Of a DNA stretch of 64,000 nt, positions 1 to 64,000 are shown one piece after another. The DNA lies in contig NZ_CP011968.1 in assembly GCF_001077535.1 (NCBI RefSeq), forward strand, positions 3,286,001 to 3,350,000. The letters are read 5' to 3'. Source of the stretch: Clostridioides difficile ATCC 9689 = DSM 1296 (GTDB lineage: Bacteria > Bacillota > Clostridia > Peptostreptococcales > Peptostreptococcaceae). Numbering within the stretch: position 1 is the stretch's first letter; each line of letters starts with the position of its first letter. The position numbers and the translations under genes were made by a program. The notes beneath the pieces are model-generated. The model worked only from the letters and a program-made list of their open reading frames with translations. It had not been told where the DNA came from and searched no databases.

Positions 1-831
1 AGCTCCTAATGATAATGTAGCAAGCCTTATTTTTTCATCTGCATTTATCTTTTTAGTATCCATCAACAATTCAAAATCAGGATGGAATACAGTAAGGTAC
101 ACCGCACCAGAACCTTGTCTAGCTCCCATTTGATTAAAGTAACTAAATGATTGTTCTAACATTTTAGCTACTCCAACAACACCTCCAGCTGCACCTTCTA
201 TATCTTTGATAGATTCGCCAGATGCTCTAAGTTTAGATAAATTTAGTGCAACTCCTCCACCAATCTTTGATAAGTGATTTGATGAAGATATAGCATACGA
301 TATACCTTCTGTACTATCTTCTACAGATAGTAAAAAACATGATACCATTTCTCCAGCCCTTTTTCTTCCAGCATTTAAAAAAGTAGGTGTAGCTGGTTGA
401 AATTCTTGTTTTACTATTTTATCTGCCAAGTTTAAAGCTAAATCTTTATCGCCATTTCCTAGTGTCAAAGCTACAATTAACACTTTATCATTATATGTTT
501 CTAATATTTCCTTTCCATCATTGCTCTTTAATGCATAATTTTGATAAAACTTATTTGCACTCATATATGATTGAAATTCAAACTTATGTTTATCAATCAT
601 ATCATATATATTTTTAATAACATCTATGCTATACTGATTTATTACTTCTTTTGAATAATAACCTTCATCTATTAAATACTTCAATCTTTCTTCTAGGTTA
701 TTAAATTTTCTCAACTTTGGCTGTATAAATGCTTCTATGTAACTACTTAAGGCTTCCTTATCCTTTTCCAATTGGTACTTGCCTTGTTCATTTTTAATTA
801 TCACTTGATTGTTAAGCTCTATCCAATTCAT
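1..831 (-). CDS. nrdE: Ribonucleoside-diphosphate reductase alpha chain, class Ib (partial)
   Basis: Catalytic subunit of ribonucleotide reductase, which makes deoxyribonucleotides from NDPs in the cytoplasm. Only the first 277 codons are present; the frame stays open to the left edge. I translated it from ATG at 831. Visible family motifs are PATPTFLNAGRKRAGEMVSC, SKIGGGVALNLSKLRASGE and SYFNQMGARQGSGA, all typical of NrdE/NrdA substrate-binding regions. An AAAGGA ribosome site lies 8-9 bases before the start. A consensus promoter and two NrdR boxes lie 100-190 bp upstream. The beta chain must lie outside the window. Identity is firm from family knowledge; the Ib assignment rests on overall resemblance and is less certain. 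Confidence 0.93.
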   Translation of the reverse strand, partial: MNWIELNNQVIIKNEQGKYQLEKDKEALSSYIEAFIQPKLRKFNNLEERLKYLIDEGYYSKEVINQYSIDVIKNIYDMIDKHKFEFQSYMSANKFYQNYALKSNDGKEILETYNDKVLIVALTLGNGDKDLALNLADKIVKQEFQPATPTFLNAGRKRAGEMVSCFLLSVEDSTEGISYAISSSNHLSKIGGGVALNLSKLRASGESIKDIEGAAGGVVGVAKMLEQSFSYFNQMGARQGSGAVYLTVFHPDFELLMDTKKINADEKIRLATLSLGA

Positions 832-932
832 TATTTACCGTCCTTTTAACATAATCTTGTGCCATAATTTCACTTAATTTGCTTATTATTTCTTTTGGTA
901 CTTATCAGTTGAAATCCCAAAATTAATCTATA

Positions 933-961
933 ATTATAGAAATGCAATAAGTATTTTTCAA
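933..961 (-). promoter_or_regulatory. nrdE promoter (-35/-10)
   Basis: On the minus strand TTGAAA (956-961) is followed after exactly 17 bp by TATAAT (933-938), pointing at nrdE about 100 bp downstream. The NrdR boxes lie just upstream of this -35, as expected for NrdR control. Confidence 0.7.
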
Positions 962-969
962 AAACAAAA

Positions 970-1017
970 GCACTACATATAGTCAGTGCTTTATCTATTA
1001 TATACTACATATAGTAT
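970..1017 (-). promoter_or_regulatory. Tandem NrdR boxes
   Basis: Two 16-bp imperfect palindromes share the core ACTACATATAGT: 970-985 and 1002-1017. Their centres are 32 bp apart, three helical turns, which is the known geometry of NrdR box pairs that bind the ATP/dATP-sensing repressor NrdR. They sit immediately upstream of the nrdE promoter. Core and spacing are seen directly; NrdR binding is inferred. Confidence 0.8.
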
Positions 1018-1308
1018 ATACACAAATTTTTTTATATCTAAACTTTTATTACTTTATAATTGACATTATTTTTATTTAAAGAAATTTTTATCAACTCAAA
1101 TATAAAACAATACAAGCTTATTATGTCCTGTTTAAAAATTTAAATTATCTCTAAATAGCTTAAAAATATATTCTGATATATTGAAAAAAGTACTTTCAAG
1201 ATGATATTTTATATATTATTTAGAAGTTTTTTATTTATTGTTATATAATTAAATATATGACTATTTTGCTACTACATATATAAAAATAAATTTATGAAGG
1301 TGATTTTA

Positions 1309-2034
1309 ATGAAAACTATTTCTAAACAAGAATTAGAAAAAACACTTGAGAAACATTATTTATGGCTTAAAAACAATAATGCTGGAGAAAAGGCAGATTT
1401 AAAAGAATTAAGATTAGAAAATATGGACTTAAGAGGATACTGCTTAAGTAATATTGACTTTTCGTGGTCTGACCTTATCAATTTAAATTTAGAAAAAGCA
1501 GATTTAGAAAACTCTATTTTTAATAATTCTTATCTTTCGGATTGTTCATTAAAAAATTCTATATTAAAAAATGCAGACTTAAGTGGTGCAAGTTTTAGAT
1601 TTTGTGACTTATCTAACTCAGATATTAGAGGAGCTAATTTAGAAAATTCAAATTTAGAACATGCTACTTTAAATGGAGTAATATCAGATGAAAGTACCCG
1701 TTTTTTTAAATTGTATTGTCCTGAAACAGGAGCATTTATAGGCTATAAAAAATGTTTTAATTTTAGAATGGTACAATTATTAATACCCAGCGACGCAAAA
1801 AGAGTGTCTGCTACATCAAACGCTTGTAGATGTGATAAGGCAAAAGTACTGTCAATTACTAGTATAGATGGTAAAGAATCTTTTAAAAGTGCTCGTGCAT
1901 ATGCTGATGAAAATTTTATATATAGAGTAGGAGAAACGATTGTAGCTGAAGATTTTAATGAAAATAGATGGAAAGAATCGACTACAGGGATTCACTTTTT
2001 TTTAACTAGAGAGGAAGCTATTGGTTATCTATAA
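1309..2034 (+). CDS. Pentapeptide-repeat protein with DUF5758-like C-terminus
   Basis: Residues about 30-125 form degenerate A(D/N)LXX pentapeptide repeats (DLKELRLENMDL, ADLENS, NADLSGASF, ANLENSNLEHATL), which fold as a right-handed quadrilateral beta-helix. The C-terminal 110 residues (FKLYCPETGAFIGYKK, then a cysteine pair in ACRCDKAKV) resemble the DUF5758 tail attached to many such proteins. I start at ATG 1309, not at 1294, because AAGGTG lies 7 bases before 1309 and nothing precedes 1294. No signal peptide or membrane segment. Monocistronic, ending in a strong terminator. Function unknown; some relatives bind topoisomerases, but nothing here shows that role. Confidence 0.85.
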   Translation: MKTISKQELEKTLEKHYLWLKNNNAGEKADLKELRLENMDLRGYCLSNIDFSWSDLINLNLEKADLENSIFNNSYLSDCSLKNSILKNADLSGASFRFCDLSNSDIRGANLENSNLEHATLNGVISDESTRFFKLYCPETGAFIGYKKCFNFRMVQLLIPSDAKRVSATSNACRCDKAKVLSITSIDGKESFKSARAYADENFIYRVGETIVAEDFNENRWKESTTGIHFFLTREEAIGYL

Positions 2035-2079
2035 AATGCTAAAGTTTTATAAATATATAAATACATAAACAAAATAACA

Positions 2080-2129
2080 AAAGAGTATAGATTGTAATTT
2101 CAAAAAAATTATAATCTATACTCTTTTTT
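2080..2129. terminator. Bidirectional rho-independent terminator
   Basis: Arms AAGAGTATAGATTGTAAT and ATTATAATCTATACTCTT pair almost perfectly, followed by a T-run on the plus strand and preceded by A-rich sequence. It separates the convergent pentapeptide and btuD genes. Confidence 0.85.
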
Positions 2130-2161
2130 CTATAGCACATAAGTACATTTTATTTCATAAA

Positions 2162-3358
2162 TTATAATAAATTATTTATATCTGCACTATTGATTATTTG
2201 AGAAACTTTATCTATATGTTCTATCTTACTATCCAAACTGTCATAATACTTCTTACTCTCATCTCTATTTCTAAAAGAATAAACTTTTTTATCCAATTTT
2301 AAAGCCTCTTTTATAATATCTATATTCCTCTTATTTGTCTCTCCTACACTAAATCCTGTATCTATTATAATCTTGGAATCATTTAAATTTCTAATAGCCA
2401 AATCGAAACTCTCATCACTTATAGGCTCAAATGGATTTTCTGTAAACATCTTTATCCCCATAGTTCTACCAATTTCATAATCAATATCATTTTCATGTAT
2501 TATTCCAGAATACAGACCTATACCTTTTTTAGTAAAAGCTCTATAAATTGGTGTTGCTTTACCCCCACCACCAATTATAAAAACTTCATTTTTAGATTTA
2601 TTACTAATTTCTACTGAACCTAAAAGACTATTAAAGTTTTTATCATCCAATTCATAAAGCGAATTTATAATATCCTCATCTACTACATCTTCAGGCTGAC
2701 CATAAGCTATGACTTTATTATTTTTTATAAGAGCAACTTTATCACAACTTTTTAATGCTATGTCTATTTCATGCAATGAAAGTATTACTGATATTGACTT
2801 TTCTTTACTTAATTTTTTCAGTATGTTTATGAGTTCCAATCTATGTTTTATATCCAAGTGAGTTGTAGGCTCATCTAATATAATTATTTCTGGTTCTTGA
2901 ACAAGAGCCCTTGCAACCAACACCTTTTGTTTTTCTCCATCACTTAGTTCATCAAAATATCTTTTCTTTAAATGTAAGGCATCTACAGACTCCAATGCTT
3001 CATCTACCATTATTAAATCTTTCTTAGATAGACTCCCAAAAAATCCTGTATATGGATACCTTCCTATATTGACTATATCTTGTACAGTCATTAAATCACC
3101 TAATAATCTATTTGTAAGTACTAAAGCCATTTTTTTTGATAATGCTTTTCTTGATATACAATTTATGTTTACACCATTCAAATATATTTCACCTTTTATT
3201 GGTGATATAAGTTTAGATAAGGACCTTAATAGGGTAGTTTTTCCAGCTCCATTACTTCCCAAAAGACATAGTATTTCTCCATTTTTTACTTCTACATTTA
3301 TATTACTTATAACAACTTTGTTATTGTATCCTACACTTAAATTATTAGTTTTCAACAT
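2162..3358 (-). CDS. btuD: Cobalamin/corrinoid ABC transporter ATPase with extra C-terminal domain
   Basis: FecE/BtuD-type ATPase that powers corrinoid import at the inner face of the membrane. Walker A GSNGAGKT is at residues 34-41, signature LSDGEKQ at 138-144, Walker B EIIILDEP at 157-164 and the H-loop His at about 196. The usual family length is about 250-260 residues; this protein has 398. The additional region, about 255-398, starts with a glycine-rich loop (IIGGGGKATPIYR) and looks like an alpha/beta Rossmann-type domain I cannot name. It is the last gene of btuF-btuC-btuD, two bases after btuC, under a cobalamin riboswitch. Cobalamin as substrate is inferred from that riboswitch. Confidence 0.88.
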   Translation of the reverse strand: MLKTNNLSVGYNNKVVISNINVEVKNGEILCLLGSNGAGKTTLLRSLSKLISPIKGEIYLNGVNINCISRKALSKKMALVLTNRLLGDLMTVQDIVNIGRYPYTGFFGSLSKKDLIMVDEALESVDALHLKKRYFDELSDGEKQKVLVARALVQEPEIIILDEPTTHLDIKHRLELINILKKLSKEKSISVILSLHEIDIALKSCDKVALIKNNKVIAYGQPEDVVDEDIINSLYELDDKNFNSLLGSVEISNKSKNEVFIIGGGGKATPIYRAFTKKGIGLYSGIIHENDIDYEIGRTMGIKMFTENPFEPISDESFDLAIRNLNDSKIIIDTGFSVGETNKRNIDIIKEALKLDKKVYSFRNRDESKKYYDSLDSKIEHIDKVSQIINSADINNLL

Positions 3359-3360
3359 GT

Positions 3361-4386
3361 CTAAGCCCTATCCTTCCTTTTCACCAATAACATTACTACA
3401 ATTGGAGCTCCTAATAAAGATGTTATCGTACTTATTGGTAATTCTACTGGTGATAAAATTACTCTTGATATTAAATCACAAAGAGCTGTAACTATACTGC
3501 CTAAAAATATTACTACTGGTATCAAAACTCTATTATCTGATGTTTTAAATATCATTTTTGAAATTTGTGGCACTGCAAGTCCAATAAACCCTATAGGTCC
3601 TGCAAATGCTGATACTATTGCTGCTAATATACTAGATATAAATACTATCAAAACTCTAAAAAATCTTATATTTATGCCAATACTTTTTGCATACTCTTCT
3701 CCTAGTAAAAAAGCATTTAAAGGTTTTATTATGAATACAGTCATCAAAAGACCTAATATACCAACTATTATAAGTATTTCTACCTTTTCCCATGTAAATC
3801 CAGAAAAACTTCCCATAGACCACATAGTAAATTCTTTTAATTTATCACTATTTGCAAATGATTGTAACACATTTGTTATACCACTACATACATATCCGGT
3901 CATAATTCCTATTATTAAAAGAGTTGTTATATTCTTTACCTTATTTGCAAATAAAATGACTATAGACATTACAATTAAAGCTCCTATAAAAGCTGCTACA
4001 AATATACTCATTGAATTTACACTCTCAAATCCCAATGTGTATCCTCCCAAAATCATGAGAGCTACTGATAAAGTAGAACCCGAAGATACTCCTAATATAT
4101 ACGGTTCAACTATTGGGTTTTTAAAAAATATCTGTAATAAAATACCTGATACTGCTAGGCATGCTCCACCTACCATGGTTGCAAGTACTCTAGGGATTCT
4201 TATATTGTATATTATTTTATAATGTTCTGTATTATCCATACCTCTTAATACAACATCTATTACTTCTTTAAATTCAATTTTTACAGAGCCAAATGCTACA
4301 CACACTAAAAAAGTAAGTATCATACTTATAATTAATACTATAAATATTGTCGTATTCCTTATTCTCATTTTATTGATAAAATCCAT
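3361..4386 (-). CDS. btuC: Cobalamin/corrinoid ABC transporter permease
   Basis: FecCD/BtuC-family membrane permease of 341 residues with about ten hydrophobic helices. Family motifs visible include RIPRVLATMVGGACLAVSG near residue 65, NPIVEPYILGVSSGS, and GPIGFIGLAVPQ near 265, which contributes to the coupling region for the ATPase. It forms the dimeric channel that accepts corrinoid from the lipoprotein BtuF. It lies between btuF (70 bp upstream) and btuD (2 bp downstream) on one transcript. Related permeases also carry iron-siderophores or haem; the riboswitch upstream decides in favour of corrinoid. Confidence 0.9.
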   Translation of the reverse strand: MDFINKMRIRNTTIFIVLIISMILTFLVCVAFGSVKIEFKEVIDVVLRGMDNTEHYKIIYNIRIPRVLATMVGGACLAVSGILLQIFFKNPIVEPYILGVSSGSTLSVALMILGGYTLGFESVNSMSIFVAAFIGALIVMSIVILFANKVKNITTLLIIGIMTGYVCSGITNVLQSFANSDKLKEFTMWSMGSFSGFTWEKVEILIIVGILGLLMTVFIIKPLNAFLLGEEYAKSIGINIRFFRVLIVFISSILAAIVSAFAGPIGFIGLAVPQISKMIFKTSDNRVLIPVVIFLGSIVTALCDLISRVILSPVELPISTITSLLGAPIVVMLLVKRKDRA

Positions 4387-4457
4387 TTGTATACTCCTCT
4401 TAGCAAAGCTATATTAACTAAAATCTATAAAACCTATCTTTTTGTGTCCTCTCTGTA

Positions 4458-5588
4458 CTATTTATCATAATTTATATAATGTTTGATTTTTTCACCTGTA
4501 GTACCTGGGTGGAACATCTCAACTAAATCTACTATTAATTCGTCTGTCTTATCTACTGATTGATAATAATCTGGAGCAAACACCCATAGGTTTCCGTTTT
4601 TTACAACATCCAAATCAGCCAATACAGGTGCACTAGATTTTATAGAATCTAAATTTGGTGCATAATCTGAACTTGATGAGTATACAAATATATCTGCATC
4701 TTTTGCAACTTCATGCAATTGTTCAATACTTACTCGCCCTTCATTTGAATCTATTGAAGCACATGCATTTATTCCACCAGCCATTTTTATCATATTATCC
4801 ACATATGAATCTTTAGGAGCTATATAAGCACTTCCTTCATATACAGATGCCCATACAACTTTAGGTTTAGCTTTGTTTTTTATTTTTTTACTTACTTCTT
4901 CTACCTTTTGTACAGTTTTATTTAGTTCACTAGTAGCCATATCTTCTTTATCATAAAATGCAGCTATTAAACTTGTCCACTCCATTCTTCCAAATGGATT
5001 TTGCTCTTTATACTCATTGTCTACAACATAATTAAGCCCTAATTCTTTTAATTTGTCAATAAATTTTGTATCAGCCTCTGATAAACCACTACTAACTATA
5101 GTTAAGTCAGGATTTAAGTCTACTATTTTTTCATAATCTGGTGCTAAATTTGAACCAACGTAATGTATTTTTCCATCTTTCATTAAATCTTTAATTTCTT
5201 TAATAGTCCAGTACTGCTCTTCTGTTGTTACTGCTTTTATACTATCTAGTTCATCTATTGTTCTCAGAGAACAAGCCTGTGTTGTAGATGCTATTAATAC
5301 ATTGTCCACAGGCGTTCTAACTATATTAGCATTTTTATATTTTTCAGGAATTTTAATCTTCTTTGGGATTAAAATCAGTTCTCGATTATCTCCATCAGTT
5401 ACTTTTTTAATTCCATCTTCTAAATCTTCAACACTAAATCCACTAGCATATTTTAATTCTAATTTCTTACCAGTACTAGCTTGTTTATTCTCTTTGTCAC
5501 TTTTACTACACCCTATAAGACCTCCTACCATAAAAATTACCATAGCAATTAAAAAAAACTGCTTTAAAACATTTGATTTAAATTTCAT
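4458..5588 (-). CDS. btuF: Cobalamin/corrinoid-binding lipoprotein
   Basis: Periplasmic-binding-protein-like lipoprotein of the FepB/BtuF type that delivers substrate to the permease. A hydrophobic signal ends in a lipobox (GGLIGC), so the mature protein is anchored through that Cys outside the membrane. Two lobes are recognisable: RTPVDNVLIASTTQACSLRTI in the first, and PKVVWASVYEGSAYIAPKDSYVDNMIKMAGG in the second (given here only as a location, residues about 245-275). Start chosen at ATG 5588: GGAG lies 8 bases before it, whereas an upstream in-frame GTG at 5597 overlaps that ribosome site. First gene of the btuFCD operon. Confidence 0.88.
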   Translation of the reverse strand: MKFKSNVLKQFFLIAMVIFMVGGLIGCSKSDKENKQASTGKKLELKYASGFSVEDLEDGIKKVTDGDNRELILIPKKIKIPEKYKNANIVRTPVDNVLIASTTQACSLRTIDELDSIKAVTTEEQYWTIKEIKDLMKDGKIHYVGSNLAPDYEKIVDLNPDLTIVSSGLSEADTKFIDKLKELGLNYVVDNEYKEQNPFGRMEWTSLIAAFYDKEDMATSELNKTVQKVEEVSKKIKNKAKPKVVWASVYEGSAYIAPKDSYVDNMIKMAGGINACASIDSNEGRVSIEQLHEVAKDADIFVYSSSSDYAPNLDSIKSSAPVLADLDVVKNGNLWVFAPDYYQSVDKTDELIVDLVEMFHPGTTGEKIKHYINYDK

Positions 5589-5654
5589 CTCTTTCACTCC
5601 AATATCTTATTTTTTATGAGTGGCTAAAAAACTTTAATAATATATGCTTTTTAA

Positions 5655-5700
5655 AGTATACTTATTAAAGTTATCCTAAAGTCATCTTTAATAAGTATAA
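5655..5700 (-). promoter_or_regulatory. Leader hairpin between riboswitch terminator and btuF
   Basis: A perfect 14-bp inverted repeat, TATACTTATTAAAG (5657-5670) with CTTTAATAAGTATA (5686-5699), lies between the terminator and the btuF start. It has no T-tract, so it is not a second terminator. It may stabilise the mRNA 5' end; this role is a guess. Confidence 0.5.
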
Positions 5701-5710
5701 CCTTTTAATA

Positions 5711-5747
5711 AAATAAAAAACTTCTCCTAATTTAATAAGGAGAAGTT
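5711..5747 (-). terminator. Intrinsic terminator of the cobalamin riboswitch expression platform
   Basis: On the minus strand AACTTCTCCT pairs with AGGAGAAGTT (5719-5728 with 5738-5747) and is followed by TTTTTTATTTT. It lies between the aptamer and btuF, the position expected for ligand-controlled termination. Confidence 0.8.
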
Positions 5748-5829
5748 CATATATCAACTTTACAAAAACGAATTGATACTTCATTTTATTATAAATTACA
5801 ATCTCCACCCTAAATTGAACTTATATAAT

Positions 5830-5975
5830 ACTGGGCAGGTCTCCTGACTCACGGCTTTTCCTCCATCACCCTTCCCAAAATTTTTATAAATTTCAGTGGA
5901 TTTTGATTTCGTATCCGTATACAGTAGCGGGGGCTGTAGTGAATTTTCATCACTTTCCCTATTAAACTAATATAG
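5830..5975 (-). ncRNA. Cobalamin (AdoCbl) riboswitch aptamer
   Basis: Read on the minus strand, the segment contains the diagnostic blocks in order: AGGGAA then GATGAAAATTC, the CAGCCCCCGCTACTGTA core, a variable arm, then GGGTGATGGAGG, AAGCCGTGAGTCAGGAGACC and the closing TGCCCAGT (B12 box). This is the classic cobalamin riboswitch layout. It precedes btuFCD and represses it when cobalamin is plentiful, through the terminator at 5711-5747. Confidence 0.95.
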
Positions 5976-6049
5976 TACCCTAGTATTATTTTAATTTAAT
6001 TTTTATTAAGATAATTGTAATTTATTGTTGACCTCTTTGCAAGGTTGAT

Positions 6050-6943
6050 TTAACATATATTTAATTCATTCATCAATTTTTTAATTTCACATACTTGTTT
6101 TTCATTTGGTTTTACAAATGGAGCAGTCATATAATCACTTATTTGTAACCCTCTGATATTCATAGCTTTTTTCATTGCTGGTATAAATGGATTGGTTATT
6201 AAGTAAAAATCCATTGCTTTATTAATATATTTTTGAATTTCTATAACCTTCTCCATATCTCTATTATTGTAAGCTTCAGCCCATTTGGAGCAAACTTCTG
6301 GAATTAAATTTGATAATCCCCCTATACAACCTGCTCCCCCAGACATTAGATTATGTATAAAGTTTTCATCATAACCGCTATAAACCTTAAATTCTGGGAA
6401 CTCTATTTTCATAGTATTTATTAAATCTCTGGTATGTCCCATCAAAGTTACTGTATCCTTATATCCAACTATGTTTTTATGTTTTCTTGCAAGTCTTAAT
6501 GTAAGTTCTGGACTTAAATCATAACCAGTTCTATCTGGATAATTGTACAAATATATTTCAGCCTCTGTATTCTTAGCTATTTCACTATAAAATAACTCAA
6601 TACTATCATCATCAAGAGAGAAATAATAAGGGCTTATTATCATAACACCATCTGCTCCACTATTATGTGCATAGTTTGAAAGTTCTATAGATTCATTTAT
6701 ACACATACGACTTGTACCTATAAACACTTTTACTCTCTTATTTACATGACTAGTTACTAAATCTATAAGTTCTTTTTGCATATCCATAGACATATTAAAG
6801 AACTCTCCAGTACTTCCCATTATGACTAGTCCATCTACACCTCCATCTATAAGATGGTCATACACTTTTTTATTACCTTCTTTATCTAAATTTCCTTCTT
6901 CATCAAATATTGTAACAACTGGTGTCAAAAATTCTGCTTTCAT
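6050..6943 (-). CDS. DapA/NanA-family aldolase, probable 2-keto-3-deoxy-sugar-acid aldolase
   Basis: Class I (Schiff-base) aldolase/dehydratase of the dihydrodipicolinate synthase superfamily, 297 residues, near family length. The substrate-carboxylate motif is GSTGEFF (residues about 43-49), the catalytic Tyr lies in YLYNYPDRTG and the Schiff-base Lys in IVGYKDT. It ends the transcript kdgT-uxaA(N)-uxaA(C)-FAH-aldolase. Context points to cleavage of a 2-keto-3-deoxy sugar acid to pyruvate and an aldehyde, not to lysine synthesis. Exact substrate is not shown by the sequence; a true DapA or an N-acetylneuraminate lyase are less likely alternatives. Confidence 0.82.
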   Translation of the reverse strand: MKAEFLTPVVTIFDEEGNLDKEGNKKVYDHLIDGGVDGLVIMGSTGEFFNMSMDMQKELIDLVTSHVNKRVKVFIGTSRMCINESIELSNYAHNSGADGVMIISPYYFSLDDDSIELFYSEIAKNTEAEIYLYNYPDRTGYDLSPELTLRLARKHKNIVGYKDTVTLMGHTRDLINTMKIEFPEFKVYSGYDENFIHNLMSGGAGCIGGLSNLIPEVCSKWAEAYNNRDMEKVIEIQKYINKAMDFYLITNPFIPAMKKAMNIRGLQISDYMTAPFVKPNEKQVCEIKKLMNELNIC

Positions 6944-7022
6944 AATTTAAACTCCTAAAATTTATTTTAATATGTTCATTAATACATCAGATTTAGCTTT
7001 AATATTAATTATATTAAAACAG

Positions 7023-7925
7023 TTACTTAATGTAATTTTTTAAAATTCCAATACTCTCAATCTCACATTCAACTACATCTCCACTACTCATATATCGAGG
7101 AGGTGAAAATCCCATCCCTACTCCAGAAGGTGTTCCAGTAGCTATAATGTCTCCAGCCTCTAAGGTCATACCTTTTGAAAGTTCTGAAACTATGTCTGAA
7201 ACGTCTGATATGAATAATCCTGTATTAGAACTTTGTCTTTCTTCACCATTTACCCTACTACATACTTTAAGTTTTATAGGAAAAGGAACTGCACTTTTAT
7301 GTAAAATACATGGACCTAAAGAGGTAAATGTATCTAATCCTTTTCCTCTAAACCATTGAACATGTTCTTTTTGCAACTTTCTAGCAGAAATATCATTTAT
7401 AACAGTGTAACCAAAGATATAATCTTCTACCTCTTCTTTTCTAATATTAACACCTGTTTTACCTATTACTACTCCAAGTTCAACTTCATAGTCTAGTTGA
7501 TTATTTATCTCAAAATGACCATCTATCTCATCTTCTGGACCTATTGCCTTTGTCACACGTTTTGTAAAATAAACCGTTTTTTGTGGTTCTTCAAAACTAT
7601 CATCAAAGTGAGTTTGAGTTTCTTCAAGATGGTCTTTATAGTTCACTCCCACACATAAGATATCATGTATTGGTTTTTCTATAGGAACATGTACAGTACA
7701 TCTCTCTCTTTTAAAAACATCATAATTATAGAATGTACTTTCATTTATAATAGTTTTCAACTTAATAATATCTTCACTAGATACATTTTGAATTAATTCA
7801 TTTAAATCCTTAAAATTTCTACTGAGATTTAAAGAGTTAACATCTATAATAAATAATTCATCTTTAGAAAAAACTCCAGTTCTTTTACATTCATTTTCTC
7901 CTTCAGTAAAACTTACAAACTTCAT
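7023..7925 (-). CDS. Fumarylacetoacetate hydrolase (FAH) family protein
   Basis: FAH superfamily enzyme of 300 residues. The fold's N-terminal extension is about 1-90; the catalytic domain begins at CVGVNYKDHLEET. Metal ligands are expected in the DYEVELGVVIG segment, and the family signatures GYTVINDISAR, GKGLDTFTSLGP and GDIIATGTPSGVG are present. Members act on 2-keto acids (hydrolases, hydratases, decarboxylases). Sitting between the dehydratase and the aldolase, it could process a keto-deoxy sugar acid, or remove dead-end keto acids. I cannot choose between these. Start ATG at 7925; 49 bp separate it from the upstream uxaA C-domain gene. Confidence 0.85.
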   Translation of the reverse strand: MKFVSFTEGENECKRTGVFSKDELFIIDVNSLNLSRNFKDLNELIQNVSSEDIIKLKTIINESTFYNYDVFKRERCTVHVPIEKPIHDILCVGVNYKDHLEETQTHFDDSFEEPQKTVYFTKRVTKAIGPEDEIDGHFEINNQLDYEVELGVVIGKTGVNIRKEEVEDYIFGYTVINDISARKLQKEHVQWFRGKGLDTFTSLGPCILHKSAVPFPIKLKVCSRVNGEERQSSNTGLFISDVSDIVSELSKGMTLEAGDIIATGTPSGVGMGFSPPRYMSSGDVVECEIESIGILKNYIK

Positions 7926-7974
7926 AATCTCACCCTTTATTAAAATTCTATGTATTTATTTTCTTACTTAAAGA

Positions 7975-9135
7975 TTATACATAGTTGCATACTCTAGCTA
8001 TTGCCATTTCAGTATATCCAAGGGACTCTGCTTTTGATTGTTTTCCATTTGCTACATCTACAACCATATTTAACAAATCATCTGTTAATTCTTCCATTGT
8101 TTGTGGACCATATATAACTGGACTAGCATCAAAATCCATATTATCTTCCATATTTGCAAAAGTTATTTTATTTCCAGTTATTTTTATTACTGGTGCTATT
8201 GGATTTCCTGATGGTGTTCCTCTTCCTGTACTAAATACCACTATTTGTGCTCCTCCTGCTACCATACCAGCAACAGATGAAGCATCATTTCCAGGGGTAT
8301 CCATTATAACAAGGCCTTTCTTATCAATTTGTTTGGCATAATCATATACTTCACTTATTTGTCTATGACCACCTTTATGTATACAACCAAGTGATTTTTC
8401 TTCTAAACTTGTTAAACCACCAGCTATATTTCCAGGAGATGGATTACCTTCTCTAACTTCTTCTCCAACCAATTTTAATGAATTTTCATATCTATGTACT
8501 ATATGTAATATTTTTTCTTTTACTTCTTCATTTACTGCTCTCCTAGCTAGTATATGCTCTGCACCTATAAATTCAGTAGTTTCACTTAAAATTGATGTTG
8601 CTCCTAAATCGACAAGTTTATCACTTAATTCACCTATTAATGGATTTGCTGCTAATCCACTTGTTGGGTCAGACCCACCACATTCAGTTCCTAGTATAAG
8701 TTCAGATATTGGAAATTCTTCTTTTCTAAGCAAAGAAGCTTCTTGTGCCATTTCTCTAGCATAACGAACAGCTTTTTCTATAGTTTTTAAAGTTCCATGT
8801 TCTTCTTGTATTACAAGAGTTTTTATTGGCTTATTTGTTCTCTCTTTTATTGCATCAACTACCAAATCATTTTGGCAATTTTCGCATCCCAAAGATACAA
8901 CTATTACACCATATACATTTGGATTTGCTGCATAACCAGCCATAACATCCATAGTTAATTGTTGGTCTGAATGTACTTGTGAACATCCATTCTGATTATT
9001 AAAGGTAACTGCCCCTTGAACTTGTGATGCTATTATTCTAGTTGTATCTGATGCACACACACTCGTAGGCAAGATTAATATGTGGTTTCTTATACCAACT
9101 CTTCCATCTGGTCTTTTATATCCATAAAATTTCAT
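7975..9135 (-). CDS. UxaA-family sugar-acid dehydratase, large (C-terminal domain) subunit
   Basis: Large part of an altronate/galactarate dehydratase-type enzyme (UxaA/GarD C-terminal family), 386 residues, which removes water from a hexonate or similar acid to give a 2-keto-3-deoxy acid. Family marks: GYKRPDGRVGIRNHILILPT at the N-terminus, the cysteine-bearing NNQNGCSQV and LGCENCQND, and GTECGGSDPTSG. An AGGAGG site is 8 bases before ATG 9135. In the E. coli enzyme the SAF and C-terminal domains are fused; here they are separate genes (9291-9596 encodes the small one). The SuyAB sulfolactate sulfo-lyase has the same split, so that reaction is an alternative; KdgT next door favours sugar acids. 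Confidence 0.87.
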   Translation of the reverse strand: MKFYGYKRPDGRVGIRNHILILPTSVCASDTTRIIASQVQGAVTFNNQNGCSQVHSDQQLTMDVMAGYAANPNVYGVIVVSLGCENCQNDLVVDAIKERTNKPIKTLVIQEEHGTLKTIEKAVRYAREMAQEASLLRKEEFPISELILGTECGGSDPTSGLAANPLIGELSDKLVDLGATSILSETTEFIGAEHILARRAVNEEVKEKILHIVHRYENSLKLVGEEVREGNPSPGNIAGGLTSLEEKSLGCIHKGGHRQISEVYDYAKQIDKKGLVIMDTPGNDASSVAGMVAGGAQIVVFSTGRGTPSGNPIAPVIKITGNKITFANMEDNMDFDASPVIYGPQTMEELTDDLLNMVVDVANGKQSKAESLGYTEMAIARVCNYV

Positions 9136-9290
9136 ACTGATTTCCTCCTAAAATAGTCTATATACTTTTTATAATTTTTATATATTATAATTTTTATTAC
9201 ACTCACTAATCAAACAGCTAAAAACCTATTTAAAAACTATTTGACACTAAAAGCAATGAATACAACTTTTATAACTCTATAAATATTATT

Positions 9291-9596
9291 TTATATATTA
9301 GTCATAACTTGTTTATCCAAATCCTCTCTAACACTTCTAACATTATGAATATGTACATGTTGACCACTTTTTATTTCCTGATTTGCTTCTCCTATATGTT
9401 CACCATATTTAGTAACTTTATCACCTTTGGCCATATCTTTTATAGCCAATTTATGATAAATAGTTATATCATCTAGTGCTGTAATCGTTTTTACTGTTTT
9501 GTCTTTTAATTTAAAACTAATTTCACTACCTTTAGCTATTGCTTCAATAGCTACTGCAACATTATCTTTTTCATCAATTATCACTGCATTTATCAT
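9291..9596 (-). CDS. UxaA-family dehydratase, small (SAF domain) subunit
   Basis: SAF-domain protein of 101 residues, the N-terminal partner of the dehydratase encoded immediately downstream. It has the family's beta-clip features: VAIEAIAKGSEISF, then HKLAIKDMAKGDKVTKYG with the conserved IG and H, ending QEIKSGQHVHIHNVRS. In this family the SAF domain helps form the active site and metal site of the complex. AAAGGAG lies 10 bases before the ATG. The 155-bp gap to the large subunit gene holds no clear terminator, so cotranscription is likely. Confidence 0.87.
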   Translation of the reverse strand: MINAVIIDEKDNVAVAIEAIAKGSEISFKLKDKTVKTITALDDITIYHKLAIKDMAKGDKVTKYGEHIGEANQEIKSGQHVHIHNVRSVREDLDKQVMTNI

Positions 9597-9693
9597 TATT
9601 CTTGCTCTCCTTTATAAATAATATAATTTTATTAATATCCTAAAATCTAATTAAAGAATTTATTATTTTACCAACAACTCACTGTAATATAAA

Positions 9694-10668
9694 TTAAGCT
9701 GTTATTGTACCATCCTCATTTTGTTTTGGGAACTTAGGACATCCATACTTCTTAGCCCACCAACTAGTTATAAGAGGTACTAATATTGCAGTGACAACTA
9801 CTGCGGCTGCCACTTGTGTTGTAGCTGTTGCAACATATGGTTGCCATGATGGGTCAACTAATGCAACAGCAGCAGGTACAGCAATTGCATTTCCAGCAGT
9901 TGTAGCTACAGCCCATCCTGCATATCCTGGACGTTTTCCTATAAATTTATCACAGAATACTATAAATATACCTCCTACAAATACAGATATTAATCCAAGT
10001 AATACTCCTGATAAACCTCCTTTTAGTATACTTGCAAGATTTATGCTACTACCAAGTGCAAACCCTACAAAAGGTACGAGTAAATTACACCCTGGCTCTA
10101 AAAACTCTTTCATTTTTTTGTCAAAATTTCCTATTATCATACCAACAAGTATTGGCACTATTGCAGCCAATAATGACAACAATGGTACATTTGCAAGACC
10201 TGAAGTCCCAAGAGCTATTAATGTAAAAAATGGTCCATCATTTAAAGTAAGTAAACTCATAGTTGCACAATCTGTTTCATCTCCATATGAAGTCATCAAT
10301 GAAAGATATATACTACCATTACTATTTGTAACTGCACTTATAACAGCCAATGTTGTCAGACCAAGGACACCATCCATTCCAAATAGCTTTCCTATAAGTA
10401 TACCTATCAAAGCACCTATAGCAAATTTAGAACCAAGAAGTATACCACCTCTCTTTAAAACTTTTGGCATTTCTCTAAATTGAAGCTGAGTTCCCAAGCA
10501 TACCAGTTGAACCCCAATTATAGTTGCAGACCCAACACTTGAAAATACTGCTGTCGTAAACGAACCTATTTGTACAATATCTGGGCAAAAGGTATTAATG
10601 AAAGCTGCTATAAACATTGGCACTATCATCATACCTGCAGGAATTTTTTTAATAAAATCCATTATCAT
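9694..10668 (-). CDS. kdgT: 2-keto-3-deoxygluconate (KDG) permease family transporter
   Basis: Integral membrane proton symporter of the KdgT family, 324 residues, with about ten hydrophobic helices. Family features include the start IKKIPAGMMIVPMFIAAFIN, the segment GVQLVCLGTQL, and AGWAVATTAGNAIAVPAA near residue 250. It takes up KDG or a related sugar acid. AGGAGG sits 9 bases before ATG 10668. It is the first gene of the sugar-acid operon. A consensus promoter with an operator covering the transcription start lies just upstream, divergent from the IclR gene, so it is very likely repressed by that regulator. Confidence 0.9.
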   Translation of the reverse strand: MIMDFIKKIPAGMMIVPMFIAAFINTFCPDIVQIGSFTTAVFSSVGSATIIGVQLVCLGTQLQFREMPKVLKRGGILLGSKFAIGALIGILIGKLFGMDGVLGLTTLAVISAVTNSNGSIYLSLMTSYGDETDCATMSLLTLNDGPFFTLIALGTSGLANVPLLSLLAAIVPILVGMIIGNFDKKMKEFLEPGCNLLVPFVGFALGSSINLASILKGGLSGVLLGLISVFVGGIFIVFCDKFIGKRPGYAGWAVATTAGNAIAVPAAVALVDPSWQPYVATATTQVAAAVVVTAILVPLITSWWAKKYGCPKFPKQNEDGTITA

Positions 10669-10743
10669 AAAGTTAATCCTCCTAAAACATGATATTTAAT
10701 TACTCTTATTAAGTTTTTAGCTTTAATTCTAACGGCCGTTTCG

Positions 10744-10817
10744 GTTCGTATTTAAGAACTAGATTTTTAATTACGAATCTTTGAATTAATGATAGCATTT
10801 TCCTATTTATGAGTCAA
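10744..10817 (-). promoter_or_regulatory. kdgT promoter with IclR-type composite operator
   Basis: Minus strand: TTGACT (10812-10817), 17 bp, TATCAT (10789-10794). Downstream, over the expected start site, lies CGTAATTA (10768-10775), 8 bp, then the imperfect palindrome GTTCTTAAATACGAAC (10744-10759). The same two blocks with the same 8-bp spacing occur in the promoter at 12178-12249. A 10-bp GC-rich palindrome AACGGCCGTT follows at 10731-10740. Confidence 0.75.
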
Positions 10818-11175
10818 TAAAAAAAATAAATTTTTGTCAAAATTTTTTCAAACTTTCTGATAATACCTTGTATATTATCAAATGACTTCCTTATATGCAA
10901 AAATACAGCGTATTTAAAATTATATAGTATTCAAAACTATAAAGTTTTTATACAGTGTAAAAAATAGATAAAATATAAGTTCATAATATTTTGATATTTA
11001 CATATAAAAATCACTATTGCATATATTTACTTAAATTATATAACTAAATATCACTTACTTTCTTTAGGTATATTTTGGAAATTAGTTATTCCTTAATGTA
11101 CAGCCTAAAAAAATATCTATCTGTATCTAAATCAAGAGCTTATTTATATATAAATTTACATATTTATTTTCTACA

Positions 11176-11204
11176 TTGTAAAATATCGTATAGTGTGCTA
11201 AAAT
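11176..11204 (+). promoter_or_regulatory. iclR-family gene promoter
   Basis: TTGTAA (11176-11181), 17 bp, TAAAAT (11199-11204), 45 bp before the regulator's start. I see no copy of the composite operator here, so the gene need not be autoregulated. Confidence 0.5.
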
Positions 11205-11249
11205 CAACATATTCTAATACTTTAAATTAATAAAAAGAGGGGGAAATTT

Positions 11250-12026
11250 ATGACTTCAGATAATCATCGCCCAACAGCTAGGATATTAGATATTTTAGAA
11301 GCATTAGCAGAATCCGAAAATGGATATACTCTTACAGAAATAGCAGATGTTATCAATGCTCCAAAAAGTAGCATCTTTCCTATAGTTCATACACTTAATG
11401 CTAGAAAATACATTACTATTGATAAAAACACATCCAAATATTCTATAGGGATACGTTCTTACACATTAGGGTCTTCATTTTTTGAAAAAAGAACTATTTT
11501 TAACTATATAATTGACGAAATGACTAATATAGTTAATTCCTGTTCTGAAACTTGTCAGCTTGGTATACTTGACAATAATGAAGTTCTTTATATTGGAAAA
11601 GTAGATTCTCCAGAACCAATTAGACTTATTTCTTATGTTGGAAAAAAAATACCTGCTAATTGTACAGGTCTTGGAAAAGCTCTTTTATGTGATTTTGACA
11701 AGGAAAAACTAATAAGCTTATATCCAGATGGTCTAAAAGGTTTTACAGAAAAATCAATTACAGATTTTGATGTTTTATACGACCAGCTTCTTGAAGTTCA
11801 AAGAACACAAATAGCTTCAGAGTGTGAGGAATCAATGGAACACCTAAAATGTCTTGCCGTACCAATAAGAAAAAATGGATGTATAAGAGCTGCTGTTAGT
11901 GTAACACTGCCTTTATTTAGAGCTAATGACGAAAAAATAGAACTGATAAAAAAATTACTCTTAAATGCTCAGAAAAATATTCAATCAATGATGGAAGAAC
12001 GTAATGAAGACATTGTAATAAATTAG
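11250..12026 (+). CDS. IclR-family transcriptional regulator
   Basis: DNA-binding regulator of 258 residues. The N-terminal winged helix (about 8-65) reads ARILDILEALAESENGYTL and TEIADVINAPKSSIFPIVHT; the C-terminal effector-binding domain starts near residue 80 with the family motif ANCTGLGKALLCDF and ends LAVPIRKNGCIRAAVSVTLP. AGAGGGGG lies 7 bases before ATG 11250. Divergent from the kdgT operon and upstream of the alcohol dehydrogenase gene, both of which carry the same candidate operator, so it is the likely local regulator, probably a repressor relieved by a sugar-acid intermediate. Confidence 0.92.
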   Translation: MTSDNHRPTARILDILEALAESENGYTLTEIADVINAPKSSIFPIVHTLNARKYITIDKNTSKYSIGIRSYTLGSSFFEKRTIFNYIIDEMTNIVNSCSETCQLGILDNNEVLYIGKVDSPEPIRLISYVGKKIPANCTGLGKALLCDFDKEKLISLYPDGLKGFTEKSITDFDVLYDQLLEVQRTQIASECEESMEHLKCLAVPIRKNGCIRAAVSVTLPLFRANDEKIELIKKLLLNAQKNIQSMMEERNEDIVIN

Positions 12027-12115
12027 ATTAATATTCTGTATATGGAAGATATCAAAACATAATAATTAAAAATTTTGTTTTAAACTAATGTATTTATTTG
12101 ATTTATACTATAAAA

Positions 12116-12157
12116 ACAAAGTTGCTGATTTAACTACAGTAACTTTGTTTTTTTTTA
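12116..12157 (+). terminator. Rho-independent terminator of the IclR gene
   Basis: ACAAAGTTGCTG (12116-12127) pairs with CAGTAACTTTGT (12137-12148), 12 bp with one G-T pair, followed by a long T-run. Confidence 0.85.
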
Positions 12158-12177
12158 TAATATTTTTTATATTTTTA

Positions 12178-12249
12178 TTGACATGATAAAAATACTATGT
12201 TAAATTCTAATCATAATCGTAATTACGAATTAAGTTCTTATATAAGAAC
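12178..12249 (+). promoter_or_regulatory. Alcohol dehydrogenase promoter with IclR-type composite operator
   Basis: TTGACA (12178-12183), 17 bp, TAAATT (12201-12206), then CGTAATTA (12218-12225), 8 bp, and the perfect 16-bp palindrome GTTCTTATATAAGAAC (12234-12249). The layout copies that of the kdgT promoter: operator block begins 17 bp after the start of the -10 here and 19 bp there. Confidence 0.78.
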
Positions 12250-12359
12250 CAGCAACCCTATCTCAATCTAAGATACGATATATTATGAGTAAATTAGTGA
12301 AAATTGTTAGATATATATTTTTACATAAAAATCAATGAAAATAAAAGGAGATTTTAGTT

Positions 12360-13505
12360 ATGAGCATTTATTATGTACCACCAATAAATTTACTTGGGAA
12401 AGGATGTCTTAATGAAGCTAAAGATTCAATTAAATCATTAGGAACTAAAAAAGCATTTATTGTTAGTGATAAATTTCTAGTTTCAAATGGTACTGTAAAA
12501 AAAGTAACAGATATTTTATCTCAGATAGATGTAGACTTTGTTGTTTATGATGAAGTTAAACAAAATCCAACTGTAACTAATGTGAATAAAGGACTTAAAA
12601 TATTGAAATCAGAAAATTGCGACTTCGTTATAACTATAGGAGGTGGTTCTCCACAAGACTGTGGTAAAGCTATCTCTATATTAGCCACTAATGGAGGAGA
12701 TATTAGAGACTATGAAGGTATCAACAAAACTTCTAAAAAATGTCTTCCTATCATAGCTATAACTACTACTGCTGGTACATCTGCTGAAGTTACAATAAAC
12801 TATGTTATAACTGATGAAGACAGACATGTAAAGATGATAATGGTTGATACCAATTCACTAGCTACAATGACAGTAAATGACCCAGAATTAATGATTAGCA
12901 AACCATCTAATTTAACAGCAGCAACTGGTATGGATGCACTAACTCATGCTATAGAAGCTGTAGTAGCTAATGGTGCTTATGATGTTACAGATTCAACTGC
13001 CTTATATGCTATAAAGCAGATATTTAAATACCTTCCAAGAGCTGTTAAAAATGGTAATGACATAGAAGCTAGAGAACAAATGTGTTATGCTTGTTTTTTA
13101 AATGGAATTGCCTTTAGTAATGCAGGTCTTGGAAATGTACATGCTATGGCTCATCAATTAGGAGGTTTATATGATTTACCTCATGGAGTATGTAATGCCA
13201 TGCTACTTCCAATAGTTGAGGAGGAAAATGCTAAATCAGCCCCTGCCAAATTCCGACCAATAGCTGAAGTTATTGGAATGGATGTAAATAATAAATCAGA
13301 TAAAGAGTGTGTTGACTTTGTAATAGATAAGATAAAAGCTCTTTCTGAAGAGGTTGGAATCCCAAAATCTTTAAAAGATGTAGGTGTTGATAATCCTAAT
13401 TTTGAATTGCTTGCAGAAAACTCTATGAAAGATGCTTGTGCTGGTGCTAATCCTGTTTTCTTTGATAAAGATAAGATTATAGAATTGTTTATGAAAATAT
13501 CTTAA
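12360..13505 (+). CDS. Iron-containing (group III) alcohol dehydrogenase
   Basis: NAD(P)H-dependent alcohol dehydrogenase of 381 residues, FucO/DhaT type. The nucleotide-binding loop GGGSPQDCGKA is at about 98-108. Metal ligands are in the segments ATGMDALTHAIEA and NVHAMAHQLGGLYDLPHG. It would reduce an aldehyde from the aldolase step, such as lactaldehyde or glyceraldehyde, or oxidise an alcohol substrate. AAAGGAG lies 9 bases before the ATG. It has its own promoter and shares the operator of kdgT, so it is probably part of the same pathway. The precise substrate cannot be read from the sequence. Confidence 0.9.
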   Translation: MSIYYVPPINLLGKGCLNEAKDSIKSLGTKKAFIVSDKFLVSNGTVKKVTDILSQIDVDFVVYDEVKQNPTVTNVNKGLKILKSENCDFVITIGGGSPQDCGKAISILATNGGDIRDYEGINKTSKKCLPIIAITTTAGTSAEVTINYVITDEDRHVKMIMVDTNSLATMTVNDPELMISKPSNLTAATGMDALTHAIEAVVANGAYDVTDSTALYAIKQIFKYLPRAVKNGNDIEAREQMCYACFLNGIAFSNAGLGNVHAMAHQLGGLYDLPHGVCNAMLLPIVEEENAKSAPAKFRPIAEVIGMDVNNKSDKECVDFVIDKIKALSEEVGIPKSLKDVGVDNPNFELLAENSMKDACAGANPVFFDKDKIIELFMKIS

Positions 13506-13517
13506 TTATGTATATTT

Positions 13518-13567
13518 ATAAGAGAGTGCCTCAAAATATCTTTGTTTTGTTAATAGCATTCTCTTAT
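13518..13567 (+). terminator. Probable terminator after the alcohol dehydrogenase gene
   Basis: ATAAGAGAGTGC (13518-13529) pairs with GCATTCTCTTAT (13556-13567) apart from one G-T pair. The loop is long and the T-tract weak, so this is a moderate call. Confidence 0.5.
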
Positions 13568-13659
13568 TACACTTTTTAAATAGTACTCTTTATGAGAAGT
13601 TAATATATAATCCTATTAATTTAAGAATCATTATCCCAATAAAAAACTCAAAATTTTTC

Positions 13660-14511
13660 TTAATGAATTATAACTGTTGTTGTATCTGGTATATTATCAT
13701 ATATCCACTTTGCATTTTCCGTACTTAATCTTATACATCCATGACTAAGAGCTTCACCAAGTCTGCCATCTATTATATAACTTCCTGTTGAATCATATAG
13801 CACAGAATGATAGTAATATCCACCTTTAATTCTAGTAGCATATTTAACTGAATACTCATCCGTTCCAAAAGAAGGTTTTCTTCCACTTATATAAAATATA
13901 CCTGTTATAGTTGGAGTCTCAGGCTTACCTATAGTACATTGCCACTTGTAAAGTTGTCCCCAGCCTCCATTATCTTTCTTAAAAATATAAGTATATTTAT
14001 TTCTAAGGTCTGTTACAATTAGATAATCGCTAGTACTTTTAATATTATTTTCGTTAACAAATTTAATCATGTCAGTATAAAAATACTTATAATCTAATTC
14101 ATTTGGTTTATTCCCATCAATTGATAAAAAATAATTAAAAACATATCCTATTTTATCATCATATACAACCTTACTCCAATCTCCATCTACTTGAAGGACT
14201 TCAACCCTAGATTTTTCAGGAATTACTGTAATTATATTGGAAGTTGTAGATTTATCTTCTCTTAAGTTTAAGTTACTCCAAGCATATTCGCTTACTGATA
14301 CCAAATCCTTATACACATATCCTTCTTGAGAATTGTACATCACCTTAATCCAGTCATCTTCTTCATCCAATACTTCCATTTTAGCTCCCTGAGGTATTAC
14401 TGTTATGATACTTGAATTGGTAGATTTAGCAGACCTCAAATTTACATTTGCTAAAGCATATTTATATATAGGTGCTCTATATTTTTTAATATTTAGTTTA
14501 GTTAATTTCAC
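13660..14511 (-). CDS. SH3-domain L,D-transpeptidase (YkuD family)
   Basis: Peptidoglycan cross-linking enzyme that forms 3-3 links between stem peptides. Two bacterial SH3 domains come first: ANVNLRSAKSTNSS...GYVYKD and SNLNLREDKSTTSN...GYVFNY (about residues 20-75 and 80-140). The YkuD domain follows with the catalytic motif SHGCIRLS near the C-terminus, including the active Cys. I prefer the GTG start at 14511, with GAGAGGA 9 bases upstream; the ATG at 14529 has no ribosome site. With either start there is no signal peptide or membrane helix, which is odd for an exported enzyme. Clostridioides difficile is known to use several such transpeptidases. Confidence 0.88.
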   Translation of the reverse strand: MKLTKLNIKKYRAPIYKYALANVNLRSAKSTNSSIITVIPQGAKMEVLDEEDDWIKVMYNSQEGYVYKDLVSVSEYAWSNLNLREDKSTTSNIITVIPEKSRVEVLQVDGDWSKVVYDDKIGYVFNYFLSIDGNKPNELDYKYFYTDMIKFVNENNIKSTSDYLIVTDLRNKYTYIFKKDNGGWGQLYKWQCTIGKPETPTITGIFYISGRKPSFGTDEYSVKYATRIKGGYYYHSVLYDSTGSYIIDGRLGEALSHGCIRLSTENAKWIYDNIPDTTTVIIH

Positions 14512-14646
14512 ACATATCCATCCTCTCATATGTCTTTTTACAACATTTTATGAAATTCGATATGTATTCGTTCTCCTATTTTCAAACTTTACTTGTATTA
14601 CTAATAATATTGCTACATATACTTATATATTCTCACCTATATTTAT

Positions 14647-15360
14647 CTATTTATTTAAATTTATGATATTACATTCTTTAATATACTCTTCAATTATACC
14701 TCTAGCCACATTAAAATAACTTATACACTTGTCAACTATGACTGCATCACTACTAACTACTCTATCTAATTTTTCCAATACAACATCTGCATTTTTTACT
14801 AATTCTACTTCAGTTTCAATTCCCCAAGTTTTGGCATGCTCTAATATCCTATACTTTAAATTTCCTGAATTAGAAACTGGAGCATCTAAATAAAATTTAA
14901 GATTCTGTGCATTGTATTTATTAAAAAATTTACCTATCAGATTCAAAGCTTCTTCTGTTTTATCTATAATCTTATAGGTTCCCCTAAGACCTGCTAAATC
15001 TCTTATATTGCCATCACTTCCTATTACTAGAGTACCACCAGATAATGCTACCTCTATGGATATTATCAAATTAAAGCCATCTATATTTACGGTATCTTCT
15101 TTGATTTTATCTAGAGAAAGCCTCTTTGATTGTCTTATAATATTTTTTTCATCAGTACAGACTGCCCTTTTTAATGCATCTCTTTGTCTTATAGAAAACT
15201 GATATCTATCACCAACAAAAGTAACGACTGGGTCTATTTTGTAATCCCTATTTAATAACCATTCTATTTCTTCTTTAGCCTTTATAAGTCTTGTTAATTC
15301 TTTACTTGAAAACCATCTTTTATCACTATCATCAAACCCTCTTTTAGATATCTTATTTAT
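14647..15360 (-). CDS. DUF434/DUF5616 protein with non-canonical start
   Basis: Full-length DUF434-type protein of about 238 residues. The N-terminus reads RGFDDSDKRWFSSKEL and VGDRYQFSIRQRDALKRAVC, the centre has IDGFNLIISIEVALSGGTLV and DLAGLRGTYKI, and the C-terminal half has LDAPVSNSGNLKYRI. All these blocks lie in one open frame from 15366 to 14647. No ATG, GTG or TTG occurs in frame before the TTG at 15069, which would cut off the conserved N-terminus. AAGGTGG lies upstream. The only nearby ATG (15365) is in another frame and stops after two codons. An ATA start at 15360, or a one-base deletion near the start, are the options. Function unknown. Confidence 0.75.
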   Translation of the reverse strand: MNKISKRGFDDSDKRWFSSKELTRLIKAKEEIEWLLNRDYKIDPVVTFVGDRYQFSIRQRDALKRAVCTDEKNIIRQSKRLSLDKIKEDTVNIDGFNLIISIEVALSGGTLVIGSDGNIRDLAGLRGTYKIIDKTEEALNLIGKFFNKYNAQNLKFYLDAPVSNSGNLKYRILEHAKTWGIETEVELVKNADVVLEKLDRVVSSDAVIVDKCISYFNVARGIIEEYIKECNIINLNK

Positions 15361-15641
15361 ATCATTTCACCACCTTGCTTTAAAGATATAACTGTACTAC
15401 ATTAAATACAGATTATTTCACCTTTTAAGATAATTTTTAATACCATTATCTTATCCATTTAGATTATTCAATATTTATAATTAATTATAACGCTTAACCC
15501 CACTTAATAATACAGAATAATAGATTCTATATTATATTTATAAGTTTATAACATAAATAGGTAGTGTTTTAAAATAAACTTTTTAGTTCATAAGATAATC
15601 TTCTTTTATAAAATCAAATATATTTTTATCATTTAAACAGT

Positions 15642-15680
15642 AAAAAAGAGACTTATCTCTATTTTTTGAGATAGCCTCTT
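15642..15680 (-). terminator. Terminator of the flavoprotein gene
   Basis: On the minus strand AGAGGCTATCTC (15668-15679) pairs with GAGATAAGTCTCT (15647-15659) with one bulge, followed by TTTTTTA. The rest of 15361-15730 shows no gene. Confidence 0.75.
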
Positions 15681-15730
15681 TCTAAAATCTACTTATAATG
15701 ATAATTTTAGGTTTATATATTAAACTTATG

Positions 15731-17119
15731 TTATACTTCTTTTATCATATTAGGAGATAGAATATCATTAAGAGCTTCTGTCATAGTTGGATGTGCATAA
15801 ACACGGTCTCTTAAATATGTATACTCTACTTCTAAATCTACAGCTAATTGAATAAGATGGATAATCTCACTTGAATTTTCACATATCATACTAGCTCCAA
15901 GTATCTTATTGGATTTTTTATCTATCACTATTTTTATAAACCCATCTGCCTTGCCAATCTGTTTAGCTCTTGGAATTGCTTCTACTGGCATCTTTGCCAC
16001 TAATACTTCATATCCTTTTTCTTTAGCTTGCTTAACATTAAGACCAACTCTTGAAAATGCTGGACTTATAAATATAGAATTTGGGATATTCTTTCTATCA
16101 TTAGTTGTTCTAGTCTTATCTCCAAATAACTGATTAATAACTATGCGATAATCATCCAATGAAATATAAGTAAATTGTGGACCTCCATTTATATCTCCTA
16201 TAGCCCATATATGCTCTTTATTAGTCTTAAGAGTTTCTGAGACTTTAATAAATCCTCTTTCATTTAATTCTATACCTGCATTTTCTAGCCCTAGCCCTTC
16301 AGTGTTTGCTTTTCTTCCTGTAGCTACAAGTATCATATTACTTGTTAATTCTTTAGATTTACCATCTACTTCATATTCTACTATTGCTAATTCAGAAACT
16401 TCTTTAATCTCTTTTATATTTGCATTATTAACAATTTTTACATTTCTCTTTGCAAGTAATTTTATTATTTCTTCTGAATCCTCAACATCTTCATTTGGTA
16501 AAATGCCATTATTAGAGTTTAATATTGTAACTTCTGCTCCAAATGAACTATAAATACCAGCAAATTCTAAACCTATAAATCCAGCTCCTATAATTGTCAT
16601 TTTTTTAGGTAAAGTTCTTAGATTCATAAGAGACTCACTATCATATACTATATTCTTATTTTCAATTCCCTTAATATTAGGTATAAATGGTCTTGAACCA
16701 GTATTAATAAATATATTATCTGCTACTAACTCATAAATTTCATTTTCAGTTTTGACTTGAACTGTTTTTTCATCAATGAAAGTTCCCATTCCTGTGAATA
16801 TAGTTACATTCTCATTTGAATTTAATTTATTATAGTTAGCTTCTCTGAGTTTTGTAATTAAAGTTTCTTTTTTATCTATAGCTTTCTCATATTCAGCTTG
16901 TACTTCATCCCAAGAATTTATATTCTTTGTTTTTACGCTGTTTGCTGAATTTTCTAAGCTTTTTGTTGGTATACATGCCACATTTACACATGTTCCACCA
17001 TACATCTTGTTTGACTTTTCTATTAAAGCTACTTTTAATCCCCTGTTTGCCAAATCCCCTGCTAATGTTTTTCCACCTTTTCCAAATCCTATTATTATAG
17101 CATCAAATGTTTTTTTCAT
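15731..17119 (-). CDS. RclA/MerA-like pyridine nucleotide-disulfide oxidoreductase
   Basis: Two-domain FAD/NAD(P)H flavoprotein of 462 residues with a C-terminal dimerisation domain. FAD motif is GFGKGGKTLAGDLA (about 12-25), the redox-active pair is in GGTCVNVACIPTK (about 42-54), the NAD(P) motif is IGAGFIGLEFAGIYSSFGAE and the C-terminal His/Glu pair is in YAHPTMTEAL. Spacing CVNVAC and overall pattern match RclA-like and hypothiocyanous-acid reductases more than lipoamide dehydrogenase, which would sit with a 2-oxoacid dehydrogenase. Its promoter carries the same upstream element as the HxlR and thioredoxin genes, so a role in thiol or hypohalous-acid stress is inferred. Confidence 0.85.
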   Translation of the reverse strand: MKKTFDAIIIGFGKGGKTLAGDLANRGLKVALIEKSNKMYGGTCVNVACIPTKSLENSANSVKTKNINSWDEVQAEYEKAIDKKETLITKLREANYNKLNSNENVTIFTGMGTFIDEKTVQVKTENEIYELVADNIFINTGSRPFIPNIKGIENKNIVYDSESLMNLRTLPKKMTIIGAGFIGLEFAGIYSSFGAEVTILNSNNGILPNEDVEDSEEIIKLLAKRNVKIVNNANIKEIKEVSELAIVEYEVDGKSKELTSNMILVATGRKANTEGLGLENAGIELNERGFIKVSETLKTNKEHIWAIGDINGGPQFTYISLDDYRIVINQLFGDKTRTTNDRKNIPNSIFISPAFSRVGLNVKQAKEKGYEVLVAKMPVEAIPRAKQIGKADGFIKIVIDKKSNKILGASMICENSSEIIHLIQLAVDLEVEYTYLRDRVYAHPTMTEALNDILSPNMIKEV

Positions 17120-17156
17120 ATAAAATTCAACCCTTTCTTGTATTGTTTATACTTTT

Positions 17157-17204
17157 ACTATAACAAGATTATTTAGGTGGTACAATTAGGCACTTTTTTG
17201 TAAC
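17157..17204 (-). promoter_or_regulatory. Redox-regulon promoter, copy 1 (flavoprotein gene)
   Basis: Minus strand: GTTACAAAAAAGT, two bases, CTAATTG (17183-17204) overlapping the -35 TTGTAC (17180-17185), then 17 bp and -10 TATAGT (17157-17162). The 22-bp element and its register to the -35/-10 are the same at 19137-19184 and 44666-44713. Confidence 0.8.
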
Positions 17205-17239
17205 CTTAAATTGATTTATAAACTTATACTTAAATACTT

Positions 17240-18517
17240 TTATTTATTTCTCTGATTTTCAATAAATGATGCCATAGTTGCCTTATCCATAGCTCCTGGA
17301 ATATACTGAGTTACATATCCTTCCTTGTCAATTATAAATGTAGTTGGAAAAGCATTAATTCCATATTGATATGCTAATGCTCCATCTTCATCAAGTACAA
17401 CAGGGAATGTATAACCTTGGTCTTTTAAGAAGTTAACTACATGTTCCCTTGAACCTTCTCTACCTAAATTAGGTGAAGCTACTCCTAAAATTACTACATC
17501 ATCATTATTTTTATTATAGTCTTTATACAGTTGTTCTATATAAGGCATTTCTTCTTTGCATGGAGGACACCATGTAGCCCAGAAATTTAAGAATACAACT
17601 TTGCCTTCATAATCACTTAATTTATGTGTTTTACCATACTGGTCTGTTAAAGTAAAATCAATAGACTTTATTCTATCTTCATCATTAGACCCTTTATCAT
17701 TATTGTCATTATTAGAGTCTTTTTGACTATCATTACCATCAGAATTTTCTTCTTTATCAGTAGAATTTTCTCGCTTATTTTCTTCTTGCTTGCTTTCAAT
17801 TTTACTATTTTGTGACGTATTAAAGTGTTTGCTTATACTTCCAAATCCATTTACCATCATTAATATTCCTGATACTATAAGTATAATCCCACCTATTTTT
17901 TTAATAATTTCCATGTTAGATCTTATCTTATCTATAGTTTTAAATAGTTTACTGTAAAACATAGCTGTAATTATGAATGGCAAAATAAAACCAATAGTAT
18001 ATACTGCTATTAAAAGATTGGCACTAAGATGATTACTTGAACTTGAAACCATGACTAATACAGATGCCAATATTGGACCAATACAAGGTGTCCATCCAAA
18101 ACTAAACGTAAAACCTAATATAAAAGCTGTTATTGCTTTCATTTCTTTAAACTTAACATTAAATCTTTTTTCTCTATTCAATATTGAAGATTTAATTATT
18201 CCCATGTAAAATAATCCCATGATAATAATTATAATCCCACCAATAAACATTATTAAATCTTTATTTTCATTAAAAAACATACTCAATACTTTTACTGATG
18301 AACCCAATATAAAGAATGTTGTTGAGATTCCAAGAGCAAAAAATATAGTATTTTTAAATAAAGAACTTCCTATAAAACTCGTCTTTCCTTCTTTTAAATT
18401 TTCTACACTACTATTTGACAATATACTCAAATAAATAGGTAAAATTGGCAGTATACATGGTGAAAAGAATGATACTATACCTTCTATAAATACTAAAAAT
18501 AAATTTACATTTTGCAA
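17240..18517 (-). CDS. CcdA-TlpA fusion: membrane disulfide reductase with thioredoxin-like domain
   Basis: Fusion of 425 residues. The first about 230 form a CcdA-type six-helix membrane domain with the conserved cysteine segments FFSPCILPILP and GWTPCIGPIL. A very polar Asn/Asp/Lys/Glu-rich linker of about 45 residues follows. The last about 145 residues form a TlpA/ResA thioredoxin fold with WCPPC active site and the cis-Pro region NAFPTTFII. The membrane domain passes electrons from cytoplasmic thioredoxin to the extracellular domain, which reduces disulfides or peroxides outside. Fusion of these two proteins is known in Firmicutes. It follows the HxlR gene by 136 bp and is probably cotranscribed with it. 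Confidence 0.92.
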   Translation of the reverse strand: MQNVNLFLVFIEGIVSFFSPCILPILPIYLSILSNSSVENLKEGKTSFIGSSLFKNTIFFALGISTTFFILGSSVKVLSMFFNENKDLIMFIGGIIIIIMGLFYMGIIKSSILNREKRFNVKFKEMKAITAFILGFTFSFGWTPCIGPILASVLVMVSSSSNHLSANLLIAVYTIGFILPFIITAMFYSKLFKTIDKIRSNMEIIKKIGGIILIVSGILMMVNGFGSISKHFNTSQNSKIESKQEENKRENSTDKEENSDGNDSQKDSNNDNNDKGSNDEDRIKSIDFTLTDQYGKTHKLSDYEGKVVFLNFWATWCPPCKEEMPYIEQLYKDYNKNNDDVVILGVASPNLGREGSREHVVNFLKDQGYTFPVVLDEDGALAYQYGINAFPTTFIIDKEGYVTQYIPGAMDKATMASFIENQRNK

Positions 18518-18653
18518 ATTAAAATTCCTCCTTATTTTATTTCCAATATTACAATCCTATTTCTAAATTAAAATCTAACTAAAAAATTATGTAATTTTAA
18601 TACATTTTTCTACTCATAGCTTAATTAAATTTTCATTACTTACAGAGTAAATT

Positions 18654-18989
18654 TTAGTATTTATCACAATTTAAATTTTTATTGCTCCACATAATCATTT
18701 TTTCCATGACAGGAAGCAATCGTAATCCTGATTCACTTAAAAAATATGTTGACTCTACAACATTATTAACCAACTTTTTTTGGTTGACTATAATCCCCTG
18801 TTCAATTAAAAAATCTAGTTGTTGAACTAACATTTTCTTACTACAGTCTGGTATAGCTCTTTGTAGCTCTCCAAATCGTTTTTTATCTTCTTGTATTTTC
18901 CATATAATTATAGCCACCCATTTTTTACCTAAAATATTTGATAAAGCTTCTACTGGACAATTATATATCATATCATCTATGTTGTACAT
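18654..18989 (-). CDS. HxlR-family (HypR-like) redox-type transcriptional regulator
   Basis: Winged-helix regulator of 111 residues. The HxlR signature runs from YNCPVEALSNILGKKWVAII through RFGELQRAIPDCSKKMLVQQ to LDFLIEQGI. Cysteines at residues 11 and 49 match the arrangement in Bacillus HypR, where an N-terminal Cys and Cys49 of the partner subunit form the activating disulfide; that comparison is from memory of the family. AGGAGA precedes ATG 18989. It lies upstream of the CcdA-TlpA gene, and its own promoter carries the element found at the flavoprotein and thioredoxin promoters, so it is the likely autoregulated activator of these genes. Confidence 0.88.
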   Translation of the reverse strand: MYNIDDMIYNCPVEALSNILGKKWVAIIIWKIQEDKKRFGELQRAIPDCSKKMLVQQLDFLIEQGIIVNQKKLVNNVVESTYFLSESGLRLLPVMEKMIMWSNKNLNCDKY

Positions 18990-19136
18990 TTTATTCTCCT
19001 CTTTTCTTTATTTAATTTATTAAACAAACTTTTATAGCAATATATTTATTAATATTATAAATATACCTAGCTTTATTTAATTAAAATTTTTATTATATAT
19101 ACTCCTATTACAAACTATTTTAGATTTTATGTAATT

Positions 19137-19184
19137 AATATATCAGTTTTGTAAATACATAACAATTAGTAACTTTTTTGTAAC
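19137..19184 (-). promoter_or_regulatory. Redox-regulon promoter, copy 2 (HxlR gene)
   Basis: Minus strand: GTTACAAAAAAGT, two bases, CTAATTG (19163-19184), -35 TTGTTA (19160-19165), 17 bp, -10 TATATT (19137-19142). Here the element reads as a direct repeat GTTAC-N6-GTTAC. It leaves a leader of about 140 nt before the HxlR gene. Confidence 0.8.
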
Positions 19185-19400
19185 TACATCAACTCTATTA
19201 ATATACAATCTTTCACTCATTTTATTAAAATTTTATTATTTTAAATTATATATAAAATCACTCTAATATAATAATTCTTTATTTAAACTGCTTATCCTGT
19301 TAAACTAATTATTCTACTTCAATAAATTCTATATTAAATACTAAATTCATACTTAAATACTAAAACCATTCATTAATATTTACCCAAATTTATACAAATT
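19185..19400. other. AT-rich intergenic stretch
   Basis: No open frame, RNA or clear signal seen between the HxlR-gene promoter and the mannosidase terminator. Confidence 0.6.
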
Positions 19401-19434
19401 AAAAAGTCTGGCAGATTAATATCTGTCAGACTTT
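19401..19434 (-). terminator. Terminator of the mannosidase/PTS operon
   Basis: AAAGTCTGGCAGAT (19403-19416) pairs with ATCTGTCAGACTTT (19421-19434) around a TAAT loop; on the minus strand a T-run follows. It lies 24 bp past the mannosidase stop. Confidence 0.88.
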
Positions 19435-19457
19435 AAACAATAAACTTACTTTTACAC

Positions 19458-22058
19458 TTATAAATCCAATAGTATTGAAATAACGTCAAAAGGTGCTATT
19501 TCATATACCTGTTCTTCTTCTACATCTTCTATTGCATTTACAATTTTCCCATTTCTATTTTTAAATATTTGCTCATCCAATATCATTCTATTACTACTCG
19601 GATTTTCCACTCTTATTATAAATTTATCTTTACTGTAATAAGAAGGATAACATGCTGATATAAGATAGTTTTCTGGTAAAGATATTATTTCTAATTCTCT
19701 ACTTACAGTTTTATTGACAATTGATTTTTGAATCTTATTATCTATACGATATAAAAAGAAATTGTAATCCTGTAATTGATAATTTACACATTCTCTTAGA
19801 TAATTGTGGGTTAAATTCGCAATTTCCAATTCATCAAATGATTTAGAATCCATATATATTGCAAATGAAAATTCTAATTCCTTAAGCATTTGAGCTTTAT
19901 CTGTTTTAATTCTTATATGACCTTTTTTAGTTGTATCTCCAGAAGCACGTCCTGGTCTATATAATAAATCAGGCTTTCCTAGTTCATCTGTAGTAGCAAG
20001 TAAGGTCAATGCAATTTCATCTTCAATATGTTGATACTCTTTTATTCCTCTAGTAAATACAGTACAACTTCTATTTTGGTTTGTAAGCGTAATATTACTT
20101 TCCAAAGGTTCTAAATCTATAGGCATTTCACTGTAAATATCTTCCCAGTTGTCTAAAACTCCATTTTCTCTTGTTATATATCCAAATGGCAATGATGCTA
20201 TGTTTTTATTATCTTTTATATCAGTTTTTATATGAACACGTAGTCTATGATTATATATCGTGTTATCAACACAAAGTTTTACATCCATCAATGGGTTTTC
20301 TTTAGATAAGACAATACTTACTTTTACATTTAATTTCCCATTAAGATATTTGTTTTTTCTATCTTCTAATGTAAGTGGTAGTAAAGTAGTACCTTTAACC
20401 ACCATTTTTTCATATCCTAAAGCTTTTTCTGTATACACTTTATCAAACGAAAGTTTTATATCCTCATCATTTTTTAGTGGAGAAAAGTCATAGGTATCAC
20501 CTGCATTACCACTATCTTTTAATGTTAAAAAGTTTGATATGTAAGTTCCATCTTTAAGTTGTAAATTTAAGCTTCCATCTTCATATATTATCTTATAATT
20601 ATCATTAGATATAAAAGTGTCATTAGATTTATCAAGTGACACCATTTCTTTATCACTTAATTCAAAACTAACAACTTTATAACCAAGTGCAGGAAGCTGT
20701 ATATTTATTCTTACTTTTAATATATAATATCCTGGTTCTTCAATAAATATATTACCAGCAGGTGTTTCTTCTAATACATTTTCTCTCGGTTTTACATAAG
20801 TTTCTTCAATTATAGTAGCATCTAAATTATCTTTAAAATAAATATTTTTACTATCACTTACAACTTGTATCTCTTTATATCCATTAAAACGCTTAGCTTC
20901 TGTATTGAATACTAAAATATCATTTTTAGATAATTTAAGCCCTTCTGAAATCTTTTTTACAATAGTATTTTCAATACTGTCACATATTTCATTTGCTTCT
21001 CTTATACGGTGAAGAATATCATCTGTTACAGTATCAGTTACACATCCAGCTAAACTATCGTGTGCTTGTCCTTCCAAAAGTTTTTTCCATGTATTTATAA
21101 GTAACTGATTGCTTATTTCAATTTTACTCTTTTTAGCAATTACTAATAATGGCTCTATTCTTTTAATCAGCTTGTTTTCTAGTTTATCACATGCTAATTT
21201 TATATCCATTCTACTAGAACCAATTGATTTATGTATTCTTGCTAATACAGGTTCTCTAAATTCACCTCTATAGCTTTCTAGTGATTCTATAGACTTTATA
21301 TATTTTAAAAACTCTTGATATGAACTCGTTATATATGAATACTTTCCGATATCATTAATCGCTTTAATTTTATTTTTGAAATCACCTATTATATTTAACT
21401 GGTCATTCCCAGAAGGTATTAACACCTCATCTACATCAGTATATGATTTAATAAAATCAATAGCTGGGTCTAAGCGTCCATTAACATACTTTAATGAAGG
21501 CTCTAAAAGCATACCAGTTCCATATCCATGTGGCATATTTACTGCATATATATAACTTTCTCCATTTAAGCTTTTCCACTTAAAATATGGTGATTGAACC
21601 TGTTTACCAAGATGTATACCTCTCCAAAAGAATATATTATCAAGACCTACATGCTTTAATAGTATAGGCATCTGTGCATTAAATCCAAATGTATCTGGCA
21701 AATACCCAATTTTCATATACTTACCATACTTTTTACTTTCAAAAATTCCAATCATTAAGTTTCTTAAAATAGACTCTCCTCTAGCAAAGAATGCATCAGT
21801 TTGAGTAAACCATGGTCCAATATGTAGTCTATCTTCTTTTATTAACTTTTTAATGATTTCTATTTTTTCTTTGTGTAATTGTACATAATCATCCAAAATA
21901 GAAAGTTGTCCATCAAGTACAAAACTTACATCTGGATTACGTTCTAATTCATCAATTACATCTGTAAATAGTTGTTCACTAAGTACTAATGCATCTCCAG
22001 AAGTAAAATACCATTCTCTATCCCAGTGTGTATGATTAACAATATGTGCTTTTATCAT
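19458..22058 (-). CDS. mngB: GH38 alpha-mannosidase (mannosylglycerate hydrolase-like)
   Basis: Cytoplasmic glycoside hydrolase family 38 enzyme, 866 residues, about the MngB length. The N-terminal metal and substrate motif HTHWDREW is at residues 9-16, and the nucleophile Asp is expected in GYLPDTFGFNAQ (about 120). The middle three-helix region with GQAHDSLAGCVTD (about 335) and the C-terminal beta domain follow. It is cotranscribed behind fructose-family PTS genes, the same combination as E. coli mngAB, so it probably cleaves a phosphorylated alpha-mannoside such as 6-phosphomannosyl-glycerate. Other alpha-mannosides are possible. GAGGAG-like site precedes ATG 22058. Confidence 0.9.
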   Translation of the reverse strand: MIKAHIVNHTHWDREWYFTSGDALVLSEQLFTDVIDELERNPDVSFVLDGQLSILDDYVQLHKEKIEIIKKLIKEDRLHIGPWFTQTDAFFARGESILRNLMIGIFESKKYGKYMKIGYLPDTFGFNAQMPILLKHVGLDNIFFWRGIHLGKQVQSPYFKWKSLNGESYIYAVNMPHGYGTGMLLEPSLKYVNGRLDPAIDFIKSYTDVDEVLIPSGNDQLNIIGDFKNKIKAINDIGKYSYITSSYQEFLKYIKSIESLESYRGEFREPVLARIHKSIGSSRMDIKLACDKLENKLIKRIEPLLVIAKKSKIEISNQLLINTWKKLLEGQAHDSLAGCVTDTVTDDILHRIREANEICDSIENTIVKKISEGLKLSKNDILVFNTEAKRFNGYKEIQVVSDSKNIYFKDNLDATIIEETYVKPRENVLEETPAGNIFIEEPGYYILKVRINIQLPALGYKVVSFELSDKEMVSLDKSNDTFISNDNYKIIYEDGSLNLQLKDGTYISNFLTLKDSGNAGDTYDFSPLKNDEDIKLSFDKVYTEKALGYEKMVVKGTTLLPLTLEDRKNKYLNGKLNVKVSIVLSKENPLMDVKLCVDNTIYNHRLRVHIKTDIKDNKNIASLPFGYITRENGVLDNWEDIYSEMPIDLEPLESNITLTNQNRSCTVFTRGIKEYQHIEDEIALTLLATTDELGKPDLLYRPGRASGDTTKKGHIRIKTDKAQMLKELEFSFAIYMDSKSFDELEIANLTHNYLRECVNYQLQDYNFFLYRIDNKIQKSIVNKTVSRELEIISLPENYLISACYPSYYSKDKFIIRVENPSSNRMILDEQIFKNRNGKIVNAIEDVEEEQVYEIAPFDVISILLDL

Positions 22059-22177
22059 TTATTCTCCTCTGTTCTTTATCTTTTATATTTAAGTCTAAAC
22101 TGAATGTTTAACACTTTATTTAGTATAAGATTCATATTGAATATAGCTTATAACACGTCTTAAATAGTTATTAAATT

Positions 22178-23278
22178 TTAAGATTCCCACTCTGCTTCAT
22201 CAAAATCATCATCTTCAAATTCATCATCCTCAATCACTGGATTTCCACGCAATACTATAACTAATCCAGCTACAATTACTGTTCCAACTGCTATTGATAA
22301 CACATACATTGGCCAATTCTCTACTGTAAACCATCCATAAAATCCACTAATTGGAGTTGCATTTACTGAACCTAAACCAACTGCCATAGCTGAAGCAATT
22401 GCTGTTCCAATTACACATGAAGGTATTACTTTTAATGGAGATTCTACTGCAAAAGGAATTGCTCCTTCACTTACTCCAATTAAACCCATTATAAGAGATG
22501 ATTTTCCAGCTTCACGTAACTGTTTATTATATTTTTGTTTTGCTAGTATAGTAGCAAGTCCCAATCCTAGTGGTGGTATAACTATTCCTACCATTGCAGC
22601 AGTGTTAGGCGCATAAATTCCACTTGTTAATAATGCAAGTGATGTTGTTAAAGCTGCTTTATTAACTGGTCCACCTAAGTCAACTGCCATCATAGCCCCT
22701 ATAATAGCTGCCATTAATATCTGATTTGTACCAGATAATCCATTTAACCAATTTTCTAATCCAGTATTTAATGTGGCAAAAGGTATACCTATCACATAAT
22801 TGATTAATACAACAGTGATTAATGTCCCAAATACTGGTACTATAAATATTGGTACTATTGAAGCTGCTGATTTTGGTAATTTAACATGATTTTTAATAAA
22901 CAAACATGTATATCCTGCTATAAGACCAACTGCCAAAGCTCCTAAAAATCCTGCACCTATATCTTTAGCAATCATACCTCCAACAAGACCTGGTACAATA
23001 GCTAATTTATCAGCTATAGAAAATCCTATAAATGCAGCAATTACAGGAAACATTAATCCTAATGCAGTACCTCCAAACCCATCTAAATCATGTAATAATC
23101 TAACAATACTACTAGCACTTTCTGCATATTTAGCATCCCATATATCTGGTATATTATAGAAAGAACCACCTACACGAGATATCGCCATTATCATAGCACC
23201 TGCAATTACTAATGGAATCATATATGAGATTCCAGTTAAGACATGCTTTTTTAACTCAGAGACTATCTTTTTCAACAT
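22178..23278 (-). CDS. PTS fructose-family EIIC component
   Basis: Membrane channel of a fructose/mannitol-class PTS, about ten helices, 366 residues. It starts LKKHVLTGISYMIPLVIAGA, has the family segment DLGGPVNKAALTTSLAL (about 205) and ends in an acidic tail (DDEFEDDDFDEAEWES). I place the start at ATG 23278: GGAGGG lies 7 bases before it, while the in-frame ATG at 23293 overlaps that site. It follows the EIIB gene with the ribosome site just past the EIIB stop, implying coupled translation. With EIIA, EIIB and the mannosidase it forms a probable mannosylglycerate uptake system, encoded as three proteins where E. coli MngA is one. Confidence 0.9.
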   Translation of the reverse strand: MLKKIVSELKKHVLTGISYMIPLVIAGAMIMAISRVGGSFYNIPDIWDAKYAESASSIVRLLHDLDGFGGTALGLMFPVIAAFIGFSIADKLAIVPGLVGGMIAKDIGAGFLGALAVGLIAGYTCLFIKNHVKLPKSAASIVPIFIVPVFGTLITVVLINYVIGIPFATLNTGLENWLNGLSGTNQILMAAIIGAMMAVDLGGPVNKAALTTSLALLTSGIYAPNTAAMVGIVIPPLGLGLATILAKQKYNKQLREAGKSSLIMGLIGVSEGAIPFAVESPLKVIPSCVIGTAIASAMAVGLGSVNATPISGFYGWFTVENWPMYVLSIAVGTVIVAGLVIVLRGNPVIEDDEFEDDDFDEAEWES

Positions 23279-23293
23279 TATATTTCCCTCCAT

Positions 23294-23614
23294 TTATTTA
23301 GTGTCAATTAACTTTAGTGCATCATTTATTACTTTCTCTGCATCCTTTATAGGTGCATTAACTGGTACTTCTAGTATTTCTTTTCCCTCAAAACGTTCAG
23401 CATTTCTGACTTTAGTATCTACTGCAAATATTACTACTTCTGCAATTTGTGCATCCTTTGTAGTTAACTCATTATCGATTCCTGTAGCTCCTTGTGTTTC
23501 AACTTTTATAAGGTGACCCATCTTTTTTGAAGCTTTCTTTAACGCTTGAGCTGCCATATATGTATGTGCAACTCCTGTTGCACATGCTGTAACTGCTATA
23601 ATTTTTCTTTTCAT
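23294..23614 (-). CDS. PTS fructose-family EIIB component
   Basis: Cytoplasmic phosphocarrier of 106 residues. The phosphorylated Cys is residue 11 in VTACATGVAHTYMAA, the fructose-type EIIB loop. The rest (KVETQGATGIDNEL, VIFAVDTKVRNAERFEGK) follows the family closely. It accepts phosphate from EIIA (next gene upstream, two-base gap) and passes it to the sugar during uptake through EIIC (next gene downstream). Starts ATG 23614 with a GGAGA site inside the end of the EIIA gene. Confidence 0.92.
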   Translation of the reverse strand: MKRKIIAVTACATGVAHTYMAAQALKKASKKMGHLIKVETQGATGIDNELTTKDAQIAEVVIFAVDTKVRNAERFEGKEILEVPVNAPIKDAEKVINDALKLIDTK

Positions 23615-23616
23615 TT

Positions 23617-24078
23617 CTACATCTCTCCTTCTTCACTAAATATATTGATTATTTCTTGTTCTGAATTGGCTAATTTTAGTGCATCTACATTGTCATCATC
23701 CATAAGTTTAGTTGCTAATTTAGATAATAGTACAAGATGATTGCTATCCTTATCAATATTGCTTATAGCCAATAAGAAAATACTATCTACTGGTTTTTCA
23801 TCTAAAGCATCCCATTCAATCTTATGCTTAGTCTTTGCAAATATTATAGAAGATTTTTTGACAGCATTACTTTTTCCATGAGGAATAGCAATACCATTAC
23901 CAATACCTGTAGTTGAATGTTCTTCTCTTTCCAAAACAGACTTAACATATTCTTCTTCATTGTCCACAATCCCATTTTCAACAAATATACTACTTAATTT
24001 TTTTATTGTTTCTTCCTTTGTATTTGTATCAAGATTAAAAACAATTTGCTCTTTTTTCAATACATCTGATATTTTCAC
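23617..24078 (-). CDS. PTS fructose-family EIIA component
   Basis: Cytoplasmic EIIA domain protein of 153 residues. The phosphorylated His is residue 67 in STTGIGNGIAIPHGKS. Phosphate comes from HPr and goes to the EIIB encoded next. The start is a GTG at 24078 whose G overlaps the TAG stop of the upstream regulator (TAGTG), with GGAGAG within the regulator's last codons; this points to translational coupling. The regulator itself carries a second EIIA-like domain. Confidence 0.92.
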   Translation of the reverse strand: MKISDVLKKEQIVFNLDTNTKEETIKKLSSIFVENGIVDNEEEYVKSVLEREEHSTTGIGNGIAIPHGKSNAVKKSSIIFAKTKHKIEWDALDEKPVDSIFLLAISNIDKDSNHLVLLSKLATKLMDDDNVDALKLANSEQEIINIFSEEGEM

Positions 24079-26048
24079 TATATACTCTCCTCCACTAGCA
24101 AATCGTACACTTCCTTTGTGGAAGTTGCACTTAATATGTCATTTATATTTTTTTTATTGTCAATAAAGTCATAAAAAACTTCATATATTTCATCAAGCTC
24201 TAGGTTTTTGTCATTTTCTAATGAAATAAAGAAAATAACTTCCACCTTTTCATTTCCCCATGTAATAGGATTTTTTAACGTTGCAACAGATATATTAGAT
24301 TTTTTAATATAACTAGGATTAGCATGAGGTGTAGCTATTGATTGGAAAGAAGTGTAAGATAAATTTTCTCTCTCAATTGCACTTTTAGCTATACCTTCTT
24401 TTGCAAAACCTTTTTTTATTAGGTTATCTGTTATATGATTAATTGCATCTTCATAATTTGAAGCTTCAATATTCAACAATATATTTTCTTCAAAGATTAA
24501 ATTTCTGAAAGATTTATACTTCTTAGAAGTACAACTTGAAACATTTTGTATATTTCTTTCCAAGGTTCTTATATCACTTTCATTTAAAATAGGACTAACT
24601 ACTATGGTTGGAATTGTTTCTAACTCTAAATAAATAGTACTTATTACTAAATCTGCATCAATTTTACTGGATACTAATTCTTGTACGGAAAGTACTTTTT
24701 CAATCTTTATCATTGGAAAGTATTTTTTTATTCTTGCAGACAATAACCTAGATGAACCTAATCCTGTACTGCATACTAGAATTACTCTAATATTTTGTGG
24801 AAGTTCTTTCATTCTTTCTCTAAAAGCTTCAAAATGTAATGCTATATAAGCACATTCATCATCATTTATCCTAATATCATATATAAATTCAATTACTTTC
24901 TTTAAATCTAAAGCTTGCTCAAATGATAAAGAAAAGTTTTGTTTGATTGTATTTACATATGGATTTTTAATACTAAGTCCATATTTCAGTCTATTTATTG
25001 ATGAATGTACATGTGAAGTTAATCCATCAATTAAATCCTTGTCATAAGCTGTCTCATACAATGTATTTTTTATAATTTCCCGAAGATTTGATATATTATT
25101 TGTACTTGTCTCACAAGGATTAGTTGAAGTATTTTTTAGTTCATTAGTATCTCTATGTTGGTCAGACGCTACTAAATGTAAATTTATATATCCAATTTCA
25201 GATTTTGGTAATAATATTGAAAATTTTTCTTCTAATTGTTTTGCTAAATAATTGGTATTTGACATTTGATTATTTTCTATATTACCAGTATACAAACTTT
25301 CTTCTATATATTCGCCTTTTCTAATTCTCTCTACAGCTATTGCCAAATGAATAACTAATGACTGAAATTCATAATCAGAGAACTCAAATTTTCTTTCTCT
25401 GCTGAAATTCCTAAGAATATCAATAATTATTGATAAATCATCTTCCGAAAAAATACCATTTACATCTGCTTGTATCTTTTCAAATGCTTGATAAAAGCTT
25501 TCTTGCTCTTGCTTAATATACCAGTTTCTACTCCAAAATTTATGTATAAATTTAGCAGTAAGTTGTCTTTTATCTCTTTCACTTATATTTAACTTTATTC
25601 CCTTACTAGGTTTCTTATATATGGAAATCCCTTCGTTTTTTAGCAGTTTTTCAACTTCTGCTAAATCCCTTTCAATAGTTCCACGACTTATATATAGTTC
25701 ATCAGAAAGTTGTTGTATAGTAATATAATCATTACTCTTTAAAAGTACTGAATATATATAGATAACTCTCTCCTCTCTGGTTGTAGGAATTTGACTTCCT
25801 TTATTATCTAGGTAAGGAAGTATTTTTTTTAAATCTCCATCAATATAAACACCTATCTTAGGTTTTCTTATTAAAGAAAGACCTATCTTTTTAAGCACTG
25901 CTTCTACTTCTTTAAGAGATTTTGAAACTGTTTTTTCTGAAACATCTAAATCATCTGCTATTGCTTTTACAGTTGTATGACCTTCTTTTAATAAAAACTT
26001 TATTATTTTAATTTCACGATTTTGAATCATATCAGTTAACATTTTCAA
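24078..26048 (-). CDS. PRD-containing PTS-regulated transcriptional activator (MtlR/BglG-Mga type)
   Basis: Multidomain regulator of 656 residues: two helix-turn-helix segments (HTTVKAIADDLDVSEKTVSKSL near 24 and ITIQQLSDELYISRGTIERDL near 110), two PRD domains (about 185-290 and 310-415), an EIIB-like domain (VILVCSTGLGSSRLLSARIK, about 420) and a C-terminal EIIA-like domain with His in SIATPHANPSY. PTS phosphorylation of PRD, Cys and His residues sets its activity. First gene of the regulator-EIIA-EIIB-EIIC-mannosidase operon, hence probably its own activator. A TTG at 26048 (5 bases after AAGGAG) or the ATG two codons later (11 bases) could be the start. Confidence 0.9.
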   Translation of the reverse strand: MKMLTDMIQNREIKIIKFLLKEGHTTVKAIADDLDVSEKTVSKSLKEVEAVLKKIGLSLIRKPKIGVYIDGDLKKILPYLDNKGSQIPTTREERVIYIYSVLLKSNDYITIQQLSDELYISRGTIERDLAEVEKLLKNEGISIYKKPSKGIKLNISERDKRQLTAKFIHKFWSRNWYIKQEQESFYQAFEKIQADVNGIFSEDDLSIIIDILRNFSRERKFEFSDYEFQSLVIHLAIAVERIRKGEYIEESLYTGNIENNQMSNTNYLAKQLEEKFSILLPKSEIGYINLHLVASDQHRDTNELKNTSTNPCETSTNNISNLREIIKNTLYETAYDKDLIDGLTSHVHSSINRLKYGLSIKNPYVNTIKQNFSLSFEQALDLKKVIEFIYDIRINDDECAYIALHFEAFRERMKELPQNIRVILVCSTGLGSSRLLSARIKKYFPMIKIEKVLSVQELVSSKIDADLVISTIYLELETIPTIVVSPILNESDIRTLERNIQNVSSCTSKKYKSFRNLIFEENILLNIEASNYEDAINHITDNLIKKGFAKEGIAKSAIERENLSYTSFQSIATPHANPSYIKKSNISVATLKNPITWGNEKVEVIFFISLENDKNLELDEIYEVFYDFIDNKKNINDILSATSTKEVYDLLVEESI

Positions 26049-26207
26049 TTTTACTCCTTCCCTTTGTCTTTATTTTAATGGAAAATGTTTTTCTAAAAAA
26101 CTACTAATATTTCCTGATTAAATACGGTAATTTTTATGTATTGAACACTTTAATTTTAGATGATAAATTAAAAGCTGTCTAAATTTAATATGAAAGGAAA
26201 TAGTTTA

Positions 26208-27062
26208 ATGCTGACAATAATTATTGCTTTACTTCCTGTAATGGGATGGGGATTGATGCCCATAGTTGCAAATCTAAAGAAAAGTTCTCCTCATGAACAG
26301 CTTTTAGGTACATCCATAAGTGCGTTTATATTTTCCACTATAATAACTCTGGTTATACATCCTGAAATTACATTTTTTTCATTTTGTATAAGTATGATTT
26401 CTGGCATATTCTGGAGTTTGGGACAATTAATGCAGTTTAAAGCAATTCAAATTGCTAGTGTATCTAAAGTAATGCCAATTTCAAATGGTTCACAATTAAC
26501 TTTTACGACATTATTAGCTGTAATCTTGTTTAACGAATGGACCAGTTCTAAAATGTTACTGATTGGTTCTTTATCAATATTATGTATAATACTTGGTATA
26601 CTTCTCACAAATTATCAAACTAAAAAATCTACAGATAAAAATATGTTAAAATGTGTTGGAGTTGTATTATTATCATCTCTATTTTTATCATTATATGTTG
26701 TAACTAATCAAATATTTTTAATTGAAGGATACAGAATTATATTACCTCAATCTGTTGGTATGTTGATAACTTCATCTATTATTGTCAAGTATTTTTCTAA
26801 AGAGATTGTATATAGGGAAAATGTTTTATTCAATTTAATTACTGGTATATTGTGGTCAATAGCAAATTTAGGTATGTTCATAACGACTAATACATTGGGA
26901 GTTACAATAAGTTTTTCTATCTCTCAGAGTTGTGTGATAGTAGCCACTTTAGGAGGGATTATATTTTTTAAAGAAAAGAAGAACAAAAAAGAATGGCTTG
27001 CTATTTTTATTGGTATAATACTAATCATGTCTGGTGTCTTTATGTTGAGTATTATAAAATAG
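26208..27062 (+). CDS. GRP-family sugar transporter (GlcU/RhaT-like)
   Basis: Membrane protein of about 284 residues with ten predicted helices, in the glucose/ribose porter (GRP) family of drug-metabolite superfamily carriers. Typical segments are LLPVMGWGLMPIV at the start, GIFWSLGQLMQFKAI (about 65), SVSKVMPISNGSQL, and GILWSIANLGMF repeated in the second half. It would import a sugar by proton symport. Start chosen at ATG 26208 since AAAGGA lies 9 bases before it; the ATG at 26190 has no site. Divergent from the PRD activator, so it may share that locus's control. Substrate unknown. Confidence 0.85.
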   Translation: MLTIIIALLPVMGWGLMPIVANLKKSSPHEQLLGTSISAFIFSTIITLVIHPEITFFSFCISMISGIFWSLGQLMQFKAIQIASVSKVMPISNGSQLTFTTLLAVILFNEWTSSKMLLIGSLSILCIILGILLTNYQTKKSTDKNMLKCVGVVLLSSLFLSLYVVTNQIFLIEGYRIILPQSVGMLITSSIIVKYFSKEIVYRENVLFNLITGILWSIANLGMFITTNTLGVTISFSISQSCVIVATLGGIIFFKEKKNKKEWLAIFIGIILIMSGVFMLSIIK

Positions 27063-27152
27063 GTATTTATTTACACTAATCATATATAGTTTTGTACATA
27101 TAAATTAACTGTTTCTATTTATTTAAATAAATTTGCTTATATACTTAAAATA

Positions 27153-27222
27153 ATAGCATATGTATTTATGAAATTAAACCACACTCTAAATATAAGTATA
27201 TTTCATTAAATACATATGCTAT
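27153..27222. terminator. Long inverted repeat between convergent genes, probable bidirectional terminator
   Basis: ATAGCATATGTATTTATGAAAT (22 bp, 27153-27174) pairs with 27200-27222 with a single bulged T, around a 25-nt loop. Only weak T-tracts flank it. It separates the convergent sugar transporter and C_GCAxxG_C_C genes. Confidence 0.6.
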
Positions 27223-27305
27223 AAATTTTTCTATCAATACGAGAATATCAAGTATCTTATACTATAAGTAAATTTAACTTTATAAATTCACCAACTAATA
27301 TTACA

Positions 27306-27773
27306 CTATTTGATATTAAGTTTTTCATCTTCTATAAGCTTATCTGCAACCCACTCTGTAACTTGACCTGTTATTTTAATACAGTGCTCTTTTCTTTCAG
27401 GAGACATAAAGTTATCACCATCCCATTTCTTTGTAATAGCTCTACAACATGTTGCACCATACTCTTTTTTAATATAATCATGCAAACCTTTAGCATGCTC
27501 AAACATCTTTGGATTCATAGCTTCACCATGAACTCTTCCATATACTATACCTAAAGCCATCTCTCCCCCAGATATTGCTCCACAAAGACATTGTGCCTTT
27601 CCAAGTCCTATCGGAAATCCTGATGCTAACTTAGTTATCTCTGGACTTAAAGGTTGGCCTAAAGCATCATTTATTGTCTGGAGAACTGCTTCAGAGCAAA
27701 AAAACTCTCCTTTTCTAAAGTATTCTTCTGATATGTTTCTAACTTCTTTTAAATATTCTTCTTTTGTTTTCAT
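27306..27773 (-). CDS. C_GCAxxG_C_C family redox-type protein
   Basis: Small cytoplasmic protein of 155 residues belonging to the family named for its cysteine pattern: Cys in FFCSEAVL (about 26), CLCGAISGGE (matching GCAxxG, about 62-70), a Cys pair in YGATCCRAI and a last Cys in KEHCIKITG. The conserved cysteines suggest metal or redox chemistry; members often lie near transporters or electron-transfer genes. The exact role is not known. A GGAGG site lies 8 bases before ATG 27773. The TDT transporter gene ends 104 bp upstream, so the two may be cotranscribed. Confidence 0.88.
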   Translation of the reverse strand: MKTKEEYLKEVRNISEEYFRKGEFFCSEAVLQTINDALGQPLSPEITKLASGFPIGLGKAQCLCGAISGGEMALGIVYGRVHGEAMNPKMFEHAKGLHDYIKKEYGATCCRAITKKWDGDNFMSPERKEHCIKITGQVTEWVADKLIEDEKLNIK

Positions 27774-27877
27774 TTGTTTTCCTCCAATAAAATTAAGCTA
27801 AATTAAGTTTCTATGGTTTATCTTATCTTCATATATTTATATCAATATTCCTATTAAATACACATATTTAATAATTC

Positions 27878-28810
27878 TTATTTAGCTTTAGATGTAGTTT
27901 CAGATTTACTAAGATATATAATAAACAAAACTAAAACATATAAAATAATCACTGTAGCAATTATCTCTTCTAACTTAGAAGCATATGAAATCCAACTTAT
28001 AAAATTACCTGATTTAGTTAAATAACCATTCATTAGTTTCATACCCATTGCACTTATTGCCATAGGGAATGTAAATGCAGCAAAACTCGGATAAAAAGGC
28101 AATCTTAATAATTTTGGTAAATATCCCAAAACTATAATATAAAATACAATTGATAATATGAATAACAAGTATAATACTACATTATTTTTATCTGAAAAAG
28201 AATTAATATATCCAGACAATAATAGTGACCCTGGTGCAGCTAATATAGCTATACTTGGTAAAGATGGTTCAGGCATTTCCTTGATTATCCATACTCTCTT
28301 TAAAATTACTGGTATAAGAACTATATAAGATACAAATCCTATCCAAAAAGCAATTTTGCCAATCAAAAGTTGATTAAATACTGGTGCCGTAACACTAGCT
28401 GCAACTATCCCAACATATACTATATACCAAGATGGAAATACCGTTTTTATTGAGAATTTAACTAAGAACTTCTTACTAAATAAGACTATTAACACAAGAT
28501 GACCCACAATTCCTATGCTCCAAATCATAATACTTAATTCTAAAGATAATGGTTTTATATATGTAGCAAATATCATTGTTGCCATTGTTATAGTTGGAAA
28601 TGTACTTGATATTAAAGGGTTCTCTAATTGCTCTTTAACACCCTTTCTAAGTAATATTATTTTGACTATATAAATTGCATACAAAATAAATCCTATAAAT
28701 CCAATTACATTACGTAATGATTCACTATAAGATTGTAATAAGTTACCTAAAGTAAAAATTGATAAAATCAAACTTGCAATAGGTATAGGATATTTTTTTA
28801 ATAAATTCAA
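27878..28810 (-). CDS. TDT-family (TehA/SLAC1-like) transporter
   Basis: Membrane protein of 310 residues with ten hydrophobic helices, of the tellurite-resistance/dicarboxylate transporter family. The family segment FPSWYIVYVGIVAASVTAPVF (split here: FPSWYIVYVG then IVAASVTAPVF) is at about 135-155, with AAPGSLLLSGYINSF in the second half. Relatives are anion channels or exporters of tellurite, dicarboxylates or sulfite. Substrate here is not evident. GGAGG precedes the start. Upstream lies the hairpin at 28855-28892, which ends the DUF1848 transcript. Confidence 0.82.
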   Translation of the reverse strand: MNLLKKYPIPIASLILSIFTLGNLLQSYSESLRNVIGFIGFILYAIYIVKIILLRKGVKEQLENPLISSTFPTITMATMIFATYIKPLSLELSIMIWSIGIVGHLVLIVLFSKKFLVKFSIKTVFPSWYIVYVGIVAASVTAPVFNQLLIGKIAFWIGFVSYIVLIPVILKRVWIIKEMPEPSLPSIAILAAPGSLLLSGYINSFSDKNNVVLYLLFILSIVFYIIVLGYLPKLLRLPFYPSFAAFTFPMAISAMGMKLMNGYLTKSGNFISWISYASKLEEIIATVIILYVLVLFIIYLSKSETTSKAK

Positions 28811-28854
28811 GTTCTGCCTCCTTTGTTACTAAATTATTTGTGTTTTAATTATAT

Positions 28855-28892
28855 CAAAAAGATGGTCAAATTGACATATTATGACCATCTTT
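28855..28892 (-). terminator. Terminator of the DUF1848 gene
   Basis: AAAGATGGTCA (28858-28868) pairs with TGACCATCTTT (28882-28892); on the minus strand TTTTTGAT follows. It lies between the DUF1848 stop and the TDT start, so the TDT gene needs its own promoter or read-through. Confidence 0.82.
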
Positions 28893-28978
28893 CTTATATA
28901 GAAAATATCTATTAAGTTTAATTTTATTATCAAAAGTATCTATATTCTTAATATATTAAGGTAATTAGTATATTTATT

Positions 28979-29923
28979 TTAATCAAATATACTAATTTGT
29001 TTATTATTATCTACTTTAATAGTCTTCATATCTCTAATGCTTATTTTTGCATCATCTCTTAAAGTATCTATGAGTAATTTATTATCTTCCTTATAAAGCC
29101 TACAGTTTTCTTCTACTTTTGCATAATTAAAGTTAGCATAACAATACAGACAATAATGTCTGCAAGTATTGTATTGTCCTATATCGACACTTTTAACACA
29201 TCCACAAATATCTCTTTGTGTACTATCTTTTTTTACCTCTACTTCACATCCTATAATTTTTGATATTAATCTATCATCAATACACTTACTTTTTCCAATC
29301 CCAAATTTACTTAAATTATATTCTTCAGAACACATTTCAAGTATTATCCCATGCTTATGAGCAATCTTAGAAATCTCTTTTGATAATGTTTCTATTTCTG
29401 TAATTTCTATTGGCTTTATATGTAATGCTTTAGTATTAAATTTTGTTTTCTTATACAAATCGATAAAACTTATTATACATTTTTCTGTAAATCCATCAAG
29501 CTGATTACATAAACTCGCAAATGCTTTGATATGATAATCTACTGTGTACTTTTCACTTAAGAAAATCGGGTCGTATCTTAAAATTACTCTTTCTTTGCCT
29601 ATTTTTCTAGACAATTCCTTAAATGAATCTATTACCTTTCTTTTATCTAAAATACATGTCTCTACTTCTTTTCCATATGATGTTATAGTATAGTGAAAAT
29701 AATATTTATAGTCTCTTAATTTATTTAAATCATATAACATTGGAGTTACATCCTTTGTCCAAAATACAAAACAATCAACAGTATGTGGATTTAACTCTAT
29801 CTTACTAACCTGTTTTGGATTCATTGGATTAATTACATAAACAAAACCTTCTTCAAGTCTGTTAAAAAACCACTTACTATAGAAAGCAGGTATATCAGTT
29901 CTTCTACTCACACTTACTATCAT
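28979..29923 (-). CDS. DUF1848 protein with C-terminal cysteine cluster
   Basis: DUF1848 protein of 314 residues. The N-terminus VSVSRRTDIPAFYSKWF and the segment FWTKDVTPM are characteristic. The C-terminal cluster reads CGCVKSVDIGQYNTCRHYCLYCYAN, shown here as two parts: CGCVKSVDIGQYNTC and HYCLYCYAN, six closely spaced cysteines suited to an iron-sulfur cluster. The family is related in layout to radical SAM/spore photoproduct-lyase-like proteins. No function is established. Monocistronic between terminators. A GGAGG site is 6 bases before ATG 29923. Confidence 0.85.
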   Translation of the reverse strand: MIVSVSRRTDIPAFYSKWFFNRLEEGFVYVINPMNPKQVSKIELNPHTVDCFVFWTKDVTPMLYDLNKLRDYKYYFHYTITSYGKEVETCILDKRKVIDSFKELSRKIGKERVILRYDPIFLSEKYTVDYHIKAFASLCNQLDGFTEKCIISFIDLYKKTKFNTKALHIKPIEITEIETLSKEISKIAHKHGIILEMCSEEYNLSKFGIGKSKCIDDRLISKIIGCEVEVKKDSTQRDICGCVKSVDIGQYNTCRHYCLYCYANFNYAKVEENCRLYKEDNKLLIDTLRDDAKISIRDMKTIKVDNNKQISIFD

Positions 29924-30134
29924 ATTTAACCTCCATAGTAATATAATTATGTTCTAATATATTTTTAATATAATTATAGCTCTAAATACTTAATTTAATC
30001 AAAACATTTAAGATAATTCCAGTATGATTTACTGATTCATTTCTAGCATTTAAAATATCCTTAATAAAGTTATAATTCTTTAAAAATAAATATACATTAT
30101 TCCTAAACTTTCAAAACTAATTTTATAATGAAAC

Positions 30135-30160
30135 TAAAAAAGGTGCTATTTTCAAGCACC
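30135..30160 (-). terminator. Terminator of the beta-helix gene cluster
   Basis: GGTGCT (30142-30147) and AGCACC (30155-30160) form the stem; on the minus strand TTTTTTAG follows. It lies about 105 bp past the last beta-helix stop. The rest of 29924-30266 shows nothing. Confidence 0.8.
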
Positions 30161-30266
30161 CTACAATTTTACTTTTTAACAAATTTAATACTATACAAAT
30201 ATATCAATATTACATTAAAGGTAAACACTATATATTAAAACTTTATATCATTATATAATACAAATT

Positions 30267-31703
30267 TTATTGTATTTGGTTTGTTTTTTCTGGTTCATGA
30301 TGTTTATAATAATATACCGTTTCTTTTCCAATTACTTCAGAACCAAGCTTCTCCCATTTTTCTCCATAGGTAGCCTCTATTTGTTCACATTCTGAATCTG
30401 TTGATGCTACAATAAGACCATAATTAGGTCTGAATATAGCTGTTTCTTCCTTTCCATTTTTATAACTTAATTTACCATTATTTAACCTTAACAGGTTTCC
30501 ATTCTTTTGATAATTAAAATTAATTCCATTAATAACTTCTGGACTAGATGAATCAATAAATATATAATTGTTAAAGTTATTTTTTAACATTAAATTACCT
30601 CCTCCATGTACCGATTTAACGATATAATCATAGGCATCTATATTGCATCTCAATGTTAATTTTGGTATTTGAAGGGTTTTAAATACATAAACTTTATGTT
30701 TATATTCTAAGCCATCATCCCAGTTATCCTTATTATCACTAACTAAATCAATATTACATTCTGTAAAATAATTTCCATAAAATAAAGAATATGCTTCTTC
30801 TACTCTATCTTTAATACTTAAATATGTGTCATAATCTGTATTATAATAATACTGACCACACCTTCTTATAATACCAGAAAAATAACTATCTTTCATTGAA
30901 TCAAATGAAAAGCCACAATACCCACATTGGTCAATCGTAATATTATTAATTTTATAACTTCCATACCCCTCATACCCCTTAACTTGACTACTTATAAGAC
31001 CAACTTTCTGTATTTTTTCAATTCTTACATTATTTATGCTAGTTCCAGTCCTAATCCTCATTCCATTTTGACACTTAGATATTCTACTATTAGAAATAAT
31101 TGTGTCTATTCCTGTATCAATACCCAGCCCACAAGATGAAACTGTAATATCATTTACAATTGAGTAATATGGTATCCTAATTCCTGTACCCGAAAAACCA
31201 CTTATATAAATATTTTCATAATGACCTAGACCTTTAATCATATTCTTACTGTTATCATACAGGATTGCTGATACATTATTCATCTCAACATTCTTTTCAT
31301 TCTTATTGATAATCATCTCATAATGATATTTAGGATTACCTTTTGCCGGTGGTTCTTTATTTACTTGTATCTCACAACTATCAGAATAGAAATTTATATT
31401 TTTAATACATTGTTTCTTCCCTGTCAATGTAATAATACTCATATTTTCTACTCCACGAGTTATAAATTGTGTAGTACCTGTAGATGAATTAGAATCACCT
31501 TGCAATACAATTTCTTTATTAATTTTAACACCACTTGTAAATAGGTATTTACCTTTTGGAAAATATAAGACACAAAAATCTGTTTCTATTTCATCAATAA
31601 TATCCTGCAAAGCAGGACCTACGTTGTACGAACCATCATTTTTAATACCTCTTTCTACTACATTAATCCATCTTCCATCTTTAATCCCAGTTCTTCCTTC
31701 CAT
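30267..31703 (-). CDS. Right-handed beta-helix (pectate-lyase-3-like) protein, paralogue 1
   Basis: Parallel beta-helix protein of 478 residues, third in the transcribed order. It starts with the pectate-lyase-3 pattern WINVVERGIKNDGS and YFPKGKYLFTSGVKI, followed by coils containing CIKNINFYSDS, NDITVSSCGLGIDTG, ITIDQCGYCGFSFDSM and RRCGQYYYNTDY. A C-terminal tail ends EKWEKLGSEVIGKETVYYYK. No signal peptide, membrane segment or sortase motif. About half its positions match the two neighbouring paralogues, so the cluster arose by tandem duplication. The fold suits carbohydrate binding or cleavage, or a phage-tail-like adhesin. I see no recognisable lyase active site. Confidence 0.8.
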   Translation of the reverse strand: MEGRTGIKDGRWINVVERGIKNDGSYNVGPALQDIIDEIETDFCVLYFPKGKYLFTSGVKINKEIVLQGDSNSSTGTTQFITRGVENMSIITLTGKKQCIKNINFYSDSCEIQVNKEPPAKGNPKYHYEMIINKNEKNVEMNNVSAILYDNSKNMIKGLGHYENIYISGFSGTGIRIPYYSIVNDITVSSCGLGIDTGIDTIISNSRISKCQNGMRIRTGTSINNVRIEKIQKVGLISSQVKGYEGYGSYKINNITIDQCGYCGFSFDSMKDSYFSGIIRRCGQYYYNTDYDTYLSIKDRVEEAYSLFYGNYFTECNIDLVSDNKDNWDDGLEYKHKVYVFKTLQIPKLTLRCNIDAYDYIVKSVHGGGNLMLKNNFNNYIFIDSSSPEVINGINFNYQKNGNLLRLNNGKLSYKNGKEETAIFRPNYGLIVASTDSECEQIEATYGEKWEKLGSEVIGKETVYYYKHHEPEKTNQIQ

Positions 31704-31735
31704 AATATTATATATTCCTTTCCCTTTTACTTAGT

Positions 31736-31785
31736 TTGAACCTCCTATGACTAAAGTCACAGTTTTACTACTTCATAGAAATTTA
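31736..31785 (-). mobile_element. Possible IS200/IS605-type right-end remnant
   Basis: On the minus strand GTGACTTTAGTCATAGGAGG is followed by TTCAA. A short stem with TTTAG loop, then a GGGAG-like block and a TCAA end, is the pattern of IS200/IS605 right ends (compare IS608). No transposase remains. It lies in the 209-bp gap between beta-helix paralogues 2 and 1. It could equally be a plain hairpin. Confidence 0.4.
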
Positions 31786-31912
31786 CATAATCAAATTAAT
31801 TTTTTATATTATTTTTATATTATTCAATCCATGCTATTACCAAACCATTTACATTAAAACTATAGTCCTAGCCCTCCAATAAAATACATCTATTCAAATA
31901 CTACGTATTTAC

Positions 31913-33313
31913 TTATTTCTCTATCAATTTATAATAGTGTACAGTTATTCCAAACTCTATTTTTTCACCAATTTTCTCCCATGTTCCCCCATAATGAGCA
32001 GAAAGAATACTTTTATCTTTAATAATTGTTGACATAATGTCACCTACCTCTGGTTTATGCATCTTAATATCCTTATCATTACTATTTATATATATATTTC
32101 CTTTTTTTATCTTGACTTTATCCCCATAATCTTCATCAGATATACCAATTCCATTGATATTACTTAGTTTTCCATCGTAAAATATAACAGTTTGTCGCAT
32201 ATTATTGTACGTTAAATTTCCTTTTTCTGACTTAACAATCCAGTCAGTAGCATCTATATTACATGTTAATAGTACATTCTTGGTTTTAAGTGCTTCTATA
32301 AGATACACCTTATGCTTATCCTCTTTGAAATCTTCCCAATTGTCTTCATTGGTATTTGATAAAACTATATTACTTGATTCCAATAAATTACCATAGAATA
32401 AAGAATATGCTTCTTTAACTCTATTATCCAACATTAAATAATTATCATAGCTTACATCATAATAGTACTGCCCACACCTTGTGATATTTCCTGATATCTG
32501 AACATTGGATATAGAATCAAACCAAACTCCACAATATCCACATTGGTCAATTGTGATATTTGTAATAAAATTTAAACCTCTACCAATATTTTTAATTCCA
32601 ACTTTTTTTATTTCTTCTACCCTCATACCATTTATAAAAGTTCCAGTAGAAATTATCATTCCATCAACACAGCCCCAAACCTTACTGTTAGCAATTGTTG
32701 AATTTTCCCCTGTACTAATTCCAAGTCCGGATGTAAAAATTGTAATATCATTTGCTGTAGAATTATTAGGCATATCAAGTGCAATTCCAGAAAAACCACT
32801 AAAAGATAGATTTTCATAATGACCTGGTTCTCCCTGTTTATCTTCACATATAACAGCAGATATATTTCTATAATTTATAATTACATTATGATGAAATCTA
32901 GGTTTTCCATCTGTTGGAGGTTCATGATTAGATGTCATATCTCTATCACAACTATCTGAATAAAAGCAAATGTTCTTAATACAGTGTCTTACACTTTTTG
33001 CTGTTATGATTGCTATATTTTCACTTTTAGGATTTTTCTTTCCTTTAAAAGTAAACTGTGTTACTCCAGCAGTATTTTTAGGAACATTCGCTAAAATATA
33101 AGAATCTCCACATAAGGTTAATCGTTTCTTAATCTTGACACCACTTTCAAATAAGTATTTTCCTTTTGGAAAATATATAATAGAATCTTCTGGTACAGCA
33201 TCCATAATCTCTTGCAACTTAAAACTTACATCTTTTGTTTCATCATTACAAATTCCATAATCAAGTACATTAATCCAGCCACTTATATCTTTAATTATTA
33301 TAGACTCTTCCAT
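31913..33313 (-). CDS. Right-handed beta-helix (pectate-lyase-3-like) protein, paralogue 2
   Basis: Paralogue of its two neighbours, 466 residues. Shared blocks are WINVLDYGICNDET, YFPKGKYLFESGVKI, HCIKNICFYSDSCD, NDITIFTSGLGISTGENS, ITIDQCGYCGVWFDS and TRCGQYYYDVSYDNY. Unlike paralogue 3 it keeps the insertion EPPTDGKPRFHHNVIINYRN, also found in paralogue 1. The tail reads YGGTWEKIGEKIEFG then HYYKLIEK, which resembles the GGTWE-type C-terminal tails of phage tail fibres. It starts 26 bp after paralogue 3 ends, so the two are cotranscribed. Function unknown. Confidence 0.8.
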   Translation of the reverse strand: MEESIIIKDISGWINVLDYGICNDETKDVSFKLQEIMDAVPEDSIIYFPKGKYLFESGVKIKKRLTLCGDSYILANVPKNTAGVTQFTFKGKKNPKSENIAIITAKSVRHCIKNICFYSDSCDRDMTSNHEPPTDGKPRFHHNVIINYRNISAVICEDKQGEPGHYENLSFSGFSGIALDMPNNSTANDITIFTSGLGISTGENSTIANSKVWGCVDGMIISTGTFINGMRVEEIKKVGIKNIGRGLNFITNITIDQCGYCGVWFDSISNVQISGNITRCGQYYYDVSYDNYLMLDNRVKEAYSLFYGNLLESSNIVLSNTNEDNWEDFKEDKHKVYLIEALKTKNVLLTCNIDATDWIVKSEKGNLTYNNMRQTVIFYDGKLSNINGIGISDEDYGDKVKIKKGNIYINSNDKDIKMHKPEVGDIMSTIIKDKSILSAHYGGTWEKIGEKIEFGITVHYYKLIEK

Positions 33314-33339
33314 TAATCACTACCTCCTAGTTTGATAAT

Positions 33340-34686
33340 TTAATCTTTTATCTTTTTATAATAGTACATGGATTCCCCAGCTAATACTTTTACATCAATC
33401 TGTTCCCATATTCCACCATGTAATTTATTTATTTCTTCTGTAGAATCTAGTACTGAATATATTACAGTATTCTTTTTTAATCTAGGAACCATTAAATACT
33501 TACCTTTATCATCTATATACAGAGTGTTCTCGATTATTTTGATTAAATCTTTTTCATCTATATCAGAAATTTGAACACCTCCTACAGAACAAATCTCACC
33601 ATTATAAAATTTATAAGTATTTACGCCATTTTCTAACAGCAAGTTACCTTTTGCACATTGTATAAAGTTATCTGCTTCAGCATAACATGTTAGCATTACA
33701 TTGTTTGTTTCATTTGCCTTGATTACATATATCTTATGTTCATCAAGTGAATCATTTTCCAAGGTATCAATATTACTATTCATCAATACAATATTGCAAT
33801 TTTCTAAAATATCTCCATAAAAAATGGAATAAGCTTCTTCTTTCCTATCTTCCATATTCTCATAAGCATTATAATCAACACTTTTATAATACTGACCGCA
33901 TCTAGTAATTCTGGCAGTTATCTGGCTATAGCACATTTTTTCAAACATAAATCCACAATATCCACATTGGTCTACCATAAGATTCATAATCAGGTTAAAA
34001 CCAAATCCTTTATTATTAATACCTATTTCTTTTATTTCTTCTATTCTCACATTATTTAAGCTAACACCAGTAGTAATCTCCATTCCATTTTTACATTCGT
34101 AAATCTTGCTACTAGAAAGCATTGACTTCTCTCCAAGCCTCATACCAAGACCACATGAACTAACAGTAATATCATTACCAGTTGAATAGTATGGAATTTC
34201 AATTCCTATCCCTGAAAATCCAGAAATAAACAGGTGTTCAAAATGAGATAGTCCTTGTGTTTCTCCATATTCTGTAATAGCAGATACATTTTTAGGCGGT
34301 ATTTTCTCTATATCATGACTATCATAATAAAAATTAATATTTTTGATACATTGACTTGTTCCTGTCAATGCAATAATACTCATATTAGAAACTCCTCGAG
34401 TTATAAAATTGGTTGTTCCTATGATTGATTGTTTTTTATCTAAATTTGATACTTGATTATCTCCTCCATAATAAGAATCTCCTTGAAGTGTTATTTGTTG
34501 ACTAATTTTAATACCTTTCTCAAATAAATAATTACCTTTTGGAAAATATATAATGGAACCTTCTAGTGACTTATCAGAGACAATATCTTGTATCATATTA
34601 CTTACATCATATTTCCCAGTAATATCTATTTTACTGTTTAATTCTAGTACATTAATCCAATCTGGAGTTTTAGTTTCAATTTCCAT
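33340..34686 (-). CDS. Right-handed beta-helix (pectate-lyase-3-like) protein, paralogue 3
   Basis: First gene of the trio, 448 residues. It has the same plan: WINVLELNSKID, YFPKGNYLFEKGIKI, CIKNINFYYDSHD, NDITVSSCGLGMRLGEKS, VDQCGYCGFMFEKM, TRCGQYYKSVDYNAY, and the tail HGGIWEQIDVKVLAGESMYYYK. It lacks the about 20-residue EPP-containing insertion of paralogues 1 and 2. GGGAGGAA lies 5-6 bases before ATG 34686. No export signal. Because all three carry the tail and the CGYCG coil, these elements were present before duplication. Confidence 0.8.
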   Translation of the reverse strand: MEIETKTPDWINVLELNSKIDITGKYDVSNMIQDIVSDKSLEGSIIYFPKGNYLFEKGIKISQQITLQGDSYYGGDNQVSNLDKKQSIIGTTNFITRGVSNMSIIALTGTSQCIKNINFYYDSHDIEKIPPKNVSAITEYGETQGLSHFEHLFISGFSGIGIEIPYYSTGNDITVSSCGLGMRLGEKSMLSSSKIYECKNGMEITTGVSLNNVRIEEIKEIGINNKGFGFNLIMNLMVDQCGYCGFMFEKMCYSQITARITRCGQYYKSVDYNAYENMEDRKEEAYSIFYGDILENCNIVLMNSNIDTLENDSLDEHKIYVIKANETNNVMLTCYAEADNFIQCAKGNLLLENGVNTYKFYNGEICSVGGVQISDIDEKDLIKIIENTLYIDDKGKYLMVPRLKKNTVIYSVLDSTEEINKLHGGIWEQIDVKVLAGESMYYYKKIKD

Positions 34687-34940
34687 GATTAATTCCTCCC
34701 TTTTAAATCTAAATTATTTTCACTGAAAAAATTTTTTGACTATAACCGAAGTGACTTTTACTCTTTTTGGGAATTTTGAGATGACAATTTTCATTTTACA
34801 ACATCATTACAGTTATATTATAAATCAATTATAATCTCATTATATTTTTACTATTAGCAAGTTATTCTTAATTTTTTAATACAAAGTTTATATAATGATT
34901 AAAATAGTTAAGCTTTGTATCAATATAATTTAATTCCAAT
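34687..34940. other. AT-rich intergenic stretch upstream of the beta-helix cluster
   Basis: No gene seen. It must hold the cluster's promoter, since a terminator lies at 34941-34965. I found no promoter I would commit to. Confidence 0.5.
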
Positions 34941-34965
34941 AAAAAAACACTCATTTCTGAGTGTT
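34941..34965 (-). terminator. Terminator of the iron-sulfur protein gene
   Basis: AACACTCA (34946-34953) pairs with TGAGTGTT (34958-34965) around TTTC; on the minus strand seven T follow. Confidence 0.88.
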
Positions 34966-35053
34966 CTATACAAATTTTTATTTTGAAAAATCTTATATAA
35001 TCTTACATTTTAAAAATTTTATAATATTCAATTTAATACCTCCTCTAGTAAAA

Positions 35054-35728
35054 TTATTTTTGATTTGCATATCTTAATGACCATGGGCAACTCATCATAC
35101 ACCTCAATACGCAAAAACACTTTGAAACATCAATAATAGATTCTCTTTTTCCAGGTAAAGTCCATTCATTTCCATGTATAGCTTTTGCAGGACAGTTCTC
35201 TACACAAACATTGCAATCCATACATTTTGAATCAATCAAAGGATATCTTTCAACAGAAATTGGAGCATCTGTAAGTACTGTACACATGCTAAAAGCACAT
35301 CCATATTCCTCTGTTACAAACAAATTATTTTTTCCCATAAATCCAATGCCACTAATATTTGCTATTGTCTTATGTGGTAAAGGACTAATCCCTGATTGCA
35401 TTTCTGGATTAATATAGGCTTTTTCAAAATATCCATGTCCTAGATTGTTTTTCTCCGATTGAGAATACGCTCTATATCCTTTATTTTGAATATATTTTGA
35501 AATCCAGTCAGCTAATTCTTCTACTTTCTCCTCTTTTTCCAAAAACTCATCACTATCTGTAGGTAAGTTATTGTATATATCTGTAATAAATTTTTTTGAT
35601 AACCCTATACAAAATAAAATTGCTTTAGAAAAACCGTGCGTTTGATTTATTGGAAATTCAGATATATCAACAAAGCGAACAATGTCTACACCTTTATTGT
35701 ATAAAATAGATTTTAATTCATCATTCAT
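35054..35728 (-). CDS. 4Fe-4S double-cluster protein, QueG-like C-terminal half
   Basis: Protein of 224 residues resembling the iron-sulfur region of epoxyqueuosine reductase but shorter than QueG (over 300). It has the GIGFMGKNNLFVTEEYG segment (about 128-144) and a typical cluster motif CMDCNVCVENCP (about 173-184), followed by a second group CFCVLRCMMSCP. The N-terminal cobalamin-binding part of QueG seems reduced, so epoxyqueuosine reductase activity is doubtful; related short proteins are annotated only as iron-sulfur proteins. It starts 60 bp after the DUF2087 regulator gene and probably shares its transcript. Confidence 0.82.
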   Translation of the reverse strand: MNDELKSILYNKGVDIVRFVDISEFPINQTHGFSKAILFCIGLSKKFITDIYNNLPTDSDEFLEKEEKVEELADWISKYIQNKGYRAYSQSEKNNLGHGYFEKAYINPEMQSGISPLPHKTIANISGIGFMGKNNLFVTEEYGCAFSMCTVLTDAPISVERYPLIDSKCMDCNVCVENCPAKAIHGNEWTLPGKRESIIDVSKCFCVLRCMMSCPWSLRYANQK

Positions 35729-35788
35729 ATTTGACTCCTCCCCCTAGATAAAAATAACATTACACATTAGTAAAATTTATTATTTTAA

Positions 35789-36535
35789 TTATGTTAACCA
35801 ATACTTTGTACATTCTTTATTTCTACTCATAAAACCATACTCAATTAGATATCTTCTAATTGTTGCAAAATCATCATATATAGATTCTAAAATCTGATTA
35901 ACTTCCTTTTCTGAATATTTCTTCCCACGTTCAAATTGTTCCAAAATCTTAGATAAAATTACGACCTTTTTCTTTTCTTTTGAAGAAAATACTTTTAATT
36001 TTAAAGGATTCATACTTTCAAATGATGTATCCAAAATGTGTTTTCTCTCTTCTTCAGTTACTACATATCTTTCATCTACCATTCGAGCATGTTCATGGAT
36101 TGGTATTATAGTACTACTTTTATTAGATTTATCTTCAAATACAGATTCATATAGTGCTAAATAGAACTTAGCCTGTTTTGCTTTTTCTCTGAAAATAAAT
36201 TTTTGATGGCGTATAGTAGATGTGGATACTCCAACCTGTTTTGCTATCTCCTTATCTGGTAAATCACTAATAAATAATTGAAATAATTGTTTTTGATTTT
36301 CAGTCAATGTGTTGTACTTTGAATCACTATTAAGCAATTGCTCTAAATAATCACTATGTTCTAATTCCATATGAAGTTCAATAGCTTTTGAAGCTTCAAA
36401 GAATCTATTACCTATTTTATATATTTCTCCTACCTCATATGTTTTTGTACATTTAATGCAACTATAACAATTTAAATCATCATTAAATATATAGCCTCGT
36501 TTAATATCATCAATAGAAAGATTTTCAATTTTCAT
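35789..36535 (-). CDS. DUF2087-containing transcriptional regulator
   Basis: Regulator of 248 residues. The N-terminus has a small cysteine pair (CYSCIKC, about 23-29). The centre carries a LuxR-like helix-turn-helix: LTENQKQLFQLFISDLPDKE then IAKQVGVSTSTIRHQKFIFREKAKQ (shown as two parts). The C-terminal DUF2087 reads VFSSKEKKKVVILSKILEQF and YSEKEVNQILESIYDDFATI then RRYLIEYGFM, a block found in metal- or stress-related regulators. Upstream 36536-36772 is AT-rich and must hold its promoter. Target genes are unknown; the iron-sulfur gene downstream is the nearest candidate. Confidence 0.87.
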   Translation of the reverse strand: MKIENLSIDDIKRGYIFNDDLNCYSCIKCTKTYEVGEIYKIGNRFFEASKAIELHMELEHSDYLEQLLNSDSKYNTLTENQKQLFQLFISDLPDKEIAKQVGVSTSTIRHQKFIFREKAKQAKFYLALYESVFEDKSNKSSTIIPIHEHARMVDERYVVTEEERKHILDTSFESMNPLKLKVFSSKEKKKVVILSKILEQFERGKKYSEKEVNQILESIYDDFATIRRYLIEYGFMSRNKECTKYWLT

Positions 36536-36772
36536 GTTACTACCTCCATTTCACAGTTTACATTTTTCATAAATATATTATATTAAAGTTTATTAATGTA
36601 ATCAACATTTTTATTTTTTGTTTATCAAATCTAATTATTTATTAATTTGAAATTACAAAATATAAAAATATATTTAAACAAAACTATTTAGATTTTTAGC
36701 TATATAAATACTTATTTATTCTATTTATTACTAAGTGTTTTTCTATATAAATCTAAACAATATTTACAAAAT

Positions 36773-36813
36773 AAAAAAGAACTCCTTAATTTATAATTAA
36801 AGAGTTCTTTTTT
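36773..36813. terminator. Terminator of the glucose-family PTS operon
   Basis: AAGAACTCCTTAATT pairs with AATTAAAGAGTTCTT with one mismatch, flanked by A-run and T-run, so it can work on both strands. It lies 80 bp past the IIA gene. Confidence 0.87.
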
Positions 36814-36893
36814 ATACAACAAATCTATACAATCAATCTTATAAAACATAAGTTTATAGGTATTTATAAATATTAACCTTGTATTTTAGTTCT

Positions 36894-37364
36894 TTATTTA
36901 AACTCAATTACAGTATCTTTCCCACCTTCAACACTATTGCCTACATTACATGTATTCATATTGTACTCTGAATGATTAGTTATTGTAACTGGAGTAATAA
37001 GTGATATACCCTTTGATTCAATCAAAGGACGGTTAATTTTCAACATTGGTGTTCCTTCCTTCACTTGTTCTCCCATACTCACCAATACCTCAAAACCTTC
37101 GCCTTTTAAATTTACAGTATCTAAACCAACATGAATAAGAAGTTCCATCCCATTTTCTAATTCTATTACAAATGCATGTTTAGTCTCTGCTACTACTACT
37201 ATCTTTCCATTGATTGGAGCATATACAATGTCTCCTGTAGAATCTATAGCTACACCCTCTCCCATAATTTTTTGAGAAAATACACCATCTTGTATTTTAG
37301 ATAACTCTATTACTTTTCCTGATATGGGTGATTTTATTGATTTTTTTTTAAACATTTTGAACAT
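36894..37364 (-). CDS. PTS glucose-family EIIA protein
   Basis: Cytoplasmic EIIA-Glc/Crr-type phosphocarrier of 156 residues. The active-site His is residue 78 in LLIHVGLDTVNLKGEGF, with the supporting His at 63. PISGKVIEL at the N-terminus and PMLKINR follow the family. It donates phosphate to the IICB protein encoded at 39182. Last gene of licT-IICB-malY-SIS-IIA. An AAGGAGAG site lies 8 bases before ATG 37364. Confidence 0.92.
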   Translation of the reverse strand: MFKMFKKKSIKSPISGKVIELSKIQDGVFSQKIMGEGVAIDSTGDIVYAPINGKIVVVAETKHAFVIELENGMELLIHVGLDTVNLKGEGFEVLVSMGEQVKEGTPMLKINRPLIESKGISLITPVTITNHSEYNMNTCNVGNSVEGGKDTVIEFK

Positions 37365-37387
37365 AAAAACTACTCTCCTTTTTGCTT

Positions 37388-37987
37388 TTATCCATTGTTA
37401 GCTGTTTTTAACTTCTCACCTAAACTTCCTCCTGGATGGTACTTATAAAAATCTGAAGAACCAAAATTACTACTCTTAGATAATGCACATGCAATAGAAT
37501 CTCCTAAAACCAAAGTAATTGTAGATGATGTTGTTGGTGCTAGATTTAAATGGTCTGCTTCATCCTTTGCAGGATATATTAAAGCATAATCACACTCTTT
37601 TGCCAGTACTGAATTTCTGTTTGAAGTAAATGCAATTGTCTTAGAACCTATTGCTTTAATATATTTTATACAGTTTACCACTTCCATAGAATTTCCACTA
37701 TTTGATATTAAAATTGTAATATCCTTACTTTCAATCATTCCTAAATCTCCATGCACTGCCTCTGTTGCATGTACAAAAAAGCTAGGTGTACCAGTACTAG
37801 CAAATGTAGCTGCCAATTTCTTACCTATATGTGCAGATTTTCCTACACCCATAAAAATTACTTTGCCTTCACAATTTGCAATTTCACTAACTATACTTTC
37901 ATATTCTATTCCTGCTTCATCTATTAAACATCTTATGGCATTCATTTCAGTAGTCATAACATCAACCATTGTTTTTAAATATCCCAT
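37388..37987 (-). CDS. SIS-domain sugar isomerase-like protein
   Basis: Protein of 199 residues with a single SIS (sugar isomerase) domain of the KpsF/GutQ type. Blocks are VIFMGVGKSAHIGKKLAATF (about 44), GTPSFFVHATEAVHGDLGMI (about 72), ISNSGNSMEVVNCI and the C-terminal GDSIACALSK then FYKYHPGGSLGEKL. It lacks the CBS pair of full KpsF proteins. It probably isomerises a phosphosugar or hexulose phosphate formed by the neighbouring PTS. It starts 17 bp after the MalY-like gene. Confidence 0.88.
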   Translation of the reverse strand: MGYLKTMVDVMTTEMNAIRCLIDEAGIEYESIVSEIANCEGKVIFMGVGKSAHIGKKLAATFASTGTPSFFVHATEAVHGDLGMIESKDITILISNSGNSMEVVNCIKYIKAIGSKTIAFTSNRNSVLAKECDYALIYPAKDEADHLNLAPTTSSTITLVLGDSIACALSKSSNFGSSDFYKYHPGGSLGEKLKTANNG

Positions 37988-38004
37988 AACTATCTCCCTT
38001 CCTA

Positions 38005-39189
38005 CTATAAAATTCTTTTTGCAATATAATCCATAGTTTTTTTAATCCTATTTAAACCATCTTCAAGTTTTTCTCTTGAACATGCCACATTTAACCTTAA
38101 ATAAAACTCACCTTCTTCACCATATACAGACCCCGACATAATAGCAACTTCTCCAATATCCATCAATAATTTTTGGAATTTCTCACCACTTATTTTAAGT
38201 TCGGAAAAATCTATCCAAGCAAAGTAACAGCCTTCTGGCATGACCAATTTCAATGGTTCTAAATTATCTTTTATATAATCAATCGTATATTTAAGATTCT
38301 CTTTAAGGTATTTTAATAGTTCATCTAACCAATATTCGCAGTCATCATAACAGACCATTGTAGCTAATATTGCTAGAATTGCTGGCGAATTTACAAAATC
38401 ACGGTATCTAGTGATATTTTCAAATTTATTTCTAATACCTTCATTTGGTATAATCACATATGACCCAGTCAATGCTGGTATATTGAAAGATTTAGACGCT
38501 GATGTACAAATGAATACAGAATCTAAATAGTCCTTTGCAACATTTAAGATAGGTGTCATTCTATTGTCATATACAATATCCATGTGTATATCATCTGATA
38601 TTATCTTGACATCATTATTCTTACAAATTCCTATCATCTTAACAAGTTCTAACTCACTCCATACTCTACCAATTGGATTGTGAGGATTACATAAAATAAA
38701 TATCTTAGATTTTTTACACTTTTTCTCAAAATCATTAAAATCAATTGAATAGAATCCATTCCTATTTACAAGATGTGACTTTATAATATTACGATTGTTA
38801 TTTGTTATCACATCATAAAAAGCATTGTATGCAGGAGTATTTATAAGGATTCCATCTCCTTCATTACTTAACATCTCAATAAGTTTGCTAATTGAATACA
38901 TTACACTTGGACTATAATATATCCAGTTACTATCAACGCTACAATTAAATCTTTTAATATACCAATTCGTAACTGAATTTCTAAAATCATCATGTTTCCA
39001 TCTACTGTATCCCAAAACTCTATGATTTAACCTTTCCTGCAACACCTCTGTTATTTCAAATGGAAACTCTAAATCCATATCTGAAATTGTAAAAGGAAGC
39101 AAATCCTTCTTACCAAATCTATCTTCTACATAGTCCCACTGGGTACAATATGTACCCAATCGGTCTACTTTTTTATCAAAATTAATCAT
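38005..39189 (-). CDS. patB: MalY/PatB-type PLP aminotransferase (cystathionine beta-lyase)
   Basis: Fold-type I PLP enzyme of 394 residues, MalY/PatB branch. The N-terminus shows LPFTISDMDLEFPFEI, the core has ILCNPHNPIGRVWS (about 166) and DDIHMDIVY, and the PLP lysine is in CTSASKSFNIPAL. PatB/MalY proteins cleave C-S bonds of cystathionine and similar thioethers; E. coli MalY also binds the MalT regulator. Its ATG overlaps the end of the IICB gene by 8 bp, which implies tight coupling to the sugar transport genes, a pairing like malXY. Confidence 0.9.
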   Translation of the reverse strand: MINFDKKVDRLGTYCTQWDYVEDRFGKKDLLPFTISDMDLEFPFEITEVLQERLNHRVLGYSRWKHDDFRNSVTNWYIKRFNCSVDSNWIYYSPSVMYSISKLIEMLSNEGDGILINTPAYNAFYDVITNNNRNIIKSHLVNRNGFYSIDFNDFEKKCKKSKIFILCNPHNPIGRVWSELELVKMIGICKNNDVKIISDDIHMDIVYDNRMTPILNVAKDYLDSVFICTSASKSFNIPALTGSYVIIPNEGIRNKFENITRYRDFVNSPAILAILATMVCYDDCEYWLDELLKYLKENLKYTIDYIKDNLEPLKLVMPEGCYFAWIDFSELKISGEKFQKLLMDIGEVAIMSGSVYGEEGEFYLRLNVACSREKLEDGLNRIKKTMDYIAKRIL

Positions 39190-40759
39190 TACATGCCTCC
39201 AAATGACCTTCCATAGCTTTATCCATCTGCTTTCTTAAAGAATACACTTGAGTTCCTATAATTACTTGTATTGTATGCTCATCCAATTTAACAACTGCTA
39301 TACCACCAGCCTCTTTAATTGCATCCTCATTTATTAATGATACATCTTGTAGTTTTAAACGCAATCTAGTTACACAATTATCTAGTGATAATATATTAGA
39401 TTGACCACCTAAAGCAGATATCATTTGTTGTCCTTTATATGTAGACAAATTTTTGAAATCTGAACCATTTCCTTCAGATACTTTTATTTCTTTATCCTCA
39501 CGTCCTGGGGTCTTTATATTAAACTTAATAATTGCCCACTTAAATACAAAATAGTATATTGCAAAATATAAAACTGCTACTAATACTGCTATTGGCCATC
39601 CTGTAGCTGTTCCTCTTAACACACCAAAACTTATAAATGCAATTAAATCTCCTGTGAATCCCATCAACACGCCTAAGTATGGAAGTACCATGTTTGCTAG
39701 ACCATTCATAAATGTATGGAAAGCAAATAATGCTGGTGATATGAATAAGAATAGAAACTCTATTGGTTCACTTATACCACCTATAATAACTGTCAACACC
39801 CCTGATATTAAAAGTCCTTTAAGTGCCTTTCTATTTTCTGGTTTTGCTGTACGGTAGATAGCCAATGCAGCACCAGCTAATCCATATTGAATCATCAATT
39901 TACCTTGTTCCATTTTACCAGCTAAATCAAGAGGTATAATCTGATTATTTTCTACATATGCCATAAACATGTTCAATGTACCAAAGTACGTTTCTCCATC
40001 AATAACAGCAGTTCCACCTATTGGTGTAAAACGGAATACGGATGTTACAAGATGATTTAGTCCAAATGGAATTGTAACTCTTTCTGCCACTGCATATGAA
40101 AAATATCCTAATGGTCCTGCTGAAGAAATCCATCTTCCTAAACTTTGGAATGCATTGAAAAATGGTGGCCAAACAATAGGTATTAATAATCCAACTATAC
40201 TCATAACTATTAAACTAACAATTGGAACTAATCTTGGTCCACTGTAGAATCCTAATGATTCTGGTATCTTTAAATTACTAACTTTATCATATATTGCATA
40301 AACAATTAATCCTGCTACAATACCACCTAAAACACTTGTATTATATGTTTGTATACCCATAATCATAGCTTGACCATTAGTTGACATCTGTTCTGCTGGT
40401 ACTAACAAATCAGCTCTTGTTAAATAAAAATTTGTACCTATATGCATTGCTATAAATCCTACTAATCCTGAAAAAGCACCAAACTCTTTTTCTTTTTTTA
40501 ATAATCCTAGTGGAATTGCCATTGCAAATAATGCTCCCAAGTTGTTAAATGCAAATAATCCTATTGTTAACATGAAGTTTAAAACTAAGTTAACATATTC
40601 ATTCCCTAAAAATGGAACCATTTCAATCATCTTAGGGTCTGTAAAACCTGCCCCAAGTCCTAGCATCATCCCAGAAACACTAAGTAGTGCTATTGGGAAC
40701 ATAAACGTTTTTCCTAACATTTGGAAGAAGTTCCATAAACCTAACTTATTTTTTTTCAT
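39182..40759 (-). CDS. malX: PTS glucose/maltose-family EIICB (MalX-like)
   Basis: Membrane sugar permease fused to a C-terminal EIIB domain, 525 residues. The EIIC part spans about 1-420 with ten or so helices and the family segment YAVAERVTIPFGLNHLV (about 220). EIIB occupies about 445-525, with the phosphorylated Cys in LDNCVTRLRLKL. It imports and phosphorylates a glucose-type sugar or glucoside using EIIA from 36894. Expression should depend on LicT-type antitermination at three sites between 40806 and 41113. The sugar is not proven; MalX resemblance suggests glucose, maltose or an alpha-glucoside. Confidence 0.9.
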   Translation of the reverse strand: MKKNKLGLWNFFQMLGKTFMFPIALLSVSGMMLGLGAGFTDPKMIEMVPFLGNEYVNLVLNFMLTIGLFAFNNLGALFAMAIPLGLLKKEKEFGAFSGLVGFIAMHIGTNFYLTRADLLVPAEQMSTNGQAMIMGIQTYNTSVLGGIVAGLIVYAIYDKVSNLKIPESLGFYSGPRLVPIVSLIVMSIVGLLIPIVWPPFFNAFQSLGRWISSAGPLGYFSYAVAERVTIPFGLNHLVTSVFRFTPIGGTAVIDGETYFGTLNMFMAYVENNQIIPLDLAGKMEQGKLMIQYGLAGAALAIYRTAKPENRKALKGLLISGVLTVIIGGISEPIEFLFLFISPALFAFHTFMNGLANMVLPYLGVLMGFTGDLIAFISFGVLRGTATGWPIAVLVAVLYFAIYYFVFKWAIIKFNIKTPGREDKEIKVSEGNGSDFKNLSTYKGQQMISALGGQSNILSLDNCVTRLRLKLQDVSLINEDAIKEAGGIAVVKLDEHTIQVIIGTQVYSLRKQMDKAMEGHLEACND

Positions 40760-40805
40760 AATTTTCCCCTCCTATTTTTATCTAAAAACATAATCAAATT
40801 TATAG

Positions 40806-40884
40806 AAAAACCTAAATCAAAAAACTTAATTTAATAATTAAGTTTAATGATTTAGGTTTTGCCTGCTCAACCAGTTACAATCCT
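40806..40884 (-). promoter_or_regulatory. RAT antiterminator and overlapping terminator, unit 3 (promoter-distal)
   Basis: Minus strand: AGGATTGTAACTGG, GCAGGCAAAACCT (ribonucleic antiterminator, 40855-40884), overlapping a terminator whose arms are CCTAAATCA and TGATTTAGG (ends 40811 and 40857) followed by a T-run. Confidence 0.88.
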
Positions 40885-40919
40885 AAAAGTCACTGTCTGT
40901 ATTTGATTGTATCTAATAA

Positions 40920-40998
40920 AAAAACCTAAATCAAAAAACTTAACCTAATAGTTAAATTCAATGATTTAGGTTTTGCCTGCTTAACCAGTTACAATCCT
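40920..40998 (-). promoter_or_regulatory. RAT antiterminator and overlapping terminator, unit 2
   Basis: A near-identical copy of unit 3, displaced by 114 bp: AGGATTGTAACTGG (to 40998), GCAGGCAAAACC, then the same CCTAAATCA/TGATTTAGG terminator beginning at 40925 with a run of seven A/T. Confidence 0.88.
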
Positions 40999-41032
40999 AA
41001 AAGTCACTGTCTGTATTTTGATTGTATCTAAT

Positions 41033-41113
41033 AAAAAAACCTAAATCAAAAAACTTAATCTAATAGTTAAGCTCAATGACTTAGGTTTTGCCTGCTTTAT
41101 CAGTTACAATCCT
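41033..41113 (-). promoter_or_regulatory. RAT antiterminator and overlapping terminator, unit 1 (overlaps licT stop)
   Basis: Third copy, 115 bp from unit 2. The RAT sequence AGGATTGTAACTG starts inside the TAG stop codon of licT (41112-41114). The terminator arms are CCTAAGTCA and TGATTTAGG, so one pair differs from the other copies. Confidence 0.87.
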
Positions 41114-41948
41114 AACAACCACTGTTTGTTATTTTATTTATGTGAATCATTAAATATAATTCTTCTTCTTTACTAATCTTATATTCAAATCTGTCTAATA
41201 CCAATGCTGCAATTTCTTCAGTACACACTTTAGGTTTATTGTAATTTTTATTCACTAACTTATACATATCTTCAATATCACTATCATTGTAAGTTTCTTT
41301 TCGGAGAATCCTTTGAACAAAAAACTTTAAGTGAGTTATAAGTCTAGTATAATTTAATGAATTTACATCCAATTTAAATCCATGTACTTCTTCAATTATC
41401 TGAATAACTTGTTTTGAAAACTCTAGTATATTAATACCTTCATCTTTTTGAGAATTTTCCAAACCATTGATTATGTGAATAGCAATATATCCTGCTTCAT
41501 CTTCAGGCAATTTTATTCCTATCCTTTTTTCAATTTCATCAATTGCCCATAATCCAAATTCAAATTCTTCCCTATAAAGTTGTTTTGTCTCATTCAATAT
41601 TAAGTTTGGTAATTTTATACCTTGTTTTTCTCTTTGGACAGCAAATTCTATGTGACTAGTTAAGGCTAATATTATTGAATCATTCACTTGAGTATTTAAA
41701 ACTTCATTAGCCTTTTCTATAATTTCTTCTGAAATTTTAAAGTATTCAATAGAGGTCTTATTAAGTATTTGATTGTATTTGTCCCTTTGATCGTCTTGAA
41801 CAAAATATTTCTTAGAAATCAAATTTTCATCTATCAAATCGCCTACTTTTTTCTTAAATCCTACTCCAGCACCAGTGACAATTATTTCTGTGCCATCTTC
41901 TAGGGAGCTTACTACTACATTGTTATTAAATATCTTTTTTATATTCAC
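41112..41948 (-). CDS. licT: LicT/BglG-family transcriptional antiterminator
   Basis: RNA-binding antiterminator of 278 residues. The CAT RNA-binding domain is residues 1-55 (MNIKKIFNNNVVVSSLEDGT, VTGAGVGFKKKVGD); two PRD domains follow (about 70-170 and 175-278) with His residues in SHIEFAVQREKQG, YIAIHIINGLE, THLKFFVQRIL and MIHINKI that PTS proteins phosphorylate. It binds RAT hairpins and prevents termination. Three matching RAT sites lie directly downstream before the IICB gene, the clear target. I see no RAT upstream of licT itself. Confidence 0.93.
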   Translation of the reverse strand: MNIKKIFNNNVVVSSLEDGTEIIVTGAGVGFKKKVGDLIDENLISKKYFVQDDQRDKYNQILNKTSIEYFKISEEIIEKANEVLNTQVNDSIILALTSHIEFAVQREKQGIKLPNLILNETKQLYREEFEFGLWAIDEIEKRIGIKLPEDEAGYIAIHIINGLENSQKDEGINILEFSKQVIQIIEEVHGFKLDVNSLNYTRLITHLKFFVQRILRKETYNDSDIEDMYKLVNKNYNKPKVCTEEIAALVLDRFEYKISKEEELYLMIHINKITNSGC

Positions 41949-42600
41949 TATAAATCCCCTCTAAAAAAATTCTCTCATCACACTTACATAGTATAGTATA
42001 TTTAATTTAATGTCAATATTTAAAATTTTACTTTCGTATATATTTTGCAATTTACCCTATAATACTACAATAACAAAATATTTTTTATTGTCATCAATTA
42101 ATTTGTCATATTTTATCATATTTTCATTGAAAGATATTTAATTATTTCTTATGTATATTTAATTATTTAAAATCAATCGACATTTTATATTACAAAAATT
42201 ATTTTCAATTTTTTCCAGTATTTTCAAGTATTTCAACTTAATTATATATATATTTATTGAAATTAAGATTATAGCTTTGTACTAATCTTTTCTCAAATAT
42301 ATACATTAGTAATATAATTTTTAATTTATATAAATTAAATTAAAATTTTTTATAATTTTTTTTATAAAATTATTTGTATTATATTTTGTATTTTTTATAA
42401 AATTATTATACTTGTACATCTTTTATAACATATAAAATCTTTTTTTCTAATTATATACAATATATTTTCCATTATGTTCTAATCAATTTCTTTACTATTT
42501 TTACAACTTTATTAGTCATATTCATAATTATTTCTAATTAGTGTTTAACATTTTATGTAAAATTTATAAAAAAATGTATATAAATTAAAATAAGTGACTA
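41949..42600. other. Very AT-rich intergenic region
   Basis: Nothing coding. It must contain the licT promoter on the minus strand. Composition is almost entirely A/T with many homopolymer runs. No structured RNA recognised. Confidence 0.5.
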
Positions 42601-42657
42601 TACTAAAAATATGATACGGATAAACAATAAGTTCAACCTATCTCCCCCAAAATCAAG

Positions 42658-42691
42658 TGAGCTACAGTTTCCCCCAACTGTAGCTCATTTT
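42658..42691 (+). terminator. Orphan terminator hairpin, possible small-RNA 3' end
   Basis: TGAGCTACAGTT (42658-42669) pairs perfectly with AACTGTAGCTCA (42676-42687) around a TCCCCC loop, then TTTTCGTG. A second TCCCCC lies just upstream at about 42641-42647. No gene precedes it on this strand, so it ends either an unannotated small RNA or a prematurely terminated leader. Confidence 0.55.
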
Positions 42692-42731
42692 CGTGTAATT
42701 TAATAAACATCTCAACAAGAATTAATTAACG

Positions 42732-42829
42732 AAACCCCTTATAAAAACATAACATATATTAAACAAGCTCTTGATTAAAACTTGAGCTTTTTTAATAAAA
42801 AACAGAATAGTTTATTAGATAAGGGGTTT
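42732..42829 (+). promoter_or_regulatory. Structured leader sequestering the ribosome binding site
   Basis: AAACCCCTTAT (42732-42742) is fully complementary to ATAAGGGGTTT (42819-42829), which contains the AAGGGG ribosome site of the gene at 42834. Between them is a terminator-like hairpin, AAGCTC (42765-42770) with GAGCTT (42784-42789), followed by six T. Pairing of the outer arms would hide the ribosome site. Confidence 0.6.
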
Positions 42830-42833
42830 TTTT

Positions 42834-44108
42834 ATGCAATTCATGGATGTATCTAAATACATTGAAGGTGCAAATCTTAAAGTTAAAACTAAAAATGGTG
42901 AAACTGTTAAAAGAATATATTTTAACAACTCTGCCACTCCATTAGTTTTAAAAAACGTAATAGATAACTTAAACTGTGAGATTCCTTGGCTTACTTATAT
43001 TAATGCTCCAGGAATAATCTCAGAAAAAAATACTTTAAAATATGAAAATGTACGCTCTACTATCCTCAAACTTATTGATGGAGACGAAGAAAAGGATTCT
43101 GTTATTTATGTCAAAAATGCTACAGAAGGAATAAACTTCTTAGCAAAATTTTTTAAAGATGAAAATCCAGATAAATTTGTTATTACCACAGCAATGGAGC
43201 ATATGGCTAATTACCTGCCTTTTAAAGTTAATTTTCCTACAAAAGTTGTTGGAATTACAGAAAAAGGAGAACTTGATTTATGTCAATTAGAGAATATATT
43301 TAAAAATTATGCTGGTAATGTATCTCTCGTTACAGTTACAGGAGCTAGTAATGTCACAGGTATAACCACTCCTATATATGAAATAGCAAGAATAGCTCAT
43401 AAGTATGGTGCAAAGATATTGGTGGATATTGTGCAAGTAATTCAGCATAAACCTTTTTCAATGATGCCACATGAATGTGATGAGCATATAGATTTTGTTG
43501 TTTTTAGTGCTCATAAATGTTATTCTCCACTAAATGGAGGAGCTCTGGTAGGACCTAAAAAATTCTTTGAAAAATTTAATCCTGTACTATATGGCTCAGG
43601 TTCTACCAAATTTGTAAATGATAACAAAATACTATATGCAAACGTACCCCAACGTTTTGAAGCAGGATACCCAGAGTATTTTGGAACTCTTGCAATGGGA
43701 AAAGCACTGAACACTTTAAATAAAATTGGTCTAAACAGAATTTCAAAATACGAAAGAGAATTATTTTTATATGCTAAAGAAGAAATGAGTAAAATACCTA
43801 ATATAATAATATATGGAGATAAATCAAATAATGTAATTATCCCAAATATATCTTTTAATATAAGTAATATGTATTACAAAGATGTAGCAAAATATTTAGT
43901 TGATAACTTTGGAATAGAAACTGGAGCTGGAGTAGTAGGTGCAGATATTTATGTACAAAAATTATTAGGTATAAATCCAAAAGAGGCATACGTCAGATTT
44001 ATGAGGGAAAATCCTGTAGGTCTTGTTAGGATAAGCTTAGGAATGTACAATACTTTTGATGAGGTGGATAGCTTTATACATGCTATTAAAACTTTGGCTT
44101 TTAAATAA
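42834..44108 (+). CDS. Class V aminotransferase/cysteine desulfurase-like protein without the catalytic Cys
   Basis: PLP enzyme of 424 residues with the SufS-like fold. The PLP lysine lies in FSAHKCYSPLNGG (about 224-236), and ATEGINFLAKF, TAMEHMANYLPF and TGASNVTGI follow the family. In SufS the persulfide-forming Cys sits in a R(A/T)GHHCA loop; here the matching region reads ETGAGVVGADIYVQKLLG with no Cys. The usual VDAAQ motif is VDIVQ. So it is probably not a desulfurase; another class V reaction (aminotransferase, lyase, epimerase) is more likely. AAGGGG lies 7 bases before ATG 42834 in a structured leader. Confidence 0.85.
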   Translation: MQFMDVSKYIEGANLKVKTKNGETVKRIYFNNSATPLVLKNVIDNLNCEIPWLTYINAPGIISEKNTLKYENVRSTILKLIDGDEEKDSVIYVKNATEGINFLAKFFKDENPDKFVITTAMEHMANYLPFKVNFPTKVVGITEKGELDLCQLENIFKNYAGNVSLVTVTGASNVTGITTPIYEIARIAHKYGAKILVDIVQVIQHKPFSMMPHECDEHIDFVVFSAHKCYSPLNGGALVGPKKFFEKFNPVLYGSGSTKFVNDNKILYANVPQRFEAGYPEYFGTLAMGKALNTLNKIGLNRISKYERELFLYAKEEMSKIPNIIIYGDKSNNVIIPNISFNISNMYYKDVAKYLVDNFGIETGAGVVGADIYVQKLLGINPKEAYVRFMRENPVGLVRISLGMYNTFDEVDSFIHAIKTLAFK

Positions 44109-44242
44109 GCTTTTTCTATTCTTTTTTATCAATAAATAGAGAGTAGTTTTGTTTTCACAAAAAAGCAAATTATATCAACAGTCAATTTCATTAGCAATTA
44201 GACACTCATTTGTAACTATACAAACTATTTTACACTATACAA

Positions 44243-44272
44243 ACAAAAAACTCATTACAATGAGTTTTTTTG
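44243..44272. terminator. Bidirectional terminator
   Basis: AAAACTCAT (44247-44255) pairs with ATGAGTTTT (44260-44268), flanked by A-run and T-run, between the convergent aminotransferase-like and thioredoxin genes. Confidence 0.85.
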
Positions 44273-44314
44273 TTTATATATGAGATTTATTTTAATTACT
44301 TCAATTTACTTTAA

Positions 44315-44632
44315 TTACATATATGATTCAATTTTGTTTTTTAAATTCTCCTTAGGCATAAAACCTATTAATCTATCTACAGGTTTTCCATCCTTAAATA
44401 TTAGCATAGTTGGTACTGTAGATACTTCAAATTTCTGAGCTAATTCTATACTTTGGTCTATGTCCACCTTCAAGAAGTTTGCTTTTTCAACCATCTCATT
44501 TCCTAAAGCTTCATATATTGGTGATAGCATCTTACAAGGTCCACACCAAGTCGCAAAGAAATCTACAACTACTAAACCATCTTTATTTTCTACTTCATTT
44601 ATAAATTCATTATTATTTATTATTTTTACCAT
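44315..44632 (-). CDS. trxA: Thioredoxin
   Basis: Cytoplasmic thioredoxin of 105 residues with active site WCGPC (Cys 30 and 33) and cis-Pro in VSTVPTMLIF. It reduces protein disulfides using thioredoxin reductase, which is not in this window. Start at ATG 44632, 9 bases after AAGGAG; the ATG at 44641 overlaps that site. No reductase or GrdX-type neighbours are present. Its promoter carries the same upstream element as the HxlR and RclA-like genes at 15.7-19.2 kb, which argues for induction under thiol stress. Confidence 0.93.
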   Translation of the reverse strand: MVKIINNNEFINEVENKDGLVVVDFFATWCGPCKMLSPIYEALGNEMVEKANFLKVDIDQSIELAQKFEVSTVPTMLIFKDGKPVDRLIGFMPKENLKNKIESYM

Positions 44633-44665
44633 AATATACATCTCCTTTATTATCTTCTTGATATT

Positions 44666-44713
44666 AATATACTACGCCCTATATAACAGTTCAATTAGGC
44701 ACTTTTTTGTAAC
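44666..44713 (-). promoter_or_regulatory. Redox-regulon promoter, copy 3 (thioredoxin gene)
   Basis: Minus strand: GTTACAAAAAAGT, two bases, CTAATTG (44692-44713), -35 TTGAAC (44689-44694), 17 bp, -10 TATATT (44666-44671). Identical to copy 1 over the whole 22-bp element. Confidence 0.8.
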
Positions 44714-44816
44714 CGCCTATTTTTAATAGGTTTAATATTATGATAAATAGATTTATAAGATTAAATATTTATAAGACTAAATATTTCTAATATATTTTAT
44801 TTTTTTCTTAATATAG

Positions 44817-44875
44817 TTGACATTTTTTCCCTTAAATTATAAAATCAAATTAATAACTACATAGGTAGTTACTAA
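44817..44875 (+). promoter_or_regulatory. TrmB-phzF promoter with palindromic operator
   Basis: TTGACA (44817-44822), 17 bp, TAAAAT (44840-44845). Immediately downstream is TAACTAC-ATAG-GTAGTTA (44854-44871), extended by ATTA/TAAT on either side into an almost perfect 28-bp palindrome over the start site. It is the natural site for autorepression by the TrmB-family protein. Confidence 0.72.
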
Positions 44876-44898
44876 TCTTTTATCAAAGGAGTTTCTAT

Positions 44899-45651
44899 AT
44901 GGATAATATAATTAATGAATTACAAAATATAGGATTTACTAAATACGAATCTCAAATATACATATCATTATTAAAGGAAAGCCCTTTAACAGGATATGAA
45001 ATAAGTAAATTATCAGGTGTACCACAATCAAAAGTCTATGAAAATATAACAAAGCTATTAAACAATAATATAATTATCAATGTTGGAACTGACCCTATTA
45101 AGTACATACCAATAAACCCTAATGAATTATTAAAAAATAAGAAAAAAGAATTTGACAATTCTATGGATAATCTAAAGAATAGCTTACAGATATTAAATAA
45201 AAGTAAAAGTGTAGAATATGTTTTAAACATAAAAGGAGAAAAAAATATATTAAAAAAAGCAATAGAAATGATAAAAAATGCAAAACAAGAAATTATAATT
45301 TCTTGCCCTTATGAAGAAATTCTTGAATTAAAAAAAGAACTCCTAATTGCTTACAAAAAAAATATTAATATTGAAATACTACTTTTAGAAAACAAAAGTC
45401 TGAAAGGTCTTGATAATATTCATATTCATGGAGGTAATAAAACTACACTTGAAAATAAAATGCTTTACAAAGGAATTATTTTGATTGTAGATAATGATGA
45501 AATATTGACAGGAAACTTATCAGAAGGCAGTGAGGCCATTTCAATTTGGACAAAAAACTCTAACATTTTATATATTGGAGTTCAATACATAAAACATGAA
45601 ATTTATATTTCAGAACAAATAAAAGGAGGTTATAAAAATGAACAAAATTAA
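44899..45651 (+). CDS. TrmB-family transcriptional regulator
   Basis: Regulator of 250 residues. The N-terminal winged helix (about 1-75) reads LQNIGFTKYESQIYISLLKE and TGYEISKLSGVPQSKVYENI. A short coiled segment links it to a phospholipase-D-like sensor domain (about 105-240; AKQEIIISCPYEEILELKKE, NKMLYKGIILIVD). Relatives bind sugars or other small effectors. AAGGAG is 8 bases before ATG 44899. It overlaps the PhzF-family gene by 14 bp, so both act together. The palindrome at 44854-44871 probably mediates autoregulation. Confidence 0.87.
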   Translation: MDNIINELQNIGFTKYESQIYISLLKESPLTGYEISKLSGVPQSKVYENITKLLNNNIIINVGTDPIKYIPINPNELLKNKKKEFDNSMDNLKNSLQILNKSKSVEYVLNIKGEKNILKKAIEMIKNAKQEIIISCPYEEILELKKELLIAYKKNINIEILLLENKSLKGLDNIHIHGGNKTTLENKMLYKGIILIVDNDEILTGNLSEGSEAISIWTKNSNILYIGVQYIKHEIYISEQIKGGYKNEQN

Positions 45652-46519
45652 GATTAAACAAGTTGATGCTTTTACAACTATACCTTTTGGTGGAAATCCT
45701 GCTGGTGTCGTTACTGATGCCTCTAACATTTCTGATGAAATTAAGCAGAATGTGGCTAAAGAAATGAATTTATCAGAAACTGCATTTGTTTCAGAGTCAA
45801 ATATTGCAGATTTTAAAGTACAATTTTTCACACCAGGTTTAGAAGTTGATTTATGTGGTCATGCAACAATAGGTACTTTCCATGCACTTTTGGAAGAAGG
45901 GAAGCTTAATACTAATAAGAGTATATTTTATCAAGAAACAAAAGCTGGTGTATTATCTGTAGAGCTTAAGAAAATAAATAATGAAAATATATTTATGATG
46001 GAACAGAATACACCTGAATTTGAAAATTTAGATAATTGCAGAAAAGAACTTGCACAAATGATAGGTGTGCATGAAGATAGACTTCTTGAATATCCTATTA
46101 TAAAGGTAAATACTGGACTTTGGTGGCTTGTATTTGGTCTAAAATCTTTAGATGATTTAAAAAATATCTCTCCAGATTTAAATAAAATCAAAAAATTTAG
46201 TGGTGATAATAATATAATTGGTATAACTCCATTTTGTATAGAAACTATAGATAAAAAGTGTGACTACCATTTAAGATCTATAGCACCATATGTTGGAGTT
46301 ACAGAAGACCCTGTATGTGGAACTGGGAACGCTTGCGTATCATCTTATATAGTACATCACAATATTTTAGATAAAACTAGTTTTATTGGTGAGCAAGGTA
46401 ACTTTATAAACAGACCTGGAAAGGTATATGTAAATATAACTAGAGAAAACAATGACATAACTTCTGTAAAAATTGGAGGAAGTGCTTATACTGTTTTAAG
46501 TGGTGAAATTATGTATTAA
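45638..46519 (+). CDS. PhzF-family isomerase/epimerase-like protein
   Basis: PhzF/diaminopimelate-epimerase-fold protein of 293 residues. Typical blocks are DAFTTIPFGGNPAGVV at the N-terminus, LSETAFVSES with the presumed catalytic Glu, DLCGHATIGTFHAL (about 70) and EDPVCGTGNACVSSYI (about 225). Family members isomerise small metabolites without cofactors; most are uncharacterised, so the substrate is unknown. AAAGGAGG lies 8 bases before ATG 45638, inside the end of the TrmB-type gene, a clear sign of translational coupling. Confidence 0.92.
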   Translation: MNKIKIKQVDAFTTIPFGGNPAGVVTDASNISDEIKQNVAKEMNLSETAFVSESNIADFKVQFFTPGLEVDLCGHATIGTFHALLEEGKLNTNKSIFYQETKAGVLSVELKKINNENIFMMEQNTPEFENLDNCRKELAQMIGVHEDRLLEYPIIKVNTGLWWLVFGLKSLDDLKNISPDLNKIKKFSGDNNIIGITPFCIETIDKKCDYHLRSIAPYVGVTEDPVCGTGNACVSSYIVHHNILDKTSFIGEQGNFINRPGKVYVNITRENNDITSVKIGGSAYTVLSGEIMY

Positions 46520-46538
46520 TCCCATACCTAATAAAAAC

Positions 46539-46578
46539 AAATAAAAATACTAGCTAACTAAAGCTAGTATTTTTATTT
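46539..46578. terminator. Bidirectional terminator
   Basis: AAATAAAAATACTAGCT pairs perfectly with AGCTAGTATTTTTATTT (46539-46555 with 46562-46578), flanked by A/T runs, after the PhzF gene and before the convergent POT gene. Confidence 0.9.
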
Positions 46579-46744
46579 GTTATTTTTATTTAATAATCAT
46601 ACTCTAACAAATATTATAATTATATATATCATAATATTGTATTTAGAAGTAAAATTTTATTTTTATTATTAATTAGTTATAAATCAATCTAATACAACAT
46701 AATTACAGTAGATTAACCTATAAAACATAATAATTGCTTACTAA

Positions 46745-48100
46745 TTATTTATCATCCTCAACAAGTCTACTTAATGTCTTATCAGATAAGAATAATAATA
46801 TCGCTGCAACAAATAGTATTACTGGAATTATAGTATATACTTTAATCATATCAAATTTAAGAGTAAATGCATATATATATCCATATCCTTTACCAGCTAT
46901 AAAAGTAGCAAATGTCCATACTCCCATAAGAACACCTAGAAGCTTCTTAGGTGCATACTTACTTACAAAAGAGTTACCAAGTGGTGAGAATAACATTTCA
47001 CCAAGACTTAAAAGAATACCAAACATGATTATCCATAGTATACTAGCTTTAGCAGTTTCAGGAGCTCCAACTCCTCTTGAAAATTCTGCACCAACAAGCA
47101 TTAAGAATGCAAGACCTAAGAATATTAATCCAAGACCTGTCTTTTTAAATAAACTCATATCTCCTTGTGGTCTACTAGCAAGTTTAAACCATAATGCTCC
47201 AAGAACTGGTCCTAATACTATACATACAAGTGAATTTAATGAGTCAAACCAAGCAAGAGGAACATCAAATCCTCCAACATTCATGTTTACAAATGCTGCA
47301 CCATAATCATAAACTGCAAGATAAGTTAGATACCAGAATACCCAGAAAATTACAGAGAAGAATGATATAAGTATAATAGCCCAAATTCTCTTCTTATCCA
47401 TGCTTGTAAGAGGAGACTTATCTTTTTCTTCAATTTTTTCAGCAACTACACCTTCTTTAAAAGGTCTCTTTCCTGCATTCCCAAGGAATCTCCATCCATA
47501 TATGAACCATATTGCACCTATTACACAAAGTACAGCTGCTATAAAGAAACATTGAGAAAATCCAAGTACACCATTTTTTGCAAATGTTTTAAGGTAAAGA
47601 ATACCAACTGCTATAGTACCAATAAAAGAACCTATATTAACAAAAGAATACTGTACTGAAAATGCTGTATCAAGTTCTTCTTGACTATCAAAAAGCTGTC
47701 CATTTACCGCAGATACGTTACCTTTAAAGAATGCAGTACCAATTGAAACTAAGATTATCATTGCATTTACCATAGAAACTGTAGTTGCAATAGAACCAAG
47801 ATAGTATCCTACTCCCATGATAAGCATACCTATAGGTATAGTATATCTAGCTCCTATCCATCTATCTGATATATATCCCCCAATTATAGGTGCAAGGTAT
47901 GTGAATGCAACAAGGTTGGCTTGCATTATAGCAGCTTGTCCTTTATCTATTCCAAGACCACCATGAACTATAGCTGTTGTAAGGAATATATATATTAAGT
48001 ACTTTGAAGCATAATATGCTGCTCTTTCAAATGAGAAAGTTGTTGAGCAGATATAAAATCCCATAGGAAATTTACCCTTCTTTTTTACTGTTGAGCTCAT
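46745..48100 (-). CDS. POT-family proton-dependent di/tripeptide transporter
   Basis: Membrane symporter of 451 residues with 12-14 helices. The family signature near the N-terminus is FSFERAAYYASKYLIYIF (the E-x-x-E-R region on helix 1), followed by APIIGGYISDRWIGARYTI and FFKGNVSAVNGQLF. The second half has LGALWFKLASRP and LSLGEMLFSPLGNSFVSKYA. It imports small peptides, an important energy source for an amino-acid fermenting clostridium. AAGGAT precedes ATG 48100. It has an unusually long gene-free upstream region. Confidence 0.92.
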   Translation of the reverse strand: MSSTVKKKGKFPMGFYICSTTFSFERAAYYASKYLIYIFLTTAIVHGGLGIDKGQAAIMQANLVAFTYLAPIIGGYISDRWIGARYTIPIGMLIMGVGYYLGSIATTVSMVNAMIILVSIGTAFFKGNVSAVNGQLFDSQEELDTAFSVQYSFVNIGSFIGTIAVGILYLKTFAKNGVLGFSQCFFIAAVLCVIGAIWFIYGWRFLGNAGKRPFKEGVVAEKIEEKDKSPLTSMDKKRIWAIILISFFSVIFWVFWYLTYLAVYDYGAAFVNMNVGGFDVPLAWFDSLNSLVCIVLGPVLGALWFKLASRPQGDMSLFKKTGLGLIFLGLAFLMLVGAEFSRGVGAPETAKASILWIIMFGILLSLGEMLFSPLGNSFVSKYAPKKLLGVLMGVWTFATFIAGKGYGYIYAFTLKFDMIKVYTIIPVILFVAAILLFLSDKTLSRLVEDDK

Positions 48101-49651
48101 AATTTTAAATCCTTTCTTAATTGTATTTTTATTTTTTACGTTTTGTCCAAATTCTTTCTTTTATGAAAGATATAATATTATTATTTTGTAAAACAATTTG
48201 TAATTATTATTAAGATAATTGCGCATTTATTTGTAGAGTACATATTCTCATGGAATAAAATTAATACACTTCTTAATCATAAATTTAAATTATATAAATT
48301 CACTATTTTCAGATATAGTTATAAATTAATATATTCTCATCTAATACCATGAAAAAACCTTCGCCATATGCAATTCTTATTTTTTACGTGATAGTATTTT
48401 ACAAACTAAAATCCCCCTTTTGTAGCAACTTATGTAATTACATTTTAGTGCTTTTTTAAAGGAGTCTCGAATAAAGCAACATATATTTTGTTCAAATAAT
48501 GTTTTTATTTATTTTTTAAATTTATATATTACTTCACCCAACCAATTCTCAACTTAAATAACTAAACTACTATCTATTCACAGATTAGGCTTATTTCTTA
48601 CACATTAGTTTATAATAAACACTGTGAATCTAAACATAAAAACTGTTATTTTAAAGTAATTACCCATATATTCGCTTTGATACTATTTATTGAGGTTATA
48701 CTCTTTATGTATAATATATTATTTATAAAATACCTCAAAATATATTATTCATAAAATACCTCAAACTGAAAACTTTTTCACGAATATTTATTTTTCACCT
48801 CCCCTTTTTTATTTCACCATGTAAATCGTACCATAAATATGCACTTATATGCAAGAAAAAAATCTATTAATCGACAGTAAATAATTAGAAAAATTCAAAT
48901 TATATTTATCAAGTATATTATATAAAATATTTCCTATGAAAATATAAATTAAATTAATGTTCAGAATTGTTTTTAGATATGAAATCTTGATTTTTTTATT
49001 ACTTTACTTATTTGCTCAAATATATTTTTGTATGCAGTATATAATAATCAAATTATACACTTCTTATAACTGCATTGATTTGAAAATAATATTAATAATT
49101 AATAGAATAAAAAATTTAAATTAAATTTAAAAAAATTTGTTAAGTTGATTGAATACTTTTTTATGTATTTAATTAATTTTATAAATTCAATTATTTTCTA
49201 AATTTAGGTATGCTTTACTATATAAAAATGATTTTTTATCTTAATTTTCTAAATATAAGTGAATGCTATCATTTTAAGTATCTTATAAGCAATGTAACTA
49301 TATATCTCTAATAACTACTTTTTTAACATGCTTAAACTATTTATAAGCTATTATATTTATGTATTAACCTAATAACTTTTTCACTAAAAAATAACAATCT
49401 ATTCAAAGATAAACTATAGTACTTCTTCTACTTTGTTTCAATAAAATACTAAATAAATTTCGTACATTCACAATTTTTCAGGCTACACTATAAATATACA
49501 ATATTTATCTTAGTTATAAGTTTAAGAATATTTTTAGTCTTATTTTGTCGAATATCTTTTTAATAAAACTTCATAATTCTAAGCATATTTTTACACTGTG
49601 TTTTCATGTACAAAAATAATGCTTACAAATAAACAACATAAATAAAACTTA
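48101..49651. other. Long gene-free AT-rich region
   Basis: No open frame above noise on either strand, no tRNA or riboswitch recognised. It must hold the POT gene promoter. A 26-bp direct repeat is at 48713-48763 and a terminator-like hairpin follows at 49652-49690. It could contain small RNAs or be a decayed gene; I cannot tell. Confidence 0.5.
48713..48763. repeat. 26-bp tandem direct repeat
   Basis: AATATATTATTTATAAAATACCTCA recurs with one change 26 bp later (units 48713-48737 and 48739-48763). Each copy ends in ACCTCAA, complementary to TTGAGGT at about 48690-48696, so two alternative stems are possible. Confidence 0.7.
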
Positions 49652-49690
49652 AATAAGATGGATTCTATTCAACATAGTATCCATCTTATT
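49652..49690. terminator. Strong orphan hairpin
   Basis: AATAAGATGGAT (49652-49663) pairs perfectly with ATCCATCTTATT (49679-49690), and CTAT/ATAG extends the stem inside after one T-T mismatch. No gene is adjacent on either strand. No long T-run follows, so a structural or small-RNA role is as likely as termination. Confidence 0.55.
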
Positions 49691-49838
49691 CATTCAAAAC
49701 CTAAAAGGATTTTTTATAATATTATATATTTTAAAATCTAAGTAACTCATTATAGTATCAATTTCACTTAAAGCTTACAATACACTTATTAATCTTGTTT
49801 TATATTAAAAACATCTACAATAACAATTTAAATCTTTA

Positions 49839-49905
49839 AGTGATATCCATCTCACACCTAAAGGAGTAGGCTCTCCGCACTATTCTGTAATTCTTCAATA
49901 CAATC
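49839..49905 (-). mobile_element. IS200/IS605-type right-end remnant with TnpB C-terminal codons
   Basis: On the minus strand a short frame reads EELQNSAESLLL-stop, like the end of clostridial TnpB proteins, followed by CTCCTTTAGGTGTGAGATGG and ATATCAC, the hairpin plus terminal block of an IS200/IS605 right end (also the 3' part of an omega RNA). The rest of the element is gone. Recognition is from memory of such ends. Confidence 0.5.
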
Positions 49906-50006
49906 ATTATTATTTTTTATATAATTTAATTATATATTTTATTTTACCAAAACCAGCATACATAAATAATACTTAAAATAGATTAAATAAAGGATACTAA
50001 AACACT

Positions 50007-50510
50007 TTATTGAGGTATATGACTTGAAATATATGAACTAACTTCATTAGGAGAAATATCTAAAATAGTTGCAAATTCTTCATTTAATAACCTTTCAGCT
50101 TCTTTCATTATATTATCATCTGCTTGATGTGTTTTTTTACCAATAGATTTTACATACTCTCTGTTATTATCTATACTTCTTACTAATTTTATTAACTCTT
50201 CACATTTACCACCTCTGAGTATTTTTTTAAATTGCTCACTTCTCAATTTTTCATTATCTATCCATGATGTATCCATATTAGGAATATCATTTATTAATGA
50301 AAGCACATTAATTTTAGAAAGTAACTTTCTCATTGGTACTTTTTCATTATCTACAGGAATTTTTATTACTGTATTATTAGAATAAATAGGACTCAATACA
50401 TAATACTCTTTTTTTATTCCATTTGTAAATCGTTCATTTGTTATATCCATGACTTTGCAGACTCCTGTCATACCATACATTATATAATCATCAATCTTAA
50501 ACAAAAACAT
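50007..50510 (-). CDS. carD: CarD/CdnL-family RNA polymerase-interacting regulator
   Basis: Protein of 167 residues. The N-terminal CarD/TRCF RNA-polymerase-interaction domain reads FKIDDYIMYGMTGVCKVMDI and EYYVLSPIYSNNTVIKIPVD; the helical C-terminal domain includes LRGGKCEELIKLVRSI and AERLLNEEFATIL. CarD proteins bind the RNA polymerase beta subunit and adjust open-complex stability at many promoters. Start at ATG 50510, six bases after AAGG in AAGGATGGTG; a longer frame to 50543 would read through a terminator T-tract. A hairpin ending in eight T lies directly upstream. Confidence 0.9.
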   Translation of the reverse strand: MFLFKIDDYIMYGMTGVCKVMDITNERFTNGIKKEYYVLSPIYSNNTVIKIPVDNEKVPMRKLLSKINVLSLINDIPNMDTSWIDNEKLRSEQFKKILRGGKCEELIKLVRSIDNNREYVKSIGKKTHQADDNIMKEAERLLNEEFATILDISPNEVSSYISSHIPQ

Positions 50511-50521
50511 CACCATCCTTA

Positions 50522-50567
50522 ATAAAAAAAATAGTTTTGACAACTAAATCCACCTTGCCAAAACTAT
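50522..50567 (-). terminator. Terminator hairpin abutting the carD ribosome site
   Basis: Minus strand: ATAGTTTTG (50559-50567), a 19-nt loop, CAAAACTAT (50531-50539), then eight T, leading directly into the AAGGATGGTG ribosome site (50511-50520). Any transcript reaching carD from upstream must pass it. Confidence 0.75.
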
Positions 50568-50634
50568 CTGCTATATATTATATTTTAACACATTTTAAGA
50601 CTTAAATGTAAGTAAAACTTATATTATTAAAATT

Positions 50635-50669
50635 AAAAAATACATTAACCATTGATTAATGTATTTTTT
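50635..50669. terminator. Bidirectional terminator after the VWA operon
   Basis: AAAAAATACATTAA (50635-50648) pairs with TTAATGTATTTTTT (50656-50669). It lies 58 bp beyond the VWA gene stop, so the operon ends here, before the carD leader. Confidence 0.8.
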
Positions 50670-50726
50670 AGATTTTTATAACAAGCATATCAAAATAAAT
50701 TAATAAAGCTTATCTCCTGTGAATAC

Positions 50727-52136
50727 CTATAAAATTGGTGCTTGGCTATTCATTGAGTACCCATCATTTCTTACATCATTTATTTCTAATATTTCATCAT
50801 TTGTTTTAACCTTAGTAAGTTTTTTAACTGCTCCATAAGGTTCTTTTAATGAAATTTTATCTCCTCTTCCAGAAATAACCCATAAAATTTTATACCCTCT
50901 AGGTATTACTTGTAGTTTATTTTCACCTTTACCATCAGTAAAGTAGACTAACAAATTAATCTTTTTATTATTCGCATACTCAAAGACTGGAGAAAATCTA
51001 GTGCCTCCACCTATCCTAATTCTATCTTTTATATCTTTTTCAGTTCTCACTTTATATACACGTCTAATTTCATTATCACATTCTATAATTGTAATTTCAT
51101 GATTATAGTTTTTCACTATACTAAGAACTTCTTTAATAGCTTGTTTAAACTCTTCATCACTAATACTTCCACTTACATCAAGTGCAACTGCTATTTCTGA
51201 CTTATGACTTCTAAGTTCTCCCCTCAAATCTAAACGATTTGGTTGTCTTCTATTTCTTCTTGTTATAGTCTTCTTTTTATTATTTTCAACTGTTCCCATT
51301 ATTCTATTAAGATATAAATTCCATGGCAATTCACCCTTACTATTTTTAAGTGATGATATCATACTTTCTAAATAAGCAGGAACTTTACCTTTTTGAGAAC
51401 TGTTAATAAATTTTTCAGTAAATTCTCTAAGGGTATTTTCATCTATCTCATTGGATTCATCCCATATATCATGAGTTCTTTCGGGGCTATAATCAATTTC
51501 TATATCTCCATATTTATCACTATCATCTTCCTCACCATCTTCATCCACTTCCATCAAATCTAATTCAGTCTGAATCTTTTCTACATAATATTCAAAAGGT
51601 TCATATGGTTCAAGTTTTAAGGAATACTTTAAATTTACCCACTCTAAGGTAGTTGCATATGGTGGTAAATTGTTTAGAAATTTATTTACTACTATATCCA
51701 TTGCCATATTAATTGCTAATGTACTATACTTTCCTTTTAACTCCTTTGCTCTCATCAAATGCATAGATAATATATGATGAATTTCATGTTTAATTGTAGT
51801 CTCCATTTGCTTTATGTCAAGCGTTAAAAAGATTATTGGATTAAAATATATAACATATTTAGCTCCCTTAAAATTCACACCTGTAGGACTACTTATATCA
51901 AATCTTATTTCTCTTGACATCTGAAACAAAAAATATCCATAAAAATTATCTTCTTCTTCCATAAGACTTAAATTCACTTTATCTACAAGACTAAAAAACT
52001 CATACTTAAAATCTTGTGGTATATCTATATCAAATTTCTCATTAGCACGATTTGCCTTTAGCATAGAATGAGTATTTATAATTTCACTTGCTTTATTATA
52101 AAGCTCTTTTGCTTGTTTATCAAAATAATTTTCCAT
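50727..52136 (-). CDS. DUF2201-type putative metallopeptidase with VWA-like domain
   Basis: Protein of 469 residues. An N-terminal zincin-like domain has HEIHH at residues 117-121 within METTIKHEIHHILSMHLMRA. A highly acidic stretch lies at 195-215. The C-terminal von Willebrand A-like domain carries the metal-site motif DVSGS at 320-324, then IIECDNEI and FTDGKGENKL. Such proteins work with MoxR AAA+ ATPases, here encoded 3 bp upstream, in chaperone-like or conflict-type complexes. No signal peptide, so it acts in the cytoplasm. Peptidase activity is plausible from HExxH but unproven. Confidence 0.88.
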   Translation of the reverse strand: MENYFDKQAKELYNKASEIINTHSMLKANRANEKFDIDIPQDFKYEFFSLVDKVNLSLMEEEDNFYGYFLFQMSREIRFDISSPTGVNFKGAKYVIYFNPIIFLTLDIKQMETTIKHEIHHILSMHLMRAKELKGKYSTLAINMAMDIVVNKFLNNLPPYATTLEWVNLKYSLKLEPYEPFEYYVEKIQTELDLMEVDEDGEEDDSDKYGDIEIDYSPERTHDIWDESNEIDENTLREFTEKFINSSQKGKVPAYLESMISSLKNSKGELPWNLYLNRIMGTVENNKKKTITRRNRRQPNRLDLRGELRSHKSEIAVALDVSGSISDEEFKQAIKEVLSIVKNYNHEITIIECDNEIRRVYKVRTEKDIKDRIRIGGGTRFSPVFEYANNKKINLLVYFTDGKGENKLQVIPRGYKILWVISGRGDKISLKEPYGAVKKLTKVKTNDEILEINDVRNDGYSMNSQAPIL

Positions 52137-52139
52137 ACA

Positions 52140-53270
52140 TTATCCCCTTATTAAACTATAAGATTCAAAATATGATTTTACAAACTCTTCATTTTCTATA
52201 GCTTTTTTATATACTTCAATATAACTGTTTCTAATATCCTTCATAATACCTATCATTAAATCTACAGGATACATTTTTAAAAATTCAATAAATCTATTAA
52301 TATAGTGGTTTGATTCATATTTATCATTCTTAATATTTAATTCTAAGTCTTTTAGAATGTTCATAGCTGATAGATAAAGTCTTGTATGACTCTCATTTTT
52401 TACTCTTTCTACAATAGACTCATCAATAGATTCTCCTAAAAAAACATCTTCATAGGATATTAATGGTTCAGAGTTTGATTCAATAAAACTTATAAATTCT
52501 TCTGCAATAACTTTACCTACATTACCCTTTACAACATTTAAAAATACTGCTCTAGGAATAGAATTATTTTTTTCTTTATAAACTTTATAAATTTTAGATA
52601 CTCTCTCATAACTTCTAGGAGTGGCTCTTACATCATCTTCATTTATTTTATGCAGATATTCTGGAAAAGTGGAAATAAACTCGATAACTTTTCTTTCAAT
52701 ACCCTCATCTATTGCCCATTTTATCCATTGTGTATGGTCACTCTCCATATTTAACCAAACAAACCTATTTTCTTGGGCTGCATCCATATCTACCACTTGA
52801 TAATCAAAATCTGAACCATATTTACTTGATGGATTCATTGCTGCTAAAATCTTTACATCATCATGCAGTTTATATCCATTAATTTCTCTATTTAAAATTA
52901 AATTCATAAGTTCTTGCTGTACTGTATGCTCACAACGATTTATCTCATCTATAAATAAAAGAACTGTCTTACTTTTAGATATCTCTTCATCAATTTCTCT
53001 TAATTTGTTATGAACAGCATACACTGTTGTTTTCTTTTCAGTCTTATATCCATTAGAATTAACTCCTACATAAGATTCTATAGTTGGAAGACCACCTATT
53101 TCACCCTCTTTAAGTAAGTTTCCATCAATAACAATTAAACTCCAATCATTTTCTTTGGCAAGCTTATTTGCTAAAGCTGTTTTTCCTATTCCACTTTCAC
53201 CTACTATTAAAGGTACTTCTCCAGTGGATAATATTAAGTCAACGCTTTTTAATGTGTCTATAAAATTCAT
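52140..53270 (-). CDS. MoxR-type AAA+ ATPase
   Basis: AAA+ protein of 376 residues. Walker A is GESGIGKT (24-31), Walker B is VLLFIDEINRCE (about 104-115), then sensor-1 KILAAMNPSSKYG and the arginine-bearing ENRFVWLNM. The 200-residue C-terminal part is helical and includes DDVRATPRSYERVSKIYKVY. MoxR proteins form rings that remodel a partner, usually a VWA protein, which is encoded next. Its ATG is 11 bp past the repeat-protein stop. Best read as the motor of this three-gene operon. Confidence 0.92.
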   Translation of the reverse strand: MNFIDTLKSVDLILSTGEVPLIVGESGIGKTALANKLAKENDWSLIVIDGNLLKEGEIGGLPTIESYVGVNSNGYKTEKKTTVYAVHNKLREIDEEISKSKTVLLFIDEINRCEHTVQQELMNLILNREINGYKLHDDVKILAAMNPSSKYGSDFDYQVVDMDAAQENRFVWLNMESDHTQWIKWAIDEGIERKVIEFISTFPEYLHKINEDDVRATPRSYERVSKIYKVYKEKNNSIPRAVFLNVVKGNVGKVIAEEFISFIESNSEPLISYEDVFLGESIDESIVERVKNESHTRLYLSAMNILKDLELNIKNDKYESNHYINRFIEFLKMYPVDLMIGIMKDIRNSYIEVYKKAIENEEFVKSYFESYSLIRG

Positions 53271-53281
53271 TTTTCTCTCTC

Positions 53282-54085
53282 CTACATAATCTTTAATTTC
53301 TCATCTACAGCTATTTTTTTTGCTGTCTTACTTCCATATTTATAAATAAACATAATTTTATCTATTGGTATACTTTCGCTATTTCTATCTATAACACTAC
53401 AATTCAAAAAATCTCTAATATACTTTTCCTCAACATCTTCTTTGGATAATACTTCTTTTAATACACTCTCTAATTCATCTTTAGATACTTTTTTCAGAAT
53501 GTACTTAATCACTAAAATATTCACTTTTAAAAATTCCAACATTTTATTTTTATCTAAATCAGTTATAAAGCTAATAGCTGCTTCATTATTTTTTATAGCT
53601 ATAAGTTCTGCATTGTAACTAGGTGAATCTATATATCTCAAGGCATCATAACTTATTCTCACTGCCTCCTCTTGTACACTTTCATAAGGTTGTTTTATAA
53701 ACTTTATCGAATCATAATTTTTTCTTACTGCTAATAGTTGTAATTCTTCACTTGGATTTTTAGCATATTTAATTGCCCATCCTGCTTGATTTATAGCCAT
53801 TTCAATAACTTTATCAGTTGGGTTTTTGATATAATCCAGTATACTCCATCCCTCATTTACTGCTTTTATCATCATATCTTCTGTTGGATTATCTATAAAT
53901 TTAATTGCTCTAATATTATTATCTATTGCTAGTTCTTGCATCTCTCTGGTTGGATTATTTATATATTCTAGTACAAGCCCATTTTCTTTAATAGCTAACA
54001 ATTTCATTTCATCAGTTGGATTATCTATTGTAGCTATAATATTGGGATTATTTTTTATCATTTCAATAACTCTCAATTTTTCCAT
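53282..54085 (-). CDS. Repeat protein (DUF4116-like) upstream of MoxR/VWA
   Basis: Protein of 267 residues. Residues 10-185 consist of about seven to eight helical repeats of 22-23 residues with consensus NPTxEMxxLAIxxNGxxIxYI: for example DNPTDEMKLLAIKENGLVLE, NNPTREMQELAIDNNIRAIK, DNPTEDMMIKAVNEGWSILD, KNPTDKVIEMAINQAGWAIK, KNPSEELQLLAVRKNYDSIK. This resembles DUF4116 repeats. The C-terminal 80 residues are charged and helical. No signal peptide. As first gene of the MoxR/VWA operon it may be the substrate-recognition or adaptor component; that is inference. Confidence 0.82.
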   Translation of the reverse strand: MEKLRVIEMIKNNPNIIATIDNPTDEMKLLAIKENGLVLEYINNPTREMQELAIDNNIRAIKFIDNPTEDMMIKAVNEGWSILDYIKNPTDKVIEMAINQAGWAIKYAKNPSEELQLLAVRKNYDSIKFIKQPYESVQEEAVRISYDALRYIDSPSYNAELIAIKNNEAAISFITDLDKNKMLEFLKVNILVIKYILKKVSKDELESVLKEVLSKEDVEEKYIRDFLNCSVIDRNSESIPIDKIMFIYKYGSKTAKKIAVDEKLKIM

Positions 54086-54395
54086 AATGTGCCTTTCCTT
54101 CTATAATTATTTTTATATCTATATTAATTATAATAATCTATTCCTATTTATATAATTGTTTCTTATTATAATTAATATACTTTTTAATCAAATTTAAACA
54201 GAATAATTATACCAATATATAAAAAAATTTCTAAAAAACAATAAAATTAAGTTATAAACACCAATATATTTCTATTATTTCAATAAGTATACAATTAGAT
54301 TAGAATCTAACGCTAGTAATAAAAAATTACTTTCCCAAAATAGATATAAGCTTCATTTTATCGTTCAAATAATGAAAATATATTTGATTTCATGC
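54086..54395. other. AT-rich intergenic region
   Basis: No gene seen. It must contain the promoter of the repeat-protein/MoxR/VWA operon. Confidence 0.5.
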
Positions 54396-54447
54396 AAAAA
54401 GAGTGCCTAATGAACTAAAAAGTTCATTTTGAGACACTCATTTTTTT
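54396..54447. terminator. Two-part bidirectional terminator
   Basis: Outer stem GAGTG/CACTC (54401-54405 with 54435-54439) encloses ATGAACT/AGTTCAT (54410-54416 with 54421-54427), flanked by A-run and T-run. It terminates the proline iminopeptidase gene. Confidence 0.85.
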
Positions 54448-54466
54448 ATATAAATTTATATAGTTT

Positions 54467-55348
54467 TTAATCGTTCGCATTCAACCACTCAGTTAAGACT
54501 TTTATATATTTCTCATTTTCTTCAACGAATGGCATATGTCTTGAATACTCAAATAATTCCCACTTACTATTAGGTATTCTATCATACATAGTCTTTGCAA
54601 TATATGGTGAACATAAATCTATTGCTCCACTAGTTACTAGACAAGGCTCTTTTATTTCATGTAATCTATCTGTAAATTCATATCCAGAAAGAGTTCCTGT
54701 AGGAGAAAATTCATTTTGTCCCCATCCTACAATATATGCTTCAGAACCTGATTTTTTAGGTCTTCTCAGGCACTCTGGAGAATCTTCTGTCACTTCACCT
54801 GCACAATACATTTCCATAAATCTTTCTAATGCATCATTATATTCTTTGCTAGAGTAATCTCCAGTATTTACTGCATCAAGTAATGCTTTTTGGTCAACCT
54901 CACTCATATATGATATTCTTCTTTTTTGTTCTTTCTCCCAAAGTTTTGCAGAAGAAAGAGTAGATGAAAGGATGTAAGACTTAATACCTTTTGGTTTATA
55001 TTCAATAGCATACCAAATAGCCTGCATACCTCCCCAAGATTGACCTAACAGATGAATTTCATCAAGTCCTAGATGTTTTCTTAGTTCAATAAGCTCCTCT
55101 ATCCAAGTATCTGCATTAAATAGCTCAGGATGCCCTTCTACAAATGAATTTCCACAACCAATTTGGTCATACATTATTACTTGTCTACCACTTTCAGCTA
55201 TCTTATCCAATACCTCAAAATAGTTGTGTGTAGAACCTGGACCTCCATGAAGTAATACTAATGGCTTCTTCCCTTCCGTATTTTCTCCTACTATACGGTA
55301 ATACGTTTTAAAACCTTTAAAAGGCATATATCCTTCAGTAATTTTCAT
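54467..55348 (-). CDS. pip: Proline iminopeptidase-type alpha/beta hydrolase (S33)
   Basis: Cytoplasmic serine peptidase of 293 residues that removes N-terminal proline from peptides. The oxyanion motif is LLHGGPGSTHNYF (about 33-45), the nucleophile Ser is in GQSWGG (about 103), and the Asp and His are in SGAIDLCSP and SRHMPFVEE. GGAGGAG lies 7 bases before ATG 55348; the upstream in-frame ATG at 55399 lacks a site and would add an implausible extension. Fits peptide use together with the POT transporter nearby. Confidence 0.9.
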   Translation of the reverse strand: MKITEGYMPFKGFKTYYRIVGENTEGKKPLVLLHGGPGSTHNYFEVLDKIAESGRQVIMYDQIGCGNSFVEGHPELFNADTWIEELIELRKHLGLDEIHLLGQSWGGMQAIWYAIEYKPKGIKSYILSSTLSSAKLWEKEQKRRISYMSEVDQKALLDAVNTGDYSSKEYNDALERFMEMYCAGEVTEDSPECLRRPKKSGSEAYIVGWGQNEFSPTGTLSGYEFTDRLHEIKEPCLVTSGAIDLCSPYIAKTMYDRIPNSKWELFEYSRHMPFVEENEKYIKVLTEWLNAND

Positions 55349-55790
55349 GTCTATCTCCTCCAATTTGTAATTATAAACAATAATCAAGTTCATTAACAAT
55401 ACTATTTAAAACCTCTTATACATATTTGATTATGTATTTTAATCTTTATACCTACTTTTATAAATAGTATAACATAAAAGTTAAAAATCTCTATACTAAA
55501 CCAATTATAAAATTATATTAACTATATAATTTTATTTTTTAATAATAGTATATACATATTTGATTATTTTCATTTGCTGCTTAAAATCAATTTTAAGTTT
55601 TCTTCCTATAATAAACTTCCTCTTTGTGGTCTCATGTTAGTCTCTAAATTTAAAATTTTACAAAAAATTTTCATAAAATAAAATTATATTGATTGTATCT
55701 AAACAAATAGGGCAATAAAATAATTAAGTATAGTTACTTACCTTTCAAGCAATATTAGTTTTATGTTAGAATTTTATTATATTGATTTAC
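55349..55790. other. Divergent intergenic region
   Basis: Between the divergent iminopeptidase and ArAE-like genes. AT-rich, no ORF or structured RNA recognised. Promoters for both genes must be here. Confidence 0.5.
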
Positions 55791-55803
55791 AGGAGGTTTG
55801 CAT

Positions 55804-56778
55804 TTGAATAATATTAATTCACTTAAAGTAATAAAATTATCTCTTGGATGTTCTCTTGCTATATTTATTGCTTGGCTATTAAAATTAGAATATTCAATGG
55901 TTGCTGGAGTTATAGTACTACTTACAGTAAAGGACACTAAAAGAGAAACTCTTAAAGGCTCCATTGGAAAGATTTATGGTTTTCTTTTATGTACTATTTT
56001 TTCATATTTATGTTTTAATATTTTAGGATATAATTTGACTTCATTTTCAATATTTATATTTATAATTATACCACTTTGTTTTTTGTTAAATATTCAAGAT
56101 GTTATTGCTATGTGTGTAGTCATAGCATCCCATTACTACCTTCAAGGAGAAACTTCTATCAAATGGATTTTAAATGAAGCTGGAATATTTGCAGTAGGAA
56201 CTGGAATAGGTGTCTTAATAAATATGTATATTCCAACAAATATACATAAAATCCATGAAGTTCAAAAAAAGTTACAGGAAGAAGTGAGTATTGTACTTAT
56301 AGACATTGCAGATATTATTGTAAATCCTAAAAAAGAAAATGGATATAGTAGAGATTTATATACATTAAATTCACTTATTGACAGCAGTATTTCTGAAACT
56401 TACGATAATATTAATAATACTTTATTAAGTGATACTAGATTCTTCTTAGAGCATATGGATATTATAAAAAGTCAACGGGATATCTTAGAAAATTTGTATA
56501 GTTATGTATCTCAACTAAATTCTACACCACCACAAGCTCATATTCTATCTGCTTTTATACATAAGATAGGTTATACTGAATTTGAAGCTGAAACAGGCAA
56601 TCTTCTTCTTGAAGAATTAAAGAGACTAATGCTTAGTATGAAAAACCAGCCTCTACCTGTTGACAGAACAGAGTTTGAAAATAGAGCTATTTTATTCCTA
56701 TGCTTGACTGAGTTAAAACAGTTTTTAGTTAATCGTAAACATGCTCAGATGCTTAGAGATAATAATTTTTATAAATAA
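55804..56778 (+). CDS. Aromatic acid exporter (ArAE/FUSC-like) family membrane protein
   Basis: Protein of about 324 residues: five or six hydrophobic helices in the first 150 (LSLGCSLAIFIAWLLKLEYS, AGVIVLLTVKDTKRETLKGS, NIQDVIAMCVVIASHYYLQG), then a cytoplasmic helical domain of about 170. This is the ArAE_1 plus C-terminal domain layout of Firmicutes. Efflux of aromatic acids or similar is assumed from the family; no substrate is known. Start is TTG 55804, seven bases after AGGAGG; a TTG at 55798 is only one base from that site. Confidence 0.83.
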   Translation: MNNINSLKVIKLSLGCSLAIFIAWLLKLEYSMVAGVIVLLTVKDTKRETLKGSIGKIYGFLLCTIFSYLCFNILGYNLTSFSIFIFIIIPLCFLLNIQDVIAMCVVIASHYYLQGETSIKWILNEAGIFAVGTGIGVLINMYIPTNIHKIHEVQKKLQEEVSIVLIDIADIIVNPKKENGYSRDLYTLNSLIDSSISETYDNINNTLLSDTRFFLEHMDIIKSQRDILENLYSYVSQLNSTPPQAHILSAFIHKIGYTEFEAETGNLLLEELKRLMLSMKNQPLPVDRTEFENRAILFLCLTELKQFLVNRKHAQMLRDNNFYK

Positions 56779-56831
56779 AAAGGGGAGAAATCTAGCAGTT
56801 GACCTGACTACAAAATATCAGATATAATATT

Positions 56832-56860
56832 AAATGCGCCCCTAGTAAGAGGGCGCAATG
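56832..56860. terminator. GC-rich terminator hairpin
   Basis: GCGCCC (56836-56841) pairs with GGGCGC (56851-56856), extended by A-T pairs. T-tracts are short. It separates the convergent ArAE-like and transglutaminase-like genes. Confidence 0.65.
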
Positions 56861-56893
56861 TTTATAACTTATTCTACTGTCATGATTAAATCA

Positions 56894-57955
56894 TTATTCA
56901 TATCGAACATACATTATTTGACCAAGTCCAATATTAGCTTTTTCATCAGTGATTTCTATTTTAATAGTCACATCATTTTTTTTACAGTACTTCGCTAATT
57001 CTGCACCAGAACGATTTTTACCACTAAAATCTAAAGAAAATGGCTTATCATATTTAAAAGGATATTCAACAGGTTTACCCTCTGGTGCTAATGCAAACAT
57101 CCCATATGGTGTGTTCATAAATCCTATTACAGCAATCGTAAGATTTGATGGGTCTAAATTTGATTCACTACCTGTAAATGTAATTGTATTTACTGATGAA
57201 TTAACTACACTACATCTAACACCTTCATACATTACATGTTTTTCATTTATATCTTCTCCTTTTTTTCCAAAATTTCCAACAGCCTTTGCCCCTTCTTGAT
57301 GTGGTAACATAGTGTGCTTCCCAGGTGGTGCTGGTTTCTGTGTCTGTTCTGGTTTTACCGTCTGTACTATTGCACCAACTTTTGGATATGCTGTCTTATC
57401 AAATGGTAATGGGTGGCTAAGACTCTTGTATATGATATCCTTTCCTGCTGATTTATTAGCATCAATATCTACATGATACAAACGCCCATCACCAAAACGG
57501 ATAAGATTCCACTGGTGGTCATTTGATGTGCTGTGTACATAATAAGATTCAATTCCCATAGCATCACACAAAGCTTTCATGCTCCTAGCCATTCCTGAGC
57601 ATGCACCTTTTTTAGTAACCAATGTATAGGCAGTATTTGCTCCCTCTACTGCATTCCAGTCAACATATGTTGTGTTATTTTTAATGTGATTGTAGGCAAC
57701 TAAAATCTTAGCATCTGTGGTCATATTCTTTGTGATTTTCTTGTTCATAAAATCTGCTGTTGCTTGTGCTACTGAGTTTAGTTGGGCTTGTGACAGCTTT
57801 GGACCATATACGCTATTGGTTCCAGTGACATAGCTTTTTGGTGCTTTTGCTGTTACCTCTTTGGCTGTCATACCATAAACTGTCATACTCATACCTGAGA
57901 TTAAAACTATTGTTGTAATCAATAACTTGGTAGCTAACTTCCTAATTTTCTTCAT
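56894..57955 (-). CDS. Secreted transglutaminase-like protein
   Basis: Exported protein of 353 residues. Residues 1-28 form a signal peptide (charged MKKIRK, hydrophobic LLITTIVLISGMSMTVYG). A transglutaminase-like cysteine domain (about 85-190) has the nucleophile in KKGACSGMARSMKALCDAMG, the His in NDHQWNLIRF and the Asp in YHVDID. The C-terminal part (about 215-353) looks like a beta-sandwich (MYEGVRCSVVNSSVNTITF). No cell-wall binding repeat or LPXTG. Protease or cross-linking activity on surface proteins is possible. A consensus-like promoter lies at 58015-58044. Confidence 0.87.
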   Translation of the reverse strand: MKKIRKLATKLLITTIVLISGMSMTVYGMTAKEVTAKAPKSYVTGTNSVYGPKLSQAQLNSVAQATADFMNKKITKNMTTDAKILVAYNHIKNNTTYVDWNAVEGANTAYTLVTKKGACSGMARSMKALCDAMGIESYYVHSTSNDHQWNLIRFGDGRLYHVDIDANKSAGKDIIYKSLSHPLPFDKTAYPKVGAIVQTVKPEQTQKPAPPGKHTMLPHQEGAKAVGNFGKKGEDINEKHVMYEGVRCSVVNSSVNTITFTGSESNLDPSNLTIAVIGFMNTPYGMFALAPEGKPVEYPFKYDKPFSLDFSGKNRSGAELAKYCKKNDVTIKIEITDEKANIGLGQIMYVRYE

Positions 57956-58014
57956 ACTTAATATTCTCCTTTATAAAACATTGTTACTTCCTATTCTCTA
58001 CCATTAATAAAATT

Positions 58015-58044
58015 AATTTAGGATTTAAAAAGGTGGATTGTCAA
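58015..58044 (-). promoter_or_regulatory. Promoter of the transglutaminase-like gene
   Basis: Minus strand TTGACA (58039-58044), 18 bp, TAAATT (58015-58020), about 60 bp before the start codon. Confidence 0.5.
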
Positions 58045-58387
58045 CATGTATATTTCTCCATTCATACATTCGTGAAATATTTAAATTTCATGGAAAATCT
58101 AATAGATATTTTCTAGATAATTTGTATACAATACAACTCGCAAATCAGGGTGTTTGCTGTTAGTTTGAGAAAATGATGATGATTAATACATTCGGAATCT
58201 TTGACCTATAATAAATACCATTGTCTTCAATCATTAATAATGGTAAGAGTAAAGAGAATTATCAATAATACAGTTAAAATCAACTTTGTATACATTTCAT
58301 ACATTCTCTCCCAACAACATTATACTTCTTATAATTTGTATATTCAATACGTTTTCTGGGAAAATATAGGATATATCTATAAAAATA
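58045..58387. other. Intergenic region without a credible gene
   Basis: A 72-codon plus-strand frame at 58201-58419 has no ribosome site and unlikely composition, and runs into the RpiR terminator. Nothing else recognised. Confidence 0.5.
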
Positions 58388-58443
58388 TAAAAAAGGAGTT
58401 GAACTTAAAATTTGATTAAAAAAAATCAATTTTAAGACAACTC
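58388..58443 (-). terminator. Terminator of the muropeptide operon
   Basis: Minus strand GAGTTG...AATTGATT pairs with AATCAAATT...CAACTC (58396-58443) with one small asymmetry, then TTTTTTATAT. It lies about 125 bp beyond the RpiR stop. Confidence 0.7.
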
Positions 58444-58566
58444 ATTTGTATTATAAAAATGCTATATATTATTATTAAGTAAGTCAATATTTTAGATATT
58501 TATCTATTTCTTATTGACTTACGCTTATAGCCTAACTTATTTGTTTAGTTGATATATAACCTAGTT

Positions 58567-59418
58567 TTAAGCATTATTAATATTTAAATAATCAAGTATC
58601 CTTTTTGTTTCTTGTAGTTTCTGTTCTGCCTCATTTAAGTTTTCTTGAATTATAGAAATATATATTATATCTATCAACGTAAGCATTGCTATTCTTGAAG
58701 AAATAGCTCCTTCTCTAAGTCTTTTTTCTATATTTGGTACTACTAGCTTTAAATCACTAATCTTACTAAGATGATTGTCACTATATTTAGTTATACAAAT
58801 GACCTTACATCCTTTTAATTTTGCATTTTCTATAGACTTTATTACTTCTTTTGATTCTCCAGAGTAAGATATTGCTATAGCTATATCTTCTTTATCTACA
58901 TTTGAAGATACCATAAGTTGTGTATGACTATCTAAAGAGGTAAATGCCTGTTTATTTATCCTTAAAAGTTTCATCTGTAAATCTAGTGCAACTAAAGCCG
59001 AACCACCTACTCCAAATATATATACATTTTTAGCCTTTATTATCTGTTCAACTGCTTCTTTTATTATATCTTTTTCATTCAACAACCTTGTTTGGTTGAT
59101 AGTCTCTATGTTTTTGTTTGTAATTTTGTTTATAACACTATCTATATTACAATCATAGTTTTCATCTACATATGTGTATTCATTTTCTTTGCCCATCAAA
59201 TCTTTAGCTATCTCAATTTTTAAATCCCCAAAACCCGAATATCCCATTTTTCTAGAAAACCTAACTATACTTGCTGTACTTGTTTTTGAGTTTGACGCCA
59301 ATTCTGATACAGAAAGCTTACTTATAGCCTCTGTATTATTAAGTATGTAATCAGCTATTTTTTTATCTACTTCCGTTAAATCTTCATATATCTGTTTTAA
59401 TTTTAAAATGCAACTCAT
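58567..59418 (-). CDS. RpiR/MurR-family transcriptional regulator
   Basis: Regulator of 283 residues with an N-terminal helix-turn-helix (about 1-75; LSVSELASNSKTSTASIVRF, SRKMGYSGFGDLKIEI) and a C-terminal SIS domain (about 110-240; VYIFGVGGSALVALDLQMKL, AISYSGESKEVI) that binds a phosphosugar. Placed after murK and murQ, it most likely senses MurNAc-6-phosphate like MurR. GAGGTGG precedes ATG 59418, 16 bp after the kinase gene. An inverted repeat at 62628-62662 upstream of mupG is a candidate operator. Confidence 0.9.
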   Translation of the reverse strand: MSCILKLKQIYEDLTEVDKKIADYILNNTEAISKLSVSELASNSKTSTASIVRFSRKMGYSGFGDLKIEIAKDLMGKENEYTYVDENYDCNIDSVINKITNKNIETINQTRLLNEKDIIKEAVEQIIKAKNVYIFGVGGSALVALDLQMKLLRINKQAFTSLDSHTQLMVSSNVDKEDIAIAISYSGESKEVIKSIENAKLKGCKVICITKYSDNHLSKISDLKLVVPNIEKRLREGAISSRIAMLTLIDIIYISIIQENLNEAEQKLQETKRILDYLNINNA

Positions 59419-59434
59419 ACTCTACCACCTCTAC

Positions 59435-60355
59435 CTATTTACTATAATATTTCTTCTTAGCAAGTAAACATGCTCCTAAATCTGGAGTCAACACTGGTCT
59501 CACTATACCAAATCTCGTTTTATTCAAATATTTTTTAAGTGGCTCTAATATTAAATCTCCTGACTTAAACACTCCACCTGAATAAGATACCTTTATCTTT
59601 GTACCTTGTTCAAAATGATGATCTAATCCTATTATAAGCCTACTTAATTCATAAGCTGCATCATCAAATATTTTACTAGCAGTATTATCACCTTCAATAA
59701 CTGCTTTTAAACATATCGTAGCAAACTTTGCTATTTCTATTCTATCTCCTTGTATTTCATCATTTACATATTTTATTATGTCATAATCATTCTCTATATT
59801 AAGATGTCTTTTTATTAAATCATATAATTTTGTTTTTGAACACCTTCCATCAGACTGCATTGTGAACATTTTTAAGGTAGCCATTCCTATATAATACGCT
59901 GAACCTTCATCTCCTAATACATAGCCCCATCCTCCACATCTGTGAAGATTCCCATCTTTATCTAAAGCCTGTGCTATTGAACCAGTACCTGCAATTATAT
60001 TTATACCTTTTTCCCCATTTAAAGAACCTGCTAATGCTATTTCTACATCATTACCTAGAGTATAATTTATATGACTATATGCATTTTTTGTTGCTACTTC
60101 TAATGCATACAATACTTCTTTTATTTTTCCATATCCAGCAAGTCCAACAAATGCATACGTTATTTCTTCTACATTTATCTTAGCATCTTTACAAACTTCT
60201 TCCAACCCAGTTATTAATAATTTCGTTAGATTATCAAATCCTATTTGATTATAATGACAAGTTCCTTTGGTTATGGTTCCTACTATATTTAATTCTTCAT
60301 CTACTAATGTAAATGTTGTTTTCGTTCCTCCACCATCTACACCTAAAAAATACAT
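59435..60355 (-). CDS. murK: BadF/BadG-type N-acetylglucosamine/N-acetylmuramate kinase (MurK-like)
   Basis: ASKHA-fold sugar kinase of 306 residues. The phosphate-1 motif is GVDGGGTKTTFTLVD at the N-terminus, the adenosine and phosphate-2 region is GINIIAGTGSIAQALD (about 113) followed by RCGGWGYVLGDEGSAYYIG, and the C-terminal SYSGGVFKSGDLI closes the site. Within this operon it should phosphorylate GlcNAc and/or MurNAc released from muropeptides, as described for clostridial MurK. AGGAGG lies 6 bases before ATG 60355. Confidence 0.88.
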   Translation of the reverse strand: MYFLGVDGGGTKTTFTLVDEELNIVGTITKGTCHYNQIGFDNLTKLLITGLEEVCKDAKINVEEITYAFVGLAGYGKIKEVLYALEVATKNAYSHINYTLGNDVEIALAGSLNGEKGINIIAGTGSIAQALDKDGNLHRCGGWGYVLGDEGSAYYIGMATLKMFTMQSDGRCSKTKLYDLIKRHLNIENDYDIIKYVNDEIQGDRIEIAKFATICLKAVIEGDNTASKIFDDAAYELSRLIIGLDHHFEQGTKIKVSYSGGVFKSGDLILEPLKKYLNKTRFGIVRPVLTPDLGACLLAKKKYYSK

Positions 60356-60402
60356 ACTATCCTCCTACAATATCTTTAATAATTCTTTCAATACTTAATA
60401 TC

Positions 60403-60446
60403 TAAAAATAACCTTCCAATGCTGTTTTTTTAATATTGAAAGGTTA
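60403..60446 (-). terminator. Intercistronic hairpin between murQ and murK
   Basis: Minus strand TAACCTTTCAAT (60435-60446) pairs with ATTGGAAGGTTA (60409-60420) with one mismatch, followed by TTTTTAG. It could lower read-through into murK and the regulator gene. Confidence 0.6.
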
Positions 60447-60464
60447 TCAGTACTATTATTTATT

Positions 60465-61379
60465 TTACAATTTTTCTATTGATTTTAAAGCTTCACTTAT
60501 ATAACCTTCTTGTCTATCTAGGATACTCTTTGCACTATCCTTATCTAAACCACTTTTTATCATAAATATAGCCAATTTAACGCTATTATCTGCTTCTTCT
60601 AAGAATTTTTCTGCAACGTCATATTTTACATTTGTAGCTATCATTATTATTCTTTTTGCTCTTTCAACCAACTTTTCATTTGATGTCTTAACATCTACCA
60701 TCAAGTTTGAGTATACTTTTCCCATCTTAACCATAGAAGCTGTTGTTAACATATTACATACCATTTTTTGAGCTGTACCACTTTTCATTCTAGTTGAGCC
60801 CATTATTACTTCTGCCCCTACTATAATGTTTATTGGTAAATCCGCTTTTTTACTCATTTCACTATTCGGATTCATAGTTATTGATAGTACTGCACACCCC
60901 AATTCCTTAGCATACTCCATTGCACCTATAACATAAGGAGTCCTTCCTGATGCAGCTATACCACATATAACATCCTTAGATGTAACTCCTCTATCTATTA
61001 TATCTTGCTTTCCAAGTTCTTTATCATCTTCAGCACCTTCTATTGCTTTAAATATTGCTTGATTTCCACCAGCTATTATAGCTTGAACAAGCTCAAAATC
61101 CACTCCGTAAGTTGGAGGACATTCTGTGGCATCTAGTATTCCTATCCTCCCACTGGTACCTGCTCCTATATAGAATAATCTACCTCCCTGCTTCATTCTA
61201 TCTACTATTATATTAACAGCTTTTGCTATACTCTCCTTTTGTTCTTCAACAGCATAGGCTACAGTTTTATCTTCGTTATTTATTAATTCTATTATGCCTA
61301 ATGTATCTTCTTTATCTATTTGCAATGTATTCTTATTTCTACCTTCTGTAACTAAATTTTCTAAAGTTTTTATTAACAT
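60465..61379 (-). CDS. murQ: N-acetylmuramic acid 6-phosphate etherase
   Basis: SIS-domain lyase of 304 residues that splits the lactyl ether of MurNAc-6-phosphate, giving GlcNAc-6-phosphate and D-lactate. Family signatures are [20 protein letters not shown] (about 60-79), [33 protein letters not shown] and [18 protein letters not shown]. Full length for MurQ. GAGG lies 7 bases before ATG 61379. It follows mupG by 98 bp in the same operon. Confidence 0.96.
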
Positions 61380-61477
61380 ATCATTTCCTCATTTTCTTAA
61401 TATTAAATTTTTAAACACATTTTAATTCCAACTTTCATAATTATATTTTTATAATAAATTAATATTTTCATAATAAA

Positions 61478-62575
61478 TTATTTTGTTGAGGGTTTAAAAT
61501 TAAACTTTTGCCATGGTTTAATATAATCTAATATAAATAATTCTTCTTTTCTTATATATCCTACTACATTCGATTTACCACTGTTTTTCATATCAGTCAA
61601 GGCTATTTGTAACTCCCCTGCATAATGACCATATTCACTACTTTCAATTACTATATCTCCTCTTTTTATTATTTTAGGAGTATTAAATAGTTCAAATTTG
61701 TATCCTTTATATTTAACACGAGATTGAGTAGACCTTATCAGACTATCAGATATGTCCCCTCTATTAAAATGTATTTCTTCAAAGAGTATCTTCTTCTCAA
61801 CTTCTCGTATATTTTCCTCTATTGCTACATCAAATGTAACCATATCTTTTCTCATAGAACCTAATACCTTTAGCTCCTCATATGTTGGATAACAATTTGA
61901 TATTATTATATCATTTATATTATTCATAGCTATTATATGCTTTACTTGAATATCTATAGGTAGATTTCTGTGCATCTCAATTGTTGGAAGCCCATCAGTT
62001 ACAGGCCATGGTCCAAATGTAGTTTCATTTTGACTTGTTACAAAAACTGCTGTTCTTAATCCATACTTATTAAATCTTTCTGTACATTTTATAAAGTGTT
62101 TTAAATTTAATCCACTATATCTATGTGGATAAAAGTTATGACATCCTATCAAATTTTCTTTATTTGGTTGGTAGTCCATTATTGTATCTATATAATTAGT
62201 ATTATTACTCATATTGATTTCTATTTTAAGATTTTGAGGATTAAAAGTCATTAATGCCTCTTCAGAACCTGTAAATCCCATATCAAGCCTTATTCCGTCT
62301 GCCTTCGTCTTTTTAAAAAAAGTCAAATCTTTGTAGCTTATTTCTAATTCACCAAATACTCTGGGATTTACATCAAGTATTACCTCAAAACCTTTAAACT
62401 TAGCGTATTCATTTATACGTTTAAATTTTTTAATTATATTTTCTTTAGTATCTTTAACTGATAATAAACATGAAAATATACGTGTAAATCCATTTTCAGC
62501 AGCTTTATCTATATAATCATATATTTCCTTAGATGTTGTTTTTTCTGGATAAATTGATATTCCTAATCTTCCCAT
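61478..62575 (-). CDS. mupG: 6-phospho-N-acetylmuramidase (DUF871, MupG-like)
   Basis: DUF871-family protein of 365 residues: a TIM-barrel domain (about 1-240; RLGISIYPEKTTSKEIYDYI, LDVNPRVFGEL, GIRLDMGFTG, NFYPHRYSGL) plus a small C-terminal cyclophilin-like domain (RGDIVIESSEYGHYAGELQI). MupG of Staphylococcus cleaves MurNAc-6P-GlcNAc into MurNAc-6P and GlcNAc; the neighbours murQ, kinase and a PTS IIC support the same role. Start at ATG 62575, 9 bases after AAGGAG; an ATG at 62584 abuts that site. Confidence 0.9.
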   Translation of the reverse strand: MGRLGISIYPEKTTSKEIYDYIDKAAENGFTRIFSCLLSVKDTKENIIKKFKRINEYAKFKGFEVILDVNPRVFGELEISYKDLTFFKKTKADGIRLDMGFTGSEEALMTFNPQNLKIEINMSNNTNYIDTIMDYQPNKENLIGCHNFYPHRYSGLNLKHFIKCTERFNKYGLRTAVFVTSQNETTFGPWPVTDGLPTIEMHRNLPIDIQVKHIIAMNNINDIIISNCYPTYEELKVLGSMRKDMVTFDVAIEENIREVEKKILFEEIHFNRGDISDSLIRSTQSRVKYKGYKFELFNTPKIIKRGDIVIESSEYGHYAGELQIALTDMKNSGKSNVVGYIRKEELFILDYIKPWQKFNFKPSTK

Positions 62576-62627
62576 CTGTGTCATCTCCTTATATCCTATA
62601 TGTGTTTAAATTTATTTCGAATTACAC

Positions 62628-62662
62628 GAAACTTTTTTAAAAATTTGGTGAAAAAAAGTTTC
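62628..62662 (-). promoter_or_regulatory. Inverted repeat upstream of mupG, candidate RpiR operator
   Basis: GAAACTTTTTT (62628-62638) and AAAAAAGTTTC (62652-62662) are perfect 11-bp arms 13 bp apart. TTTCG and CGAAA (about 62617-62633) form a second, shorter pair overlapping one arm. It lies 55-90 bp before mupG and after the IIC terminator, where an RpiR-type regulator would act. Confidence 0.5.
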
Positions 62663-62670
62663 ATATATAT

Positions 62671-62709
62671 TTATAAAAAAAGAAAAGTTTACCTTTTCTT
62701 TTTTTATAA
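62671..62709. terminator. Perfect A/T-rich hairpin terminator after the IIC gene
   Basis: TTATAAAAAAAGAAAAG (62671-62687) and CTTTTCTTTTTTTATAA (62693-62709) pair over all 17 bases around TTTAC. It lies about 100 bp after the IIC stop and could act in either direction. Confidence 0.85.
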
Positions 62710-62807
62710 ACAATCAACAAAATATCTTCGTTACTTATTTCATAACTGTTATACTTTGAAATTTATACTAATCTAATATAGTTTTTAATTTCCAATATAG
62801 TTTCTAA

Positions 62808-64000
62808 TTAATAAGCTTCTTGCTCTTCAACTTTTTCTTCATGAAGCAATCTCTTATCGTACATCTTGACAAATGGATAGTAAATTATTATTGATATAGC
62901 TATACATAATAAGTTAAGAACTGAAGCTCTCCAATCTCCACCAGTGGCTAAATATGCCCCTACTGGTCCTGGTAATGTCCAAGGAGCAGTAACTACTACT
63001 CTGGATACTAAATTAGCACTCATAGCAAACCATGAAACTGTTGCCATTACTATTGGTGCTACAACAAATGGTATTATTAATATTGGGTTTAATACTATTG
63101 GTGCTCCAAATATTATTGGTTCATTTATATTGAATATTGCTGGTATTACAGTTGCTTTTCCTAAAGACTTTCCATAAGCTGATTTTGCTCTAAATGCAAG
63201 AAGTAAAGCTAAGCCTATTGTAGCTCCAGAACCTCCAATCCATATAAACCATTGAAAAAAGGGTTCAGCAGCAATACCTGGAACTGCTTGACCCGCAGCA
63301 TATGAAGCTGTATTAGCATCTAATAATTGTATCCATAAAGGTCTTGCCAATGAACCTATTATTGATACACCATGTATTCCAAATGACCAAAAAAACGTTA
63401 TTAAAAATATTAGTATAATTACTGATGGTAATGTGTCAGTGGCTGAAACTAATGGAGTTACTAATTTAGCTATGAAGCCATGCCAATCAAACCCTAGGAA
63501 ATAAGTAACAATAGCCATTAAAATTATTATTAATGCGGCTGGTGTCAGAGCTTCAAAAGACCTTGTGACTGATGCTGGAACTGCTTCTGGCATGGTTATC
63601 TTGAATTTAGATTTGTCAGTAAATCTATAAATCTCAACACCTATTATAGATGTTACAATAGCAACAAACATTGAACCTCCACCAAGATTAGCCATTGGCA
63701 TTTGCCATCCTTGAGGAATTGAATTATACCAAGCTAAAAGTTCTGGACTCTTTTCAACTATCTTTAATAAATCAGGGGTAAGACCCTCTATTGCAGTAGG
63801 AACTATTGTCAAAAGGAATGTAGCTGTAGCTAATAAACCTCCTGTCAATCCATCTAACTTATATGACTTTGCCAAACTATAACCTATGCCAAATGTAGAA
63901 TATACTGATATAATAAAAAATGTCATTCTATATGGTAGTAATATTGTAACTGCATTTTCCTTTAGATACTGAGTTACCCCCCATGAATCTGGTAATGGAG
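62808..64000 (-). CDS. PTS lactose/cellobiose-family EIIC (partial)
   Basis: Membrane channel of a cellobiose-class PTS. The frame continues past ATG 63926 to the right edge without a stop (upstream residues read PLPDSWGVTQYLKENAV), so the true start is outside the window. About 397 residues are present. Typical segments are GGLLATATFLLTIVPT, FFWSFGIHGVSIIGS (about residue 185 of the visible part) and NINEPIIFGAPIVLNP (about 265). Acidic C-terminal tail EEKVEEQEAY. With mupG, murQ and murK downstream it probably imports MurNAc-GlcNAc or a related disaccharide; cellobiose-type sugars remain possible. Confidence 0.9.
   Translation of the reverse strand, partial: PLPDSWGVTQYLKENAVTILLPYRMTFFIISVYSTFGIGYSLAKSYKLDGLTGGLLATATFLLTIVPTAIEGLTPDLLKIVEKSPELLAWYNSIPQGWQMPMANLGGGSMFVAIVTSIIGVEIYRFTDKSKFKITMPEAVPASVTRSFEALTPAALIIILMAIVTYFLGFDWHGFIAKLVTPLVSATDTLPSVIILIFLITFFWSFGIHGVSIIGSLARPLWIQLLDANTASYAAGQAVPGIAAEPFFQWFIWIGGSGATIGLALLLAFRAKSAYGKSLGKATVIPAIFNINEPIIFGAPIVLNPILIIPFVVAPIVMATVSWFAMSANLVSRVVVTAPWTLPGPVGAYLATGGDWRASVLNLLCIAISIIIYYPFVKMYDKRLLHEEKVEEQEAY

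Follow-up and report, generated by a model that had tools for sequence, protein, structure and literature searches.

Within a 64,000-nucleotide stretch of Clostridioides difficile DNA (hereafter the window, i.e., the whole stretch that was analyzed), a preliminary description had claimed that one 22-bp element, fused to the -35, lies before the genes for an RclA-like flavoprotein, an HxlR regulator and thioredoxin, which raises the question of whether these genes form a single regulon and, if so, which protein reads the element, in which direction and in response to which signal. The case for a shared regulon is strongly supported by the data below. The reading that we favor, at a probability of about 0.75, is that the HxlR/DUF24 protein has this element as its operator and would be an oxidation-switched activator of TrxA2, of the RclA/MerA-like reductase, of CcdA-TlpA and of itself.

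The element in the window and in the genome

Searching the window with GTTACAAAAAAGT-N2-CTAATTG returned three exact copies on the minus strand, before the rclA-like gene, hxlR and trxA2 (Table 1), each in the same register to TTGNNN-N17-TATANT, just as had been claimed; an additional copy with two mismatches, which keeps the same register to a -10 TATAAT, had been overlooked. At up to three mismatches, there are 4 matches in the window, where 100 shuffled versions give an expectation of 0.04. Across the genome as a whole (4,154,879 bases), five places match at this stringency and none matches the reversed-pattern control, and a 56-position profile (built with the window's own sites included) gives the four window sites 35.8-48.0 bits and everything else at most 15.6 bits. 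The element is thus not found before many unrelated genes in this genome, an outcome that favors a regulon. With a weight matrix made from 43 of the 49 sites, every Clostridioides site being omitted, the four window sites still score 33.4-52.2 bits; the runner-up in the window reaches -6.6, and 10 random windows yield no score above 5.6. The fifth genomic place, at 3738870 beside an HxlR paralogue and a nitroreductase gene, was rejected as a member: it scores 10.2 bits, has its -10 at spacer 16 and contains a separate inverted repeat, and from its sequence looks like a different operator. The elements of the rclA-like and hxlR promoters are each kept in all seven congeners of the family set. 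Viral contigs contain no exact match of the composite element pattern, and plasmid records gave no match when compared with the rclA-like promoter region (17100-17260).

Table 1. Operators, promoters and genes of the proposed regulon, in window positions
Feature	Position	Strand	Remarks
RclA/MerA-like flavoprotein disulfide reductase, 462 aa	15731-17119	-	profile matches
Operator and promoter of the rclA-like gene	17157-17204	-	element 17183-17204, -35 TTGTAC, spacer 17 bp, extended -10 TTGT-TATAGT; 48.0 bits
CcdA-TlpA fusion, 425 aa	17240-18517	-	membrane thiol-electron transfer and ResA/TlpA-like thioredoxin domain
HxlR/DUF24 regulator, 111 aa, Cys11, Cys49, Cys108	18654-18989	-	PF01638; proposed regulator
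Operator and promoter of hxlR (probably also of ccdA-tlpA)	19137-19184	-	element 19163-19184, -35 TTGTTA, spacer 17 bp, extended -10 CTGA-TATATT; 40.2 bits
Orphaned promoter of deleted trxB4	44169-44216	-	element 44195-44216 (2 mismatches), -35 TTGCTA, spacer 17 bp, -10 TATAAT; 35.8 bits
trxB4 deletion junction	44171-44178	.	DNA up to junction matches G008 trxB4 promoter (L074 4595-4640); beyond, L074 5758-6036
Thioredoxin TrxA2, 108 aa	44315-44641	-	TIGR01068, 119.9 bits vs cut-off 96.8
Operator and promoter of trxA2	44666-44713	-	element 44692-44713, -35 TTGAAC, spacer 17 bp, -10 TATATT; 38.4 bits
TrmB-like regulator beside trxA2	44899-45651		

The rclA-like protein scores 514.3 against a cut-off of 740 for the RclA equivalog (NF040477) and 495.4 against 650 for the MerA hypothiocyanous acid reductase (NF041853) and is, judged by these profiles, a relative of both. 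The ccdA-tlpA gene, which in some other clostridia has its own element upstream, is probably cotranscribed with hxlR, and the gene context of trxA2 is that given for CD630_30330 in PMC10880999. As judged from the alignments, the fourth site is a promoter orphaned by the deletion of its gene, trxB4, the ferredoxin-type thioredoxin reductase of C. difficile. Its equivalent stands before an intact trxB4 in four congeners; the segment matched beyond the junction lies past trxB4, whose coding sequence is matched to L074 5571. Downstream of trxA2 the gene is absent while promoter and junction persist, and the window holds no trxB4 homologue or coding remnant (best tblastn E 1.1). A structured RNA at the fourth site was also considered and rejected, since the Rfam scan of the window reports no known family there and only a cobalamin riboswitch elsewhere.

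Element and hxlR across the clostridia

Of the order, 393 genomes were sampled: the element (at most one mismatch) occurs in 23, an HxlR orthologue (E up to 1e-25) in 22 and the two together in 21 (Fisher 1.6e-31, and 1.8e-5 by genus within the family; the genomes are related and do not count as independent cases). HxlR proteins in general are not predictive of the element, because 57 of the 71 family genomes have some HxlR match (1e-6) and 23 have the element. The two also lie side by side: an element with up to three mismatches is found within 175 bp of the hxlR orthologue in all but one of the 22 genomes and at 1796 bp in the exception. It should be noted that this adjacency table of 22 genomes contains 26 orthologue copies, four of them second copies for which it lists no nearby element, and that one of these four does adjoin a 37-bit site (G052:C1:345061). 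The pair occurs in other orders as well, in Clostridium, Niameybacter and Sporanaerobium, and a scan of named genomes yielded 31 orthologues of 49-95% identity from 29 records (two with two copies). A site at up to three mismatches is present in the surrounding stretch for 27 of the 31, with two more at four mismatches, as compared with 0/48 for other HxlR loci; counted per record, the figure is 27/29, the other two having four mismatches. For the 16 orthologues from outside the family set it is 14/16, again with the remaining two at four mismatches.

The genomes that break the pattern can be described individually. G057 and G068 have elements but no HxlR orthologue, and these elements precede the apparent first codons of truncated trxA genes, so regulator and target have apparently been lost together; the G068 assembly consists of 420 contigs at 94% completeness, and its hxlR could therefore sit in a gap. 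In G063, a 1-mismatch element occurs without an orthologue, and the profile match ends before the -10, while in G030 (75% complete) a contig end truncates the orthologue, and the element is not seen at one mismatch or fewer. When the 103 sites are sorted by first gene, trxA accounts for 29, rclA for 18, hxlR for 9, trxB4 for 7 and ccdA-tlpA for 7 (70 together); 23 sites in relatives precede other identified families, and 10 precede none of those tested. Some of the relatives' targets are not obviously thiol genes (SDF symporter, LPG_synthase_C, NlpC/P60), and at six sites the element is followed by a 100-aa protein for which Pfam, NCBIfam and PADLOC give no match. Taken as sequence evidence, the uniqueness of the element, its co-occurrence with hxlR and their adjacency point to a thiol-redox regulon with HxlR as its most likely regulator, and we infer that HxlR binds the element.

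Direction of control, signal and identity of the regulator

The element is an imperfect palindrome, RG-TTAC-N6-GTNNC-T, that abuts the -35, and a -10-like hexamer follows at a spacer of exactly 17 in 76 of 81 distinct, partly orthologous sites. TTGACA serves as the -35 in none of 49 sites, and the extended -10 TG is present in 36 of them. The palindrome abuts a weak -35 that is separated from the -10 by 17 bp at nearly all sites, an arrangement that suits an activator; in position and register, at least, the element is placed where an activator would sit, as had been proposed. A dimer of HxlR would bind the palindrome, centered ∼47 bp before the transcription start, and would recruit RNA polymerase to these promoters, in which the -35 is poor and the -10 is mostly of the extended type. 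The same regulon and operator would be compatible with a repressor that covers the -35 when reduced and is released by oxidation, as are YodB and CatR. The TTG of the -35 is contained in the element at 44 of the 49 sites, so that binding could block sigma (and the fixed register could in part be a consequence of this overlap); YodB is among the nearest folds of the HxlR model; and excerpts of PMC6943732 describe OhrR, CatR and YodB as inactivated repressors, with one passage giving HypR that label too. Another passage of the same paper, however, speaks of HypR activation, and the palindrome itself is located entirely on the upstream side of the -35, in one register in nearly all sites and next to a -35 that is never TTGACA. 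Repression is accordingly the less probable direction, at odds of about one in five, and activation by HxlR the one we infer.

The regulator belongs to PF01638 (HxlR/DUF24; 70.8 bits against a cut-off of 20.8), and its predicted structure (pLDDT 81) has 7kd3, HypR, YodB and HxlR among its nearest folds. Cys11 and Cys49 are conserved in 31/31 orthologues and Cys108 in all 30 covered at that position; Cys49 marks the subfamily, being present in 1/47 other HxlR proteins, while most proteins of the wider family also carry an N-terminal Cys (35/38 covered). The pair Cys11 and Cys49 had been likened to the sensing pair of HypR. This holds for Cys11, which aligns with HypR Cys14, but Cys49 is three residues off: it aligns with HypR Ile52, and HypR Cys49 aligns with Ile46 of the window protein, where none of the 31 orthologues has a Cys. 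HypR Cys49 is reportedly the partner of the sensing Cys14, and HypO, which HypR controls, is a nitroreductase-like flavoenzyme. At none of the four sites is the downstream gene a nitroreductase, and the nitroreductase locus of this genome scores 10.2 bits. The label "HypR-type" is thus apt for the N-terminal Cys and not for the position of the second Cys, the third conserved Cys or the targets. B. subtilis HypR (YybR; 4a5m, 4a5n; regulator of hypO) shares the predicted fold (TM 0.76) and, according to an excerpt of PMC6943732, a disulfide-stress regulon; it differs in that the second Cys of the window protein lies elsewhere in the same turn, and in its targets, here trxA, rclA-like, trxB and ccdA-tlpA. 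By sequence, HypR is matched much better by L104, an HxlR protein that this genome encodes next to a nitroreductase, than by the window protein (2.7e-29 vs 1.6e-11). In S. aureus, HypR-MerA likewise places a thiol-stress regulator over an RclA/MerA/Har-type flavin reductase, but that HypR is a repressor of the Rrf2-type family, and the excerpts of PMC10715087 and PMC6943732 mention no thioredoxin genes with it.

Thiol oxidation is the proposed activating signal. Other HxlR/DUF24 proteins respond to aldehydes, quinones or metals, and a signal of this kind is improbable here, though somewhat less so than the next alternative. B. subtilis HxlR (7bzd, 7bze, 7bzg) and YodB (5hs7-5hs9), of the same family and fold, were solved, according to their entry titles, with formaldehyde and DNA (7bzg) and with quinone (5hs9) or diamide, respectively, and the N-terminal Cys is widespread in the family; yet both have Ile at the position of the subfamily-specific Cys49, the targets are disulfide reductases and thioredoxin rather than aldehyde or quinone enzymes, and trxA2 is oxygen-responsive (PMC10880999). 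In the favored reading, thiol-oxidizing stress (oxygen, hypochlorite, hypothiocyanite, diamide) would oxidize Cys11, Cys49 and Cys108 and switch HxlR on; active HxlR would induce TrxA2, the RclA/MerA-like flavin reductase, the CcdA-TlpA membrane thiol reductase and itself, as well as TrxB4 where its gene survives; and restored thioredoxin would presumably reduce HxlR, ending the response.

Least probable is that another transcription factor reads the element, hxlR being only one of its targets: the TrmB-like regulator adjoins trxA2, an excerpt of PMC9426492 reports thiol-based regulation by an archaeal member of the TrmB family, and co-occurrence cannot discriminate against universally present regulators, but the TrmB-like protein was rejected as the reader since its orthologue is confined to the genus (8/71 at E below 1e-100; matches in 12 other genomes have 29-33% identity) and is not found at E 1e-25 in the regulon-bearing G011, G012, G025-G028, G052 and G058, hxlR lies within 1.8 kb of an element in 22/22 genomes that have it, and where hxlR is missing the sites precede apparently broken genes.

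Oxygen response and significance

In the published data, trxA2 is induced at 1% oxygen from a sigmaA promoter, independently of sigmaB, and a further, uncharacterized regulator is inferred by the authors (PMC10880999); it is also up at 1.5% oxygen (PMC8767335), and an earlier study cited in an excerpt of the latter found no significant change at 5%. Oxygen induction is shared by trxA1B1, for which PMC10880999 proposes a common regulator; because the four sites are the only places above 15.6 bits, HxlR is not that common regulator. In the openly licensed literature, we found no binding, mutant, expression or stress-transcript results for hxlR or the rclA-like gene and, among the matches listed for broader queries, no paper that connects an HxlR protein of clostridia with thioredoxin or RclA.

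In congeners, trxB4 has its own operator, and losses of trxB4 left this operator behind. In Bacilli, Spx is a thiol-oxidation activator of trxA and trxB that acts just upstream of the -35. Spx is not known to have a dimeric palindromic operator; the clostridial regulon has a palindrome and an HxlR protein. We tentatively suggest, as a possibility short of even odds, that the three-cysteine HxlR activator is, in a broad range of clostridia, a dedicated sensor of thioredoxin status, reset by the thioredoxin that it induces, that fills the role of Spx and is the oxygen factor of trxA2 in C. difficile. Disulfide stress would then be sensed through a cysteine at the edge of the recognition helix, and one operator fused to the -35 would serve thioredoxin, its reductase, an RclA/MerA-type reductase and a membrane thiol-electron carrier. 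The outcome is a specific protein, an operator defined base by base and a predicted regulon of three operons, and with 29 named genome records carrying an orthologue, a single experiment would annotate many. For C. difficile, which in the inflamed gut is exposed to oxygen and to oxidants from neutrophils, HxlR is a named, testable candidate for the factor that induces trxA2 under oxygen stress.

The element and its co-occurrence with hxlR

The preliminary description proposed that three promoters, those of the rclA-like gene, hxlR and the thioredoxin gene (trxA2), carry a common 22-bp element in register with TTGNNN-N17-TATANT, and all three are confirmed in place, on the minus strand. With three mismatches allowed, four elements occur in the window versus 0.04 expected, and five in the whole genome, whose contig 1 contains the window at 3286001-3350000; a reversed control pattern has no match in the genome. 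When the genome was searched, as that description had suggested, with a 56-column profile (R1) built from 49 sites, the window's own included, four places scored 35.8-48.0 bits and all others at most 15.6. Because R1 includes the window's own sites, we made a second matrix from 43 sites outside the genus Clostridioides; it scores the four window sites at 52.2, 43.4, 42.8 and 33.4, with the next-best place in the 64 kb at -6.6 and maxima in ten random windows from -3.5 to 5.6.

Among 393 genomes sampled from the order, which are related and not phylogenetically independent, an hxlR orthologue (E <= 1e-25) is found in 22, the element (at most one mismatch) in 23 and both in 21; by genus within the family, eight have both, one the element only and 14 neither. 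The sole orthologue without the element, in genome G025, is accompanied by sites with two mismatches, and G030 (75% complete, no element) was left out of the orthologue count because its copy, cut short where a contig ends, has an E of 2e-20. The element stands without the orthologue in G057, where ten codons resembling the start of trxA (7/10 residues as in a congener) and then a stop follow, and in G063, where the profile match ends short of the -10 and a different gene follows. The profile search added G068, likewise without orthologue, in which the element precedes twelve trxA-like codons (7/12) and a stop; G067, G070 and G016 have only weak profile matches (at most 26.0 bits). Judged from these apparent trxA remnants in genomes lacking the orthologue, the regulator and its regulon seem to degenerate in parallel. 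Membership in the HxlR family as such does not predict the element, since 57 of the 71 genomes of the bacterial family have an HxlR-family protein at 1e-6.

In 21/22 orthologue-bearing genomes the element is no more than 175 bp away from a copy of hxlR, and in the remaining one it is within 1796 bp, with trxA and ccdA-tlpA in between. In Clostridioides it is upstream of hxlR by 167-173 bp; outside the genus, hxlR mostly stands downstream of trxA, trxB4, an orphan gene or ccdA-tlpA in a gene series headed by the element, or else immediately before the next element. The partnership is constant although the gene layout varies. Scanning named genomes yielded 79 loci, comprising 31 orthologues (L117-L147, 49-95% identity; the four at 89-95% are from Clostridioides difficile strains) and 48 others. 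Within the fetched stretch, 27/31 orthologue loci show a site with no more than three mismatches, and L127 and L142 one with four; L126 and L133, which have no site, are both second copies in genomes whose sites are at other loci (L144, L141). Of the 31, 15 come from genomes already in the family set, and 14 of the 16 others have a site within the three-mismatch limit. No such site occurs at the 48 other HxlR loci (L148, an orthologue cut short by the end of its contig, and L149-L195, distant HxlR proteins). Site-bearing hosts include Clostridium cadaveris, C. thermobutyricum, C. mediterraneense, Niameybacter, Sporanaerobium and Sarcina; NCBI taxonomy places C. difficile in Peptostreptococcales, C. 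cadaveris in Eubacteriales, and Niameybacter and Sporanaerobium in Lachnospirales.

Locations of elements, genes and remnants in the window and in fetched loci (L-numbers)
Feature	Location	Strand	Remark
Element, rclA-like gene	17183-17204	minus	
Element, hxlR	19163-19184	minus	
Element, trxA2	44692-44713	minus	
Fourth element	44195-44216	minus	
TrmB-like regulator gene	44899-45651		Divergent from trxA2; matches in congeners G006, G008 and G009 carry a TAA
Cobalamin riboswitch RF00174	5817-5998	minus	110.2 bits
hxlR paralogue, divergent from nitroreductase gene	G000:C1:3738870 (L104 4268-5261)		7kd3-like
Decayed second hxlR, genome G029	L091 3700-4281		3 internal stops; between two elements ahead of ccdA-tlpA
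Good element	L105 4311		Before apparent trxA-start remnant; no hxlR orthologue in genome
Good element	L208 4420		Before apparent trxA-start remnant; no hxlR orthologue in genome
100-aa orphan gene	L083 4391		First after element
100-aa orphan gene	L093 1091		First after element
100-aa orphan gene	L097 4840		First after element
100-aa orphan gene	L100 5281		First after element
100-aa orphan gene	L101 3056		First after element
100-aa orphan gene	L124 3526		First after element

Anatomy of the site and direction of control

We aligned 49 sites picked for similarity to the element (at most four mismatches) and for a 17-bp spacer before the -10; conservation among them is therefore partly built in. 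G1, A4, C5, G12, T13, C16, T20 and T21 are invariant, and the pairs G1/C16, A4/T13 and C5/G12 are complementary in 49/49 about an axis between positions 8 and 9, which holds for none of the remaining pairs; Paraclostridium has a near-perfect palindrome, TAGTTAC-N6-GTAACTA. The A-tract of the earlier consensus is dispensable, being TTTAAA in some Clostridium. The last three -35 bases carry almost zero information, TTGACA occurs in 0/49 sites, and the TG of an extended -10 in 36/49. Among 81 distinct sites not selected on the -10, a spacer of 17 leads to a -10-like hexamer in 76; the exceptions are L094, L096 and L104, which are probably not members, one trxA site of L082, and L081 (FeoA, spacer 18). 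With transcription assumed to start ~7 bases past the -10, the dyad centre falls near -47.

The fixed register, the poor -35, the extended -10 and the activation of HypR reported in PMC6943732 lead us to favour HxlR as an activator; it may alternatively be a repressor covering the -35. As an activator, HxlR would have its cysteines oxidised under thiol stress, and the oxidised dimer would bind or reorient on the operator and aid polymerase at the weak -35 promoter; we infer binding, oxidation and the direction of control alike.

Cysteines of HxlR and a separate HypR-like pair

Window HxlR has three cysteines, conserved in 27/27 (Cys11), 27/27 (Cys49) and 26/27 (Cys108) alignment rows, one of which (L035) is the window gene itself, and in 31/31, 31/31 and 30/30 covered orthologues of the named genomes; the corresponding counts in the distant HxlR set are 35/38, 1/47 and 2/3 covered. 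The proposal that Cys49 is placed like Cys49 of HypR, reportedly the second partner cysteine of that protein, does not hold: in alignments via paralogues, HypR Cys49 pairs with Ile46 and window Cys49 with HypR Ile52, so that on these alignments the shared number is a coincidence, although both residues lie within the same turn. In an AlphaFold model (pLDDT 81), this turn (46-50) immediately precedes helix 51-63, the recognition helix in this protein family, and the nearest folds include HypR in both states and YodB.

A paralogue in the same genome is identical at 106/107 residues to PDB 7kd3, CdTR_3200 of C. difficile. Together with the orthologues of 89-95% identity and the gene order around trxA2, this identifies the window as DNA of C. 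difficile or of a very near relative. Between its gene and the nitroreductase gene lies a long inverted repeat, GGTACTATATTACAA-N12-TTGTAATATAGTACC, and in the three congeners read (L110-L112) the outer portion of the right arm is altered. This pair, with its own operator, looks like the true counterpart of HypR-HypO.

Regulon content, loss of trxB4 and regulation of trxA2

After removal of 11 duplicate loci, the loci scanned, which were fetched for having the element or hxlR, contain 103 sites of at least 18 bits by a matrix partly derived from the same sites. The first gene after the element is trxA at 29, rclA at 18, hxlR at 9, trxB4, an SDF-family symporter and ccdA-tlpA at 7 each (one ccdA-tlpA being a 52-codon piece, L095), a 100-aa orphan at 6, LPG_synthase_C at 5, NlpC/P60-SH3 at 4, isochorismatase at 1, and other or none at 10; thiol-redox genes or hxlR itself thus follow directly at 70/103. 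The orphan family, without a match in Pfam, NCBIfam or PADLOC, precedes trxA and hxlR in L100 and L101 and is possibly a new thiol-stress protein.

The fourth window site has two mismatches and an extended -10, TATAAT, at spacer 17. No convincing gene lies downstream on the same strand; the first open frame listed, 64 codons and 480 bases away, is antisense to a desulfurase-like gene. In congeners G006, G007, G008 and G010, the site is 72-73 bases upstream of an intact 294-aa thioredoxin reductase, which by place and size is the trxB4 described in PMC10880999. Window DNA matches the congener trxB4 promoter up to ~44171 and, from ~44178 on, G008 DNA past trxB4, and trxB4 has therefore been deleted with its promoter left behind. 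G009 shows a different loss, with the site retained and only 29 C-terminal residues left; even with three mismatches allowed, the fourth site is absent from G004 and G005. PMC10880999 describes trxB4 losses, an operon of trxB4 with trxA2, and for strain 630 the order trxA2, PLP enzyme, PTS genes that is found in the window; an operator of trxB4's own, beyond the trxA2 operon, does not appear in the sections consulted.

The same paper reports induction of trxA2 at 1% oxygen, driven by a sigmaA promoter and independent of sigmaB, and finds that combined mutation of trxA1 and trxA2 makes the cells sensitive to both oxygen and hypochlorite, the single mutants being oxygen-tolerant. In PMC8767335, trxA2 is up at 1.5% oxygen, and a separate study cited there found no significant change at 5%. 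The authors of PMC10880999 infer 'a common still uncharacterized regulator' for trxA1B1 and trxA2; as the genome has nothing element-like elsewhere, the HxlR candidate would account for trxA2 only.
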